DNA of 50,395 nt from a virus, in the IMG/VR virus record IMGVR_UViG_3300044635_001679, positions 1 through 50,395 of that record; one strand, written 5' to 3'. Under the pieces are notes generated by a model that was not told the origin of the DNA, did not search any database, and worked only from the letters and a program-made list of their open reading frames with translations. Below are positions 1 through 50,395 of this stretch, one piece after another. The number at the start of each line of letters is the position of its first letter. The stretch's first letter is position 1. A program made the position numbers and the translations under genes.

Positions 1-1
1 T

Positions 2-631
2 ATGAATAAAGTAAAAATTGTTTGGATGACACCAAACGTAGAACAAATTATAGGTTACTGTGCTAGAGTTAGTAATTCTGCTAATCAAGATAATCCTGAT
101 GTTGTTAAGTTGCTTAGATATTGTATTGAGCATCAACACTGGTCTATATTTGAAATGGGTAATATGTGTGTTGAATTAACTACATCGAGAGATATATCAG
201 CACAAATAATTAGACATAAATCTTTTTCGTTTCAAGAGTTTTCACAACGATATGCCAAAGTTCTCACAGTTGAACCAACTATTCCACGTCGTCAAGATGT
301 GAAAAACCGTCAGAATAGTATTGATGATTTAGAGGTAGAAACAAAACAGTGGTTTGATGATAATGTTAATTACATAAACCAATTACTTTTTTCTACCTAT
401 AATGAAGCATTAGATAAAGGTATTGCTAAAGAATCAGCAAGACGTATATTACCAATGAGTAGTACAACTAAGATGTATATGAATGGTACAATCAGGAGTT
501 GGATTCATTATTTAAATGTTCGTGCTAACCCTGAATCTGGCACACAGAAAGAACATTACGATTTAGCTAATGAAGTTAAACAATTGTTCATTACAGAATT
601 ACCAATTGTAAGTAGTGCTTTAAATTGGTAA
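2..631 (+). CDS. thyX: Flavin-dependent thymidylate synthase ThyX
   Basis: Makes dTMP from dUMP with methylene-tetrahydrofolate and FAD, supplying thymidine for phage replication. The 209-residue protein has the ThyX signature around residues 72-85 ([14 protein letters not shown]) and the C-terminal RRILPMS and RSWIHYL segments typical of the family. The family motif is normally RHRx7S; here the third residue is Lys, a conservative but uncommon change. Length is near the usual 210-250. The ATG is at base 2, so the ribosome site lies outside the window. One copy of the dispersed motif (388-398) lies inside the gene and encodes FSTY. It heads a + strand run of metabolic genes that also includes a dihydrofolate reductase. 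Confidence 0.93.
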
Positions 632-700
632 TTAGTCATCCGTTCATTAAGTTTCCAATTACTGTTGTTGGTGGCTATTAGAGATAGAAAAAGAGGAATT

Positions 701-1189
701 ATGTCAGATTACAATGTGGATGCAGTACGAGAATTAGCAGCACGTTATGTTGATCAGTTTGAACCGTTAGAACGAACTGAAAATTTTTCTACCTACAAGC
801 GAAAAGATGATGCCGATCCTAAATTACAAGAATTATGTCGTGTAGCTCATGGTGACATGATGCCTGATGACTATGTGTATAATTATATTGTTGATGCACT
901 TAGTTTGATTGCTGATAGTAGTATCAATGAATTAAAGGATTTAGATATTGAAATTGAATCAAATATTTATACCTTTGATTTGTTGAAATGGTTATATTCC
1001 AACTTAAATCGGGCTAATTACGTGAATAGTTATGTAAAAGAGTTCAGTATTGAATCGAAGGACTTTGATTTACACGAAGTTATCGCTGGTGGTCAAATAG
1101 AAGAGAAACGTGAAATATTCAATTCAGTGTTATCTTCTCTTATTACGTTGAGTAATGAGACGAAAGATGAACACAATAACGATGTATAA
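701..1189 (+). CDS. Conserved phage protein of unknown function
   Basis: A 162-residue acidic soluble protein. The frame is open further upstream (from 665), but the ATG at 701 is preceded by AGAGG at a good distance and is preferred. The segment AHGDMMPDDYVYNYIVDAL (about residues 46-64) resembles a widespread phage hypothetical family; I know no function for it. A dispersed-motif copy lies just upstream (682-692) and another inside (784-794). It follows thyX after a 70-base gap. Confidence 0.75.
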   Translation: MSDYNVDAVRELAARYVDQFEPLERTENFSTYKRKDDADPKLQELCRVAHGDMMPDDYVYNYIVDALSLIADSSINELKDLDIEIESNIYTFDLLKWLYSNLNRANYVNSYVKEFSIESKDFDLHEVIAGGQIEEKREIFNSVLSSLITLSNETKDEHNNDV

Positions 1190-1219
1190 ACTATTGTAGT
1201 AGTATTACGGTAATCAGTT

Positions 1220-1261
1220 AAAATATGATGTATGGTAATTCAATATCGTACATCATATTTT
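1220..1261. promoter_or_regulatory. Perfect 13-bp inverted repeat before membrane protein gene
   Basis: Arms AAAATATGATGTA (1220-1232) and its exact reverse complement (1249-1261) flank a 16-base spacer. The right arm ends directly against the ATG at 1262. It could be a hairpin that hides the translation start, a terminator for the preceding gene, or an operator. It lacks a long T run, which weakens the terminator reading. Confidence 0.5.
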
Positions 1262-1990
1262 ATGTTCATTGCTCAAACAACAAGTACAACTAAAGAACCT
1301 AATACTAATGTAGAAATAGAATTAATTACAGATACTATTAAAATATATAAAGAAACAGGTACTATTAGTTTTATTAACTTATTATTGTTACTACTAGCTA
1401 GTGTAGTAGTGATACAAAATCATATTAGTAAAATAAGATTACTTAAAACAACAACTGGTAACATAATAGCTTACATCAATAAGGATTCGGTTCAACAGAA
1501 GAAGAAAATAGAACAAATATTAATTGAGTTAAGAGCGTTAACTGATGCAGATCGTGTTGTAGTAGGATTGTTTCATAATGGTACTAGTGTTGGGAGTTTT
1601 CATTTCACTAAGTTAAGTCTGGCATATGAGTCACTTAAAACTGGTATAACATCATTACGTAAACGCTATAAGAATATTGATGTAACTGGAATAGAAGATG
1701 AGTTATTAACTTACCAATCAGATAAGTTTACTCGTAATGCTATTTCAGATGTTAACGTTGATAATGGTTGCAAGCAATATCTTAATAGCATAGGATTAGA
1801 AGCTGTTTACACTAGACTTATTCCTGTTAATGGTGAAAAGAACAATTATTATGGTGTTATACAAATACAGTTTGCAAGTGAACACAACGATGAAATATCA
1901 GAAGATAGACTGAAAGAGGTAGAAAAAACATATAATAGATTACTAACGGCTTTAGACTTTGTGCGGCGCAATAAACGAATACCAGATTAG
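1262..1990 (+). CDS. Single-pass membrane protein with GAF-like cytoplasmic domain
   Basis: About 242 residues. A hydrophobic segment near residues 37-51 (INLLLLLLASVVVI) predicts one membrane helix near the N terminus. The rest, with LTDADRVVVGLFHNGT about 45 residues after the helix, resembles GAF-like domains found in phage membrane proteins; ligand and role are unknown. An in-frame ATG at 1232 would add ten residues but lies inside an inverted repeat, and neither start has a clear Shine-Dalgarno sequence. The C terminus contains EVEK from a dispersed-motif copy (1917-1927). Confidence 0.6.
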   Translation: MFIAQTTSTTKEPNTNVEIELITDTIKIYKETGTISFINLLLLLLASVVVIQNHISKIRLLKTTTGNIIAYINKDSVQQKKKIEQILIELRALTDADRVVVGLFHNGTSVGSFHFTKLSLAYESLKTGITSLRKRYKNIDVTGIEDELLTYQSDKFTRNAISDVNVDNGCKQYLNSIGLEAVYTRLIPVNGEKNNYYGVIQIQFASEHNDEISEDRLKEVEKTYNRLLTALDFVRRNKRIPD

Positions 1991-2001
1991 GAGTTATAGT
2001 T

Positions 2002-2343
2002 ATGTTGACAAGTGAAGCATTACGGTATTGTAACAACAGAATACAAGAACTAACGACTAGTTATGATAATGAAACAATACAGAAGTTACGTAATATCGTT
2101 GAATGTTTGTTTAGTTATTTAGATAAACATGATATTAAAGAAGTTGATAGTATAATTATTCATTGTTGGCAAGAACCTGTTATAGATGTTGAATATAATT
2201 TAGCTATTGATGTAGGTATAAATCTTTTTATGGATTTAACTTATGTTAAGTATGAAGGTTTCAATATAACAAATGAAGGATCATTTGACTTACACAACAT
2301 AAATAAATTATTTGATCGGGTATTTACAGATGACTTACATTAA
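2002..2343 (+). CDS. Small acidic protein, unknown
   Basis: 113 residues, preceded by TAGGAG eight bases before the ATG. No motif recognised; it looks like a compact alpha/beta soluble protein. Its last codons overlap the start of the small membrane gene at 2330, indicating translational coupling. Confidence 0.7.
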   Translation: MLTSEALRYCNNRIQELTTSYDNETIQKLRNIVECLFSYLDKHDIKEVDSIIIHCWQEPVIDVEYNLAIDVGINLFMDLTYVKYEGFNITNEGSFDLHNINKLFDRVFTDDLH

Positions 2344-2482
2344 ACTCGCAGCATTTATTTTTCTATCTGGTGGTTTTGCATTTGGTTTATGTGACAGATG
2401 GTTAGCTAGTGATTATTACAGCTTTACTATTGCGACCATCTGTAGCTTACCATTGTTAGTGTTATTTCCTTATGGAGAGTAG
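2330..2482 (+). CDS. Small two-helix membrane protein
   Basis: A 50-residue product starting at an ATG inside the end of the preceding gene and ending two bases before the dam start. It has two hydrophobic stretches (LAAFIFLSGGFAFGL and FTIATICSLPLLVLF) separated by a short polar loop, as in holins or small membrane accessory proteins; no function can be assigned. The first helix contains IFLS encoded by a dispersed-motif copy (2358-2368). It fills an otherwise empty gap with coupled spacing, which supports it being real. Confidence 0.55.
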   Translation: MTYIKLAAFIFLSGGFAFGLCDRWLASDYYSFTIATICSLPLLVLFPYGE

Positions 2483-2484
2483 TT

Positions 2485-3261
2485 ATGAAACCCTTGTTAA
2501 AATGGTGTGGATCAAAAGGACACCTTGCTAATCATATAGCAGAACATTATTATGCTGGTAGCTATAAACGATTAGTTGAACCGTTTTGTGGTGCTAGTGC
2601 TGTTACATTACATATTGAACCAGAAGTTGCATTACTTAATGACGTTAATCCTCACTTAATTAACCTCTATAAACAAATACAACAACAACTAGATATTAAC
2701 TTAGATTTGTTTGTTAATGATGAAAGTTACTATTACACTTGGCGTAATCAGTTTAATATTTGGATAGAAGAAAATAACTACTTAACTAAAGATGCGGCGT
2801 TATTGTTTTACTATCTAAACAAACATTGTTTCAATGGTCTTTGTAGATTCAATAACAAAGGAGAATTTAATGTACCATACGGTAAATACAAAACAGTTAA
2901 GTTGCTACAAGACTTCACTAACTACACTAATCTTTTTTCTACCTATTGTTTCTCTTGTAGTGATTTTGAACAACTTGAGATTAATGATGATGACTTTGTA
3001 TATGTAGATCCACCTTACTATAATGTATTCACGAAATACGCACAACAAGACTTCAAATGGGAAGATCAACTACGATTAGTTAATTGGTTATCCCAACTTA
3101 ACTGTACTGTTATAGCTAGTAATAGTTATGATGATACGTTAGTTAAGTTATATAGTGATGCTGATTTCATAGTTAGTGATGTTATTGCACCACGAAGTAT
3201 TAGTTGTAATGGTGATAGAACACCTGTTAAAGAAATGATTGTTTATAGAATTAAGAGATAG
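2485..3261 (+). CDS. dam: Dam-type DNA adenine N6-methyltransferase
   Basis: Transfers methyl from SAM to adenine in DNA, probably at GATC as in Dam/DpnII-type enzymes. The 258-residue protein starts LLKWCGSKG (the K-W-x-G motif), has the SAM-binding VEPFCGA motif near residue 36, the catalytic DPPY near residue 173, and ends with a KEMIVYR element typical of the family. There is no partner nuclease nearby, so an orphan protective or regulatory role is likely. The stop TAG at 3261 lies inside a dispersed-motif copy (3256-3266) whose last base begins the next ATG. Confidence 0.92.
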   Translation: MKPLLKWCGSKGHLANHIAEHYYAGSYKRLVEPFCGASAVTLHIEPEVALLNDVNPHLINLYKQIQQQLDINLDLFVNDESYYYTWRNQFNIWIEENNYLTKDAALLFYYLNKHCFNGLCRFNNKGEFNVPYGKYKTVKLLQDFTNYTNLFSTYCFSCSDFEQLEINDDDFVYVDPPYYNVFTKYAQQDFKWEDQLRLVNWLSQLNCTVIASNSYDDTLVKLYSDADFIVSDVIAPRSISCNGDRTPVKEMIVYRIKR

Positions 3262-3265
3262 AAAA

Positions 3266-3538
3266 ATGAAAAAAATTAAATGTAATATCACTCCAAAAAC
3301 TGAATACAATGAAGAATACTTTATGAGGATGTTAAATTATGATAATAGAGAACTACCACTACTACCAAAGTCATGTTCAGATTGTGCAGTAACTTGTAAA
3401 CTTTATATTGAATGTAGTGAAGCTTTAAAACAACAATCACCAGAACTACAACTACAAGTTAGTAAGAGTTGGATTTGTCATAATAATCCTAACTTTACTT
3501 GTAGAGGTAATGCTGATAACTTAGGATTAACTTGGTAA
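3266..3538 (+). CDS. Small cysteine-rich, probably zinc-binding protein
   Basis: 90 residues. The frame is open upstream inside dam, but the ATG at 3266, four bases after the dam stop, is the natural start. Cysteines occur as CSDCAVTC, CSEA and WICH..NFTCRG, a spacing that suggests a structural zinc site. I do not recognise a function. The dispersed motif AGATAGAAAAA directly abuts the start and may provide the purine-rich ribosome site. Confidence 0.7.
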   Translation: MKKIKCNITPKTEYNEEYFMRMLNYDNRELPLLPKSCSDCAVTCKLYIECSEALKQQSPELQLQVSKSWICHNNPNFTCRGNADNLGLTW

Positions 3539-3542
3539 AGTA

Positions 3543-3770
3543 GTGAACATCAGACATGAAAAAAACTTTCAACGTTGGCTTAAAGAACGTATTAATGTTG
3601 AATTAACAGAACAAGAAAAGAAACTGTTGTTAATCATGTATGAATACTTTGTTAATAGAATTGAAGCAAAAGATAATAGAATTAACAACTTAGAACTACA
3701 AGTTAAACAATTACGAGTTGACTTAAAGTTTAATGATGAATCTTGGCGTGATTATATTAGAAGAGGTTAA
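3543..3770 (+). CDS. Small helical protein, unknown
   Basis: About 75 residues from a GTG at 3543; no ATG is available upstream in frame. It contains a predicted helical or coiled-coil stretch (NRINNLELQVKQLRVDLK). It is packed four bases after its neighbour and two bases before the next gene, so it is very likely part of the same transcript. Confidence 0.6.
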   Translation: MNIRHEKNFQRWLKERINVELTEQEKKLLLIMYEYFVNRIEAKDNRINNLELQVKQLRVDLKFNDESWRDYIRRG

Positions 3771-3772
3771 TT

Positions 3773-4057
3773 ATGAAAGATAACTTACTACAAGAATTAG
3801 AATCTTATATCAATAAGAAAGTTGATCAATTAGTTAGAAATAAAACAGCGAGTCTAATTAGACAAGGTGATATCTACGAAGATGTTAATGGAGAATTATA
3901 TTGTGAAATTGAAAACACTAGACGTTTAATTGATGAACTAAAGAACGATCATCATCTAACAATTAATGCTGTAGAAACTGAAGGTTATTTACGTGGTTTA
4001 CTTTACGTAAAAAGTTTATTTGATATGTATGAGGTAGAAAAAGAAAATGACGATTAA
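3773..4057 (+). CDS. Small acidic helical protein, unknown
   Basis: 94 residues, ATG preceded by AGAGG. Mostly charged helices; resembles small accessory phage proteins without known role. The C terminus EVEKENDD is encoded by a dispersed-motif copy (4032-4042) and overlaps the dihydrofolate reductase start by 11 bases. Confidence 0.7.
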   Translation: MKDNLLQELESYINKKVDQLVRNKTASLIRQGDIYEDVNGELYCEIENTRRLIDELKNDHHLTINAVETEGYLRGLLYVKSLFDMYEVEKENDD

Positions 4058-4541
4058 CTTAATAGCAGCAATTGGACATAACGGTGAACTTGGTGCTAAT
4101 GGTGGTTTGGTGTGGAACAATAGAGACGATAAGAGACGATTCAAGCAGCTTACAACTGATACCGTTGTCATTGTAGGTAAAAGAACTTTTGATGGCGATT
4201 TGGGTGGTCAGAGACTCGCTAATCGTATCAATATCGTACTCACATCATCAGCTTTGAACTACGATGTTAGCACTGATGACTTTGGTAAGTTGTACTATGT
4301 TAATAATCCTGCTACTGCATTACAACTCGCTAAAAGTTTCAAGAAAGATGTGTTTGTAATTGGTGGTTCACAGATATACAATATTTTTCTACCTCATGTG
4401 GAGAAGATGTATATTACTCATATTTTTCAAGATTTTCCCGATGCTGATACTTATTTTCGATTCGTGAATAGCGAATGGGAGATAGAAAAAACAGTAATGA
4501 ATGATGGTTACAGTTATGTTGAGTATGTGAAGAGAAAATAA
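4047..4541 (+). CDS. folA: Dihydrofolate reductase
   Basis: Reduces dihydrofolate to tetrahydrofolate with NADPH. The 164-residue length matches the family. It has the opening NLIAAIGHNGELG, the LVWN loop with the acidic active-site position in the following RDDKRRFK helix, VIVGKRTF for the GRxT NADP motif, and VIGGSQIY near residue 110. Two dispersed-motif copies lie inside (4384-4394, 4480-4490; the second encodes EIEK). ThyX does not produce dihydrofolate, so having both enzymes is not metabolically required. Confidence 0.92.
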   Translation: MTINLIAAIGHNGELGANGGLVWNNRDDKRRFKQLTTDTVVIVGKRTFDGDLGGQRLANRINIVLTSSALNYDVSTDDFGKLYYVNNPATALQLAKSFKKDVFVIGGSQIYNIFLPHVEKMYITHIFQDFPDADTYFRFVNSEWEIEKTVMNDGYSYVEYVKRK

Positions 4542-4607
4542 ATGAAACTAATAACAGTAGAAGAGTTGCTCGCCGCACCTAACGGAACTATTGATAAAGT
4601 AGAGTAA
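4542..4607 (+). CDS. Short peptide or gene remnant
   Basis: A 21-codon frame (MKLITVEELLAAPNGTIDKV...) beginning directly after the folA stop. Its opening looks like a normal phage protein N terminus cut short, so it may be a remnant. Short length makes it uncertain. Confidence 0.25.
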   Translation: MKLITVEELLAAPNGTIDKVE

Positions 4608-4656
4608 TTTACTAAAGTATTACAATGAGCGTTAGAAGATTGATTGATTAATATTG

Positions 4657-4702
4657 TTATGATATTAACAATTACCTTATTGTAATATCATTATGATATT
4701 AA
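4657..4702. promoter_or_regulatory. Direct repeat and palindrome overlapping the resolvase start
   Basis: TTATGATATTAA occurs twice, at 4657-4668 and 4691-4702. The second copy is part of a palindrome AATATCAT-T-ATGATATT (4684-4700) that covers the ATG of the resolvase gene; the first lies in TTGTTA..TAACAA. This looks like a pair of operator half-sites, within the only sizeable gap of this gene run (4608-4692). Confidence 0.4.
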
Positions 4703-5172
4703 TTGGAACTGATTGTGGTGTTATAAATAATAGTTACTGTGTTATTGACACAACAACCTTAACTATATTAGAAGTAGGTGATGTAGTTAGTAAACACAAA
4801 TTACTTCAGGATAAGTTACTTAATATAGATAACAAGTACGGCGAGTTATTTAATAAGTACAAACCTGAAGTATTTGTGTATGAAGAACCTTGTTTTATTG
4901 GTAGAGGTGTTAATGGTACTAACATTAGTCAAGCATTAGGTGTTATTAAACTTAATGCTGCTAAAGTTGGTGCTACTATAATTTCATATAGTGCTACTCA
5001 TATAAAGAAACAAGTAACAGGAGATGGTAAAGCCGATAAAGAATTAGTAGCTAGTAACGCCGCTAATTATTTTAAAGTTGATAAGTCTATTTTTCTATCT
5101 GATCATAGTAGTGATAGTGCTGCTATAGGAATGTGTTATCTAATTGAACAAGGAGTTACTAATCATGGATGA
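4693..5172 (+). CDS. RuvC-like Holliday junction resolvase
   Basis: RNase H-fold endonuclease that probably cleaves branched DNA during recombination or before packaging. The 159 residues show the expected order of acidic sites: LIGTDCG (Asp7), VYEEP near residue 60, and HSSDSAAIGM near the C terminus. SQALGVIKL and SATHIKKQVTGDGKADKE match RuvC family blocks. The phrase IFLSDHSSDSA shows that a dispersed-motif copy (5090-5100) encodes the residues next to the last catalytic aspartate. The next gene overlaps its end by eight bases. Confidence 0.87.
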   Translation: MILIGTDCGVINNSYCVIDTTTLTILEVGDVVSKHKLLQDKLLNIDNKYGELFNKYKPEVFVYEEPCFIGRGVNGTNISQALGVIKLNAAKVGATIISYSATHIKKQVTGDGKADKELVASNAANYFKVDKSIFLSDHSSDSAAIGMCYLIEQGVTNHG

Positions 5173-5407
5173 TATCTTAGCTAAGTCAAAGTTACAAACA
5201 AAGATTAATGAAGTTAAATTACTTGATCATATTGACAGTGGTAAGTGTAGTAAGGAAGAATTAGCTAATCTAGCTAAACACTTTGTTAAGTTAGCAACTA
5301 ATCTTTCAATTGCTAATCAAGAATTACAACTACAAGTTACTAACTTAACTTATGACAATATGTATAACAATAACGTAATTGTAGGAGTGTATTATGTCCC
5401 ACAGTAA
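5165..5407 (+). CDS. Small helical protein, unknown
   Basis: 80 residues from ATG 5165, which follows AAGGAG inside the end of the resolvase gene; an upstream in-frame extension is less likely. Predicted helical, with SIANQELQLQVTNLTYDN near the C terminus. It overlaps both neighbours, showing tight coupling. Confidence 0.65.
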   Translation: MDDILAKSKLQTKINEVKLLDHIDSGKCSKEELANLAKHFVKLATNLSIANQELQLQVTNLTYDNMYNNNVIVGVYYVPQ

Positions 5408-5612
5408 ATTAATGCAATGGAGACGTGAAAGTAGTGGTAACTTAATATTGTATGTTGATGTTACTGAAACAGGTGCTAATGGTGTTAGATATAACGAACA
5501 TTCATTAGCAATACCCGATTACAAAGAGTATAATGGTAGTCCTGGTTATGCTACTATGCAAAATTTATTGAAGTTAAATTATAAATTTGTACCGACACCA
5601 CAAGAAGACTAA
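5394..5612 (+). CDS. Small protein, unknown
   Basis: 72 residues, ATG preceded by TAGGAG within the preceding gene. Likely a small beta-rich soluble protein (GNLILYVDVTETGANGVRY). Not recognised. Confidence 0.6.
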   Translation: MSHSKLMQWRRESSGNLILYVDVTETGANGVRYNEHSLAIPDYKEYNGSPGYATMQNLLKLNYKFVPTPQED

Positions 5613-5652
5613 TTACGATTAGAGATACATTAATTAAATTAGGAGATTAGTT

Positions 5653-5961
5653 ATGAAAGTATTAGGTAGTGAAATTAAACAGTTTTGGAATGACGATACA
5701 TTTGAATTACCAGCAGATATATTATGGGATTGTGATAAGTATCCTAATATATGGGTACTTAATGACGATGAAGAATACGAATTAACAGAGTTAGGTTACT
5801 TTGTTAATGATGCTGTTAATTTTAGAATTGAGTTTGAATCAGCGTTTAAGTTATGGAAGAAAAAACAAACAACTACAACTATCTTAATAGAGGTAGAAAA
5901 AAGTAAGTTAGATGAAGTAATGTTGTTGTTGAAAGATAACAGCATTAAAGTAGTTAAGTAA
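5653..5961 (+). CDS. Small acidic protein, unknown
   Basis: 102 residues with AGGAG eight bases before the ATG. Acidic first half; the second half ends with TTILIEVEKSKLDEVM, where EVEK is encoded by a dispersed-motif copy (5891-5901). It is followed by a terminator hairpin. Confidence 0.65.
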   Translation: MKVLGSEIKQFWNDDTFELPADILWDCDKYPNIWVLNDDEEYELTELGYFVNDAVNFRIEFESAFKLWKKKQTTTTILIEVEKSKLDEVMLLLKDNSIKVVK

Positions 5962-5972
5962 TTCACAAGTAA

Positions 5973-6014
5973 GCGGCGAATTAGATTAAACGTCGCACCA
6001 TTATTTTTCTATCT
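5973..6014 (+). terminator. Hairpin terminator ending in the dispersed motif
   Basis: GCGGCG (5973-5978) pairs with CGTCGC (5991-5996), one G-U pair, followed by TTATTTTTCTATCT. The T tract is itself a copy of the dispersed motif in reverse orientation (6004-6014). Confidence 0.55.
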
Positions 6015-6026
6015 ATTATAAAAACT

Positions 6027-6248
6027 ATGATTGTAACAACTGTTAGTGAAGTATTAGATAACGTATTCAACCAAGAATACACATTGTATGAAGGTGATGT
6101 AAGTTATCTATTTGTTGCGTTAGATGATTTGTTAATTAAATACGAACGTTGTGGTATTTATCGTAATGATAATAAGGTTTATCAGTTATATAACGTTAGT
6201 AATGGTCATGGAAAAGAAGGTAAGTTAGGAGTGAAAAAGTATTTATGA
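6027..6248 (+). CDS. Small protein, unknown
   Basis: 73 residues, no recognised motif. Starts 13 bases after the terminator T tract without a clear Shine-Dalgarno sequence and overlaps the next ATG by four bases. Confidence 0.55.
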   Translation: MIVTTVSEVLDNVFNQEYTLYEGDVSYLFVALDDLLIKYERCGIYRNDNKVYQLYNVSNGHGKEGKLGVKKYL

Positions 6249-6562
6249 TGAGTTATTTAGACATTAAGGATTTTGCAAGGCATAAGGAAAGTAATTTAAC
6301 TTATGATGACTTTACTAATCAAGTACATTGGATGCACGTTGATGGTAGTAGAGGTTGTTGGGTCAGATCGTTTGTTAGTGAAGTTGATGATGAGTGGATT
6401 ATTATTTACACAGAGAATCATAGTTGCTTTATCTATCACAAAAAAGACTTACTTGAAGTACTAGAATTTAATTTGGAAAATAATAGTGTAACAAGTTACA
6501 TCGAGTTAGAAGAATATGATCCTGAAGAAAATGTCGAAATAGAATACACAGATGAAGATTAA
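6245..6562 (+). CDS. Small acidic protein, unknown
   Basis: 105 residues; starts at an ATGATG overlapping the preceding stop. The C terminus is strongly acidic (EEYDPEENVEIEYTDED), as in DNA-mimic or chaperone-like phage proteins, but no function can be assigned. Near the end of the first + strand gene run. Confidence 0.6.
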   Translation: MMSYLDIKDFARHKESNLTYDDFTNQVHWMHVDGSRGCWVRSFVSEVDDEWIIIYTENHSCFIYHKKDLLEVLEFNLENNSVTSYIELEEYDPEENVEIEYTDED

Positions 6563-6638
6563 AACATCTGGTTACAAGAATGTAAAGAAACAATACGGAA
6601 GTAGTTATGATAAGCAATTACAAATAATGATTAAATAG
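6552..6638 (+). CDS. Short basic peptide frame
   Basis: 28 codons (MKIKTSGYKNVKKQYGSSYD...) overlapping the acidic gene end. Basic and compact; could be a real small gene at the end of the operon, but length and lack of homology leave it doubtful. Confidence 0.25.
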   Translation: MKIKTSGYKNVKKQYGSSYDKQLQIMIK

Positions 6639-6679
6639 TAGCACTCTCTAATCTGAAATTTATTTTTTCTATCTCTTGA

Positions 6680-8035
6680 TTACGCTGCTAGATATTGCTG
6701 ATCATAACTTTCATCCTGTTGTTCTTGAGGTTGACTATTAGGGTCAACTTCAGGTGCAACAGGTTGTTGCAATTGTTGTAACATAGATGTCATTTGTGCT
6801 TGTTGTTGCTGTTGTTCGGGTGTTACAGGTGGTAGTTTCAACCTTTCACGTAATGCGTTAACTGCATCAATATCGCTTGATTGTAACAATCCAAGACTGA
6901 ATGCTGTCATCAAGTTGCTAGTTATTAAGCTGTCTTGTGCTGGATCTGAGCTTGCTTGAACTACGAAATCTCCATAGTCGGATTGCTTACCAAAGTTAGC
7001 AACAATCAACGGACGTATAACTTTTTCTATCAATTGATCCTTAATTTGCGCCACTATATCAGCAACAGTAGTATCAAGAGTTGTTTCTTGTTTCACACTT
7101 AATGTTGCAGTAGCTATTGCACTACTACCTTCATCAAATACCATTACTGGAACACCGCAACTAGCAAATATATTACGCTTCAACATATTCTCGCTAATTG
7201 TCCAGAACTGTTCACCTGCTGGTATTTGTAATGGTACAACACTATTTTTCTTATCCGTAACAATATGACTTCTATTTTCTAGTTGTTTTAGTTGATCAGC
7301 TAGATGTTGTACTGCATTACGTTTGATTAAGTTGTTATTACTATCACGTAACGGATCACCGTTATTGTCATACAAGTAAACTGTATTATCTCCATCTGCT
7401 AATCCAACAATAATACCAGTAGCTAATGTCTTAGCACTAATAGCCATTTCAGACATTATAATGTTATACAACTTAACGTAAGGAAAAGCTACTTCACAAT
7501 CTGGATCGCCATAAACACTACCATTATTAAAGTCTAACGTTCCTGAGTTAGTAATATGAAGACATTTTTCATAAGGTATATATAATTCTCTAACAGCATC
7601 TTGATATTTAACATAACTAATTGCGCCATAGTTACCTGCATAATGTACTCGTTCAGGATCTAATACGTTAAATCCACCTAAGTGCCATTCAATTTTACGG
7701 AACTTATTACCGTACTTACGTTCCTTAGCTGTTTCAACTGCCATATGTCCAAATGCACTAGCACCACTAGCTAACACACCAACTAATTCACGTAAGTTAC
7801 CATGTACGTTGTTAATGTTATTTTTAACCCATTTTTCTATCTCTTTATTCTTAAATTGGTATTCTCCTATTGAGTTAGCAGCACGTTGACCTTTCATTCT
7901 AATGCAAGCACGTAACCAAGGATTACGTAATGTTTCCTTATATTCTTTTATTGTATGTTTATTAGGATTGCTTAAAGTTTGTACTACTCCTGTTGTTAAT
8001 GCTGTAATCTTGGAAGTTAGAAATAAGTTATTCAC
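6680..8035 (-). CDS. Portal protein
   Basis: Forms the dodecameric vertex channel for DNA packaging and tail joining. The 451-residue protein has a typical portal course: N-terminal NPWLRACIRMKGQRAANS, a wing with NVLDPERVHYAG and YIPYEKCLHIT, the long clip/stem region with NIFASCGVPVMVFDEGSSAIATAT near residues 288-311, and a Gln-rich C-terminal tail. It is the last gene of the - strand tail run and faces the + strand metabolic genes, far from the capsid gene at 39 kb; no terminase is adjacent. EIEK near residue 66 comes from a dispersed-motif copy (7832-7842). Confidence 0.83.
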   Translation of the reverse strand: MNNLFLTSKITALTTGVVQTLSNPNKHTIKEYKETLRNPWLRACIRMKGQRAANSIGEYQFKNKEIEKWVKNNINNVHGNLRELVGVLASGASAFGHMAVETAKERKYGNKFRKIEWHLGGFNVLDPERVHYAGNYGAISYVKYQDAVRELYIPYEKCLHITNSGTLDFNNGSVYGDPDCEVAFPYVKLYNIIMSEMAISAKTLATGIIVGLADGDNTVYLYDNNGDPLRDSNNNLIKRNAVQHLADQLKQLENRSHIVTDKKNSVVPLQIPAGEQFWTISENMLKRNIFASCGVPVMVFDEGSSAIATATLSVKQETTLDTTVADIVAQIKDQLIEKVIRPLIVANFGKQSDYGDFVVQASSDPAQDSLITSNLMTAFSLGLLQSSDIDAVNALRERLKLPPVTPEQQQQQAQMTSMLQQLQQPVAPEVDPNSQPQEQQDESYDQQYLAA

Positions 8036-8068
8036 AGTTACATTAATTTAATATGTTATCTATTACTA

Positions 8069-10270
8069 TTATGCAGGATAGTAACTATGTGTTACAGGGA
8101 TAAGACTAAAGGTTTTTGACTCATCATATTGTTCATCATAATAAGGACGCTTCAACTGATAGTCTACTAAGAAAGTATTATGATATTTGATATTACCATC
8201 AGGTGTTATTTTCCATTCTGATACAGGTATTTTAGTAATACTTAACCAGTCACTAGTTGCATTTTCTATATAAGTTTCAAGCAGGATATCGTCATTTATT
8301 CTGTAAATAGAATTACCTATTAGATTATCAGACTTTAGCAGTCGAGAAGGTGGATAATAAATCGTAGAACAAAAGGGTACAGTAATTGGGTTTGTGTGTA
8401 TATACTTATGTATCTGATTACAGATAAATGAATTTGTGTTAGAACTAGCTCTTCCAAGTTGAGAGAAACTATTACCTCCCGCAAAGTAGGAATAAGACGT
8501 AACAAACTTTTCCACATTAACGTTTGTAGGTTCGTGACTTAGATAATAATTCCAAAAACAACCATTATCTAAAATAATAGCCCAAGGAAATGGTAACTCA
8601 AAAGGGCGATAATCAAAAGAGTCTAAACTTTTTGTTACTACTTTAGGAACTGATTTAAACTGCGTTATTTGAATTGTAAACCAATAACGACCGCTATAAA
8701 CGTTGGTGTTATTAGGAGAATATAATTCAAAGTCTATTGTAGATATTTTCCCTCTAACAATATAGGCACTATCTTCAATCATAAAAGAAGTAATAATATT
8801 CTCATTTATATATGGAGTTAAATCATAGTCGGGTTCATAATCTTCTGGTACTATACCTAAGTAACCAAAATCTATTTTTATTCTGAAAGATGTAGTTTCT
8901 CTAGTGATAGTTAAATTAGTATCAGAATTAAGTTGCATCGGTCGCTTCGGTAATCTCAACCATTTTCCATTACTATTTAAAATTAAATTATTTGAACCTT
9001 CCGTATCCTCATAAGTTTTTAAAGTTAAAACTTCATTTTTACTGGTGATTTCTTGTGTTTTAGTTATTATATTTCTAGCGAAAGGATAATCAGGTAAAGT
9101 TTCCATAGTAATCCAATCTTTTGATTCTTTTTCAATTTCAAAAGTAGTGGTAATATATTTCTTTTTCCACGACATTACTAACAACTCACCTGACATAGTT
9201 TCATTAAACGTATAATTATATAAAAACGAGTATTGATAAGTGTTTTCATCTCCTGGTAAATTATTTCTGAATTTTGTTTTTGTAGATGAATAATTGAATG
9301 TAGTATTTCCTGTTGGTAGCCATGTTTGATGTTGTATTGTTTTATTTCGCCATGCAAACGTACGATCTTTCATGCTTAAATAACTAAATTGGGAATCATA
9401 CGTAAAATAGATGAATGCCTCCGTTAAATCAACAGTAATACTTCCGCTCAATTCAAATATTTGTCCATTAAAAATATAGTAATTTTTGTTCTTAGGTAAA
9501 ATATTAGCTGTAGCTGTTCCAATATTTATATAAGCATTATCAATTGTGCTATTATTTCTTAATAAACTAGGAATTTGTTCAAATATATCTCCAATACCAT
9601 CTTCTATAAACGATTGATAAATACCATTACCTAAGTAAGTAAAGTTACCATAAAAATCAGAAACTATTTTAACAACACTTTTATCTTCTTTTTGAATAGT
9701 AAATATATTCCTACTGTATGATCTACTTTCTACACCACCATAATTTATAGGCGGAAACTCATGACTTCTAGTAGCTGCCAAATATTTACCATTTCCTGCA
9801 TTTTGAAGAAAAGCATCACTACCATCATAGTAAATCAACGCTTCTGATTGCTCAAAACCTAATGTTGGATCTGTAACTATTCTTTTTAATTTATAATTAC
9901 CACCACCCGTCAACCAATATTCAAAATCTTTCTCTCCTTCTGGTTTGGTATTAGAGTTGTATTCAGTATTAAAATCTGATTGCAGCAAAGTAATAACAGG
10001 ATAGACTAATTCCTCTATCAAAGGTTTACGTCTACTTCTCTTACTATTAATAATATTTTTTCTACCTTCACTATTACTACTACCAACAACAAGTAACCAT
10101 CTACCCTCATAAGGTACTATGAAACCTACTCCAATAGGTTGAGAGTTAGAAATAATGTTAGTATATGTTTTCTTGTCATCACTAACAAATACTTTACCGT
10201 TCCAATAACCAGCAATAACTTCTTGTTGAAGTGATAGTTTAATCTCATCTATTAATTTACGTTCGTTCAT
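8069..10270 (-). CDS. Large beta-rich tail or receptor-binding protein
   Basis: 733 residues, beta-strand rich with many Tyr, Asn, Ser and Thr and no membrane segment. The N-terminal block EVIAGYWNGKVFVSDDKKTY and the C-terminal SYSYFAGGN and IILDNGCFW blocks suggest a virion surface protein. Three genes with 2-base spacing (14210 down to 8069) form a fibre cassette. IILDNGCF resembles IALDNGCF in the protein at 21825-22448, hinting at a shared small fold. Enzymatic activity cannot be judged. Confidence 0.6.
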   Translation of the reverse strand: MNERKLIDEIKLSLQQEVIAGYWNGKVFVSDDKKTYTNIISNSQPIGVGFIVPYEGRWLLVVGSSNSEGRKNIINSKRSRRKPLIEELVYPVITLLQSDFNTEYNSNTKPEGEKDFEYWLTGGGNYKLKRIVTDPTLGFEQSEALIYYDGSDAFLQNAGNGKYLAATRSHEFPPINYGGVESRSYSRNIFTIQKEDKSVVKIVSDFYGNFTYLGNGIYQSFIEDGIGDIFEQIPSLLRNNSTIDNAYINIGTATANILPKNKNYYIFNGQIFELSGSITVDLTEAFIYFTYDSQFSYLSMKDRTFAWRNKTIQHQTWLPTGNTTFNYSSTKTKFRNNLPGDENTYQYSFLYNYTFNETMSGELLVMSWKKKYITTTFEIEKESKDWITMETLPDYPFARNIITKTQEITSKNEVLTLKTYEDTEGSNNLILNSNGKWLRLPKRPMQLNSDTNLTITRETTSFRIKIDFGYLGIVPEDYEPDYDLTPYINENIITSFMIEDSAYIVRGKISTIDFELYSPNNTNVYSGRYWFTIQITQFKSVPKVVTKSLDSFDYRPFELPFPWAIILDNGCFWNYYLSHEPTNVNVEKFVTSYSYFAGGNSFSQLGRASSNTNSFICNQIHKYIHTNPITVPFCSTIYYPPSRLLKSDNLIGNSIYRINDDILLETYIENATSDWLSITKIPVSEWKITPDGNIKYHNTFLVDYQLKRPYYDEQYDESKTFSLIPVTHSYYPA

Positions 10271-10272
10271 AA

Positions 10273-10989
10273 TTAAACATTCAAATAAGTATTTGTTTCA
10301 GGGTTAAAATTAGCTGTGTATCTAACAGCTTTTGTTAGCCGCAAATGGGATAAATAAAATCTAGCGAATGACAGATAATTATTTACTCCATTTGTACCTA
10401 TTACAATCCTTGACCCTGTAAAGCTTTCACTTGAGCTAAAGCTGACAGTTAGTACACCATTTAAATACCATCTGAAGTTATTCCCTTCTCTAACTAATGC
10501 GTGATGTTGCCACACATTAGTAGTTAAATTCTGTAAATTTGTTACAGCTGCATTCTGCCTCCAAAAAGAAAAAGTGGTAGCAAAGTTACCATACACAGGG
10601 TTAAGAGTGACGATACTAGGAAATACTGCACTGTCATTCCAAGCCATGATACTATTAGGGTTGGCAGCAAAAGGATACACCCACATTTCAAGGGTAAAAT
10701 TACTTGACCCTAAAGTATAGATACTATCTACTGGTGTACCTATAAAACAATTGTTTGTGCCATCGAAGTATAAGCTACTACCACCATATTTACTTTGTGC
10801 TGTGCTTATCTGAGCATTACCAAACACAGAAATAGTTTTGGGACTTGGTGAGCTATCAGTGATTGCTGTACTACCGTTAGTACCATCACCCTTCAAAAAT
10901 AGAACTACATTGGCTGCATATGGATCTGTAGTTCCACCACCCCCACTACTAACAATAAAATTAAAGAAACCAACTGGAAAAGTAAACAT
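10273..10989 (-). CDS. LamG/concanavalin-like fibre protein
   Basis: 238 residues. After a Gly-rich lead (SGGGGTTDPYAANVV) comes a complete LamG-like jelly roll: SSLYFDGTNN, FTLEMWVYP, WQHHALVREGNNFRWYLNG and FARFYLSHLRLTKAVRYT. Such domains bind carbohydrate and are common on phage fibres. It sits two bases from its neighbours in the fibre cassette. Confidence 0.75.
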   Translation of the reverse strand: MFTFPVGFFNFIVSSGGGGTTDPYAANVVLFLKGDGTNGSTAITDSSPSPKTISVFGNAQISTAQSKYGGSSLYFDGTNNCFIGTPVDSIYTLGSSNFTLEMWVYPFAANPNSIMAWNDSAVFPSIVTLNPVYGNFATTFSFWRQNAAVTNLQNLTTNVWQHHALVREGNNFRWYLNGVLTVSFSSSESFTGSRIVIGTNGVNNYLSFARFYLSHLRLTKAVRYTANFNPETNTYLNV

Positions 10990-10991
10990 AA

Positions 10992-13900
10992 TTAAACAAC
11001 CTCTACTACTATGGGAGATAAAGTAATTGCACTAGCGGATCTTGCTATTCCAGTTAACATATTAACTCTATTTGCTGATGTATTAAAAGTAGTTGTATCT
11101 CCTACTAACCTCTTGAATATAGCATTAAGTGTGATAGTTCTACTTCCAGTTGCGTCTTGAATTAAGTAGATAATATAAGTTGCCCCAACCTGTATATTGT
11201 TCATGTTCAAAGTCAGATTTCCTGTAACCGTTAGTATGAAAACATTACTAGCACTACCATCTAATGTAACTGTACCACTAGCAGAATTATTAACAACAGG
11301 TGTAGCATATTGTGTTTGAGTAAATGCTTGAACTCTATTAAGAGATGCTAATGTTCTAACAGTTCCATTACTAACATCTCTAGTTTTAAATAAGCTGTCT
11401 GCACTATCAACATAAAAACCAACTTCGTTAGTAGATGTAGTAATAGGACTTCCAACAGGAGTAAGAATAAATCCTGATGAAACATTCATACTACCATTAG
11501 CACCTTGTGGAATACCAAAGTTAAGTACCACATTACCGTTACTTCCTGTATTAGTAACTGTAGCACTAGATCCCGCACTTAATGTACTGACAGTTCCGAT
11601 AGATGTAGTTGGAGCAAGTGGTAATCCAAATGCTAATACAGCAGCACTTGTAGTTCCAGTATTAGTTACAGTAGGAGATTGATTAGGATTAAGTGTAGTT
11701 ACAGTGCCAACATTAACAGTTGCGCTAGTTCCACTACTAGCTAACGTAATAGTATCACTAGTTGCATCAGTTGTAATAGTCATTCCTGTACCAGCAATTA
11801 ATGTAAGAGTATCACTAGCACTGTCAGCTACTACATTATTTTGACCACTAACTGCAATTGTACTAAATGTATTACTAACACTACTACCTGTGATAGTTAA
11901 TGTATCGGTTGTAGGATTAGTAGTTAAAGTAATACCACTACCAGCAACTAAGGTTAAAGTATCAGAAGAAGTATCGGCAACTATATCACTTTGTCCTGCT
12001 ACAGATAAGGTAGAAAAAGTATTGTTAGCTGCATTACTAGCGATAGTCAATGTATCTGTAGTTGCATTAGTAGTTAAAGTAATACCACTCCCAGCTTCAA
12101 TAGTTAATGTATCAGTTCCACTATCAGCAACTATGTTAGATTGTCCTGCTACTACAATAGTGCTAAATGTATTACTAACACTAGTTCCAGTAATAGTAAT
12201 AGCATCAGTTGTTGCATTAGTAGTTAATGTAATACCTGTTCCTGCTACAAGAGTTAAGGTGTCGTTACTATTATCAGCTACTACATTACTCTGACCACTA
12301 ACGGCAATAGTTCCAAATGATGGTGTACTAACGCTAATATTACCATCTAACACCCAAGTATCATTAACTTTCTTATAAATATTAGCAGTATCATAGTTAA
12401 GATAATATGCGCCGTTTTCACCTAATGAATTACTTGGAATACCATTATCGCTATACCATACTGTAGCTACTGTTTCAAATATAGTTTGTAGATCAGCAGT
12501 AATTTCATACAACTCGCTAACACTATGATCAATTACTGTAACTACTCCACTATAAACAAACGCAATTAACACTTCGTAACTACCACTTGTAAAAGTAGAT
12601 GCAACAGTAGTAGTAGTTGGTGTAACTGAAGTAGGTTTGTACAATCCATAGTCACTAGCTACAGATGGTAACGCCGCACTTGAGAACTCACTATAATCAA
12701 CAGTCCAACTATCACTTGTTACATTAGGAGTTATAATTTTTTCTATTTTGAAATACTGGTTACTACTGTTCTTAATATATATAACAACTTTACTTGCATT
12801 AAACTTACCTTTATTTAATCCTGCTATTAACGTATCAGGATAATCACTTCTTATTGCAGTAGGATAATTAACTGTTACTGTTAGTTGTTTAGTGTTATCT
12901 AAGTTAACATTACCATAACTAGTTACAATACCAGTGCCATTAACTGTACTGACCTTACAACGTTTAGCAACACCATCTAATGTATTAGCTGCATTAACAA
13001 AAGCAGTACCGTTACTAGATAGAAAAATATTCTGGTTAGCAGTATTAGCAGTAAGTCCTGTAACAATGTAATCACCAAGAGCATTAAGTTCCTGTTTAGC
13101 AACAATACCACTACCAGCTAATCGTAATAGTGATAAACCAGTATTAGGAACAATGCGCCATTTATTTCTATCTTGATAAATCAAGTTACCAAATACTCCA
13201 GGTGTGTAAATACCTGTAGTTGGTGAAAACTGTAAGTAAGCACTAATAGCAGCATTATATGGAATTGCACCACTTAATTGTTCGGCACGAAATTGAGGTG
13301 ATACTTTAATTACTACTGCATTATTAGGTTGTAAATCTTCAGTTAATGTTAACCATTCAACTTTAGGATCATAAGTTATTGGATTACTACTTGTTGTTAT
13401 ATCAAGAACAGCATTGGTTAAGTTAACATAACCCATTATTTCTAACTCAAACATTCCGCTGAAACGTTGAGAGTAATCTTCATCTCCTAATCTAATAAGA
13501 CAACTAATTCTAGTACCACTAGGAATGTCATCATCTCCATCATTACGTAACCAATATAAAACACCCTCTCCTGTACTACCATCACACAAGTAATTAGGAG
13601 TAACAACAGTTAAGTTAGGTGTTCTTACATCAACATCACAACCACCACTTGAACTAGTGTTACTTTGATATGTACTTATTGATCCAATTCGTAACCATCT
13701 ACCAGTTGTAGCGTTAAGTACATTAAGGTTATCAACAGTCTTATCACTATACTTGTCATACTTGTAATAGTAGTTAAGTGATGTAATGTAACGACATAAA
13801 CCTTGTTCTGGTGTTACAGGTAATCCCGCAGGATTAGCTACAGTACGTTCAACTAACGTTAATTTGAATACTTGATTAGTAGTTAATACAAGAGGGGTAG

Positions 13901-14210
13901 AAAAATCTACTTTACTCACACTAGCTATTTGAGTTAAAGTAGTAACATCATTAGTTAATGATGCACCAATAATAATGTTTTGCCAGTCTTCACCAGCTAA
14001 TATTGTAGGTAATGTAATAGTTAATTTACTTGTTGTAGTTAACGTAACAGCAGTTAATGTTGATGTTAGTGATAAACCAACACGATTCTCTGCTATTAGT
14101 CCTACATAATAAGTTCCTGTTACACCTAAGTTACCATTGTTAGTAACTACAAAAGTGTTACCTGATATTGGTAAGGTTGATCTCCCAGAAGCGTAACTTG
14201 TATAAGTCAT
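10992..14210 (-). CDS. Tail fibre with tandem beta repeats
   Basis: 1072 residues. The middle (about residues 635-820, DNA 11.75-12.3 kb) holds about four copies of a 45-48 residue unit of the form NTFSTI.VAGQSN.VAD followed by DTLTL.AG.GITLTTNATTD. Two TVTNTG...FG.P segments follow. This architecture is typical of trimeric beta-helical fibres, especially in cyanophages as I know them. The C terminus (TVTLDGSASNVFILTVTG) looks like a tip domain. Copies of the dispersed motif occur at 12008 and 13017. It probably determines host binding. Confidence 0.82.
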   Translation of the reverse strand: MTYTSYASGRSTLPISGNTFVVTNNGNLGVTGTYYVGLIAENRVGLSLTSTLTAVTLTTTSKLTITLPTILAGEDWQNIIIGASLTNDVTTLTQIASVSKVDFSTPLVLTTNQVFKLTLVERTVANPAGLPVTPEQGLCRYITSLNYYYKYDKYSDKTVDNLNVLNATTGRWLRIGSISTYQSNTSSSGGCDVDVRTPNLTVVTPNYLCDGSTGEGVLYWLRNDGDDDIPSGTRISCLIRLGDEDYSQRFSGMFELEIMGYVNLTNAVLDITTSSNPITYDPKVEWLTLTEDLQPNNAVVIKVSPQFRAEQLSGAIPYNAAISAYLQFSPTTGIYTPGVFGNLIYQDRNKWRIVPNTGLSLLRLAGSGIVAKQELNALGDYIVTGLTANTANQNIFLSSNGTAFVNAANTLDGVAKRCKVSTVNGTGIVTSYGNVNLDNTKQLTVTVNYPTAIRSDYPDTLIAGLNKGKFNASKVVIYIKNSSNQYFKIEKIITPNVTSDSWTVDYSEFSSAALPSVASDYGLYKPTSVTPTTTTVASTFTSGSYEVLIAFVYSGVVTVIDHSVSELYEITADLQTIFETVATVWYSDNGIPSNSLGENGAYYLNYDTANIYKKVNDTWVLDGNISVSTPSFGTIAVSGQSNVVADNSNDTLTLVAGTGITLTTNATTDAITITGTSVSNTFSTIVVAGQSNIVADSGTDTLTIEAGSGITLTTNATTDTLTIASNAANNTFSTLSVAGQSDIVADTSSDTLTLVAGSGITLTTNPTTDTLTITGSSVSNTFSTIAVSGQNNVVADSASDTLTLIAGTGMTITTDATSDTITLASSGTSATVNVGTVTTLNPNQSPTVTNTGTTSAAVLAFGLPLAPTTSIGTVSTLSAGSSATVTNTGSNGNVVLNFGIPQGANGSMNVSSGFILTPVGSPITTSTNEVGFYVDSADSLFKTRDVSNGTVRTLASLNRVQAFTQTQYATPVVNNSASGTVTLDGSASNVFILTVTGNLTLNMNNIQVGATYIIYLIQDATGSRTITLNAIFKRLVGDTTTFNTSANRVNMLTGIARSASAITLSPIVVEVV

Positions 14211-14272
14211 ACCGTAATGTGTTATTGTTTGTTCTATCTATTCATTGTAGTAGTTTAATTTAGGAGACGTAA

Positions 14273-14860
14273 ATGAATAACTTAGATAATGTAATAGTTG
14301 GTGATACTGTTGTTTATGCAACTAGAGTTAGCACACGTTTGATTACAGTAACTCATGTTACTAAGACACAAATAATATGTGGTAGTAATAAGTTCAATAA
14401 GGAAACTGGTAATTTAATTAGACCTAAAAATAAATACAATTGGTTAGATAATCCTCATATTTATTTACCAACACCTAAACAATTAGAGGAGTTAAGAGTT
14501 AATCAATTACGTAAAAAGTTAATTAATGATATAGAAGAAGTTGACTTACAACATATATCAAGTGACGTATTAGCTAAAGTATATGAGTTACTTTGTAATG
14601 GTAGTAGTAATTACGATAAGAGAATAGATGAACTTGAATCTAAAGTAACAGAACTAGAAGAAAAGAATGATGAGTTAAGAGATCAAGTACGAAACTTAGA
14701 ATATGAACTTCAAGAACGTAATACTAATCACAGTTATTTAATTAAACAATTAATTCAATTAGCACGTAATAATATAACTCCATATTCACAACAAGATAAT
14801 GATGTATGGGGAATACAACAAGAGATAGAAAAAATATTAAATGTTTCATTAGCTGATTAA
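14273..14860 (+). CDS. Coiled-coil protein with N-terminal beta barrel
   Basis: 195 residues, TAGGAG nine bases before the ATG. The first 50 residues (VGDTVVYATRVSTRLITVTH) look like a small SH3-like barrel known in phage hypotheticals; residues 118-152 form a coiled coil (RIDELESKVTELEEKNDELR). EIEK near the end is from the motif copy at 14823. It is a + strand gene set between two - strand tail cassettes and may be regulatory or DNA-associated; function unknown. Confidence 0.65.
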   Translation: MNNLDNVIVGDTVVYATRVSTRLITVTHVTKTQIICGSNKFNKETGNLIRPKNKYNWLDNPHIYLPTPKQLEELRVNQLRKKLINDIEEVDLQHISSDVLAKVYELLCNGSSNYDKRIDELESKVTELEEKNDELRDQVRNLEYELQERNTNHSYLIKQLIQLARNNITPYSQQDNDVWGIQQEIEKILNVSLAD

Positions 14861-14965
14861 TCGTCCTTTATTTTCTATCTCTTTTCCGGCAGGTACTCTA
14901 GTAATAAGATTAACTAGACTAACGCTATAATATCAAAGTAAAGTACATCATTAAGGGAACAGCTA

Positions 14966-15280
14966 ATGTCTGTAGAGCAATTCAAGACTAATTTAACTAA
15001 ACTCAAAGCTAAAGTTATAGCTAATAAGACTTACATTAAAGTAAGTGGATTAGCTAAACTAGTTATTGCAACAGCAACTACATTTATTAAGTGCATTAAG
15101 TTGTCATACGATGTAACTGTACTAGAACAACGTAAAGCTGAACTAGAAGAAATGTTTAGTGATATAGAAGTAGAGGAAATACCTATTGATGATATTGAGA
15201 ATTTAAGTATTGATGAAATAGCATACCGTATTGCTAGTGAAATGAAGAAAACTATTTGTGAAATAAAGGTAGAAAAATAA
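14966..15280 (+). CDS. Small protein with basic N terminus and acidic C terminus
   Basis: 104 residues, AAGGGA before the ATG. The first 45 residues are Lys-rich with a hydrophobic stretch (GLAKLVIATATTFIKCIKL) that could be membrane-associated or an amphipathic helix; the rest is acidic. Ends KVEK from the motif copy at 15267. Unknown function. Confidence 0.6.
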   Translation: MSVEQFKTNLTKLKAKVIANKTYIKVSGLAKLVIATATTFIKCIKLSYDVTVLEQRKAELEEMFSDIEVEEIPIDDIENLSIDEIAYRIASEMKKTICEIKVEK

Positions 15281-15289
15281 GATAATTAA

Positions 15290-15335
15290 CTAAGCGGCGA
15301 ATCAACTACAACTGTTACGCCGCTATTGTTTTACT
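15290..15335. terminator. GCGGCG hairpin terminator between convergent genes
   Basis: GCGGCG (15294-15299) pairs with CGCCGC (15318-15323), followed on + by TATTGTTTTA. It separates the convergent genes at 14966 (+) and 15331 (-) and can serve both. Confidence 0.55.
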
Positions 15336-15507
15336 TACTGTTTAACTTATTACTACTAACAACATTATTGTTTATCTTAGGGACTTTAATTTGAGTCCCT
15401 TTTATATCAACTACATAATTTTTTTCTACCTCTGTTACAGTTACTTTGCGTTGCAATAACTTTTTTAGTTCATCTTTGAGTTTCTGTAATAGTTCTTCTT
15501 GTGTCAT
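15331..15507 (-). CDS. Small coupled coiled-coil protein
   Basis: 58 residues (begins MTQEELLQKLKDELKKLLQR), whose ATG overlaps the TGA of the tail hub gene as ATGA. Such overlap strongly indicates translational coupling. Helical first half; TEVEKN in the middle is encoded by a reverse-orientation motif copy (15421-15431). Function unknown, possibly a hub accessory. Confidence 0.6.
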   Translation of the reverse strand: MTQEELLQKLKDELKKLLQRKVTVTEVEKNYVVDIKGTQIKVPKINNNVVSSNKLNSK

Positions 15508-18320
15508 CGTCCACGTCCCGGTAATGCACTTGGTAATAGTGATCCCAACGTTATATCTTTTTTAATTATATCTAATATACCACTATTACTGTTATTACTA
15601 TTAGGTTTAGGGATAGCTTCTTTAATGCTACTAACGTTAATATTATCCCTATCTATTCCCATTGTTAATTGAGTAGTACCAGTAACAAGAGGTAATCTAG
15701 TAACTGTATTAATACCTTCAAATACAAAGTTATGTTGAACTGAGATTACCCTGCGTTTATACGTTGTTCCTTCCACACTTAATACAACTTTATCACCACT
15801 CTTAATACTTAGATTTAATGGGATAGTACAACTACTACTTAGAGTATTACGAATATCATCAATTTTAAGTTGATTAGTTACAGCACTAATTACTTCATCT
15901 ACACTAGTAGCTTTTTCAAAACTTAAACTACTTGCACGTGGGAATCCGCCGTTATATGGACTTGTGAATAGTACATATCTAAACTGTTTTTGTTCTTTAG
16001 GTTTATCTTCTTTCTTAGATTCTACGAGTTCATAAGGTTTAGGTTTTTTTGTGTGAACAGGTGGTATCCCATCAGATTGACTTGTGCTTGTTTCTTCTAG
16101 AACTGCACCAAATCCAGGTTCTTGTGATGAAAAGGTAGAGTTAAAAGTTATGTACCGATCTTGTTCTGGTATACCATCAACTGCAAAGACAGCTTTACTT
16201 GTATTTTTAGATTCTAATATTTTAATGAAACTACGACGATATGATTCTTCACCTGTGATGAGTGGTGGATAATATGGTTCAGGTGGATTTGCTTTAACAT
16301 CACGTAATAAGTTCTTAGGGTTATCAACTTGTAAATAGCAACTTATTTCTTCTGCTTCACTAATAGCAAACATAGGTTCAACATAATCAGGACGTACTTC
16401 CCAACTACTAGAACCATCTTTGTTACACTTTTTGTAAAATTTCTCTTCATTTTCAAAGTTTTTATAGTAATCACGATGTGCGTTTAACAGATATCTTTTT
16501 GCACCATATAATGGTACATATCGAAATCTATAAGTATCATTTTTAGCTATTTCAAAATCAGTAGGTTTAGGACTATTGTCTTTATAATTAAATTCAAGAT
16601 AATATTTTTGTGTATAAATATCATCACCTTCCGCTTCAGGACGTAATAACCTACTACCTACAATGTCATATCCAAGTAAATAACCAGTTCCACTACCAGC
16701 ACTTAAACCGTCATCGTATAAATAAGTAGTTACTTTTTCTTCAATTAAAACCCACCAATTCGCAGGATAATCTTCTTCTAAGATAGGTTTTAAATCATTA
16801 GCATTAACAGTAATCACTTTTGTTATATCTACAGCCCTATATGCAAAACCATAACGTCTTGTTATTTCAGAAATAGGAAAACCATCTTCTTCTGTTACTA
16901 TAACTATGGTTTTAGTTACACCACTCTTATCAAAGTTAAGAGATAAATCAGTTAACTTAATTACATTAGGAGGACAAAAAGGAGCATCAAGATCACCTTT
17001 ATTGTAAGTTCTTCTTTTAATTTTACGTTGTTGATAACGTGGCGGTAAAGTTTGAGTTGGTTCATTTACATCTACAATCTTATTACCACTATTATCAAAT
17101 ACATCAGAAACAACATAATTTTGTAATGTAGGTTTAGGTATTAAGTTATTATCTTCAAAGGTAGAAAAAATAGGTTTACTTGTTATTGTTGTTGGAACAA
17201 GTGCTGTGTAATTAATGTTATTAATACTAATATTACCTGAACTTAACGGCGCAATTGGTTTACGATTTATTGTTGTATTGAAGTTAGACAACAACATACC
17301 ATCGTTAATATAATGGGTTTGTACTGTATTAATATTACGTACTTGAATAGTATTACCGTCTGAATAATCAATTACACTACTTTTAATATCTAACCATTTT
17401 TCTATCTCTCCTGAAAGAGTTGTAGTTATGCTATCAGGTGTATTAGTAGGAACTTTAATTGAAGCATTTAAACCTGAAATTCTCGCTCCGATTTTACCTG
17501 CTATAGCATTAATAGATGTATAATTATTACTATTAATTGGGTTATAACCTATCTGACATTCTGGATCTTGAAAGTTATTTTTTAATACACCAGGATTAGT
17601 ATTAAGTTCAATGGGTAGATTCATATACATCTCCCACTTACCACGTAGACTAACCGATACTGTTGCTGAGTAATCTTCTTTACTTACATCTTCACTATAA
17701 CTATTTACAAGAAAACTATATCCGTATATATCTACTAATGCGCCAGTTTTGAAAATTGTACGATATTGTTGTAATAGGTTAGGTTTAGTTATAAATACTA
17801 AATTAGCAGTAGGATGATCCTGCCAACTATCTGTTATACTAAATCCGCCAATGGCAGGTAAGCTGTAGAAAAAAGATGGTATTGTTCTAACAGCTAACGT
17901 ATCAATAGGTAGTTTATTAATGTAACTAACAGTATTTAATGTACTCGAACTGTAAATAGTAACTACATTATTATTGAAAGTAAATTCGCCTGGTAACGGA
18001 TTACTGTAATCACTAGCTAACTTAAAGGTAGTATTATTACTTGTAACTGTTAATGGAATATTAGTTGTAGTAAAATTATATGTATTAAATTCAGATCCAA
18101 CAGTAACACTTGTATTAACTTGAGTTAGTTCTTGAAATAGTTTAGTTAATAAACCACTTCCAGTAAACGAAGTATTAGGTTTAAGAATAGATAAGTTATT
18201 AGCACTGTTAGCATAATATTCAAAGTAAGATAAGTTAGGAGAAGTAAGTTGCCACATGAAATACGTTAATGATAGAGAAACTACAGTTACTAATGAGTTA
18301 GGACTTACCACTACTATCAA
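15504..18320 (-). CDS. Putative tail hub or baseplate protein
   Basis: 938 residues (917 if the second ATG, at 18257, is used). Located between the distal-tail candidate and the fibre cassette, the usual hub position. The N-terminal half is beta-rich; the middle is charged and Tyr-rich (GFAYRAVDITKVITVNANDL, DYYKNFENEEKFYKK); a Pro/Lys linker (HTKKPKPYELVESKKEDKPK) precedes a C-terminal domain with TIPLNLSIKSGDKVVLSVEG, reminiscent of hub domain barrels. Neither start has a clear Shine-Dalgarno sequence. The ATG at 18257 forms a CATG shared with the start of the + gene at 18256. Confidence 0.6.
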   Translation of the reverse strand: MIVVVSPNSLVTVVSLSLTYFMWQLTSPNLSYFEYYANSANNLSILKPNTSFTGSGLLTKLFQELTQVNTSVTVGSEFNTYNFTTTNIPLTVTSNNTTFKLASDYSNPLPGEFTFNNNVVTIYSSSTLNTVSYINKLPIDTLAVRTIPSFFYSLPAIGGFSITDSWQDHPTANLVFITKPNLLQQYRTIFKTGALVDIYGYSFLVNSYSEDVSKEDYSATVSVSLRGKWEMYMNLPIELNTNPGVLKNNFQDPECQIGYNPINSNNYTSINAIAGKIGARISGLNASIKVPTNTPDSITTTLSGEIEKWLDIKSSVIDYSDGNTIQVRNINTVQTHYINDGMLLSNFNTTINRKPIAPLSSGNISINNINYTALVPTTITSKPIFSTFEDNNLIPKPTLQNYVVSDVFDNSGNKIVDVNEPTQTLPPRYQQRKIKRRTYNKGDLDAPFCPPNVIKLTDLSLNFDKSGVTKTIVIVTEEDGFPISEITRRYGFAYRAVDITKVITVNANDLKPILEEDYPANWWVLIEEKVTTYLYDDGLSAGSGTGYLLGYDIVGSRLLRPEAEGDDIYTQKYYLEFNYKDNSPKPTDFEIAKNDTYRFRYVPLYGAKRYLLNAHRDYYKNFENEEKFYKKCNKDGSSSWEVRPDYVEPMFAISEAEEISCYLQVDNPKNLLRDVKANPPEPYYPPLITGEESYRRSFIKILESKNTSKAVFAVDGIPEQDRYITFNSTFSSQEPGFGAVLEETSTSQSDGIPPVHTKKPKPYELVESKKEDKPKEQKQFRYVLFTSPYNGGFPRASSLSFEKATSVDEVISAVTNQLKIDDIRNTLSSSCTIPLNLSIKSGDKVVLSVEGTTYKRRVISVQHNFVFEGINTVTRLPLVTGTTQLTMGIDRDNINVSSIKEAIPKPNSNNSNSGILDIIKKDITLGSLLPSALPGRGR

Positions 18321-18519
18321 TTGGGAAAGTCAGTTTCTCAAACAAACAATAAGTTATATCTATGATGGTAACTTACTACAAGAAGAACGTATAGTACAAC
18401 TTGATAAGTTAACAGGTGATGTTAAGATAGTTATTTGTGTTTATCATAATAATGGTAACTACACTATTACTGTTATTGATGGTAGTGAAGTTGAAATAAG
18501 AGAGGTAGAAAAAAAGTAA
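18256..18519 (+). CDS. Small protein antiparallel to the hub gene start
   Basis: 87 residues, preceded by TTAGGAG. Beta-rich (LLQEERIVQLDKLTGDVKIV) with a charged C terminus (EVEIREVEKK), where EVEK is a motif copy (18503-18513). Its start overlaps head-on the start region of the - strand hub gene, so one promoter must lie inside the other gene. Unknown function. Confidence 0.6.
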   Translation: MKYVNDRETTVTNELGLTTTINWESQFLKQTISYIYDGNLLQEERIVQLDKLTGDVKIVICVYHNNGNYTITVIDGSEVEIREVEKK

Positions 18520-18559
18520 TGATGAGTAAACGAAAGATGCGCTATTTTTTTTTCTATCT
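18503..18559. terminator. Inverted pair of dispersed motifs at gene end
   Basis: AGAGGTAGAAAAAAAG at the end of the + gene and TTTTTTCTATCTCTT about 30 bases later form an inverted repeat, giving a long A-U rich stem followed by a second hairpin at 18581. It probably contributes to transcription end. Confidence 0.45.
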
Positions 18560-18574
18560 CTTCTAATAACTAAT

Positions 18575-18622
18575 AAAAAACTCCAGTAACTTAATTGCTA
18601 CTGAAGTTAATTGTTGTTTTTT
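18575..18622. terminator. Bidirectional hairpin terminator
   Basis: CTCCAGTA (18581-18588) pairs with TACTGAAG (18599-18606), one mismatch. It is flanked by AAAAAA on the left and by TTGTTTTTTG on the right, so it can stop transcription from either side: the + gene at 18256 and any - strand RNA from the gap to its right. Confidence 0.6.
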
Positions 18623-18712
18623 GTCACCCTTTAAGGAGTTTCAATCCTCGTAGGGTCTGATATTCTGCTAATATTACTAACTTTATATCAAAGAATACCT
18701 ACGCCTTATTAG
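18581..18712 (-). ncRNA. Candidate small RNA with own promoter and terminator
   Basis: No open frame. On the - strand a near-consensus promoter, TTGACA (18743-18738), 17-base spacer, TGTAAT (18720-18715), should start an RNA of about 130 bases ending at the hairpin terminator. The RNA contains nested stems: ACCCT...AGGGT enclosing AGGA-TTGAAAC-TCCT. The stretch CCCTACGAGGATTGAAAC resembles the 3' half of the cyanobacterial CRISPR repeat type ending ATTGAAAC. It could be a solitary repeat mimic, or just a stable hairpin. Confidence 0.4.
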
Positions 18713-18714
18713 TA

Positions 18715-18743
18715 ATTACAGTTATTGAGTTAGAGTATGTCAA
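18715..18743 (-). promoter_or_regulatory. Sigma70-type promoter on - strand
   Basis: TTGACA and TGTAAT (5 of 6 matches to TATAAT) separated by exactly 17 bases, reading towards the hairpin terminator at 18.6 kb. It is the best promoter match noticed in the window. Confidence 0.55.
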
Positions 18744-19080
18744 CTACATAACTAAGTAAAAGGTTGAGTTATTCACTCATCGAACGTCTTTACCGGAATT
18801 GCCACGACCATACAGGTAACGGGATGTTGAACTTACGTCCATCGGCTACATCCTAATTGATACATTGTTACCAGGACGTTAATCGTCCCAATTAATCTAG
18901 TGTATCTCTAGTTCACGCATAACGTGAATTGCAGAAGGTACGATTCCAACGTACGGTGTGTTAAGTATGGAATATCTAGTTTCACTTCCCACGTCTAGCT
19001 AGTATCAACATTTAAGCACTCTGTCACTTCTGCATATAGAGCTATCTTAATATAAGTCTAACTATTATGTCAACTTGATA
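18744..19080. ncRNA. Gene-free segment with nested stems, candidate structured RNA
   Basis: No plausible gene on either strand, and base composition is less AT-rich than the flanks. Perfect stems seen: GGTAAC (18815) with GTTACC (18867) enclosing GGATGT (18822) with ACATCC (18848); GGACG-TTAAT-CGTCC (18874-18888); TTCACG-CATAA-CGTGAA (18912-18928); GTACG-ATTCCAA-CGTAC (18938-18954); GAGT..ACTC near 18764-18776. A second TTGACA lies at 19074-19069 on the - strand. Tandem and nested stems over 150 bases suggest a folded RNA; family not recognised, strand uncertain (- favoured). Confidence 0.4.
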
Positions 19081-19121
19081 GCTCTTTGAACTGTAATAAC
19101 TAGTTCCTAATTGATATACTA

Positions 19122-19631
19122 CTACATTACTAATCTTTTTTCTATCTCTGTAAAGGTAATTGAATAAGGCGTTACATAAAGTGGTTTACCTGTTCCATCA
19201 GTGCCACTAGTACCACCACCTGATTCAACATTAAGTATTCCTTTCCTTGATGTCATAATATCATCTTCTATTTCAGGTCTTACATAATCTAAGCAAGTTA
19301 CAGGAATAAACGTAGTGTAACTACTACTAATACTAGACTTAGCTAAATAACTTAAACAACGTTTCATCTTCCATTGTTGATCTTCTACATTAACTGTAAA
19401 ACTAACTGTTACTAACTTAGGTGTGATACTAGCACTACTAAATGTATCTTGCTTACCTGTTGTATCAGTTATATTTCTAGTATAGTTATTACCATCAACG
19501 GGTAACATTAAATAACTAACACTATTAATAGTAGCTCTATTCTTAGTATCAATATTAAATTGATTTAGTATTGTTTCTTGACATTCAAAATATAGTTTAC
19601 GAATATTAGTGTTAACGTAGTTACAAGTCAT
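19122..19631 (-). CDS. Putative distal tail protein
   Basis: 169 residues, beta-rich, upstream of the hub gene in reading order, the usual place of a distal tail or baseplate ring protein. Features: KLVTVSFTVNVEDQQWKMKRCLSYL and the C-terminal YVTPYSITFTEIEKRLVM. The EIEK is a motif copy (19137-19147). It ends the tail run before the gene-free segment. Assignment rests on position and composition only. Confidence 0.45.
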   Translation of the reverse strand: MTCNYVNTNIRKLYFECQETILNQFNIDTKNRATINSVSYLMLPVDGNNYTRNITDTTGKQDTFSSASITPKLVTVSFTVNVEDQQWKMKRCLSYLAKSSISSSYTTFIPVTCLDYVRPEIEDDIMTSRKGILNVESGGGTSGTDGTGKPLYVTPYSITFTEIEKRLVM

Positions 19632-19661
19632 AATAAGATAATATAGTTACATTATCTTATT
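19632..19661. promoter_or_regulatory. 11-bp inverted repeat between divergent genes
   Basis: AATAAGATAAT, 8-base spacer, ATTATCTTATT, perfect. It lies directly upstream of the - gene ending at 19631 and 62 bases before the + phosphatase gene. The right part, AC.TTATCTTAT.GTA, is closely matched at 44279-44293 near the XRE gene. A dimeric repressor operator is likely. Confidence 0.5.
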
Positions 19662-19723
19662 GTAGTTAAAGGAATAATAGATATGTTAAGTAAGTACGAT
19701 TTAACTGTTATTACTGTTGTATT

Positions 19724-20404
19724 ATGAAACGTCGTATTGTTATTGGAGATGTACACGGTTATTTCATTACTTTATGTAGGTTATTGGATCTTGTTAACCC
19801 TACTAACGATGATGAAATATACTTTGTTGGTGATTTAATAGATCGTGGTAAAGGTAGTCCTGAAGTAGTTGAATTAGTAAGAACAACATCTAACTTTCAT
19901 TCGGTTCAAGGTAATCATGAATGGATGATGATTGAAGCAGGTAAAAAAAAGAAGAAATATTATTGTAACAGAACTAGAGATCAATACTGTTATAAGCATC
20001 CTGAGTTATGGGATATTCACTTAGCGTTCATGCAACAACTACCACTTTATATTGACTTAGGTGATTACTTTATTTGTCATGCAGGATTAGATCCCGCTAA
20101 GACATTTGAACAACAAGAACCAGACGACTTCCGGCGCATACGACAACCATTCCATTCAATTAACACACCCTACTTTGACGATAAGCAGGTCGTAATAGGT
20201 CATACGATAACAAGTACCTTTAGTAAAGTTAAGCCTGGTAACGTGGCTTCTGGACGTGGCTGGTGGGATATTGACACAAGTGCTTATGCTACAGGATGGT
20301 TAACTGGATTAGATTTAGATAATCAAGTTGTGTATCAAGTTAATGCCAAGAGTAATAAATGGCGTATAGTTGATTTAGTAGACGTAGTTACAAAAATTAA
20401 ATAG
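19724..20404 (+). CDS. Calcineurin-like serine/threonine or dinucleoside phosphatase
   Basis: 226 residues with the full metallophosphatase set: GDVHG (residue 8), GDLIDRG (about 36), GNHEW (about 65), FICHAGLD and VIGHT. This matches lambda-type PP phosphatases and PrpE/ApaH relatives that use two metal ions. In phages it may dephosphorylate host proteins or hydrolyse signalling nucleotides; substrate unknown. It has no clear Shine-Dalgarno sequence. It follows a divergent operator-like repeat and is followed by a motif copy (20407). Confidence 0.9.
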   Translation: MKRRIVIGDVHGYFITLCRLLDLVNPTNDDEIYFVGDLIDRGKGSPEVVELVRTTSNFHSVQGNHEWMMIEAGKKKKKYYCNRTRDQYCYKHPELWDIHLAFMQQLPLYIDLGDYFICHAGLDPAKTFEQQEPDDFRRIRQPFHSINTPYFDDKQVVIGHTITSTFSKVKPGNVASGRGWWDIDTSAYATGWLTGLDLDNQVVYQVNAKSNKWRIVDLVDVVTKIK

Positions 20405-20464
20405 AAAGGTAGAAAAAAGTGAATGAACTAATGGATTTTGTGACTAATAAGATTGGAGGTAATG

Positions 20465-20716
20465 ATGTTTGAACAGTTATGTAAAAATAACAGAACAATA
20501 AGTACAGATGAAATATTAAATTTAGTTTGTATTGCTTATTGTTGTAATAAGATTAAAATACAATATGCACTTAATTTACTAGAAGTAGATTTGGAAGCAT
20601 TTACAAGTATGTATAACTATTGGTTGAATCTTAATAGTGATATGAAAGAGATATCTGATTTTGCTGATAAACTTATGTTTGACAAAACAATTAAGGAGTT
20701 TGATGATGATTGTTAG
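20465..20716 (+). CDS. Small acidic helical protein, unknown
   Basis: About 83 residues; GGAGG at 20455-20459 fits the ATG at 20465 best. Contains IAYCCNKIKIQYALNLLEVD, a helix-rich pattern that could be a degenerate helix-turn-helix, and an acidic tail. It lies between the phosphatase and a bidirectional terminator. Confidence 0.55.
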   Translation: MFEQLCKNNRTISTDEILNLVCIAYCCNKIKIQYALNLLEVDLEAFTSMYNYWLNLNSDMKEISDFADKLMFDKTIKEFDDDC

Positions 20717-20780
20717 TATTAGGTTTATTCCTGTTTAATGAATGGAAAGTTGAAGAGATAAGGGTTAAGTAATTAAATAT

Positions 20781-20842
20781 AGATAGAAAAATAAGACGTG
20801 AATCGCTTGAAACACGCCTTATTTTTATCCTTTTTTCTATCT
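20781..20842. terminator. Bidirectional terminator framed by motif copies
   Basis: AAAAATAAGACGTG (20787-20800) pairs with CACGCCTTATTTTT (20813-20826), 13 of 14 pairs. The left arm begins inside a motif copy (20781-20791) and a second, inverted copy closes the element (20832-20842). It separates convergent genes. Confidence 0.7.
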
Positions 20843-20843
20843 C

Positions 20844-21680
20844 TTAGTCATCATGTAATATTTTGTTAAAACACATTTGAATAATTGCAAAGTGTTGTGG
20901 TTCATAAACACTTACATTATATTTAGTTTTACCATTAACAAGTTTGAAATGTGCTTTACTTGGATCTTGTTTAGTCATTGACTTGAACGTTGCTGCTGTT
21001 ATGTGAGCTAACTGTCTAAATTTAGTTGATGTTAGAGTTATACCTTTATTGTGTAACCAACCTTCAATTGATAATGCACCATCTTCAGTAGGTAAATACA
21101 AGTTATCATCGCCTGTTGATTCAACTATTTCATCTAATAAGTCTTTACAACCTGGCATAAATGCAGTAGTGGTATTTCTAATCACGATTAATTCTCTACT
21201 TAATGATTTAACAGATTCTAATTCAGTTCTAATATATCTAAATTCAGCTAATAATAAGTCTTCATTTCTTTTTTCAATACATCCAGATATATTTTTAATG
21301 TGTTGATGTAAACCAAGTTGTGCAAATTTACGATGGGCAAATTTAGCAGCTTGTTTAACTTCATCTGAAATATTATCAGATTCATAAGCATAATAGAAAA
21401 TTATAGCTTCACACGTTGTTGAGGGTATAATTTTAGCTCTGTTGATTCCTTCTAAGCCCGGACTCAAAGCATTACCCTGAAAGGGTTTCAGACATTCAGG
21501 TAGCTCTACAAGCCCATCCTCAGTAGAATTAATTTTTTCTACCAAACGTCCTATTACTCGGCGATCTACCGTTATAAATGCAGATAAACCGCTAATACTC
21601 ATCCCAGAAGCAGTTTCATCACTTGAGATATAAAACTCAATACCGTCGTCAACAACTGGTTTAACTTTCTCGATACTCAT
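20844..21680 (-). CDS. Antirepressor-like phage regulatory protein
   Basis: 278 residues. The N-terminal region, with FYISSDETASGMSISGLSAF and ITVDRRVIGRLVEKI, matches a winged-helix-like domain I associate with antirepressor-type proteins in cyanobacterial genomes and phages; the next part (TTCEAIIFYYAYES, AAKFAHRKFAQLGL) is typical of the same family. The C-terminal region has GWLHNKGITLTSTKFRQLAH, a possible second DNA-binding element. It likely controls phage gene expression. No clear Shine-Dalgarno sequence; TATAAT occurs about 35 bases upstream of the ATG. Confidence 0.5.
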   Translation of the reverse strand: MSIEKVKPVVDDGIEFYISSDETASGMSISGLSAFITVDRRVIGRLVEKINSTEDGLVELPECLKPFQGNALSPGLEGINRAKIIPSTTCEAIIFYYAYESDNISDEVKQAAKFAHRKFAQLGLHQHIKNISGCIEKRNEDLLLAEFRYIRTELESVKSLSRELIVIRNTTTAFMPGCKDLLDEIVESTGDDNLYLPTEDGALSIEGWLHNKGITLTSTKFRQLAHITAATFKSMTKQDPSKAHFKLVNGKTKYNVSVYEPQHFAIIQMCFNKILHDD

Positions 21681-21756
21681 AGTAGTGTTACCGTATCTAA
21701 TTAATTACCTCTCTATTATAACTACCAATTTTGTTTTGTGTGTGGTTAGCAAAAAT

Positions 21757-21792
21757 AAAACTCCCTTAGTTATACAACTAAGAGAGTTGAGT
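21757..21792 (-). terminator. Hairpin terminator after the tape-measure run
   Basis: AACTCCCTTAGTT (21759-21771) pairs with AACTAAGAGAGTT (21776-21788), one mismatch, 4-base loop. On the - strand it is followed by TTTTATTTTTG. It should end transcripts coming from the 21825-22448 gene. Confidence 0.7.
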
Positions 21793-21824
21793 AGTTAATT
21801 AAATGTACCTTATCTTTATTATAA

Positions 21825-22448
21825 CTACTCTTTTGTTTCTACCTCATAGAAAAACCTATCACTATTTTCAGTTAACCACTTAGAACCACTATTTTCACAC
21901 TTCCAGTTATATGTATTAACTTTGTAACCAGGATTAGCAGTTAGCGGTTGTGTTATGAAACTAGGATCACCTAACCAGAATATCCTGTTGTTAGGTTGAA
22001 TAGCAAAACATCCGTTATCTAATGCAATAACATGACCGCATTTATATTCACTAGCTTCTTCTGCATAATCACCACCTATCCAATCTAAAGTAAACATATA
22101 TTGACCTTCATACCAATTACGATCTTTAAGTAGTACCTTACATTTCATTTCACTAAGGTAATCGTAAGTTACTGCTTGTACTTGATAACTGAAACAATCC
22201 CATAACTGTAACCAATCTAATGGTAAGTTAGGGGCATCTTCTTTATGTACTAATCCACTAACAGGAATACGTGCTACTTGCGCTCCACCGTTAGTCATAA
22301 TATGAAAACCAATAGCGCGACCATTTAGTGATGTACAACCAAATGCAACTACAGGTGTTATGTTACTATGTTGCTCTTCTAAGTTAAACAAGTATTCATT
22401 ACGAACGTATGCTTTAAATAGTGGTATTGAAATACTAAATTGTAACAT
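21825..22448 (-). CDS. Conserved phage protein (LNGRAIGFH family), possible tail protein
   Basis: 207 residues. GCTSLNGRAIGFHIMTNGGA, ARIPVSGLVHKEDAP and LPLDWLQLWDCFSY form a conserved block I associate with cyanophage and giant-virus proteins of unknown function. C terminus contains HVIALDNGCFAIQPNNRIFW, similar to the fibre protein at 8069-10270. It is last in the tape-measure run and is followed by a terminator, so a tail or virion role is likely. Confidence 0.55.
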   Translation of the reverse strand: MLQFSISIPLFKAYVRNEYLFNLEEQHSNITPVVAFGCTSLNGRAIGFHIMTNGGAQVARIPVSGLVHKEDAPNLPLDWLQLWDCFSYQVQAVTYDYLSEMKCKVLLKDRNWYEGQYMFTLDWIGGDYAEEASEYKCGHVIALDNGCFAIQPNNRIFWLGDPSFITQPLTANPGYKVNTYNWKCENSGSKWLTENSDRFFYEVETKE

Positions 22449-22476
22449 TACTTATTTCCTAATTTAACTACTATCA

Positions 22477-23214
22477 TTATAAGTTAATGTAGTTACGGTA
22501 TGTTTTGTAATTACTATCTATGTAGGATTTGTTCAGTGACTTAATATCTTTAGATATTGATTTTCTTATTTGTGTATCGTAAGAATCTTTAGATCCATAC
22601 AATGTTGATTTACCAGGTCTCTGAACGTAACTATACCTATTGCTATTAATACCTGTATAATTATTTTTATTAGGAGAAGTAATTAACTCATTTGCAATTT
22701 TTTGTCTTCTCTCTGCAATACGTCTTGAATTAAGTTGTTTTTTAGTTAAGCTACCATATAAACCTACCTTCTTATTTGTATATAAAGGATCTGAATTATA
22801 TCTAGCTTTCAAGTTACCACGTTGTAATAATTCATCTTGTGTGAAACTTCTAGTTGGATATGGTTTAGTGGGTTCACTCTGAGGTGTTATTCTTGATTGA
22901 GACTCTATTTGTGGTTTAGATTGTTTAACTTTAGGTGCTTCAATTTTAACATCAACATCATTTAATGCTCTATTATTTGATACAGAAGGTGTAGTAGATG
23001 ATGATGGTGAACTAGCACCACTAAGCGAATTAGATCCACCGCTTGGTTTACCTTTTCCTCGTAATGCTAAATAACCTAGTCCGCCAGCTAATGCTAATCC
23101 ACCAGCACCTATAGCTACGTTACGTAACAAATTACTTTTTCTCTTTTTCTTATCTTTAGCACCTAATGTTCTAGCATAATTAGAATATTTATAATCAGAT
23201 AGAAAAAATAACAT
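22477..23214 (-). CDS. FFLSD-tagged basic protein
   Basis: 245 residues. Tag MLFFLSD, then SNYARTLGAKDKKKRK, followed by a Gly-rich hydrophobic segment (VAIGAGGLALAGGLGYLALR, residues 30-49) and a long basic, low-complexity body. The tag is encoded by a motif copy at 23197-23207. One Leu is inserted after Met relative to the other members. It resembles internal head or ejection proteins in composition; function not known. It lies directly downstream of the tape measure. Confidence 0.65.
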   Translation of the reverse strand: MLFFLSDYKYSNYARTLGAKDKKKRKSNLLRNVAIGAGGLALAGGLGYLALRGKGKPSGGSNSLSGASSPSSSTTPSVSNNRALNDVDVKIEAPKVKQSKPQIESQSRITPQSEPTKPYPTRSFTQDELLQRGNLKARYNSDPLYTNKKVGLYGSLTKKQLNSRRIAERRQKIANELITSPNKNNYTGINSNRYSYVQRPGKSTLYGSKDSYDTQIRKSISKDIKSLNKSYIDSNYKTYRNYINL

Positions 23215-23233
23215 ATGTATATTAATGATTGGT

Positions 23234-26200
23234 TTACTTATTTCCTAATTCAACATTTGTTTTCCTAAATACATCGTACAACTTTTTAATTGCATCATCA
23301 TTAGCATCTTTAATACCGTTAGTAACTTCTTTACTACTTGCATTACCTTCAATAGTTACATCATTAGTGTTAGTGAAGTTAATTACAACTTGTTTATCAT
23401 TACTAATTGTATTAGTGTTGTTACTTAATGGTACTATATTATTCTTACTTACAGTATCGTAAGTTAACTTAGGTGCAACTGGTACAACTACATTAGAGTT
23501 AGAAAAAATTTTGTTATAGTTAAGGTCTTTATTATTAATCTCATTAGTTACATCATCAATTACAGATGCTAAGTTATTTCTGATAGCTCGATATATTTCC
23601 ATATCGTCACCAATACCAAAAGTAGTCTTAGCATAAGCAACTGACTTATCTTGTACTTCATTACTTTGATTTTGTTGTAACTGATAACGCTTGATATTAT
23701 CATCAAACTTACTTAACTGTCGTTGTTGTTCTAGTAGTGGACGTTCTGCTAACTTAGCTTCGTATGCAAATTGTTTAGCTTCAAGTTGCGCCGATGCTGC
23801 TGCTTTATCTTCATTGGTAGCAGTTTTACTAGCTAAGACTTTTTTTGTTTCAGCTATTTGTACTTTAAGTTCCGCTGCTAATTTTAGTTCTGCTGTCTTT
23901 TGTTCTATCTCTTGTCTTTGTAAAGCTAAGTTATTACTTTTTATTTGTATCTCTAACAATTGTTTTTCTATCTCTTGTTTCTTGTCTAACGCCATTAATT
24001 CTTGACGTGCTGCTAACTTAGCAAACTCTTGTTTCTGGTAATCTGTTGTTGCAAGATCGCCAGCTAACTTAAACATACGTTGAGTATTATTTTGTTGTTG
24101 TTGCTCTAAATCAAGTTGTTTCTGTGTTAAGTTAATTCTGTTTTCGTATGACTTCAGTATTAAGTTATTTTGTACAAGTTGTTTGTTAGCAGATATTTCA
24201 GCTAATTCAGCACTTACTTTAGCTTGTTGTGCTTGTTTTTCATAAGTTGCTAATACACGATTTTGTTTAGCTATTTCAACATCTAATTCACCACCTTCTC
24301 TAGTTAATGCTAATTTGTACTCTAAATCTTGTTTAGTTAAGTTGTTTATTTCTAATTGATTACGTCTAACTTCTTGTTGTAACTTACTTTTACTTTCTAA
24401 TGATTTAGATTCTTCAATATTGATATCTAATTTAGTTTGTAGTGTTTCAATTTCTTCTTTACTTTGCTTTTGTTCTAAAGCACGTTCTAGTTCTAGTTCT
24501 AGTAACGTACGTTGTGATTCATTTTGTAACTTATTAATATCAAGTTCTATTTGTTGTTTTTGGAAACCTAAATCTACTAACTTCTGTTGATATTGTAACG
24601 ACTTAGCTTCTTGTGCTAATGTTACTTCACTATTCTTGTTCTTTAATTCAACTAGTTGTACTTCAATATCGGCACGTTTTTCAATATCAGCAGTAACACG
24701 AAGTTGGTTTTGTAATCTACTTGTTTCATATTGATTAGCTGCAAGAATAGATTTGTTTCTAGCTTCAATAATCTTCAATTCTTCTTGTAAGCTATCTGTT
24801 GTACTAGATAACGTTCTTGTTAACTTACCGTATTCGAGTTTCTGTCTTTCTATATCATTACTTAATTGCTTATTACGTTTATCAAATTCACGTTGTAAAC
24901 TACTAGTAACAATTTGTTGATACTGTAGTTGTAAGTTCAATAACTCTGTTTCTAACTTAGTACGTTCTTCTTTATCATTACCAACAAGTTTAAGTTGTTC
25001 TTGTAATTTATTTTGTTGTTGTAATAGTTGTTGTTTCTGTAGTTGCTCTAACTTAATAATACTTTCTTCTTCTGTAGAAACAAACTTAGCACGACTTAAC
25101 TTAAATGCTGCTACTTCTTTATCTAACGCAACTTGTTGTTGTTGGTAACGTTCATCTATTGACTTACGTTGATCTTCTTTATCTGCTGCATTAAGTTGTG
25201 CTTTTAATAGTTTTAATTGTTTTTCTAACTCTTGTTTTAATGCTGGTGCAATATCAAGTTGTAATTGTAATGTTTTTTCTAAGTCATTTATCTGTGCTTT
25301 AAGTTGTTCTTGCTGTATCTTTCTAATTTCCTTACTACCATCAATTTGTGATTTAACACCTGCTGATATTAACTGTTGTTGTATTTCAGCATCTTTACTT
25401 AACAAGTCTATTTGTTTTTTACTGGCATTCTTACTGTATTCAATTATCTGAGCATAATACTGTTGTAATTGTTCTGTTGAAAACAAATCTTTAACTTTCT
25501 TTTTAGTATCACCTACTTGTTGATTCAATACTGCTTGTAACTTTTCATTAGCCTCCTTAGCATTAATATAATTACCTTCATATAACTGACCTATTCCTGC
25601 TACTGTTGTTTCTACATTCTTATCAAAGTCTTGAACATATTGTCCTAATTGAGTAACATCAAGTTTAACTTCTTTACCTTCTCTATTTACATATTTATTA
25701 GTACCATCTAATGTAGCTTCAACTTTCCTAGCATATTCTTGCAAGTCTTCATTTGATTGCCTAAAACTACGGCGCATTCTTACTTGTAACGAGTTAACTT
25801 TATTGCCAACTTGACCTTCAAAGTCTTCATCTAAGAAGTCATTTTTCTTATTATTAGGATCGTTTTTATTTGGATTAGCTTCTTGTAACCGTTTAACAAA
25901 CATATTACGTTGTTGTAAGTATTCTATGTTTGCTTTATTTGTATCAGCATTTATTTGTCGTTGTTTCTTTAAATTTTCATTTTGTGCTTCAAGTACATCT
26001 CTACGGCTAGCTAAGTCTTGATCTTCAGCAGCAGCTTGTTTTTGTTTTTCGGGATCAAGTGCATCATAATCTTTTAACTTTTCTTTTAATGCTTCAAGTC
26101 GTCTATCATTAGCTGCTATCTCATCATCAATTAATTTAAGTCGTTCTTCAGCTTGATTTTTTAACTTAGTTATATCATCTGGTTCAAGTGATTTACCTTC

Positions 26201-29200
26201 ACGTATTTTCTTGTTTACTTTTTCAATATCAGTGAATCCTTGTTTTAATTTGCTATTAACTTCAGCAAATTTTAAAGTCGCAGCACTTGTTTTTTCTATC
26301 TGTGCTTCAATTTCACTAAAGGTAGAAATAACTTGATCATACCGTATTGCTTTATATAAACTGAAAATAGGTAATATTTTATCAAACATATCAAATATAG
26401 CTTTACCAAAACCAATTACTCCATTAAATGCAGCACCTATTGCATTACCAATGTTTTCCCATATACCTACTAACTTTGTATTTTCAAATCCATTAAGTTT
26501 AGCTAACTCATTATTGTGTTCCATCATAATAAGTTGTTTCTTCATTTCATAACTCAACTTACCTTTACTATCTAAGTCTTGTAGTGTTTTAAGTTTTGAT
26601 ACTTCTAGTTCTTTATTTATCTTAGTTAAATCTTCTTGCAGTTTTCTAACTTGAGCAGAAGTACCAGCGAATTGATCATATAGTAATGCTGCTGCTCCTG
26701 CTACTGGTAATAGTATTGGTGCGAATGTTAATAACTTAGTTCCTATTTGTCCAACAATAGGTAACATTCCACTAAGCTTACTAAATAAACTACTAACGCC
26801 ATCTTTAATTCCACTAAAATTAATTGGTTTATTTAAGTTAGTCCATAAGTTGCCACTTGTCTTTTTAACGTCATCCATTTTGGGAATTAAGTCTTTAAAT
26901 GAAAAACCTAACATTCGGTTAAGTAATGTATTTTTAACTGTTTGTTCTCCTGCTAATGTTCTAATTTTAATTAATCTACCTTCAGCAATACCTTGTTCTG
27001 TTGCTAATGTTGTAGCTAAAGTTCTTGCTGCATTATTAGCGTTAGTAGCTGTTGTGTTAGCTACCTCTGCTGCTGTTTCAAGAGTTGTTGCGTTAGTTAA
27101 TGCTACTTCTGCTGCTGCGTTAAGTGTCGCATTAGTTCCACCTGCTGCATCTGCGGCTGCTTTAGCTGTTTGAGCTTGACTAGATGCTAAATCAGCTAAT
27201 GTTCTAGCTTCAACGGCTTTACGTTGTAATTCTTCTGCTAACGTCTGCGCCTTTTGTATTTTGAGCGTATTATCTTTAACTGTTTGTGAGATTTTTTCAG
27301 CTTTAGCAGTTTTATCAGCAACTTCTTGTTGTAACTTAGCTGCTTTTTCATCTAAGTCAAGTTTATTTTTCTTTTTGACTGCTAATTCAGCTTCAGATTT
27401 AGCTATAAGTTCTTGTTGTTGTTGATAACGTTCTGCTAACTGATATTGTTCCTCTGCCGATTTAGCAGTAGATGAATTAAGCTCTTTTTCTAACTTTGAT
27501 CTATCGTATTTATCTTTAGCTAACTTAGTGTATGATTCAGATAACGTATCTTCTGCTTCTTTAACTTTACTTGTAATATCTAAATGTTCTTTTTCTATGT
27601 TACTTAATTCTTTAGATGCTTTTTTATAGTCTTTATTTTGTTCAACTAACCTATTTAATATTTCTTCTCTTTGTTCATCTAATGTTAATGATTGTTGCCC
27701 TACTAGTAGATGTGATTGATCTATTCCTATTAACTGTTTAGCTTGTGCAATTAGTCCTAAATTTTGTTCACGTAACTTACCTATAATTTGAAATCTATTA
27801 AGTTGTTGTAAGTTAAATTCTTGTCCTAGTAACAGATGTTGTTGATCTATTCCTATTACTTGTTTAACTACAGGTAATAAACCAATATTAGCTTTAGCAA
27901 GTTCTTGTACTATCTTTACTTGTTTGAGTAATTCACCATTAAACAAACCTGTAAAAATCCTCCAACCTTGGAATATCATAAATGCTTGAGTTGCTGCACC
28001 TACTAATTGTCCAATTGCATTAGTAACTTGACCTACACTCATTTGAAATATTATCCATTGTGCAATTATCTTCTTCATTTCTGGAGAGATAGAAGATAAC
28101 ACACTAACAGTTTTTTCTAACACATCTACACCAACTTGAAAGAATGGTGCTATTTGTTCACCGAACTGAATAAATTGTTCTGTTATACGATTAATAATTG
28201 CATCAAACTTTTCAGCTTGTGATGATATCTTAATACCAAATGCTTCATCTAATGTTTCTCTAGCTATTTTTCCTGTTTTAGTAATCTCAAACATTGATTT
28301 ACTATTATCTTTTAATTGTTCAGCATTATTACTCATTAACGCTAATGCTGTATTGTAAGCAGTGGCTTCTGGGATAATAGTTGCTAATATTTCAGCGTTA
28401 CCTTTAGCTGCTTTATTTAAATCATCTAATGCCTTGGCAAAACCTTTAGTTTTAATTTCAGCAATATCAAATCTAATTGGTTTACTAGATTCATCTCTCA
28501 AACTACGTAATGCTGCTTCTGCTTGAGGTGTTTTGTTAATGATGTTTCTGAATAATGCTTCTAATCCAGTTAACGCACTAGGAGTATCAAAACCTTGTAG
28601 AGTTAGTGCTGCTACTGCTGCTGCTAATTCTTCTAATTTAACCTTTGCGGCGTTAGCTGTTACGGCTGATTGTGCAAAACCATTAGCAAGTTCAGGCATC
28701 GTTGTGATACCTAACTGAATAGTTTTATTCAATACTGCTGCTACTTTATTGGAGTCTGTAGCTGACATATTATAAGCACGTATTGTTTGTGTCAACACTT
28801 TCATTGTCGCACCAGTGTCAGCACCACCAGCTTTAGCTAACTTCAAACCTGCTGTCATCACGGCTGTATTTTCACTTGCTTCTGTGAAACTAGCAGATGC
28901 CGCTTGATATGCTGCACCTAACGCCTCAATTGAAGTTACAGCATTTTTGAGATCGTTATTAACAAGATTTTGAATATTCTTACTTAAATCACCAATAAAT
29001 TCGTTACCTTTACTGAATAATACTTCTACTTCAACTTGTGCTTTCTTGTAGCGATTATAAGCAGTTAAAGCTTGCAAACTGAATTGATCTACTGCTTCTT
29101 TACTAAGAAGTATTGCATCTTGAAGGTTTTTGAAATCATCAATTATTTGAGTTGTGTATCCTGAAGCGGTGAATGCTTTAACTCCGGTAGAAAAACCTGA

Positions 29201-29506
29201 TAATTCTCTTGTTGCATTCTTAATACCATCAGCTAATACTGCGCCGATTTTAGCGAAAGTTGCTACATTGAATGCTTTCATTAATAATTTATCTGTAGCT
29301 GCAATTTGTTTTCCAAATTTCTCTAACATAGTTACATTATCACCTGTAACTTTTTTCAATCCTGCAAGTCCAAAGTTAGCAACCATAACCTTAGTTTGCA
29401 TATTACTAATACGCTCAGAAATATTATCAACAACTTTACTAAGATTATCTTCTCCTTGAAAGTTGATGGCTACTTCTTGTTGATAATCATTCATTAATTG
29501 AGACAT
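23234..29506 (-). CDS. Tail tape measure protein
   Basis: 2090 residues, the largest gene. The first 500 residues have the tape-measure minor tail domain (GGADTGATMKVLTQTIRAYN, LANGFAQSAVTANAAKV, QGFDTPSALTGLEALF). A hydrophobic stretch follows near residue 930 (FAPILLPVAGAAALLY), then about 900 residues of coiled coil rich in Gln, Lys and Leu. A short duplication is visible near residues 549 and 593 (IGIDQQHLL, IGIDQSHLL). By the usual scale of about 0.15 nm per residue, tail length would be near 300 nm. Only two exact copies of the dispersed motif lie inside. Confidence 0.93.
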   Translation of the reverse strand: MSQLMNDYQQEVAINFQGEDNLSKVVDNISERISNMQTKVMVANFGLAGLKKVTGDNVTMLEKFGKQIAATDKLLMKAFNVATFAKIGAVLADGIKNATRELSGFSTGVKAFTASGYTTQIIDDFKNLQDAILLSKEAVDQFSLQALTAYNRYKKAQVEVEVLFSKGNEFIGDLSKNIQNLVNNDLKNAVTSIEALGAAYQAASASFTEASENTAVMTAGLKLAKAGGADTGATMKVLTQTIRAYNMSATDSNKVAAVLNKTIQLGITTMPELANGFAQSAVTANAAKVKLEELAAAVAALTLQGFDTPSALTGLEALFRNIINKTPQAEAALRSLRDESSKPIRFDIAEIKTKGFAKALDDLNKAAKGNAEILATIIPEATAYNTALALMSNNAEQLKDNSKSMFEITKTGKIARETLDEAFGIKISSQAEKFDAIINRITEQFIQFGEQIAPFFQVGVDVLEKTVSVLSSISPEMKKIIAQWIIFQMSVGQVTNAIGQLVGAATQAFMIFQGWRIFTGLFNGELLKQVKIVQELAKANIGLLPVVKQVIGIDQQHLLLGQEFNLQQLNRFQIIGKLREQNLGLIAQAKQLIGIDQSHLLVGQQSLTLDEQREEILNRLVEQNKDYKKASKELSNIEKEHLDITSKVKEAEDTLSESYTKLAKDKYDRSKLEKELNSSTAKSAEEQYQLAERYQQQQELIAKSEAELAVKKKNKLDLDEKAAKLQQEVADKTAKAEKISQTVKDNTLKIQKAQTLAEELQRKAVEARTLADLASSQAQTAKAAADAAGGTNATLNAAAEVALTNATTLETAAEVANTTATNANNAARTLATTLATEQGIAEGRLIKIRTLAGEQTVKNTLLNRMLGFSFKDLIPKMDDVKKTSGNLWTNLNKPINFSGIKDGVSSLFSKLSGMLPIVGQIGTKLLTFAPILLPVAGAAALLYDQFAGTSAQVRKLQEDLTKINKELEVSKLKTLQDLDSKGKLSYEMKKQLIMMEHNNELAKLNGFENTKLVGIWENIGNAIGAAFNGVIGFGKAIFDMFDKILPIFSLYKAIRYDQVISTFSEIEAQIEKTSAATLKFAEVNSKLKQGFTDIEKVNKKIREGKSLEPDDITKLKNQAEERLKLIDDEIAANDRRLEALKEKLKDYDALDPEKQKQAAAEDQDLASRRDVLEAQNENLKKQRQINADTNKANIEYLQQRNMFVKRLQEANPNKNDPNNKKNDFLDEDFEGQVGNKVNSLQVRMRRSFRQSNEDLQEYARKVEATLDGTNKYVNREGKEVKLDVTQLGQYVQDFDKNVETTVAGIGQLYEGNYINAKEANEKLQAVLNQQVGDTKKKVKDLFSTEQLQQYYAQIIEYSKNASKKQIDLLSKDAEIQQQLISAGVKSQIDGSKEIRKIQQEQLKAQINDLEKTLQLQLDIAPALKQELEKQLKLLKAQLNAADKEDQRKSIDERYQQQQVALDKEVAAFKLSRAKFVSTEEESIIKLEQLQKQQLLQQQNKLQEQLKLVGNDKEERTKLETELLNLQLQYQQIVTSSLQREFDKRNKQLSNDIERQKLEYGKLTRTLSSTTDSLQEELKIIEARNKSILAANQYETSRLQNQLRVTADIEKRADIEVQLVELKNKNSEVTLAQEAKSLQYQQKLVDLGFQKQQIELDINKLQNESQRTLLELELERALEQKQSKEEIETLQTKLDINIEESKSLESKSKLQQEVRRNQLEINNLTKQDLEYKLALTREGGELDVEIAKQNRVLATYEKQAQQAKVSAELAEISANKQLVQNNLILKSYENRINLTQKQLDLEQQQQNNTQRMFKLAGDLATTDYQKQEFAKLAARQELMALDKKQEIEKQLLEIQIKSNNLALQRQEIEQKTAELKLAAELKVQIAETKKVLASKTATNEDKAAASAQLEAKQFAYEAKLAERPLLEQQRQLSKFDDNIKRYQLQQNQSNEVQDKSVAYAKTTFGIGDDMEIYRAIRNNLASVIDDVTNEINNKDLNYNKIFSNSNVVVPVAPKLTYDTVSKNNIVPLSNNTNTISNDKQVVINFTNTNDVTIEGNASSKEVTNGIKDANDDAIKKLYDVFRKTNVELGNK

Positions 29507-29507
29507 A

Positions 29508-29723
29508 TTAGTAATTCATGAATTGACTTATAGTTGGATCTTCTTCTTTTAATTTCGCATAGTTTTTTTCTATCTCTTCTGCATCTTTAAGTTTTGAATC
29601 TTTACGTAACTCATTTGTTTCTTTAATCAAGTCTTGTATTTCAAGATGAGTTAGTTTATCCCTAATGAGAAAAGCTGCATCAACTGTTTTATATATTTCA
29701 ATTAATGCAGCTAATTCTTCCAT
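29508..29723 (-). CDS. Tail assembly chaperone candidate, second frame
   Basis: 71 residues, acidic and helical (LIKETNELRKDSKLKDAEEI), in the position of the downstream T part of a G/GT chaperone pair, directly before the tape measure. It lies in the -1 frame relative to the preceding gene, and that frame is open across the gap, so a fused product is possible, but no classical slippery heptamer is seen. EIEK at the centre is a motif copy (29565). Confidence 0.55.
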   Translation of the reverse strand: MEELAALIEIYKTVDAAFLIRDKLTHLEIQDLIKETNELRKDSKLKDAEEIEKNYAKLKEEDPTISQFMNY

Positions 29724-29752
29724 ATCGGAATTACCGCTTATTGGTTGTTGGT

Positions 29753-30214
29753 TTATTCCTGTTTCACTACTTGTCCTTTGTCGAACATCTCTTTTATGAA
29801 CTTAGGGAAGTTAAATCTATATAACTCCGATAGTACAGAAGGTAGAAAAAACGAATTATCTTCTAAATCAACGGTAATGTTTCCTACATCATCACAACTT
29901 TGAGAAAAGAATAGTTTGATTAATTGAGGAATGTCACTTTCAAGTTTATCTAAATCAATACCACCTTCTTTACCGATAACAGGTATTAACTTAGCTAATT
30001 TTTCTACATTACCCCATACAGCATCATCAAGTAATAAACTACCTGAATAAACACATTTTACTTTAATGGGATCAATGTGCTGATACATTCCCTCAATTAA
30101 TGCTTGTTGTAATACTAATATCTCTTTAAGTTTTGATCTCTTAGGAACTGTAATAATGTCAGTTCCTATTACATTACCCTTCTCATCTTTATATTCAATG
30201 GTATGAACTGTCAT
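29753..30214 (-). CDS. Tail assembly chaperone candidate (G-like)
   Basis: 153 residues between the tail tube and tape measure, the standard place of the G-type chaperone. Contains TIEYKDEKGNVIGTDIITVP, LKEILVLQQALIEGMYQH and an acidic centre. It probably keeps the tape measure soluble until tube polymerisation. A motif copy at 29840 lies inside. Confidence 0.6.
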   Translation of the reverse strand: MTVHTIEYKDEKGNVIGTDIITVPKRSKLKEILVLQQALIEGMYQHIDPIKVKCVYSGSLLLDDAVWGNVEKLAKLIPVIGKEGGIDLDKLESDIPQLIKLFFSQSCDDVGNITVDLEDNSFFLPSVLSELYRFNFPKFIKEMFDKGQVVKQE

Positions 30215-30233
30215 TTTGTATTACCGTAATTAA

Positions 30234-31025
30234 TTAACAACCAACATACTTACTAGTATAGTCTAATGTATAAGGGAAACAAGCACCAGGAACATCATTG
30301 ATAAACCAAGGAATTTCCATTTGATCTGCACCAAAGTCAATAGCACTACCTTCAAAAGAACAAGAACAGTTTTCAGCTTTGAAACTAACTAGTTGATTTT
30401 CAGTAGTAACTAACATTGCAATTATTTTATGCGCCCCAATTATATCATCACCAATACCAGTTACAGTTAGTGATTCGGTAGTAGTTAATGTAACAATTTC
30501 TTTTGCTGTTACTAAGTTAGTGCTGAACTTAACTGCTAAATTAGCACCAATAGCAAACGTATCATTAGTAGTAGCATTAAAGGTATCGTAAGGTTGTTGA
30601 ACTAACTGAACACTCAAGTTATTACGAATAATGGATGCCTTACTTGGTGCATCTTCAAGTACAGCATGACCAGATTTACTAACAGATGTTTCACCTGCAA
30701 AAGTACCAGTAGTAACGAGATAAGATTTAACTACATCCATTGATTTAGTTTGACTTTCATACAATCTACCTGTTTTGAATTGAAGTAATTCAGGTTGAAT
30801 GTGAGAGTAAACAAGTCTGATTGTTGGAGTACGACCCTTAATGTAACTATTGGCACGAGTCATTTCACCTTGACTGTTCTGCGTCATTTGAATACGCTGA
30901 TCAATTTGGTTATCAATGACTACGTTAAGTGGTTTAGGGATATTAAGTAATGCACCATCAGCCAATCTGATAATTGCTAATTCAGCTACACCTTTGAAAG
31001 TTTCATTGCGTTTGAGAATTGTCAT
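30234..31025 (-). CDS. Major tail tube protein
   Basis: 263 residues with the mixed beta composition of tube subunits: N-terminal KGVAELAIIRLADGALLNIP, central IRNNLSVQLVQQPYDTF, and C-terminal SCSFEGSAIDFGADQMEIPW. It is followed, in reading order, by the two chaperone candidates and the tape measure, the canonical siphovirus order. Upstream lies a motif copy (31041-31051). Confidence 0.72.
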   Translation of the reverse strand: MTILKRNETFKGVAELAIIRLADGALLNIPKPLNVVIDNQIDQRIQMTQNSQGEMTRANSYIKGRTPTIRLVYSHIQPELLQFKTGRLYESQTKSMDVVKSYLVTTGTFAGETSVSKSGHAVLEDAPSKASIIRNNLSVQLVQQPYDTFNATTNDTFAIGANLAVKFSTNLVTAKEIVTLTTTESLTVTGIGDDIIGAHKIIAMLVTTENQLVSFKAENCSCSFEGSAIDFGADQMEIPWFINDVPGACFPYTLDYTSKYVGC

Positions 31026-31082
31026 ATGTTAATTAGTTAGAGGTAGAAAAATGAACGAAGTTAATTATGCGGCGTATTATAA

Positions 31083-31559
31083 CTAATAGCTTCCTTCTGT
31101 TATTGTAAAACTAAATCGTAAAAATGAGTAAACAGGGATTCCTATTTCACTCATTGGTGTACGATACTGACACCTTTTACTTGTTTCTTCTATAAATATA
31201 CTTTTGAGTTGCGTTGTTACACTAAGGATCTGATTAATATTGTAATCTACCCAATTCAAATACGGTAATAATCTTTCATGTTCTGGTAATGCAAGACCGT
31301 ATTGTAATTCAATACTAGACTTACGTTTGTTATTAGGTAAATAGAATGAACTTTGTCTTGATAACTTTAGTACAGGTAGATCGCTTACTGGAATATTATA
31401 AGCATCATAATTATAAACTGTTCTTACTATAATTGTGTTAGCTAATGTATTGCGCCGATTAAGTTCATCTTTAATATAGTTACCTAAACAAAGTAAGTTG
31501 GTGTCTTGTAATATGTCATGTGCTGTATCTAATTCTCCATAAGTATTGTTAGTCATCAA
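31083..31559 (-). CDS. Tail completion/terminator protein
   Basis: 158 residues directly upstream of the tube gene. Features such as CLGNYIKDELNRRNTLANTI, LSRQSSFYLPNN and the C-terminal YSFLRFSFTITEGSY fit the small alpha/beta tail terminator class by size and order. The start overlaps the end of the tagged gene at 31549. Confidence 0.5.
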   Translation of the reverse strand: MMTNNTYGELDTAHDILQDTNLLCLGNYIKDELNRRNTLANTIIVRTVYNYDAYNIPVSDLPVLKLSRQSSFYLPNNKRKSSIELQYGLALPEHERLLPYLNWVDYNINQILSVTTQLKSIFIEETSKRCQYRTPMSEIGIPVYSFLRFSFTITEGSY

Positions 31560-31896
31560 TACGACTCATATCTTGAAACATTAATTTTCTCATAGGATGA
31601 TTATCTGGAAATGGTTTATGTTTCTTTTTACCTATAGGCGAATAAGGACTATTACTATGATCTAAATAAGCTGCACCTCCTAATATACCAGCACCAATTC
31701 CTGCACCAATTAAATTAGCTTTATTACCATATTTAATTCTCCAAGGTAAACTAGCTAATGTACCCATTCCTGCTCCTACTGTACTAGCAGTAGCCAATCG
31801 TAACCCTGCACCTAACTTACTCATTTTTTGTTTTCTCTTTTTTCTATCTTTACCTCTCCCATAATTACTTGAATCAATATCAGATAAAAAAAACAT
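31549..31896 (-). CDS. FFLSD-tagged basic glycine-rich protein
   Basis: 115 residues: MFFLSD, SSNYGRGKDRKKRK, then SKLGAGLRLATASTVGAGMG and a second Gly-rich stretch, and YLDHSNSPYSPIGKKK near the end. The same layout is repeated at the C-terminal part of 47322-48896 and in the pseudogene at 48903-49160. Here the FFLSD leucine codon is TTA instead of CTA, so the DNA motif is broken but the peptide is kept, which argues for selection on the peptide. An opposite motif copy at 31839 encodes DRKK. Confidence 0.65.
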   Translation of the reverse strand: MFFLSDIDSSNYGRGKDRKKRKQKMSKLGAGLRLATASTVGAGMGTLASLPWRIKYGNKANLIGAGIGAGILGGAAYLDHSNSPYSPIGKKKHKPFPDNHPMRKLMFQDMSRIDD

Positions 31897-31901
31897 AGTT
31901 G

Positions 31902-32288
31902 TTAATTGTTGTTAATATTAAACAACCAATTAATGGTTATCTTAGCACTACTATAACCTACTTTAGTTAACGGTTGTTTCTTATTACTACTTCTTATTGC
32001 AATATTATTACTAACTAACTTAGGTTGACTAACTGCTTTAGGTAATGCAATAGGAATAACACTATTTGTTTCAATTAACTTTTTAATTTGTTTACTTTGT
32101 TGACTTACATAAGGTAACTTATTACCTAAGTTAATATTACTTGAAGTTTCAATGTTAACGTTAGGTAATGTTTTAGGTAATTCTTGTTTTATTACAGGAA
32201 TAGCATCTCTACTGAGATTATTAACTTTATCTTGTGTTTGTTTAAAGTTAGTAACAAACTTATCTAACTTATCAACGTTTATTTTCAT
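31902..32288 (-). CDS. Small basic protein, unknown
   Basis: 128 residues, Asn/Lys/Ser-rich, with VDKLDKFVTNFKQTQDKVNN at the N terminus. Overlaps the end of the ATT-start gene by 17 bases. Located between connector and tail genes; a minor virion role is possible. Confidence 0.5.
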   Translation of the reverse strand: MKINVDKLDKFVTNFKQTQDKVNNLSRDAIPVIKQELPKTLPNVNIETSSNINLGNKLPYVSQQSKQIKKLIETNSVIPIALPKAVSQPKLVSNNIAIRSSNKKQPLTKVGYSSAKITINWLFNINNN

Positions 32289-32751
32289 TGTTACTTCTTA
32301 ACTTGTTATATAGATAAGTACCACCTAAACCTGTTGCTAATCCAATACCTGATCCAATTAATACGCCTTTTTTAATAGCGACATTTCTTATTTGGTTAAG
32401 TTTGTTATTTAATCTTGCTTTCCCACTTTTAGGGAATCTATCAGAAAATCTTTCTATATGAACTAAGCGTTCTTTAGATTTTTTTAAACCTTCTTCACCC
32501 ATAAGTATTTTTTTAAGTTCATCATATTCTTCAGGATGTTCCGCTTTCCAACCAGTAATCTTCCACATTCTATCTGCTTTTTTAAAAGTATTATTTTGTA
32601 ATGCTCTAACTTTACTATCATTTCCCCAACTCCAACCAATACCAGAACCTATAGCAGTACCACCTATTGCTCCAATAACCATATTACGTTTCTTACGTGG
32701 TCGTTTATCTTTACCTCTGCCGTACTCTGATAAATTAGATAGAAAAAAAAT
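32272..32751 (-). CDS. FFLSN-tagged basic protein starting at ATT
   Basis: 159 residues if read from ATT at 32751, which follows directly after the TAA of the upstream gene. The first codons give (M)FFLSNLSEYGRGKDK and then RPRKKRN, the same tag as elsewhere, encoded by a motif copy (32737-32747). The first in-frame ATG lies only after the tag, so a start there would remove it. The body has two Gly-rich segments (VIGAIGGTAIGSGIGW; KKGVLIGSGIGLATGLGG) around a basic helical centre. ATT is a rare but known start codon. Confidence 0.6.
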   Translation of the reverse strand: MFFLSNLSEYGRGKDKRPRKKRNMVIGAIGGTAIGSGIGWSWGNDSKVRALQNNTFKKADRMWKITGWKAEHPEEYDELKKILMGEEGLKKSKERLVHIERFSDRFPKSGKARLNNKLNQIRNVAIKKGVLIGSGIGLATGLGGTYLYNKLRSNNENKR

Positions 32752-33348
32752 TTAATACCTATCCTTATAACCACTTATGAAGTCAACATCTACTAACGCA
32801 TTAGTTACGTTATCACTAGTTAACTTGCTAACATAAACTGGTGCATTAGTTATCGTATCTAAGTTCTGATAGTTAACACGTCTTACTTCATTAACTAGTA
32901 CAATTGGTTGTGGCGGTTTACCTGGTATTTCTGGTACAGGTGGTTGTCCTGGTATGTAGATGTTCATACCAGCAGTAAGCATTTGTAACAACCCATAAGC
33001 ATACAACTTTAAGTCACTTCCAGTACCAGCAAGATCGCCGCCTAATTGACTTATTCCTTGTCCTTGAAAGTGAATACGTAATAGTTCTGCTATCACTAAA
33101 CTTTCAACAATATCTGTAACTATAGGTTGTTGATTGTTTAGTGGTAGTTCATATATCTGTTGTAATATCAGATTAACAAAGTTCTCTTTCTGTTCAATTA
33201 CAATATCAACAAGTACATCACTAACTGGTATTGATGTTGGGTTTTGTTGATATATCGGATCTGTAATACTACTAGGTCTAATAGGTAAGCGATAACGTAA
33301 CTTCTCTGCTATCGCTTCCTTTGTTACGTAAATTGGTGTGTATGTCAC
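32752..33348 (-). CDS. Head-tail connector/adaptor candidate
   Basis: 198 residues, mostly helical, with IYVTKEAIAEKLRYRLPI at the start and YVTKEA/..LIQQIYELPLNN type helices as in gp6-like adaptors; a Pro-rich loop (IPGQPPVPEIPGKPPQP) follows. Position between head genes and tail completion gene supports an adaptor joining portal to tail. Not a firm family match. Confidence 0.5.
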   Translation of the reverse strand: MTYTPIYVTKEAIAEKLRYRLPIRPSSITDPIYQQNPTSIPVSDVLVDIVIEQKENFVNLILQQIYELPLNNQQPIVTDIVESLVIAELLRIHFQGQGISQLGGDLAGTGSDLKLYAYGLLQMLTAGMNIYIPGQPPVPEIPGKPPQPIVLVNEVRRVNYQNLDTITNAPVYVSKLTSDNVTNALVDVDFISGYKDRY

Positions 33349-33365
33349 TATATTACTGTTTAGTA

Positions 33366-33599
33366 TTACATTCTACCAGCTTTCTTTTCACGGTTATAAA
33401 ATGTTTTAGCTAATTTAATAGCGTCTTTTTGATCGTTACCCGTTGATTTAATTTTAAGCGGTTTACCTTTACTAAGACCTAAACCAAACCAACCACCTTT
33501 AACATAAGTTTTAGCATTGATGGTGTCGCCACGTCTTAGTCGTTTCTTCTTGTCTCTACCTCTACCAAACTCAGCATTGAAATCAGATAGAAAAAACAT
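33366..33599 (-). CDS. FFLSD-tagged small basic protein
   Basis: 77 residues: MFFLSDFNAEFGRGRDKKKR then a Gly- and Lys-rich remainder (WFGLGLSKGKPLKIK). The cleanest copy of the tag. Stop-to-start spacing with its tagged neighbour is two bases. Motif copy at 33585-33595 encodes FFLSD. Confidence 0.65.
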   Translation of the reverse strand: MFFLSDFNAEFGRGRDKKKRLRRGDTINAKTYVKGGWFGLGLSKGKPLKIKSTGNDQKDAIKLAKTFYNREKKAGRM

Positions 33600-33601
33600 A
33601 A

Positions 33602-33838
33602 TTAAATAATCCCTAATTTATTAGCAAGTGATAACCAACCGCGTACCTCACGACTAACACCTCTAGCTTCTTTTGCTGTGTGAATACCAGTGCGAACTGT
33701 ACTTGTTCCTGTATTTATATTTTTACGTAAATTGTTTTTATCTTCTTTGCGTCTCACCCTTTTTTTTCTATCTCTTGATCCTTTTTTTCTACCTTTACTG
33801 AACTCTAAGTTCTCTTGAAAGTCAGATAGAAAAAACAT
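33602..33838 (-). CDS. FFLSD-tagged small basic protein with three motif copies
   Basis: 78 residues: MFFLSD, LEFSKGRKKGSRDRKKR, and a basic helical tail. Three motif copies lie in the first 80 bases: 33824 (FFLSD), 33784 (GRKK) and 33763 (DRKK). The first is inverted relative to the other two, so the 5' end of the mRNA can fold into a U/A hairpin. Confidence 0.65.
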   Translation of the reverse strand: MFFLSDFQENLEFSKGRKKGSRDRKKRVRRKEDKNNLRKNINTGTSTVRTGIHTAKEARGVSREVRGWLSLANKLGII

Positions 33839-33840
33839 AA

Positions 33841-34254
33841 TTAAATCTTCTTAGGTTTACGACTTAACTTAGATTTAACTACTTCAACTTCAGGTACTTC
33901 TACTTCACTAACTTCAATTTTTTCTTCATTACTTTCACTTTTTTCTATCTCTACTTCATTAACTACTTCTTTTATTAGTTCAGGTTCTTGTACTTCTTTA
34001 AGTTGAATAGTTACTCGTTCTTGTAGTAACTTAGTTTCACTGTCATTAACTGTTAATTCAACGGTATTATCTCTAATTAGCTCTGATGTAATAGTAGCTT
34101 CACTAACAGCAACTATAAAGTTACGATTTTCCAATATATGTTTTGGTAAGTTACTTAATTCACCATATAAATAAGGTCTTGTTGATGGAGCATATCTATT
34201 ACTATTATGAAGAAATTCAGCAATGATGTAATATTGATCAGTTGGATTAGGCAT
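33841..34254 (-). CDS. Protein with acidic C-terminal half, unknown
   Basis: 137 residues. The first 60 residues look like a small folded domain (DQYYIIAEFLHNSNRYAPST); the second half is low-complexity acidic with a basic end (KSKLSRKPKKI). EIEK at 33940 is a motif copy. Lies in the connector region. Confidence 0.5.
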   Translation of the reverse strand: MPNPTDQYYIIAEFLHNSNRYAPSTRPYLYGELSNLPKHILENRNFIVAVSEATITSELIRDNTVELTVNDSETKLLQERVTIQLKEVQEPELIKEVVNEVEIEKSESNEEKIEVSEVEVPEVEVVKSKLSRKPKKI

Positions 34255-34257
34255 ATG

Positions 34258-34611
34258 TTATGAGTTTTCTGGTGCATCACCAGCTTGAGTTAGAAATGTG
34301 TTTAAATCAGATTTATTACCAGATGTTGCGGAAGTTAATGCTGGTGTTACACCACCACTAGAATAACTTGTTGCATTACCTGGAAACACGTATTGTTTAG
34401 GTACAACAGTTAATTCATTATTGAGAATAATAAGTGGTAATACAATACGTTGAACAGTCTTAGTTACTGTACTTGCATCATCTTTAGTAATAGTTAAGTT
34501 AATATCAACAATAAATTCATTCGTACCTTCAGCAATAGCACCAGTAAATGATAATGCTTTAGATAAAGTAGGATTTAGTTTTTCGCGCTTAAATGAAGAT
34601 GAGATTGTCAT
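34258..34611 (-). CDS. Small virion-type protein, unknown
   Basis: 117 residues, beta-rich (EFIVDINLTITKDDASTVTK) with a Ser/Thr/Gly-rich C terminus. Composition and position suggest a minor head or tail structural protein. Confidence 0.5.
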   Translation of the reverse strand: MTISSSFKREKLNPTLSKALSFTGAIAEGTNEFIVDINLTITKDDASTVTKTVQRIVLPLIILNNELTVVPKQYVFPGNATSYSSGGVTPALTSATSGNKSDLNTFLTQAGDAPENS

Positions 34612-34649
34612 AGTTGTTAAATTGAGTTAAAGTTATTAGTTTAATTATA

Positions 34650-35081
34650 CTAAATTAACTCTTCAATTTCATTAACCAATACAACACCAAACCCAGCTAA
34701 CTCTGCTGTACTTAACCAAATTTGCGCTTGGTAGCTTGGGTCTGGTTGTGTTTGTTGAAGTAGTTTAATCAGCTTGTCATAACTTTCTTTAGAAAGAATA
34801 TCTCCGTCTTTCAAAATACCTAAACTAACAGCAACCAAATCCCAGTTTTGTTGATTGACTGCCTGTAGAATCCTGTCATACGTCCAGGTTTCTGTAATTT
34901 CAAATCTCTCTTTAGGTGTGAGAATTGCTAATGTTTGTTCTAAAGTAGGTAACAGAGGAATTGTACCCTGTGGTTTAGGATTATTAACTAATAACTTATC
35001 GTTTAAGAATGAAGTTAATTCCCTAGCAGATAGTTGAGGGAATTGTGCAATTTGAGAAAGCAGCCATTGTTGTTTTGTCAT
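34650..35081 (-). CDS. Helical protein, unknown
   Basis: 143 residues: MTKQQWLLSQIAQFPQLSAR and a helical body with TWTYDRILQAVNQQNWDLVA. No family recognised. It begins a block (34.6-37.0 kb) without any exact copy of the dispersed motif. Confidence 0.5.
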   Translation of the reverse strand: MTKQQWLLSQIAQFPQLSARELTSFLNDKLLVNNPKPQGTIPLLPTLEQTLAILTPKERFEITETWTYDRILQAVNQQNWDLVAVSLGILKDGDILSKESYDKLIKLLQQTQPDPSYQAQIWLSTAELAGFGVVLVNEIEELI

Positions 35082-35157
35082 GATTTTTAATTATCCACTA
35101 ATAGTTATTCTATTGACACCATCGTAAATAATAGTTGCAAAATTTTCATGATTTTCC

Positions 35158-36012
35158 TCAAGCTACTGTGATGCTGTAGTAAGTGCCTTCATTGCGCTCA
35201 AGGGTCTGGCGGTCGTCGGTGGAGAGGGCAGAGGGGAATACGATAGTTTCTGAGTTACACCCATCGTAATGCCAAAAATTGTCACCGCGTTGACCCATAA
35301 ACAGTTGGTTCAGGGTGATTACTCCACCTGTTGCATTATTGCCACCGTTTGACCAAATGCTTGATTTTGTCGCAGTCGTGGTTAAGCTCACAACATAAGA
35401 CTGTCCTATTGTTGGCAAGAAGCCTGTCTGCACCACACCAGGCTGCACATCTGGAGTGAATCCCAATGAGGCATTTGGGGTTGGCGGAAGGAATCCAGGA
35501 AAGCTGCTGAATATTCCCTTTCCTGGAAAAATGAAAGCACTGCCAGTCCCAATAGGATAGCTAATAATTAATCCTTGTGTTACGTCATTTAATACAGATA
35601 CTAAGGTAAGCTGAGAAAGTGGCAGGGATACACCACTGAAAAATAATGACCCGTTAAATCTGATAGCGGGTTTGCCGTTGGCAATATCAAGTACACCACT
35701 ATTTACAATTCGAGGTTGCTGTCCTGCCGTCGTCTGCGTGGCATTGTTCCCGTTGCCTGATTGGTCATACCAAGTGGTAACAAAGCCGCTGCCAGAGCCG
35801 ACAAATGCTAATAATGTAACTACATCTAAACCCTCTCTAATAAAACCTATATCTATCTCCGCATTATCACTACTTCTCCTTACTCTTATAGCTGCGCCAG
35901 TCCATGAACCGTATAACCTTCTTAATCCATAAGCGGCAGAGGCTCTAACAGAAATTAAATCAAGAACACCTTTAAAACCACCCAACACCACCATTCTAGT
36001 AGAAGTTCTCAT
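35158..36012 (-). CDS. Carbohydrate-binding jelly-roll structural protein
   Basis: 284 residues. GLRRLYGSWTGAAIRVRRSS, TTWYDQSGNGNNATQ and GKPAIRFNGS are typical of concanavalin/arabinofuranosidase-like domains used in phage and bacterial surface proteins. It may decorate the head or a fibre and bind sugars. The gene is clearly richer in G and C than its neighbours, consistent with recent acquisition. It overlaps the preceding gene by four bases. Confidence 0.65.
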   Translation of the reverse strand: MRTSTRMVVLGGFKGVLDLISVRASAAYGLRRLYGSWTGAAIRVRRSSDNAEIDIGFIREGLDVVTLLAFVGSGSGFVTTWYDQSGNGNNATQTTAGQQPRIVNSGVLDIANGKPAIRFNGSLFFSGVSLPLSQLTLVSVLNDVTQGLIISYPIGTGSAFIFPGKGIFSSFPGFLPPTPNASLGFTPDVQPGVVQTGFLPTIGQSYVVSLTTTATKSSIWSNGGNNATGGVITLNQLFMGQRGDNFWHYDGCNSETIVFPSALSTDDRQTLERNEGTYYSITVA

Positions 36013-37040
36013 GGTGCAAAGCTCCTAGCGCGGATGGTTGCTGTTTCACTGTTAGCAGCAGGTGTGAAAGCACCATTAGTAACCACGTATCCAAACAGAG
36101 AAGTTCCAGTCAATTTATAAAGTTGGTTCAGGTTTCGTATTTCAGCAACTACACTACCACCACCTTGGGCTAATGATGCTGATAAGACTATGCCTCTAGG
36201 AGTTAGAATACTTGCTCTATCTCCTGAAGATACTGAAAAAGCTAAGTTATCTGCAATAGCTGAGGGTGGAGTTACTGAATATAAGTACAGAGTAAAACTA
36301 CTCATGCCTGATGGAATTGCTGTGATATTAAAAATAATATCTAAGCTTTCAATAAATATAAATCCACCACTAGCACCAATATTTGTTAACTCAAATACAC
36401 CGCCATAAACATCATTAGCCGTATACGGTGTAACGTTAGCAGGCCTTGTTACTAGCGTTGATGCAACATAAGCTAGTCCTGTTGGAGCAGTAGCCATGCT
36501 TACAGGTTGTGTTACCTGGCTGCCATCAACTAATAAACGATTTGCACTTACAGTTAGGCTGCTAGGTAGTTTGGTATTAATGCTTGCTAAATTGCCACCC
36601 GATTCAAGTGCCAATGTTGAAGTGTCTAAGTTAGTACCAGCATTGGCCGTGAAGCTAGTATTAGTAAAAGTAAGACTAGGTACAGTCCCTATATTAAATG
36701 TAGGTGTATTTGCAAAAGCTGGTAATGTGCCACTAATGCCAACAGAGGTTGGTGGGGTAAGTGTGGTAATTTGTGCTGCTGGTAAAACTACAGGTACACT
36801 TGCACTAGCTAAAGCCTGCCCTAGTGCCGGAGTCTTGGTGTCAATATTTGCTAGTGATGTATTTCCTATAACTTGGTTAGCTGCACTTGCATCACCACCT
36901 CCACTACTATCAGTTATAAATTGAAGTAATGCTTCTACTTTCTCATCTTTAGTTAACTGATTAAATGTTTTGTTAACACCATTATCTGCACTATAAACTT
37001 CATTATATTTATCTGTAAGTTGTTGTTTAGTTATTGTCAT
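36009..37040 (-). CDS. Virion decoration or fibre protein with Ala/Pro/Thr-rich repeats
   Basis: 343 residues. A short helical N terminus (TDKYNEVYSADNGVNKTFNQ) and a Gly-rich hinge lead into low-complexity repeats (LTPPTSVGISGTLP) and a folded C-terminal domain (FELTNIGASGGFIFIESLDI). Similar proteins decorate phage heads. It shares the higher GC and lack of motif copies with the jelly-roll gene downstream. Confidence 0.55.
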   Translation of the reverse strand: MTITKQQLTDKYNEVYSADNGVNKTFNQLTKDEKVEALLQFITDSSGGGDASAANQVIGNTSLANIDTKTPALGQALASASVPVVLPAAQITTLTPPTSVGISGTLPAFANTPTFNIGTVPSLTFTNTSFTANAGTNLDTSTLALESGGNLASINTKLPSSLTVSANRLLVDGSQVTQPVSMATAPTGLAYVASTLVTRPANVTPYTANDVYGGVFELTNIGASGGFIFIESLDIIFNITAIPSGMSSFTLYLYSVTPPSAIADNLAFSVSSGDRASILTPRGIVLSASLAQGGGSVVAEIRNLNQLYKLTGTSLFGYVVTNGAFTPAANSETATIRARSFAP

Positions 37041-37095
37041 AAGTGATAACGACGCAAATAAATACCATTAAGAGATAGAAAAAATAAGTAATTAA

Positions 37096-37581
37096 TCATT
37101 TAGACATACTACCGAATCTAGGTTTAGCTATCATTTGACCGAATGTTCTCTTACCTGCTGCTTTTAATGGTTTAGGGAATGCAGTTCGTTTGTTATATGC
37201 ACCAAATGACTCACCAACTTTAGGTGCATTAAATGCTTGCTTACTAAGACCCTTTGGTTGAGGAGGTTTAGGTGGTGCTATTTTATTACGCAAGTTACTT
37301 AGACGTTCACCTATTCCTACTGCTTTAAAGTTATTTCTACTTTGTTGAAATGATTGTTGTTTAGCTGCACGTCTAGCAGCACTTTTAGTTGCGTAAGTTG
37401 TTACGTTCTTACCAGTTCTATTAATTAAGTTATTACTGTAAGGTTGTGTATTACCTACAGTTGGTAATCTTAAAGGTTTACGTACAATATTTTTACGTCC
37501 TAAAACTTTGGGTGCTGTAAAAACTTTACCTGTTCTTGAACGAAATGCGTTTTTTGCGTTAAATGGAAGTCTTATTGCCAT
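37096..37581 (-). CDS. Highly basic protein, unknown
   Basis: 161 residues with many Lys, Arg, Pro and Asn (TKSAARRAAKQQSFQQSRNN). Unstructured and positively charged, suited to binding DNA inside the head. No tag. Upstream motif copy at 37073 is downstream in reading order. Confidence 0.5.
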   Translation of the reverse strand: MAIRLPFNAKNAFRSRTGKVFTAPKVLGRKNIVRKPLRLPTVGNTQPYSNNLINRTGKNVTTYATKSAARRAAKQQSFQQSRNNFKAVGIGERLSNLRNKIAPPKPPQPKGLSKQAFNAPKVGESFGAYNKRTAFPKPLKAAGKRTFGQMIAKPRFGSMSK

Positions 37582-37601
37582 AATTAATAAAGATAGAAAA
37601 G

Positions 37602-38000
37602 TTAATATATCTTGTTTTGTTTCATTATACTATTTAGCTTATCACTATAAGGTGCAAATTGTTTCCCTTCTTTAGTTGCATTACGTTTACTTCTTGTTGC
37701 ACTACCGTATTGCTGTGGTGATAGTTTCTTAATGACTTTCTTTGGTAAATAACGTTCACCTGTTACGCTACTAGGTTTACCTGATTTCGTAGTCCACTCT
37801 TCGGACGACCATTTTTTCAAACTACGTTGTGTACTATTTTTTCTACGTTTGTAACTACCACCTGCTTCTTCATATCTTTTAACTAGTATTTGACTTTTTC
37901 TAGCACTCCATTTACCAGCAGCAGTACCACCAACATTACTATTTTTAATACTTTTTTTAATGCGTTCTCTTAATGATGGTTTGGTGTAATTGTTATTCAT
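37602..38000 (-). CDS. DUF5872-like basic protein
   Basis: 132 residues. GGTAAGKWSARKSQILVKRY, EEAGGSYKRRKNSTQRSL, TTKSGKPSS and TGERYLPKKVIKKLSPQQYG form the pattern I know from the DUF5872 family, found in large eukaryotic viruses and some phages. Function unknown, but its strong positive charge suggests a virion DNA-associated role. Its ATG overlaps, as ATGA, the end of the frame-shifted DUF5754-like segment. Confidence 0.6.
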   Translation of the reverse strand: MNNNYTKPSLRERIKKSIKNSNVGGTAAGKWSARKSQILVKRYEEAGGSYKRRKNSTQRSLKKWSSEEWTTKSGKPSSVTGERYLPKKVIKKLSPQQYGSATRSKRNATKEGKQFAPYSDKLNSIMKQNKIY

Positions 38001-38323
38001 TTAGCAAACCTACCAGTGCCAGATGGTTTAGTATTACGACTCCATAGTATTTTTCTAGCCCAATAGTTTTTACTAAACTTATCATCCTTAGTTAATTCGC
38101 CACTTTTATTTCTTATTCCACCACTACGTTTAAGGTAGTTTTTTCTAGCTTCTGGTGAATAATTATGTCCGTATCCCTTAGCACCAAAACGAATTACTTT
38201 ATATTTACGTTCACCGTTAACAACTTTACTTGCTAATACTATTTTTTTGTGTTTACCATCATTAGCATTAACAATTTGATTAGGTTTTAAAACGCGACCA
38301 TCTCTTAATCTATAAACTTTTCT
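37997..38323 (-). CDS. DUF5754-like domain reached only by frameshift
   Basis: 108 codons with no start of their own: the frame begins after a TAA and an A9 run (38331-38323). It continues the tag of the preceding gene as GSKDKKK-RKVYRLRDGR. The body has KVIRFGAKGYGHNYSPEARK and NYWARKILWS, matching the DUF5754 pattern (FGAKGY...Y..RH, W...LLW). Stop overlaps the next ATG as ATGA. Either a -1 ribosomal shift, polymerase slippage to A10, or a sequencing or mutational loss of one A explains it. Confidence 0.55.
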   Translation of the reverse strand, partial: RKVYRLRDGRVLKPNQIVNANDGKHKKIVLASKVVNGERKYKVIRFGAKGYGHNYSPEARKNYLKRSGGIRNKSGELTKDDKFSKNYWARKILWSRNTKPSGTGRFAK

Positions 38324-38847
38324 TTTTTTTTATCCTTACTACCAGTTCTTCTACCAAATTCAATTACATCATTATTATTAGCAGAATAATAACCTATTAT
38401 CGCAATACGATCTTTTTTTATCCTAGTTGCATTTTCTCTCATCATTTGAGCAGTTTTTTTATTACCGTATTTTTTCTTTAAGTTATTAATATAATATTTA
38501 GCATCTTTTAATGTTCTTGAACCTGTTACAGCCATTCTTCTATCATCAATTCTTTCTTTTAAATTATCTTTACCTACTACACCTTGTAACTTTAAATTGC
38601 CTTGAATCGCTTTATTAGAACTTGTCGCATTAGGTGGTGTTTCTAATATATTCTTAGGATCTAATTTAAAAGTTGGGGGTATTTTATTACCTTTACCTTT
38701 TAATGCTAAATAACTTAATCCTAATATTAAACCTGTACTTCCTAATCCTAGTCCAATATTACGAATAAATTTTGATTTACGTTTCTTTTTATCTTTAGAA
38801 CCTAAAAGTCTACCAAACTCAACATTAATATCAGATAGAAAAAACAT
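38305..38847 (-). CDS. FFLSD-tagged basic protein with shift site at its end
   Basis: 180 residues from the ATG at 38847; the frame is open 15 codons further up but the tag marks the start. MFFLSDINVEFGRLLGSKD is followed by KKKRK, a Gly-rich hydrophobic stretch (IGLGLGSTGLILGLSYLALK), and a domain with AVTGSRTLKDAKYYINNLKK. It ends with a second partial tag, VIEFGRRTGSKDKKK, at the A9 run where the reading frame stops shortly after. Reading through in the -1 frame would add the DUF5754-like domain. Confidence 0.62.
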   Translation of the reverse strand: MFFLSDINVEFGRLLGSKDKKKRKSKFIRNIGLGLGSTGLILGLSYLALKGKGNKIPPTFKLDPKNILETPPNATSSNKAIQGNLKLQGVVGKDNLKERIDDRRMAVTGSRTLKDAKYYINNLKKKYGNKKTAQMMRENATRIKKDRIAIIGYYSANNNDVIEFGRRTGSKDKKKEKFID

Positions 38848-38875
38848 ATATTTAATTCCATAACAATAAAAACTA

Positions 38876-38921
38876 AATAACGCCGTACTCATTACAAGAT
38901 ACGGCGTTATTTTTTCTACCT
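38876..38921 (-). terminator. 12-bp hairpin after the capsid gene
   Basis: AATAACGCCGTA (38876-38887) and TACGGCGTTATT (38900-38911) pair perfectly with a 12-base loop. On the - strand it follows the capsid gene; a motif copy (38911-38921) lies between the stop codon and the stem. It may reduce or end transcription after the most highly needed gene. Confidence 0.65.
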
Positions 38922-38925
38922 GTTA

Positions 38926-40134
38926 TTAAACTACTACGCGACCTGCTAAGTATTTAGGATTCATAACTACAGGTAACAGAACACTCATAGATTCAATCGT
39001 ATCTAACAAAGGAAGTTGACTGCGAGAGTTAACCATAACCAAAATAGAACTACCTTCTTGAGATAGACGTGTTTGGTTGATGTTGTTTTGGAAGTGTTTC
39101 ATTTCAATAGTTTGACCCATTGCTTGAACACCCATATCAGTCTTCAACATTACTACACGATTTTCAGGTAAGAAACGTGCGTTATCAACATATTTATCTC
39201 TAGTTGCGGTTGAGTTTTGAGCATTGGTGTAAGGAACTTGATAGTATTCATCATAAGTCTTAATTGGAGGAATACCATAAGCAATTAACACTTGAGATAA
39301 TGTGTTCATACTAACAGCACCAACACCACCAAAACCTGCTAATTGTCGTGATTTTTCAATGGTTGTTTTTTGTTGACACAAATTGATTAAACGACGTTCT
39401 GACATTACAATCAGATCAGGTTTAAAACCATTAGTATCTTGATAATCAAGTACCCAATCTTGTAATAAACCAATACCATCTGCATATTCTAAATCATCCC
39501 ATTTATTTAATTTAGGATTAGCAGTATTACCTGTTGTCACTAACGCAGTAGGAAAATGTTTAGATGTATAACTAGCGGAATCATCTTTGAAGTTAACTAC
39601 AAGAGAAACACCAGTACGAGCGTCAGTACGGTTGATTTCACCAGTACAAACTACATCCCAACTCATTGCTGTTAATACGTCAGTTATACCAAATACTAAT
39701 CCTTCAATCTTGTTATAAATAGTTTCAGCAAAAGTATCGTTAAGTCCACGAATCATACCCGTGCCACTCATATTAGGCATAGACATGATAGGTTGATTCT
39801 TATATTGCGCTTCTTCCATTAACTCAAGCATTTCTTCTTGAGTTTTACCATCAAATTGATGAGCTAAACCTACTAATTGTAGTTCACCAACCATACGTTG
39901 GAAACCACCATGAGCAGCAGTAGGAATACGACCATCTCTTGTGATGAAAGAGGCAATTGGCATTAACTTCTCAGTTAAATAACCAATGAATTTATTGTTA
40001 TCGAAAGTCTTGATAGGCATGAATTGATCAAGCAAACGAGAACGTTGCTTAACCCGAAACATTGTATCGTCAATTAATTGTTCAGCATATTTAGCTTGTA
40101 ATTTATCAGTCAGAAAAGATTGAATTGCGCCCAT
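38926..40134 (-). CDS. Major capsid protein
   Basis: 402 residues. FMPIKTFDNNKFIGYLTEKL, FITRDGRIPTAAHGGFQRM and LSQEGSSILVMVNSRSQLPL suggest a HK97-type capsid protein. Located after the protease, scaffold and decoration genes in the usual order. The N terminus QSFLTDKLQAKYAEQL resembles the FFLSD tag (FLTD followed by KYA), hinting at a shared targeting or cleavage signal. It is followed by a strong hairpin. Firm assignment awaits structure comparison. Confidence 0.75.
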   Translation of the reverse strand: MGAIQSFLTDKLQAKYAEQLIDDTMFRVKQRSRLLDQFMPIKTFDNNKFIGYLTEKLMPIASFITRDGRIPTAAHGGFQRMVGELQLVGLAHQFDGKTQEEMLELMEEAQYKNQPIMSMPNMSGTGMIRGLNDTFAETIYNKIEGLVFGITDVLTAMSWDVVCTGEINRTDARTGVSLVVNFKDDSASYTSKHFPTALVTTGNTANPKLNKWDDLEYADGIGLLQDWVLDYQDTNGFKPDLIVMSERRLINLCQQKTTIEKSRQLAGFGGVGAVSMNTLSQVLIAYGIPPIKTYDEYYQVPYTNAQNSTATRDKYVDNARFLPENRVVMLKTDMGVQAMGQTIEMKHFQNNINQTRLSQEGSSILVMVNSRSQLPLLDTIESMSVLLPVVMNPKYLAGRVVV

Positions 40135-40219
40135 GATTATGAATGTTAATAAGTTTGTTTATGTTGCAAACTCAAAACATTGCGGGACTCTAACCTTTAT
40201 TTTTCTATCTTTTATTGAA

Positions 40220-41095
40220 TTAGAATATAGTTCCGAATGTTAACTTAGGTAACGCTGTAATCAAAGTGTGATCAAAGTAAGGTAATAACTGAGTTCGTAC
40301 GCCAACAGAATGAGCATATAAACTTAATGCTTGAGATTTGATTACAGTAAAGTCAACAGCGTGAATATGTAATCCCTTAATCTCACTAATACCTCTTACT
40401 CCTAAGTTAGCACCAACAGGAACAGTAGCAGTAGCAGCAGCAGTTAATGTAGCAATACCAGTAGCATAAGCAATTGATTGAATAGTTCCAATTGCAGTAT
40501 TGTTATGTGCCATAACTCCACTATTACTTAATGCTGCTGATGTAACAGTACCACCAGTAGTTAAGGTATATAAGCTAATTCCATTCTTAGCATAAATATA
40601 AACAACGTTAGCTGCATTAAGAGCATAAACTCGATCCTTTATGATAGGAGTAGAGTTAATAGCATTAACTACTTCACTAGCAGTAGTAGTAGTGTTATTA
40701 GTTGTTGCTGTTGCTGTTGCAATAACGCCTTCTAATGTTACAGTAACAGTTTGTGCTGCACTAACAGTAGTAATAGTTAAAGTAACGTAAGGTTCTACTG
40801 TATGTAAGATATCTCCAGGAACAAAGATGTTGTAAGGAGATAATGTAACAGTAGTTGTGCTAGATGCAGTAACAGCTGTTTTTGTTTTACAACGAGGTAA
40901 GAAACGATCTACACCATTAGTCATTGTTGCAACAAATAGACCAGCAGGTACTTCAGATTTAGCTTCATTATTTAAACTAATGTAATCAGAAGTAACAAGA
41001 CTATTACGGTTAGCAACGTTAATGTCAGCACCAACGTTAACTAAGATTGCAGGATCAACTGCGAATGAACCATTATTACGTGACCAGTAAGCCAT
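40220..41095 (-). CDS. Putative head decoration protein
   Basis: 291 residues, Thr/Ala/Val-rich and beta-rich, between scaffold and capsid genes, where decoration proteins are often found. MAYWSRNNGSFAVDPAIL opens it; the C terminus (VDFTVIKSQALSLYAHSVGV) looks globular. No enzymatic motif. Confidence 0.5.
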   Translation of the reverse strand: MAYWSRNNGSFAVDPAILVNVGADINVANRNSLVTSDYISLNNEAKSEVPAGLFVATMTNGVDRFLPRCKTKTAVTASSTTTVTLSPYNIFVPGDILHTVEPYVTLTITTVSAAQTVTVTLEGVIATATATTNNTTTTASEVVNAINSTPIIKDRVYALNAANVVYIYAKNGISLYTLTTGGTVTSAALSNSGVMAHNNTAIGTIQSIAYATGIATLTAAATATVPVGANLGVRGISEIKGLHIHAVDFTVIKSQALSLYAHSVGVRTQLLPYFDHTLITALPKLTFGTIF

Positions 41096-41117
41096 ATTTA
41101 ATTAATTACCTTATTGA

Positions 41118-42065
41118 TTATTTGTTTTGATTACGAAACTTGATCATTTCAGCCGCAATTTGAGAAATAGCATCTTCTTCTTCTAATTCTTCATCACTGA
41201 TTTCTTCTTCTACTTCGTAACCAAAAGATGCAATTTCAGGCATTGTTTCAAGTACACGTAATGCGTAATTCATTCCGTATAATTCAATAGCAGGATTCAA
41301 ACCCTTCTGATCGCATAAGGAACTAAAGTGAGCGTAACGATCTCCATCGGTAGAAAAATTACCTAACATTGTTTGTACAACATTAGGAGTTACTTTACCT
41401 TGTTGAACTAAAGCCCATGCTTGTTGTTCAATCATTTGTAATTCATCTTTAATGGTAGTGGCGGATTTGAACTCGGCAATTTCAGATTCAAGTTGAGCTA
41501 CACGGTAAGATGCTTCACTGTCGTATTCTTCATCTTCATCTTCATCTTCTTCGTACTCATCTTCATCATTTAAGTAATCATTAATATCTTCACCACGTTC
41601 TTCAACACCAGCAATGAATAGATTAGCTTCTAATTCTTCATTACCAGGATCAATTGCATTAGCTACATCAATACTGAACTCATCAGATGGATCAAGTTCG
41701 CCAGTCAAGATACTGTAGATATCATTAGGATCGTAACCAGTTGCCTCAGCTAAACCGTAACAGTAAGATTCAACATCTTCAAAACCAACAGCTTCACCTA
41801 GTTCTAGTAAAGCAGCACCATATTGACTACCAACGCTGAACTCAGCATAATCGCTATCATCAGCACCGTATTCAAGTTCATCGTAACCTTCTGCATCAAT
41901 ATCAAGAATATTTTCAAGACGTTCTTGATATTCTTGATATGCGTTAATTCGTAATCCTTCAAATTCTTCATCATCAATTTGCCCCAACTCATACATCTTT
42001 TCAAAGTTGGCAATAGTTTCGTTAAATAAGTCAGTATTATATTGAATTGCTTGTTGTGTTTCCAT
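41118..42065 (-). CDS. Acidic scaffold-like protein
   Basis: 315 residues, very acidic with an uninterrupted acidic region (DEYEEDEDEDEEYDSE) followed by a predicted coiled coil (VAQLESEIAEFKSATT). Position between protease and capsid genes and composition fit a capsid assembly scaffold. Several AEF/ASF sites (YAEFSVG, IAEFKS, IASFGYE) match the AEF element of the tagged proteins and may be protease cut sites. Confidence 0.6.
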   Translation of the reverse strand: METQQAIQYNTDLFNETIANFEKMYELGQIDDEEFEGLRINAYQEYQERLENILDIDAEGYDELEYGADDSDYAEFSVGSQYGAALLELGEAVGFEDVESYCYGLAEATGYDPNDIYSILTGELDPSDEFSIDVANAIDPGNEELEANLFIAGVEERGEDINDYLNDEDEYEEDEDEDEEYDSEASYRVAQLESEIAEFKSATTIKDELQMIEQQAWALVQQGKVTPNVVQTMLGNFSTDGDRYAHFSSLCDQKGLNPAIELYGMNYALRVLETMPEIASFGYEVEEEISDEELEEEDAISQIAAEMIKFRNQNK

Positions 42066-42084
42066 ATTATTTCCACTTGGAGAA

Positions 42085-42366
42085 TTAGTATTTTTTACGT
42101 TTATTACGATATGAGCTTACAATACCGGCTGTAGTACCTGCTGCTAATCCTGCAATAGCACCAATTTTATTAGCTCTAGGAGTGCTACCAGCAATTGCTC
42201 CACCTGTTAAACCAAGAGTTGCACCTACAGCAGCAGCATTAGCAGTATTAGGATTGAAAGTTGAGTTACGTAATCGTCTTAGATTCCTTCTCCAACTAGG
42301 AATCTTATCTGAACTACCCTTTTTTCTACCGTATTCAGATATATTGTAGTCAGATAGAAAAAACAT
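42085..42366 (-). CDS. FFLSD-tagged small basic protein
   Basis: 93 residues: MFFLSDYNISEYGRKKGSSD, basic linker (WRRNLRRLR), then two Gly/Ala-rich stretches (AAAVGATLGLTGGAIAGS; IGAIAGLAAGTTAGIVSS) and a basic end. Composition suggests a membrane-active or DNA-binding internal head peptide. Lies between protease and scaffold genes. Confidence 0.65.
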   Translation of the reverse strand: MFFLSDYNISEYGRKKGSSDKIPSWRRNLRRLRNSTFNPNTANAAAVGATLGLTGGAIAGSTPRANKIGAIAGLAAGTTAGIVSSYRNKRKKY

Positions 42367-42375
42367 GATTAGTAC

Positions 42376-42948
42376 CTATTTCTTTTTCTTCTTGTTCATC
42401 ATACGGTAAGCACCATAACCAGCACCACCTAATAATGCAGCAGCACCTAAACCAGCACCAATCTTACCACCAGTAGTACCTAATGCAGCACGTCCTTTAG
42501 CTAATGCTTGTTTACCATAAGATGGTAGAGCTTCTGCTGTTAACTTTATACGTTTACCTGTTCTAGCTGGTAAACCTTTGTAATCATAATTTTTAATTCT
42601 GTCTCCTAATGCCATAAGATTAGCTTTATCTCTTTCTAATACTCCTTTAGCACCGCCACTACGAGAAACAATATCGTCTTTCAACATTGCACCTTGACTT
42701 TTATATTGACCTTTTTCTAATCGTTTGTTAGCTGATCTCAAACCTAATTCAGCACCTCCATATCTAGCACCAGCCGCTAAAGCACCTGCTCCAGCTAAAC
42801 CACCAGCACCGACACCTGCATAAAATCCTAATCCACGTTTTTTACGTTTCTTTTTATCTTTACCACGTTTAAATTCAGCAGCTTGATAAGCGTTACGAGT
42901 TAACTTTTCATAATCTTCCATTGAGAAAGCAGCAATAGGTCTAGTCAT
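42376..42948 (-). CDS. Basic glycine-rich head-region protein with divergent tag
   Basis: 190 residues. Instead of FFLSD it opens IAAFSMEDYEKL and, 13 residues later, has AAEFKRGKDKKKRKKRG, the same AEF-basic element. Gly/Ala-rich stretches follow (GAGGLAGAGALAAGARYG and GGKIGAGLGAAALLGGAG). The protease gene upstream has the matching LAAFSMADME...NAEFGYR segment, linking both. Confidence 0.6.
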   Translation of the reverse strand: MTRPIAAFSMEDYEKLTRNAYQAAEFKRGKDKKKRKKRGLGFYAGVGAGGLAGAGALAAGARYGGAELGLRSANKRLEKGQYKSQGAMLKDDIVSRSGGAKGVLERDKANLMALGDRIKNYDYKGLPARTGKRIKLTAEALPSYGKQALAKGRAALGTTGGKIGAGLGAAALLGGAGYGAYRMMNKKKKK

Positions 42949-42961
42949 AATTGTTAATTAT

Positions 42962-44230
42962 TTATAATGATAATGGACTATCAACAACAAAAGTATTTTT
43001 TGTTCTTACTTGTTTAGCTTTAGTTTGTAAATTACTAGATGGTATGAACTTACCTGATTTAGTTAACATTCTTCCACCTGACTTAGTAATTACATTAGTA
43101 GCTACTTTACGTTGACGATCAGATAACTTAGGATTCTTAGTAACACTAGATCCTGATATAGTTTGACCTATTCGTTTACCTAATCTACCAACACCGGCTA
43201 ACTTACCTTTAGTAGCATTAAGCATTTTACTTCCAAACTTACTACCAATTTCACCTAGTGTCTTACCAGTAGTACCACGTTGTCTTAATGCTTTTAATAC
43301 ACCACTTACGGCTTGACGATAGCCAAATTCTGCATTTTCAGAATTATATATAGCTTCCATATCCGCCATACTAAATGCAGCTAATGGTAAATCACTACTG
43401 TAACCAACATTAGGATTAACACCTCTACCTTGTTGCATCATACGTGGATCTTGGTATTCCTCTTCTTCTTGTTCATCTTGATTCATACCAATTAATTCAA
43501 CAAACTGATCAACAAATTCTTGAATAGCTTGCATTTGTAACTCACTAGGATCTGCACCATTAAGTAAGTCATGATCTGCCATTTGTATGTTCTTAGTAAT
43601 AGTCCAAAGTTGTTCAGTTAGTAATTCGTATTGTTCTTCTAACTGTTCCATTTGATCGTTATCATTACGAAGATCATCAAATGTTAATGCAGTAGAATTA
43701 TTACCGAAGTTACCGTAACTAGCATTTTCACTATATAGAGACATTCCTACTATAGCGGGTTGTGGTGTTAATGAAAGTTCGCGTATTGTTTCAGTAGCAA
43801 GATCAAGTCCAGGGCTAACTGTTTTAACAATATTCTTACTAACTTTTTCTACTGCATCAGCAGCTTTGATAACTACTTCATCAACAAACAAACCTAATTT
43901 ACCAATAAGATGTTTAGCCCGTTTGTTAGGTAGGTTATCTTCAGTTATTACTTCTAGTCTTACACCACTTTCAAGCGATCCTAATGTATCCTTAGTAGAC
44001 TTATTGTGATTATCAAGTACAGGAATAGTAGCACCACTATCAAATAGCGCATTAGTGTTTTCAGCTATCTTGAATAATCTGTTCCTACTGAATATATGTG
44101 TTTTCTTCTTACTATCAGTATGAGTTCCTTCTACTAAGATTAAACCTCCTGTTGTAACAGTACCATCGTCATTAGTTGAATAATTACTGTTATCTATAAA
44201 TCCACTGTCGAAATGGATTAACTTTGTCAT
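42962..44230 (-). CDS. Prohead protease candidate
   Basis: 422 residues. The first 200 look like a phage prohead protease or protease-scaffold: GLILVEGTHTDSKK, IPVLDNHNKSTKDTLGSL and the very typical IRELSLTPQPAIVGMSLY. Possible catalytic histidine is in DNHN; the serine is not certain. An acidic/Gln-rich linker leads to LPLAAFSMADMEAIY and NAEFGYRQA, which resemble its own candidate target site, then a basic tail. It likely processes scaffold and tagged proteins. First gene of the head run in reading order. Confidence 0.6.
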   Translation of the reverse strand: MTKLIHFDSGFIDNSNYSTNDDGTVTTGGLILVEGTHTDSKKKTHIFSRNRLFKIAENTNALFDSGATIPVLDNHNKSTKDTLGSLESGVRLEVITEDNLPNKRAKHLIGKLGLFVDEVVIKAADAVEKVSKNIVKTVSPGLDLATETIRELSLTPQPAIVGMSLYSENASYGNFGNNSTALTFDDLRNDNDQMEQLEEQYELLTEQLWTITKNIQMADHDLLNGADPSELQMQAIQEFVDQFVELIGMNQDEQEEEEYQDPRMMQQGRGVNPNVGYSSDLPLAAFSMADMEAIYNSENAEFGYRQAVSGVLKALRQRGTTGKTLGEIGSKFGSKMLNATKGKLAGVGRLGKRIGQTISGSSVTKNPKLSDRQRKVATNVITKSGGRMLTKSGKFIPSSNLQTKAKQVRTKNTFVVDSPLSL

Positions 44231-44270
44231 GTTAAATAGCTAATTAATCATAGACAACTAAGCTTGTTAT

Positions 44271-44296
44271 CTATACATACGTTATCTTATGTATAG
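44271..44296. promoter_or_regulatory. Operator-like inverted repeat before the XRE gene
   Basis: CTATACATA, 8-base spacer, TATGTATAG, perfect. Located in the divergent region between the protease gene (-) and the XRE regulator (+), 33 bases before its ATG. Same spacer length as the repeat at 19632-19661, and its right half shares AC.TTATCTTAT with it. Probable binding site of the XRE protein. Confidence 0.6.
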
Positions 44297-44329
44297 TAGA
44301 TGTAGTAACTAATTTGAAATACACTCAAT

Positions 44330-44569
44330 ATGTCAATAACTAAAGAAACAAGAGTTGAAAACAAATACAGACAATTAGTAGCTAAACGTATTAAACAAGC
44401 AAGACTAGAAGCTAACTTAACACAAATAGAATTAGCTAATCTAATGTTTTGTGACAACAGTAACATTAGTTATATTGAAAGTGCTAAACAATCAGTTGAT
44501 GTTGAAACACTAATTCAGTTTAGTAAGGTACTAAACAAACAACCTATATTTTTTCTATCTGATATATAA
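44330..44569 (+). CDS. XRE-family transcription regulator
   Basis: 79 residues with a Cro/CI helix-turn-helix: VAKRIKQARLEANLTQIELA, NLMFCDNSNISYIE, then TLIQFSKVLNK. It binds DNA as a dimer and likely controls the divergent head operon and itself. Its last residues are PIFFLSDI, encoded by a motif copy (44550-44560): the same peptide as the tag but at the C terminus. Weak ribosome site. Confidence 0.85.
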   Translation: MSITKETRVENKYRQLVAKRIKQARLEANLTQIELANLMFCDNSNISYIESAKQSVDVETLIQFSKVLNKQPIFFLSDI

Positions 44570-44584
44570 CTGATATACCGTACT

Positions 44585-45433
44585 ATGCCTAAGCAAGATG
44601 TTAATGTTAAGGGTTATGTAAGAAGAGGTAAGTTAGTAAGAAACTACAAACGTAAACAAGATAGAAAAAATAATACGTTACTTAATACAGCTAAAATAAT
44701 TGGCGGCGCATTAGGTGTTAGTGCTATTACTTATCTTGTATTACGAAAACGTTATGTTAATAACTTAAATGCTGTAGCTAATAACTTAAAAGCTAATCCT
44801 GATATTGGTGAGAAGTTAGCAGATAATGTTAAAGATATTACGTTTACTATTGGTGGATTTGGTAGTGGTAAAGCTAAAGGAGATGAATCACCCTTAAAAC
44901 AAGCAGAAGCTATTATGACTGCTATAAGAAAAGATATGAATAGTAAAGTTAGAAAAAATCATAAGTTTGTAGCATTAGATCATAACTTTACATTTACACC
45001 ACCTAAGAATCAAATATTATATTTCCCTACGGCATTTAAAAAAATATCATCACCTTTATTTAGTGGACGTAATGATGAATCTGTTAAGTTAGCAGAACAA
45101 ATATATAGTTGGTATATGAAAAATCCAACTAAGAAGATAAATATAATTGGATACAGTGCTGGATCTAATATGGCGCGTGATATTCAATTTATGTTAGATA
45201 AAAAAGGTGTCAAACTTAAACTTACCACAATAGCAAGTTCTGATTTTAAAATACATCCAACTAAAAAAGCACTTAACATAATGGGCGATAATGATTGGTT
45301 TGCACCACTTAAATCAAAGAACGCAGTTGTTATTAATAATATTAATACTCATATGTTAAATGCTTATTTACAAGAAGGTAAAGGTACTAATAAGTTAGTA
45401 ACTCTACCTATAATCAAATATCTTTATGATTAG
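44585..45433 (+). CDS. Alpha/beta hydrolase with basic phage tag
   Basis: 282 residues. Basic lead VNVKGYVRRGKLVRNYKR, then a hydrophobic segment (IIGGALGVSAITYLVL). The core shows the alpha/beta hydrolase triad in order: Ser in IIGYSAGSN (about 199), Asp in IMGDNDWFAP, His in NTHMLNAYL. Esterase or lipase-like activity is likely; substrate unknown. The VKGYVRRGK element is shared with four - strand neighbours (V-K-S-Y-V-R-K-G-K), so it probably travels in the virion. A motif copy at 44659 encodes DRKN. Confidence 0.65.
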   Translation: MPKQDVNVKGYVRRGKLVRNYKRKQDRKNNTLLNTAKIIGGALGVSAITYLVLRKRYVNNLNAVANNLKANPDIGEKLADNVKDITFTIGGFGSGKAKGDESPLKQAEAIMTAIRKDMNSKVRKNHKFVALDHNFTFTPPKNQILYFPTAFKKISSPLFSGRNDESVKLAEQIYSWYMKNPTKKINIIGYSAGSNMARDIQFMLDKKGVKLKLTTIASSDFKIHPTKKALNIMGDNDWFAPLKSKNAVVINNINTHMLNAYLQEGKGTNKLVTLPIIKYLYD

Positions 45434-46110
45434 AAGAACCTTAATCTATTAAATCTTCTAAAGTTACCACCTAACTGTTTACGTAATTTATTAGCTAACT
45501 CTTTACGTTTTTTTCTATTTCCATTATTACGACGGTTTATATTTATTTGAGTATATAAATCATCATCAAAACTATAATTTTTATAACCACCTATTAAACC
45601 TCTAGCATTTTCTTTACGTTTTTCTAGTTTATTTTTATTACGTAAGTCGCGTCTGTCTCTTAATTTAAAAAATTCATCACCTGTTGCAGTTGTATTTAAT
45701 TTACCTTGAGATTTAATACCTTTTTCTATCATTTCTTTTAACTTTTTAGTTTCTTCTGGTGTTAAATCCGGCGCATTCTTGTACATATTAACTGCGGTTT
45801 GTCCTACACCAGAAGTAAAAGGTTTACCAACTGCTAACGTTACATCTTGAGATAACTTATCACTATTAATTTTCTTCTTTACCTTATGTAAAACATCTTC
45901 TACTAATCTTCTATTTTTGTAACCTAAAGCTAATGTTCCTAATGTACCAACACCAATTAATCCTTTACTTAAATTAGTAAGTTCTTTCTTACCTTTACTA
46001 TTCTTTTTAATTAGTGCATCTTGTATTCGGTTATATCCTTTAACTACTTTACCTTTTCTGGTAAATGACTTAACTCTAACTTCTTTCTTGTTGAAGAGTG
46101 CGAATTGCAT
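45430..46110 (-). CDS. Basic virion-type protein with VKSF-RKGK element
   Basis: 226 residues: MQFALFNKKEVRVKSFTRKG then GKVVKGYNR, a Gly-rich helix (LSKGLIGVGTLGTLALGYK) and a strongly basic C terminus (NNGNRKKRKELANKLRKQLG). It lies convergent to the hydrolase with a 4-base overlap. Possibly an internal head protein. Confidence 0.6.
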   Translation of the reverse strand: MQFALFNKKEVRVKSFTRKGKVVKGYNRIQDALIKKNSKGKKELTNLSKGLIGVGTLGTLALGYKNRRLVEDVLHKVKKKINSDKLSQDVTLAVGKPFTSGVGQTAVNMYKNAPDLTPEETKKLKEMIEKGIKSQGKLNTTATGDEFFKLRDRRDLRNKNKLEKRKENARGLIGGYKNYSFDDDLYTQININRRNNGNRKKRKELANKLRKQLGGNFRRFNRLRFF

Positions 46111-46113
46111 ATG

Positions 46114-47319
46114 TTATTTATTCTTATTACGTTTACGATACTTATCCCCACCATAACTAGTTTTATATAATCCTAACCCTGCAACTGCACCAGTAGGAGC
46201 ATAGATAGCTGCTGCTAACTTACCTGAATTATTAGGATTGGTTAAATAGTTTTCCCATTTAATAAGTGCATTAGTATTTTGCTTTGATCTTCTAGCAATA
46301 CCTCTACCAATAAGTTCACCTTTACGTTTAATTTGTTCACGTATAATGTCATAACTATTAACATCGGAGTTAAGGTTAGTACCATCTCCTAATAACTTAA
46401 TATCTTTGTTATTTCTAGATAAGTATTGATATTCATCAACTAACTTGCTACCACTTTCTCTCAATTTAGCTTCAGTTTTAATTCTATTTTGTTGAGCTAA
46501 CTGATCGAATGTACCTCTTAACTTATCTCGTTGAAGTTGATATGCAGGATTACTAGCACTTAATTTACCAATCCCATAACCTAATCCTGCTACAACACCA
46601 GCACCAATAGCTGCTGCACCAACACCTTTAGCTATTTTAATTGCACGTTCTTTATTTGATTCTTTAATATCATCACGTCCCAATCTTTTGTTAATCTTAT
46701 CTGCACTTTTACGACCACCTAAGTAACCTAAACCAGCACCAACTACACCTGCTGCTAATGCCACTTTACCTGCACCTTTAAAAGCTTTACTACCATAACG
46801 TTGTAATACAGCAGGATCTATTCTAGTTGTTACTGCTTGTAATGGGCTAATATTAGGGTATTTCTTTTTAATTTGTTTAGCTAACTTAGCACCACTGTAA
46901 AGTAATGATCCTGCACCACCTAACATTGCTAATTTAGTACCTGTTGAAATACCACCTTGAATACCAGATAAGTCTTTATCTTGATATGGTATCATCTTTT
47001 TTTCTAACTCTATTTGTTTTTGTTGTTGTATCTTACGTTCTTCAGGAGATAGAAAAAATCTGTTACCAATGACATTCCCAGTTATAGCACCGCCAAGTGC
47101 GCCGTACATAGAAGCTTGCGTACCTATGTCAGTAAGTGTACTTCTATCAATATTAGGATATTTTCTAGCTAATAATGCTGTAGCACCTAATCCTCCAACT
47201 AGTCCTGTTAATGCACCAGCACGCATAGCTAAAGAAACTTTCTTCTTATTACGATCATATGATCTAACTACTTTTCCTTTTCTTACATAACTCTTAACTT
47301 TAGATTTTTTAGTTGTCAT
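46114..47319 (-). CDS. Glycine-rich basic virion protein with several hydrophobic helices
   Basis: 401 residues: KVKSYVRKGKVVRSYDR at the N terminus, then at least four Gly/Ala-rich hydrophobic helices (AGALTGLVGGLGATALLAR; YGALGGAITGNVIG; VALAAGVVGAGLGYLGG; GVGAAAIGAGVVAGLGYG) separated by basic and coiled segments. This is the make-up of phage ejection or internal pilot proteins that enter the cell envelope. NRFFLSPEER contains a motif copy (47048-47058). Confidence 0.6.
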   Translation of the reverse strand: MTTKKSKVKSYVRKGKVVRSYDRNKKKVSLAMRAGALTGLVGGLGATALLARKYPNIDRSTLTDIGTQASMYGALGGAITGNVIGNRFFLSPEERKIQQQKQIELEKKMIPYQDKDLSGIQGGISTGTKLAMLGGAGSLLYSGAKLAKQIKKKYPNISPLQAVTTRIDPAVLQRYGSKAFKGAGKVALAAGVVGAGLGYLGGRKSADKINKRLGRDDIKESNKERAIKIAKGVGAAAIGAGVVAGLGYGIGKLSASNPAYQLQRDKLRGTFDQLAQQNRIKTEAKLRESGSKLVDEYQYLSRNNKDIKLLGDGTNLNSDVNSYDIIREQIKRKGELIGRGIARRSKQNTNALIKWENYLTNPNNSGKLAAAIYAPTGAVAGLGLYKTSYGGDKYRKRNKNK

Positions 47320-47321
47320 AA

Positions 47322-48896
47322 TTATTGTTGATCTAGTCCTTTAATTAATGATAAACGTTGAACAGGTATCCCATATACTTTTGGTTCTACAGGATAATTG
47401 CGCCATTTCTTCTTACCAATTGGTGAATATGGTGACGCTTTATGTTCTAAATAACTAGAACCTGCCATTGCTCCACCTACTAACGTACCACCAACTAAAC
47501 TACCAATTATTCCGGCTTTCTTGTAATTAGGATTAACATTGTTAAGTTGTGATCTAATACCTTCATTGTGAACACTGATCATGTTACCTGCTACTCCACC
47601 TATAGCTGCACCAATTGTTGCTGGTATTCCAATACGTAAACCAGCACCTAATCTACTCATACGTTTAACTTTATCCTTACTTCCTAATCGTCTAGCAAAT
47701 GTAACTTCTAAGTCAGATAGAAAAAATAGGTGTGAATCGTTAAGTTGATTCATTTTTTTGCAAAATTTAACTAAGTCATTAGCGGCGGAAAAGTCACTTA
47801 GGAAGTCATTTAGTCTATCAATCTCTTCTTGACTAGTAGTAATTATAGGAGCATCTACATCTACAGATTTACTAATTCCATTGTCACTATACGCATTAGG
47901 ATTTCTAGTTAATTTTTTTCTTTTTTTTAATTCTTCAGTATAAATATTTTTAATTTTACTCATTCTAGTTAATTGTTTCTTTAATTTTTCTAAATATTCT
48001 GGATCATCTTCTAAAACAAAATCTATTTTATCTAATGATATATCTTTATCTATTACTTTACTTAAACCAATTTTATTAATAAGATTTTTAGGTTCTGTTA
48101 GCCATCTTTCTCTTTGCCTTGCTTCTTTATCTAATTTTTTATATTCTTCTATCAACTCTTTTAATCTTTTACTGGAGTTAATTTGATCTTCTACATCAAT
48201 AAATGGTTTCATTTCTTCGTATAACTCATTAATTTTAATGTCGAGTTCATCATCTAACATTTCACTTGCTTTTTTTGTCTCTTCTTCTATTTTCTTAGGA
48301 CTAAGTTTATATATCTTAATAGGTAGATTAACTCTTTTCAATGGTAATACTGGTAAATTACTATCAACAACATTACTAACACTACTTGTTGTTTGTATTT
48401 GTTGTTTAGGTAAAGATGCTGTTAATCGTTTAGCTATCTCTTCATAATCAATATTAGTAGTTTTAGGTTTAGGTTGTTTATCTAACACACCTTTAACTAC
48501 ATCTTCAACATCTTGTTTAGTTAGTGTTTGTTGTACAGGTTGTTTAGGTCTAACAATTTTAACTTTAGCTATAGGTCTAGGTGTTGCTTCACTAACTCTA
48601 CTAACAATATCATCTACATTAACAATATTTTCTTTAGGTAACTTGCTAATTATCTTATTAGCTATTTCATCTGTATCAACTTTAAATTGTTGAGGTTTAA
48701 CTTTACCTTTCCCTAATAAGTAAGCACCAGTTAATGTACCAACTCCTAATATTCCAATGCCGCCACCCAGTAATGCCGATTTAATATCAACTTTACGATC
48801 ATGTTGTCTTACAATACGACCCTTACGAACATATGATTTTACTTTAGTTTTACTTTTAGCAAACTCTACAGACTTAACATCAGATAGAAAAAACAT
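47322..48896 (-). CDS. FFLSD-tagged fusion protein with internal second tag
   Basis: 524 residues. MFFLSDVKSVEFAKSKTKVK then SYVRKGRIV, a Gly-rich helix, a long charged coiled body, and at about residue 389 a second tag, LFFLSDLEVTFARRLGSKD, followed by a whole copy of the LGAGLRIG...YLEHKASPYSPIGKKK module. It looks like two tagged genes joined by loss of the stop. Motif copies at 48882 and 47715 encode the two FFLSD tags. Confidence 0.65.
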   Translation of the reverse strand: MFFLSDVKSVEFAKSKTKVKSYVRKGRIVRQHDRKVDIKSALLGGGIGILGVGTLTGAYLLGKGKVKPQQFKVDTDEIANKIISKLPKENIVNVDDIVSRVSEATPRPIAKVKIVRPKQPVQQTLTKQDVEDVVKGVLDKQPKPKTTNIDYEEIAKRLTASLPKQQIQTTSSVSNVVDSNLPVLPLKRVNLPIKIYKLSPKKIEEETKKASEMLDDELDIKINELYEEMKPFIDVEDQINSSKRLKELIEEYKKLDKEARQRERWLTEPKNLINKIGLSKVIDKDISLDKIDFVLEDDPEYLEKLKKQLTRMSKIKNIYTEELKKRKKLTRNPNAYSDNGISKSVDVDAPIITTSQEEIDRLNDFLSDFSAANDLVKFCKKMNQLNDSHLFFLSDLEVTFARRLGSKDKVKRMSRLGAGLRIGIPATIGAAIGGVAGNMISVHNEGIRSQLNNVNPNYKKAGIIGSLVGGTLVGGAMAGSSYLEHKASPYSPIGKKKWRNYPVEPKVYGIPVQRLSLIKGLDQQ

Positions 48897-48902
48897 TAAT
48901 TA

Positions 48903-49160
48903 TTAACCTATTAAATCAAGTTTTTCAGTTGGAATACCATACCATCTCGATGATTGTTTGTAATTCTTCCATTTATTTTTACCAATTGGTGAGTAATGTG
49001 AATTACGATGTTCAAGATATGATCCGGCAGTACCCAATACTCCACCTAAAGAAGCAACAATCATTGCGCCTTTTTTACCACCAACAACTTAACCTGCTGT
49101 ACCTAATGTAGTAGCTCCCATTGCACCACCAATACCAACACGAACTTTAGCACCTACTAA
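48903..49160 (-). pseudogene. Broken copy of the SPYSPIGKKK module
   Basis: 86 codons with an internal TAA (49091-49089). Reading LVGAKVRVGIGGAMGATTLG, then after the stop VVGGKKGAMIVASLGGV and YLEHRNSHYSPIGKNKWKN. It is the third copy of the module in 31549-31896 and 47322-48896. It is also in the -1 frame relative to the tagged gene at 49157, whose C terminus (RGRDRKKKAKRM) is the tag that should precede it. Two lesions mean it is decayed. Confidence 0.7.
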
Positions 49161-49561
49161 CCCATACGTTTAGCTTTCTTTTTTCTATCTCGTCCTCGTT
49201 TAAATGTAGTTAGTTCGCTGCTATTAAATTCCCAAACATAATTAGGATTATCTAGGTTTTTCTTTACTGCTTCTTCACTCCAATCTTTATACACACCACT
49301 AGATGGTTGTTGAGGTACTTTGGGAAAGTTAGTAGGTGTTGTATTAACAGTGGGTATATTATCTTGAACTTGTTTAGCAACGTTCTTGGTTTTATATAAA
49401 TTTTTAGCTCCCCTTCTTAATAACAAACCAGATGCAGCTAAACCGCCTATACCTAATGCACCATAACCTAATATCTTTTTCCAATTACGTTTACGAGGAG
49501 TTTTATCTTTAGCACCTAATTTACGGTATTCTGAAACATCATAATCAGATAGAAAAAACAT
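49157..49561 (-). CDS. FFLSD-tagged basic protein, truncated at a second tag
   Basis: 134 residues: MFFLSDYDVSEYRKLGAKDK, Gly-rich helix (GYGALGIGGLAASGLLLRRG), a Pro/Thr linker, and at the end ELTTFKRGRDRKKKAKRM, a second tag without FFLSD. The frame stops where the module now found as a pseudogene should begin. Ancestral protein was probably a two-tag fusion like 47322-48896. Confidence 0.6.
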   Translation of the reverse strand: MFFLSDYDVSEYRKLGAKDKTPRKRNWKKILGYGALGIGGLAASGLLLRRGAKNLYKTKNVAKQVQDNIPTVNTTPTNFPKVPQQPSSGVYKDWSEEAVKKNLDNPNYVWEFNSSELTTFKRGRDRKKKAKRMG

Positions 49562-49571
49562 AGTTAATTAG

Positions 49572-50213
49572 TTAGTTAGATTTACGACGTTTGACTTTAT
49601 TTTTATTATAAAATGGATTCAATCTTTCAAAACCTTTAACTAATTTACCTTTACGAACATACGATTTTACTTTGCTTTTTCTATCTCTTAACTTATCAGG
49701 TTGACCACCTTTAATTAAATTAATACCTTTCTTACCTAACATATAACTACCAGCACCACCTAATCCTAATATTGCTGCACCAGCTAATGCACGTTTAGGG
49801 TTAGCTGCTATTAACTTACCAGCACCTTTGAATAAATTACCATTACCTTCTTGTTCTAACAGATATTTAGTTGCAGCAAACCTATTACCAAATGCTCTTA
49901 CTTTTTCTTTTGTTTTAAGTGCATTACCACCAAAACCACCTTGTTCTGATTGAAATGACTTACCCATTTTTAATGGGTTACCAAATGGATCATCTATGTC
50001 ATACTTAAACCTTTCAGTATTGTTGAAATAATCATCTGTACCAGGAATATATAATGTTTTACCTACACCAACAGCACCAAGAGCAGGAGAACTAACTAGC
50101 TTTTGAGTCCAACCAGCACCTAAACCTAAATACTTAGCCGTTTTTTTTAGTCCCAATTTGATCTTGTAATGACTCTTGTAATTTAAGTAATCTAGCTGCC
50201 TTTTTATCTCCAT
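49572..50213 (-). CDS. Basic virion-type protein, 3' part of a gene broken at an A8 run
   Basis: The frame runs from ATG 50213, but the first 22 residues read poorly; from about 50140 it continues naturally the frame from the window edge as GTKK-TAKYLGLGAG. It contains GWTQKLVSSPALGAVGVGKT, two Gly-rich helices (ALAGAAILGLGGAGSYMLG) and SKVKSYVRKGKLVKGFERL near the C terminus. LRDRKSK contains a motif copy (49676). See the next entry for the upstream part. Confidence 0.55.
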   Translation of the reverse strand: MEIKRQLDYLNYKSHYKIKLGLKKTAKYLGLGAGWTQKLVSSPALGAVGVGKTLYIPGTDDYFNNTERFKYDIDDPFGNPLKMGKSFQSEQGGFGGNALKTKEKVRAFGNRFAATKYLLEQEGNGNLFKGAGKLIAANPKRALAGAAILGLGGAGSYMLGKKGINLIKGGQPDKLRDRKSKVKSYVRKGKLVKGFERLNPFYNKNKVKRRKSN

Positions 50214-50395
50214 TTTTAGCTTTATTACTTAAAAATTTATCCAATGTACGTTTATATGAAGATCCTTTTAAAAGTTTATTTGTTTCATAACTACTAACTC
50301 TAAGAATGTTATCTTTGTTCTTAATATATTCTTTAAATTCATCTTTATATTCATTAAATAATTCTTTATATTTAAGTTGTGTATTTTTAATACCT
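50134..50395 (-). CDS. Partial gene at window edge, 5' part of the preceding protein
   Basis: 86 Lys-rich helical codons open to the window edge (ARLLKLQESLQDQIGTKK) ending at TAA 50136-50134, just after an A8 run (50148-50141). Deleting one A would join it to the 49572 frame. Most likely a single gene broken by an indel, a sequencing error, or a slippage site. Confidence 0.5.
   Translation of the reverse strand, partial: GIKNTQLKYKELFNEYKDEFKEYIKNKDNILRVSSYETNKLLKGSSYKRTLDKFLSNKAKNGDKKAARLLKLQESLQDQIGTKKNG

What the first reader, a model, noticed from the sequence alone, without database searches (positions are those of the whole stretch)
388..49686. Highly iterated 11-13 base motif spread over the whole phage window
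About 55 exact copies of AGRTAGAAAAA are present, roughly one per 0.9 kb, on both strands, in coding and non-coding DNA and in several reading frames. With about one third A, one third T and the rest G and C, and independence, fewer than one copy is expected. Most copies extend to AGAGRTAGAAAAA. The spread through unrelated genes (ThyX, Dam, DHFR, RuvC, portal, tape measure, fibre) shows selection or active spread at the DNA level. It recalls uptake sequences, Chi sites or HIP1, but this motif in a phage is new to me. Possible roles: binding site for a phage recombination, packaging or DNA-folding protein; host-directed mimicry.
Basis: partly seen in the sequence, partly recalled or inferred. 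Interest (0 to 1): 0.87.

Follow-up and report, generated by a model that had tools for sequence, protein, structure and literature searches.

The report
Phage's evenly spaced strand-specific DNA motif
A cyanobacterial virus carries the same 11-letter DNA word about once per thousand letters on both strands, its relatives carry altered versions of that word, and the spacing suggests that these are marks where the virus's own copying machine starts new pieces of DNA.

Summary
In detail: AGRTAGAAAAA occurs 55 times (28 +, 27 -) where an order-3 Markov model expects 0.28. A 98.8%-identical 117-kb contig (G001) has 112, with single-mismatch variants nearly absent. Host mimicry finds no support: none of the sampled cyanobacterial genomes is comparably enriched. 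Syntenic sister phages carry another word, GTAAGAAAA (87 in 111.6 kb, 1.3 expected); distant Pseudanabaena phages carry CAGAAAA(A)GA. All three share AGAAAA, and each is abundant only in its own lineage. HIP1-rich cousins have none in quantity. At 3 of 38 codon-alignable sites motif A lies exactly where the sister has motif B (0.11 expected). In A and B, copies of one orientation avoid each other within about 1 kb (32 vs 52 expected; 12 vs 33) while opposite orientations are independent, so the site seems read per strand, one per 2.0-2.6 kb. Lineage C repeats this poorly. The word-bearing phages share a helicase and a zinc-ribbon/Toprim primase not found in the HIP1 phages. Best reading: lineage-specific primase (Okazaki) start sites, primer pppAGAAAA. 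This is correlation only; other shared genes, Chi-like sites or a packaging protein remain possible.

The parts
388..398 (-). motif copy AGGTAGAAAAA
682..692 (+). motif copy AGATAGAAAAA
784..794 (-). motif copy AGGTAGAAAAA
1917..1927 (+). motif copy AGGTAGAAAAA
2358..2368 (-). motif copy AGATAGAAAAA
2934..2944 (-). motif copy AGGTAGAAAAA
3256..3266 (+). motif copy AGATAGAAAAA
4032..4042 (+). motif copy AGGTAGAAAAA
4384..4394 (-). motif copy AGGTAGAAAAA
4480..4490 (+). motif copy AGATAGAAAAA
5090..5100 (-). motif copy AGATAGAAAAA
5891..5901 (+). motif copy AGGTAGAAAAA
6004..6014 (-). motif copy AGATAGAAAAA
6664..6674 (-). motif copy AGATAGAAAAA; AGATAGAGAAA in G001
7832..7842 (-). motif copy AGATAGAAAAA
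10057..10067 (-). motif copy AGGTAGAAAAA; the matching G001 copy (54549) aligns with a GTAAGAAAA site of sister phage G012
12008..12018 (+). motif copy AGGTAGAAAAA
13017..13027 (+). motif copy AGATAGAAAAA; the matching G001 copy (51239) aligns with a GTAAGAAAA site of sister phage G012
14823..14833 (+). motif copy AGATAGAAAAA
15267..15277 (+). motif copy AGGTAGAAAAA
15421..15431 (-). motif copy AGGTAGAAAAA
17159..17169 (+). motif copy AGGTAGAAAAA
17397..17407 (-). motif copy AGATAGAAAAA
18503..18513 (+). motif copy AGGTAGAAAAA; stretch aligns badly with G001
18549..18559 (-). motif copy AGATAGAAAAA; stretch aligns badly with G001
19137..19147 (-). motif copy AGATAGAAAAA
20407..20417 (+). motif copy AGGTAGAAAAA
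20781..20791 (+). motif copy AGATAGAAAAA
20832..20842 (-). motif copy AGATAGAAAAA
23197..23207 (+). motif copy AGATAGAAAAA
23963..23973 (-). motif copy AGATAGAAAAA
26291..26301 (-). motif copy AGATAGAAAAA
29565..29575 (-). motif copy AGATAGAAAAA
29840..29850 (+). motif copy AGGTAGAAAAA
31041..31051 (+). motif copy AGGTAGAAAAA
31839..31849 (-). motif copy AGATAGAAAAA
32737..32747 (+). motif copy AGATAGAAAAA
33585..33595 (+). motif copy AGATAGAAAAA just inside an ORF start; AGATAAAAAAA in G001
33763..33773 (-). motif copy AGATAGAAAAA
33784..33794 (-). motif copy AGGTAGAAAAA
33824..33834 (+). motif copy AGATAGAAAAA just inside an ORF start read ATGTTTTTTCTATCTGA
33940..33950 (-). motif copy AGATAGAAAAA
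37073..37083 (+). motif copy AGATAGAAAAA
38833..38843 (+). motif copy AGATAGAAAAA within a stretch read ATGTTTTTTCTATCTGA
38911..38921 (-). motif copy AGGTAGAAAAA
40200..40210 (-). motif copy AGATAGAAAAA
42352..42362 (+). motif copy AGATAGAAAAA just inside an ORF start read ATGTTTTTTCTATCTGA
44550..44560 (-). motif copy AGATAGAAAAA
44659..44669 (+). motif copy AGATAGAAAAA
47047..47057 (+). motif copy AGATAGAAAAA
47715..47725 (+). motif copy AGATAGAAAAA; the matching G001 copy (15861) aligns with a GTAAGAAAA site of sister phage G012
48882..48892 (+). motif copy AGATAGAAAAA just inside an ORF start read ATGTTTTTTCTATCTGA
49180..49190 (-). motif copy AGATAGAAAAA
49547..49557 (+). motif copy AGATAGAAAAA just inside an ORF start read ATGTTTTTTCTATCTGA
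49676..49686 (-). motif copy AGATAGAAAAA

Best explanation
The copies are initiation sites for the phage's own primase on the lagging-strand template. Read on the template the site is 5'-TTTTTCT|AYCT-3'. The primase would start opposite the T of CT, make a primer pppAGAAAAA, and read the uncopied 3' flank (AYCT) with its zinc-binding domain. In the sister lineage the flank became TAC (GTA|AGAAAA) and in the Pseudanabaena-phage lineage G (C|AGAAAA(A)GA), while the copied part stayed AGAAAA. Each strand needs its own site every 1-3 kb, so a second site close by on the same strand is not maintained. Shown here: the words, their restriction to lineages, conservation in most comparisons, in-place change between lineages, per-strand spacing in lineages A and B, and co-occurrence with a homologous helicase-primase pair.
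For: Same-orientation pairs under 1 kb: G001 32 vs 52.4 expected (P 0.0018), G012 12 vs 33.0 (none of 4000 simulations as low); opposite orientation 57 vs 53.4 and 34 vs 33.6. Against other words of similar abundance the same-strand ratio is reached by 1 of 380 and 0 of 479. Lineages A, B and C share helicase and primase homologs (G012 37% and 39%, PA-SR01 30% and 30%, Pam2 32% and 29%). G009, G007 and the held parts of CL131, two Nodularia phages, MaMV-DC and FpV4 gave no hit. Against 50,697 phage records the primase hits only PA-SR01 and Pam2, and both iterate CAGAAAA(A)GA. Of 5 contigs fetched by PA-SR01 primase homology the 3 long ones were counted: CAGAAAARRA 36, 60 and 67 times, reversed control 5, 7 and 2. 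The primase has a zinc ribbon (CPVCG..C..C) and Toprim-like EGEK and DND motifs and matches PHROG primase families (7.7e-6, 6.7e-4); its Pam2 homolog is annotated DNA primase. T7 precedent: a 3' flank read by the zinc domain, inferred active sites about 1-6 kb apart (PMC12839067, passages).
Against: DnaG-type recognition is usually a trinucleotide; 9-11 bases would be unusually long. Lineage C does not repeat the spacing cleanly: at 1.5 kb controls as low number 5 of 859 for PA-SR01, 81 of 864 Pam2, 71 of 745 G712, 173 of 773 G710, 597 of 936 G711. The contrast same minus opposite is less extreme than the same-strand ratio alone (4 of 380 and 3 of 479 at 1 kb; 1 of 380 and 11 of 479 at 1.5 kb). 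The window alone is not evenly spaced overall (CV 0.92, P 0.36), and partial contig G011 fails the label shuffle (P 0.31). Five other genes have hits in B and C but not in the HIP1 sequences held: terminase, a 2090-residue protein, G001 42467-43303, RuvC, and 67382-68239. PDB does not find the primase, Pfam only a weak Toprim_2 in 1 of 3 homologs (0.0086), and the structure prediction failed (pLDDT 44.6). Both strands carry similar numbers in each sixth of the genome, so forks would have to run both ways.
Confidence: 0.45

Rival explanations
1. Chi-like sites: a phage (or unsampled host) helicase-nuclease reads one strand and switches from degradation to recombination at the motif, so each strand needs a site every 1-3 kb in each direction.
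For: Per-strand spacing and similar numbers on both strands fit. The phage has RuvC, a Sak4-like protein and an exonuclease. Chi words differ between species (recalled).
Against: Chi of a host enzyme should be enriched in the host genome; no sampled cyanobacterium is comparably enriched. The Sak4-like protein had no tblastn hit in G012, PA-SR01 or Pam2, though G012 has an AAA_24 protein of its own. The exonuclease had a hit in G012 but none in PA-SR01 or Pam2, though Pam2 names an exonuclease of its own.
Confidence: 0.18
2. Binding site of a phage protein that folds, segregates or packages the genome.
For: Genome-wide sites, more even than random in G001 and G012; KilA-N and Bro-N DNA-binding proteins have G012 homologs; the terminase is shared by lineages A, B and C.
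Against: A duplex-binding protein gives no reason why same-orientation copies repel and opposite ones do not. No binding data.
Confidence: 0.13
3. Host-matched iterated word like HIP1 or an uptake sequence, set by host machinery.
For: Cousins of this phage carry HIP1: 139 in G009, 70 in 50 kb of CL131; USS dialects are mirrored in Pasteurellaceae phages (PMC6776037, passages).
Against: No comparable enrichment in 386 and 388 cyanobacterial genomes (overlapping sets, wider pattern) or, for motif A, in 48. HIP1 in G009 is randomly spaced (CV 1.00), unlike A and B. The true host is unknown and may be unsampled.
Confidence: 0.1
4. Methylation mark: a phage methyltransferase marks the asymmetric word, for self-recognition or strand choice in repair.
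For: The window has a D12-class adenine methyltransferase (2485-3261); alternate HIPs go with matching methyltransferases (PMC4390886, abstract and passages).
Against: The methyltransferase has no tblastn hit in sister G012, and no methyltransferase is among the 25 Pfam families shown of 28 for 58 G012 proteins. D12 enzymes usually read GATC (recalled).
Confidence: 0.06
5. Transcription element: promoter, terminator or repressor stoperator.
For: Excess near gene starts in G001: orientation A 8 copies at -40..-20 and 7 at 0..20; orientation S 8 at -20..0 (about 2.8 per bin expected for both together).
Against: No orientation bias to genes: nearest start 56 vs 56, and 76 of 112 copies lie wholly inside ORFs. 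Little flank conservation beyond about 5 bases.
Confidence: 0.05

Closest known systems
Template recognition sites of DnaG/T7-type primases (T7 5'-(G/T)2GTC-3' plus 3' flank) and of the NrS-1 primase-polymerase (5'-TTTGGTTA-3')
   Same: Single-strand read; copied part plus uncopied 3' base or flank; T7 inferred active sites about 1-6 kb apart; an 8-base site is known for NrS-1 (PMC12839067, PMC8718748, PMC9198812, PMC6163395; passages).
   Different: Here the word is 9-11 bases, repeated 87-112 times with near-absent variants, evenly placed per strand, and differs between sister phages. No priming was shown. The NrS-1 enzyme is of a different superfamily.
HIP1 and alternate HIPs of cyanobacteria
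   Same: About one per kb, coding and non-coding, replaced by other words in some lineages.
   Different: HIPs are GC-rich palindromes and a host-genome feature (PMC4390886, abstract and passages). This word is asymmetric, AT-rich, not enriched comparably in sampled genomes and spaced per strand.
DNA uptake sequences (USS/DUS) with dialects
   Same: Short asymmetric words on both strands (recalled), lineage dialects, carried by phages of those hosts (PMC6776037, passages).
   Different: USS come from host uptake specificity; no host with this word was found.
Chi sites (recalled)
   Same: Asymmetric, orientation-dependent, species-specific word.
   Different: Chi belongs to host RecBCD/AddAB and host genomes; not found in sampled genomes here.
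Mycobacteriophage stoperators (recalled, no call)
   Same: Asymmetric 13-mers repeated across a phage genome, with dialects.
   Different: Those lie mostly between genes in one orientation to transcription; here most lie in genes and in both orientations.

Membership tests
HIP1 / alternate HIP | Palindromic GC-rich word | tested here: not met
   AGRTAGAAAAA is asymmetric; HIP1 count 0 in the window and in G001
HIP1 / alternate HIP | Enriched in the genome of the cyanobacterial host | tested here: inconclusive
   No comparably enriched genome among those searched, but the host is unknown
USS/DUS | Same word enriched in the naturally competent host | tested here: inconclusive
   None found; cyanobacteria only, host unknown
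Chi site | Orientation-dependent action on one strand | tested here: inconclusive
   Same-strand repulsion, opposite strands independent fits but does not show action
Chi site | Read by RecBCD/AddAB | not testable with these tools
   Needs biochemistry
Primase recognition site | Phage encodes its own zinc-domain primase | tested here: met
   At sequence level only: G001 78693-79538 has zinc-ribbon and Toprim-like motifs and weak PHROG primase matches; it lies outside the window, in the near-identical contig
Primase recognition site | Sites on each strand at Okazaki-like spacing | tested here: met
   2.0-2.1 kb per strand in G001, 2.5-2.6 kb in G012, with same-strand repulsion; weak or absent in lineage C
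Primase recognition site | Primers start at the site | not testable with these tools
   Needs a priming assay or end mapping
Stoperator | Orientation fixed to transcription and mostly intergenic | tested here: not met
   56 vs 56 orientation to the nearest start; 34 of 112 fully intergenic
Methyltransferase target | Matching methyltransferase in every carrier | tested here: inconclusive
   Window enzyme has no G012 hit; none in the 25 of 28 Pfam families shown for 58 G012 proteins; the rest of G012 was not scanned

The most novel reading that the evidence does not exclude
The genome carries a hard-wired grid of priming sites: a phage primase with a recognition word of 9-11 bases forces selection to keep one copy per strand every 1-3 kb through all genes, even shaping protein starts, and the grid is rewritten when the primase changes its word.
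Probability: 0.4. Interest if true: 0.93.

Novelty: new variant of a known kind. Interest (0 to 1): 0.82.

Why it matters
If right, it would make Okazaki start sites readable from sequence, show coevolution of a primase with about a hundred sites across a genome, and give a system in which the meaning of iterated words (an open question for HIP1) can be tested with purified proteins. The per-strand spacing test could be applied to iterated words elsewhere to tell strand-read sites from duplex-read ones.

Tried and rejected
Host mimicry: searched 48 genomes reached through PsbA for motif A and 386 and 388 genomes of phylum and order for the wider pattern RGDWAGAAAAA. The handles run G022-G709, 688 distinct genomes in all. 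Read by eye, the ratio to the reversed control reached 2.8 (G565, 143 to 51), and it reached 3.2 (an Okeania, 120 to 38) and 3.7 on small counts (11 to 3). No density exceeded about 0.1 per kb, against about 1 per kb in the phage. This mild excess is left unexplained.

Literature for the word itself: one search found 11 papers with the string, unrelated by title; the listings showed no phage description. PMC10286775 (PA-SR01) holds no mention of primase or of AGAAAA (term search only). Absence from print is claimed only for these searches.

Of 5 contigs the two under 9 kb were not counted. The structure prediction of a lineage-C primase had pLDDT 44.6 and was not searched further. FpV4, with only a polymerase homolog, showed no comparable word in the 50 kb held. 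L022 looked like an intermediate but 8.9 of its 15.3 kb align to G012 at 97.6%.


Full report
Observation. The window has 55 exact copies of AGRTAGAAAAA, 28 on + and 27 on -. An order-3 Markov model expects 0.28, and the word read backwards has none. Only 20 of 55 extend to AGAGRTAGAAAAA, so that part of the finding is overstated. A near-identical contig of 117,113 bases (G001; 529 substitutions in 44,862 aligned of 50,395 window positions) has 112 copies, 57 + and 55 -. In G001 each single-base variant of the word occurs 0 to 6 times, apart from T at position 3 (12 times). The word is therefore sharp.

Where the copies lie. In G001 34 of 112 copies are fully intergenic against 12.6% of positions; the rest lie in genes in both orientations, in frames that avoid stops. 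Eight G001 starts read ATGTTTTTTCTATCT and give MFFLSD or MFFLSN; a ninth match (62186) has a stop after 24 codons and was not counted. In sister phage G012 starts of the same kind read MYILSD, MQLLSD, MFLISD and MFILND, so the word may have shaped this peptide in lineage A (inference).

Which phage this is. A lectin-like and a 733-residue protein are closest to Aphanizomenon phage CL131 and Nodularia phages, and a 207-residue protein is 59% identical to one of CL131. It is a cyanophage by relationship; its host is not known.

Dialects. Syntenic sister phages, 65-82% identical in DNA over their longer aligned segments, hardly have the A word but iterate GTAAGAAAA: G012 87 copies (1.3 expected), A word 1. 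Another relative, G009, iterates HIP1 instead (139). A survey of 80 contigs fetched by the 207-residue protein, of which those under 7 kb were not counted, found the B word in all nine contigs at 74% identity (L185-L193, 8 to 16 copies each; four of these records were already known), HIP1 in L194-L196, L199 and L207 (25 to 47), and neither A, B nor HIP1 in quantity in L197 and L198 (59%) or at 41% identity or below (the C word was not counted there). Two Pseudanabaena phages, PA-SR01 and Pam2, iterate CAGAAAA followed by (A)GA: CAGAAAA 133 and 132 times against 46 expected each. Across 15 phage sequences each word is abundant only in its own lineage; the largest stray is 9 C words in 100 kb of CL131, reversed control 1. 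The three words share AGAAAA. In G001 the base before AGAAAA is T in 204 of 312 cases, in G012 A in 98 of 141, in PA-SR01 C in 133 of 289.

Selection. In four pairwise comparisons inside lineage B (G012 against G011, G013, G019, G021), 105 aligned sites show 1 substitution against 10.0 expected with base-matched rates (P 0.0005); these contigs overlap, so the comparisons are not independent. Against this, in the closest pair, G010 to G012, 2 of 48 sites are altered, more than the background (0.46% against 0.16%), while 46 of 46 are kept the other way. From G001 to the window 51 sites show 0 against 6.6 expected, but from the window to G001 55 sites show 7 against 6.8, with 4 copies altered, two of them in a badly aligned stretch. 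So conservation is strong in most comparisons and not in all. Between lineages A and B, 38 of 112 A sites could be aligned by codons; 3 have a B site exactly there in the same orientation (0.11 expected, P 0.0002) and 4 within 6 bases (0.25 expected). So some sites changed word in place. The two words overlap in letters, which makes such a change easier.

Strand-specific spacing. In G001 and G012 the copies are more even than random (CV 0.79, P 0.005; CV 0.69, none of 5000 simulations as low), while HIP1 in G009 is random (CV 1.00). The evenness is per strand: same-orientation pairs closer than 1 kb number 32 against 52.4 (G001) and 12 against 33.0 (G012), opposite-orientation pairs 57 against 53.4 and 34 against 33.6. 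Among other words of similar abundance 1 of 380 (G001) and 0 of 479 (G012) reach as low a same-strand ratio; for the difference same minus opposite it is 4 of 380 and 3 of 479. The window alone is too short to show overall evenness (P 0.36; label shuffle P 0.048), and partial contig G011 fails the label shuffle (P 0.31). In lineage C, at 1.5 kb, the effect is clear only in PA-SR01 (5 of 859 controls), doubtful in Pam2 and G712 (81 of 864; 71 of 745), and not seen in G710 and G711 (173 of 773; 597 of 936). A requirement of one site per strand every 1-3 kb points to a process that reads one strand.

Candidate reader. Lineages A and B have their own polymerase, helicase and primase in one block (G001 74075-79538). 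PA-SR01 and Pam2 share the helicase and primase at about 30% identity, and they are the only hits of the primase among 50,697 phage records; the 13 records hit by the helicase include no Nodularia, Aphanizomenon or Microcystis phage by their names. The held sequences of G009, G007 (both may be fragments), CL131, the Nodularia phages, MaMV-DC and FpV4 gave no helicase or primase hit. Three long contigs of five fetched by the PA-SR01 primase carry CAGAAAARRA 36, 60 and 67 times, reversed control 5, 7 and 2; they are 76-79% identical to PA-SR01 where aligned, so they are not independent of it. The primase shows a CPVCG..C..C zinc ribbon and EGEK and DND motifs of the Toprim kind; PHROGs places it with primases weakly (7.7e-6 and 6.7e-4), Pfam gives only a weak Toprim_2 for one of three homologs (0.0086) and PDB nothing. 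Five other genes have hits in B and C but none in the HIP1 sequences held: the terminase, a 2090-residue protein, 42467-43303, RuvC and 67382-68239. So the primase is the best but not the only candidate.

Mechanism. DnaG-type primases read a short template word whose 3' base is not copied (PMC6163395, passages); T7 gp4 makes pppACCA on 3'-CTGGT-5' (PMC9198812, passages). T7 also reads a 3' flank, probably through its zinc domain, and its inferred active sites lie about 1-6 kb apart, with no Okazaki fragment below 1 kb reported (PMC12839067, passages). Applied here, the template reads TTTTCT|A, TTTTCT|T and TTTTCT|G in the three lineages, the primer would be pppAGAAAA, and the uncopied flank would be the dialect. 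An 8-base site is on record for the NrS-1 phage primase-polymerase, which also uses a shorter one (PMC8718748, passages). This is inference from sequence; no priming was measured.

Host. None of the genomes searched is comparably enriched. One lead: a gene of the window (18256-18519) lies in a 282-base stretch 93% identical to a place in cyanobacterial genome G688, where the end of the motif is changed. G688 is not enriched for the word pattern (95+96 against control 67+69).

Verdict. A real, phage-specific iterated word with lineage dialects, per-strand spacing in two lineages and signs of selection. I put 0.45 on primase initiation sites and about 0.63 on a site read per strand by replication or recombination machinery.

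Noticed in passing
G001 (L012-L014) 5090, 12463, 14024, 14690, 21217, 24736, 30035, 31351, 32251, 40933: About ten open frames, in or beside the structural block, begin with M(L)FFLSD/N, most followed by a basic stretch such as LGxKDKKKRK; G012 has similar starts. Looks like a shared virion targeting tag.
   Followed up: partly
window 18560-19125: A 566-nt region that folds well on the minus strand (z -3.9) and ends in a terminator-like hairpin, matching no Rfam family at gathering threshold; small parts recur in lineage-B phages.
   Followed up: partly
window 18782-18827: A 46-base block about 77-98% identical to places in dozens of the 388 cyanobacterial genomes searched.
   Followed up: partly
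window 18256-18519: Gene within a 282-base stretch 93% identical to cyanobacterial genome G688, in a region with a gene that looks phage-like by eye; possible gene exchange with the host or a satellite.
   Followed up: partly
L197 and L198, minus-strand numbering from 4045: Two related phage contigs carry a CRISPR-like array: 21 copies of GTTGGATTGAAAC 57-78 bases apart, and two more about 3 kb on.
   Followed up: no
L053, L279 (CL131), L143-L147 (G009): These phages are rich in HIP1 (175 in two CL131 stretches of 50 kb each, 139 in 83 kb of G009), with random spacing in G009.
   Followed up: partly
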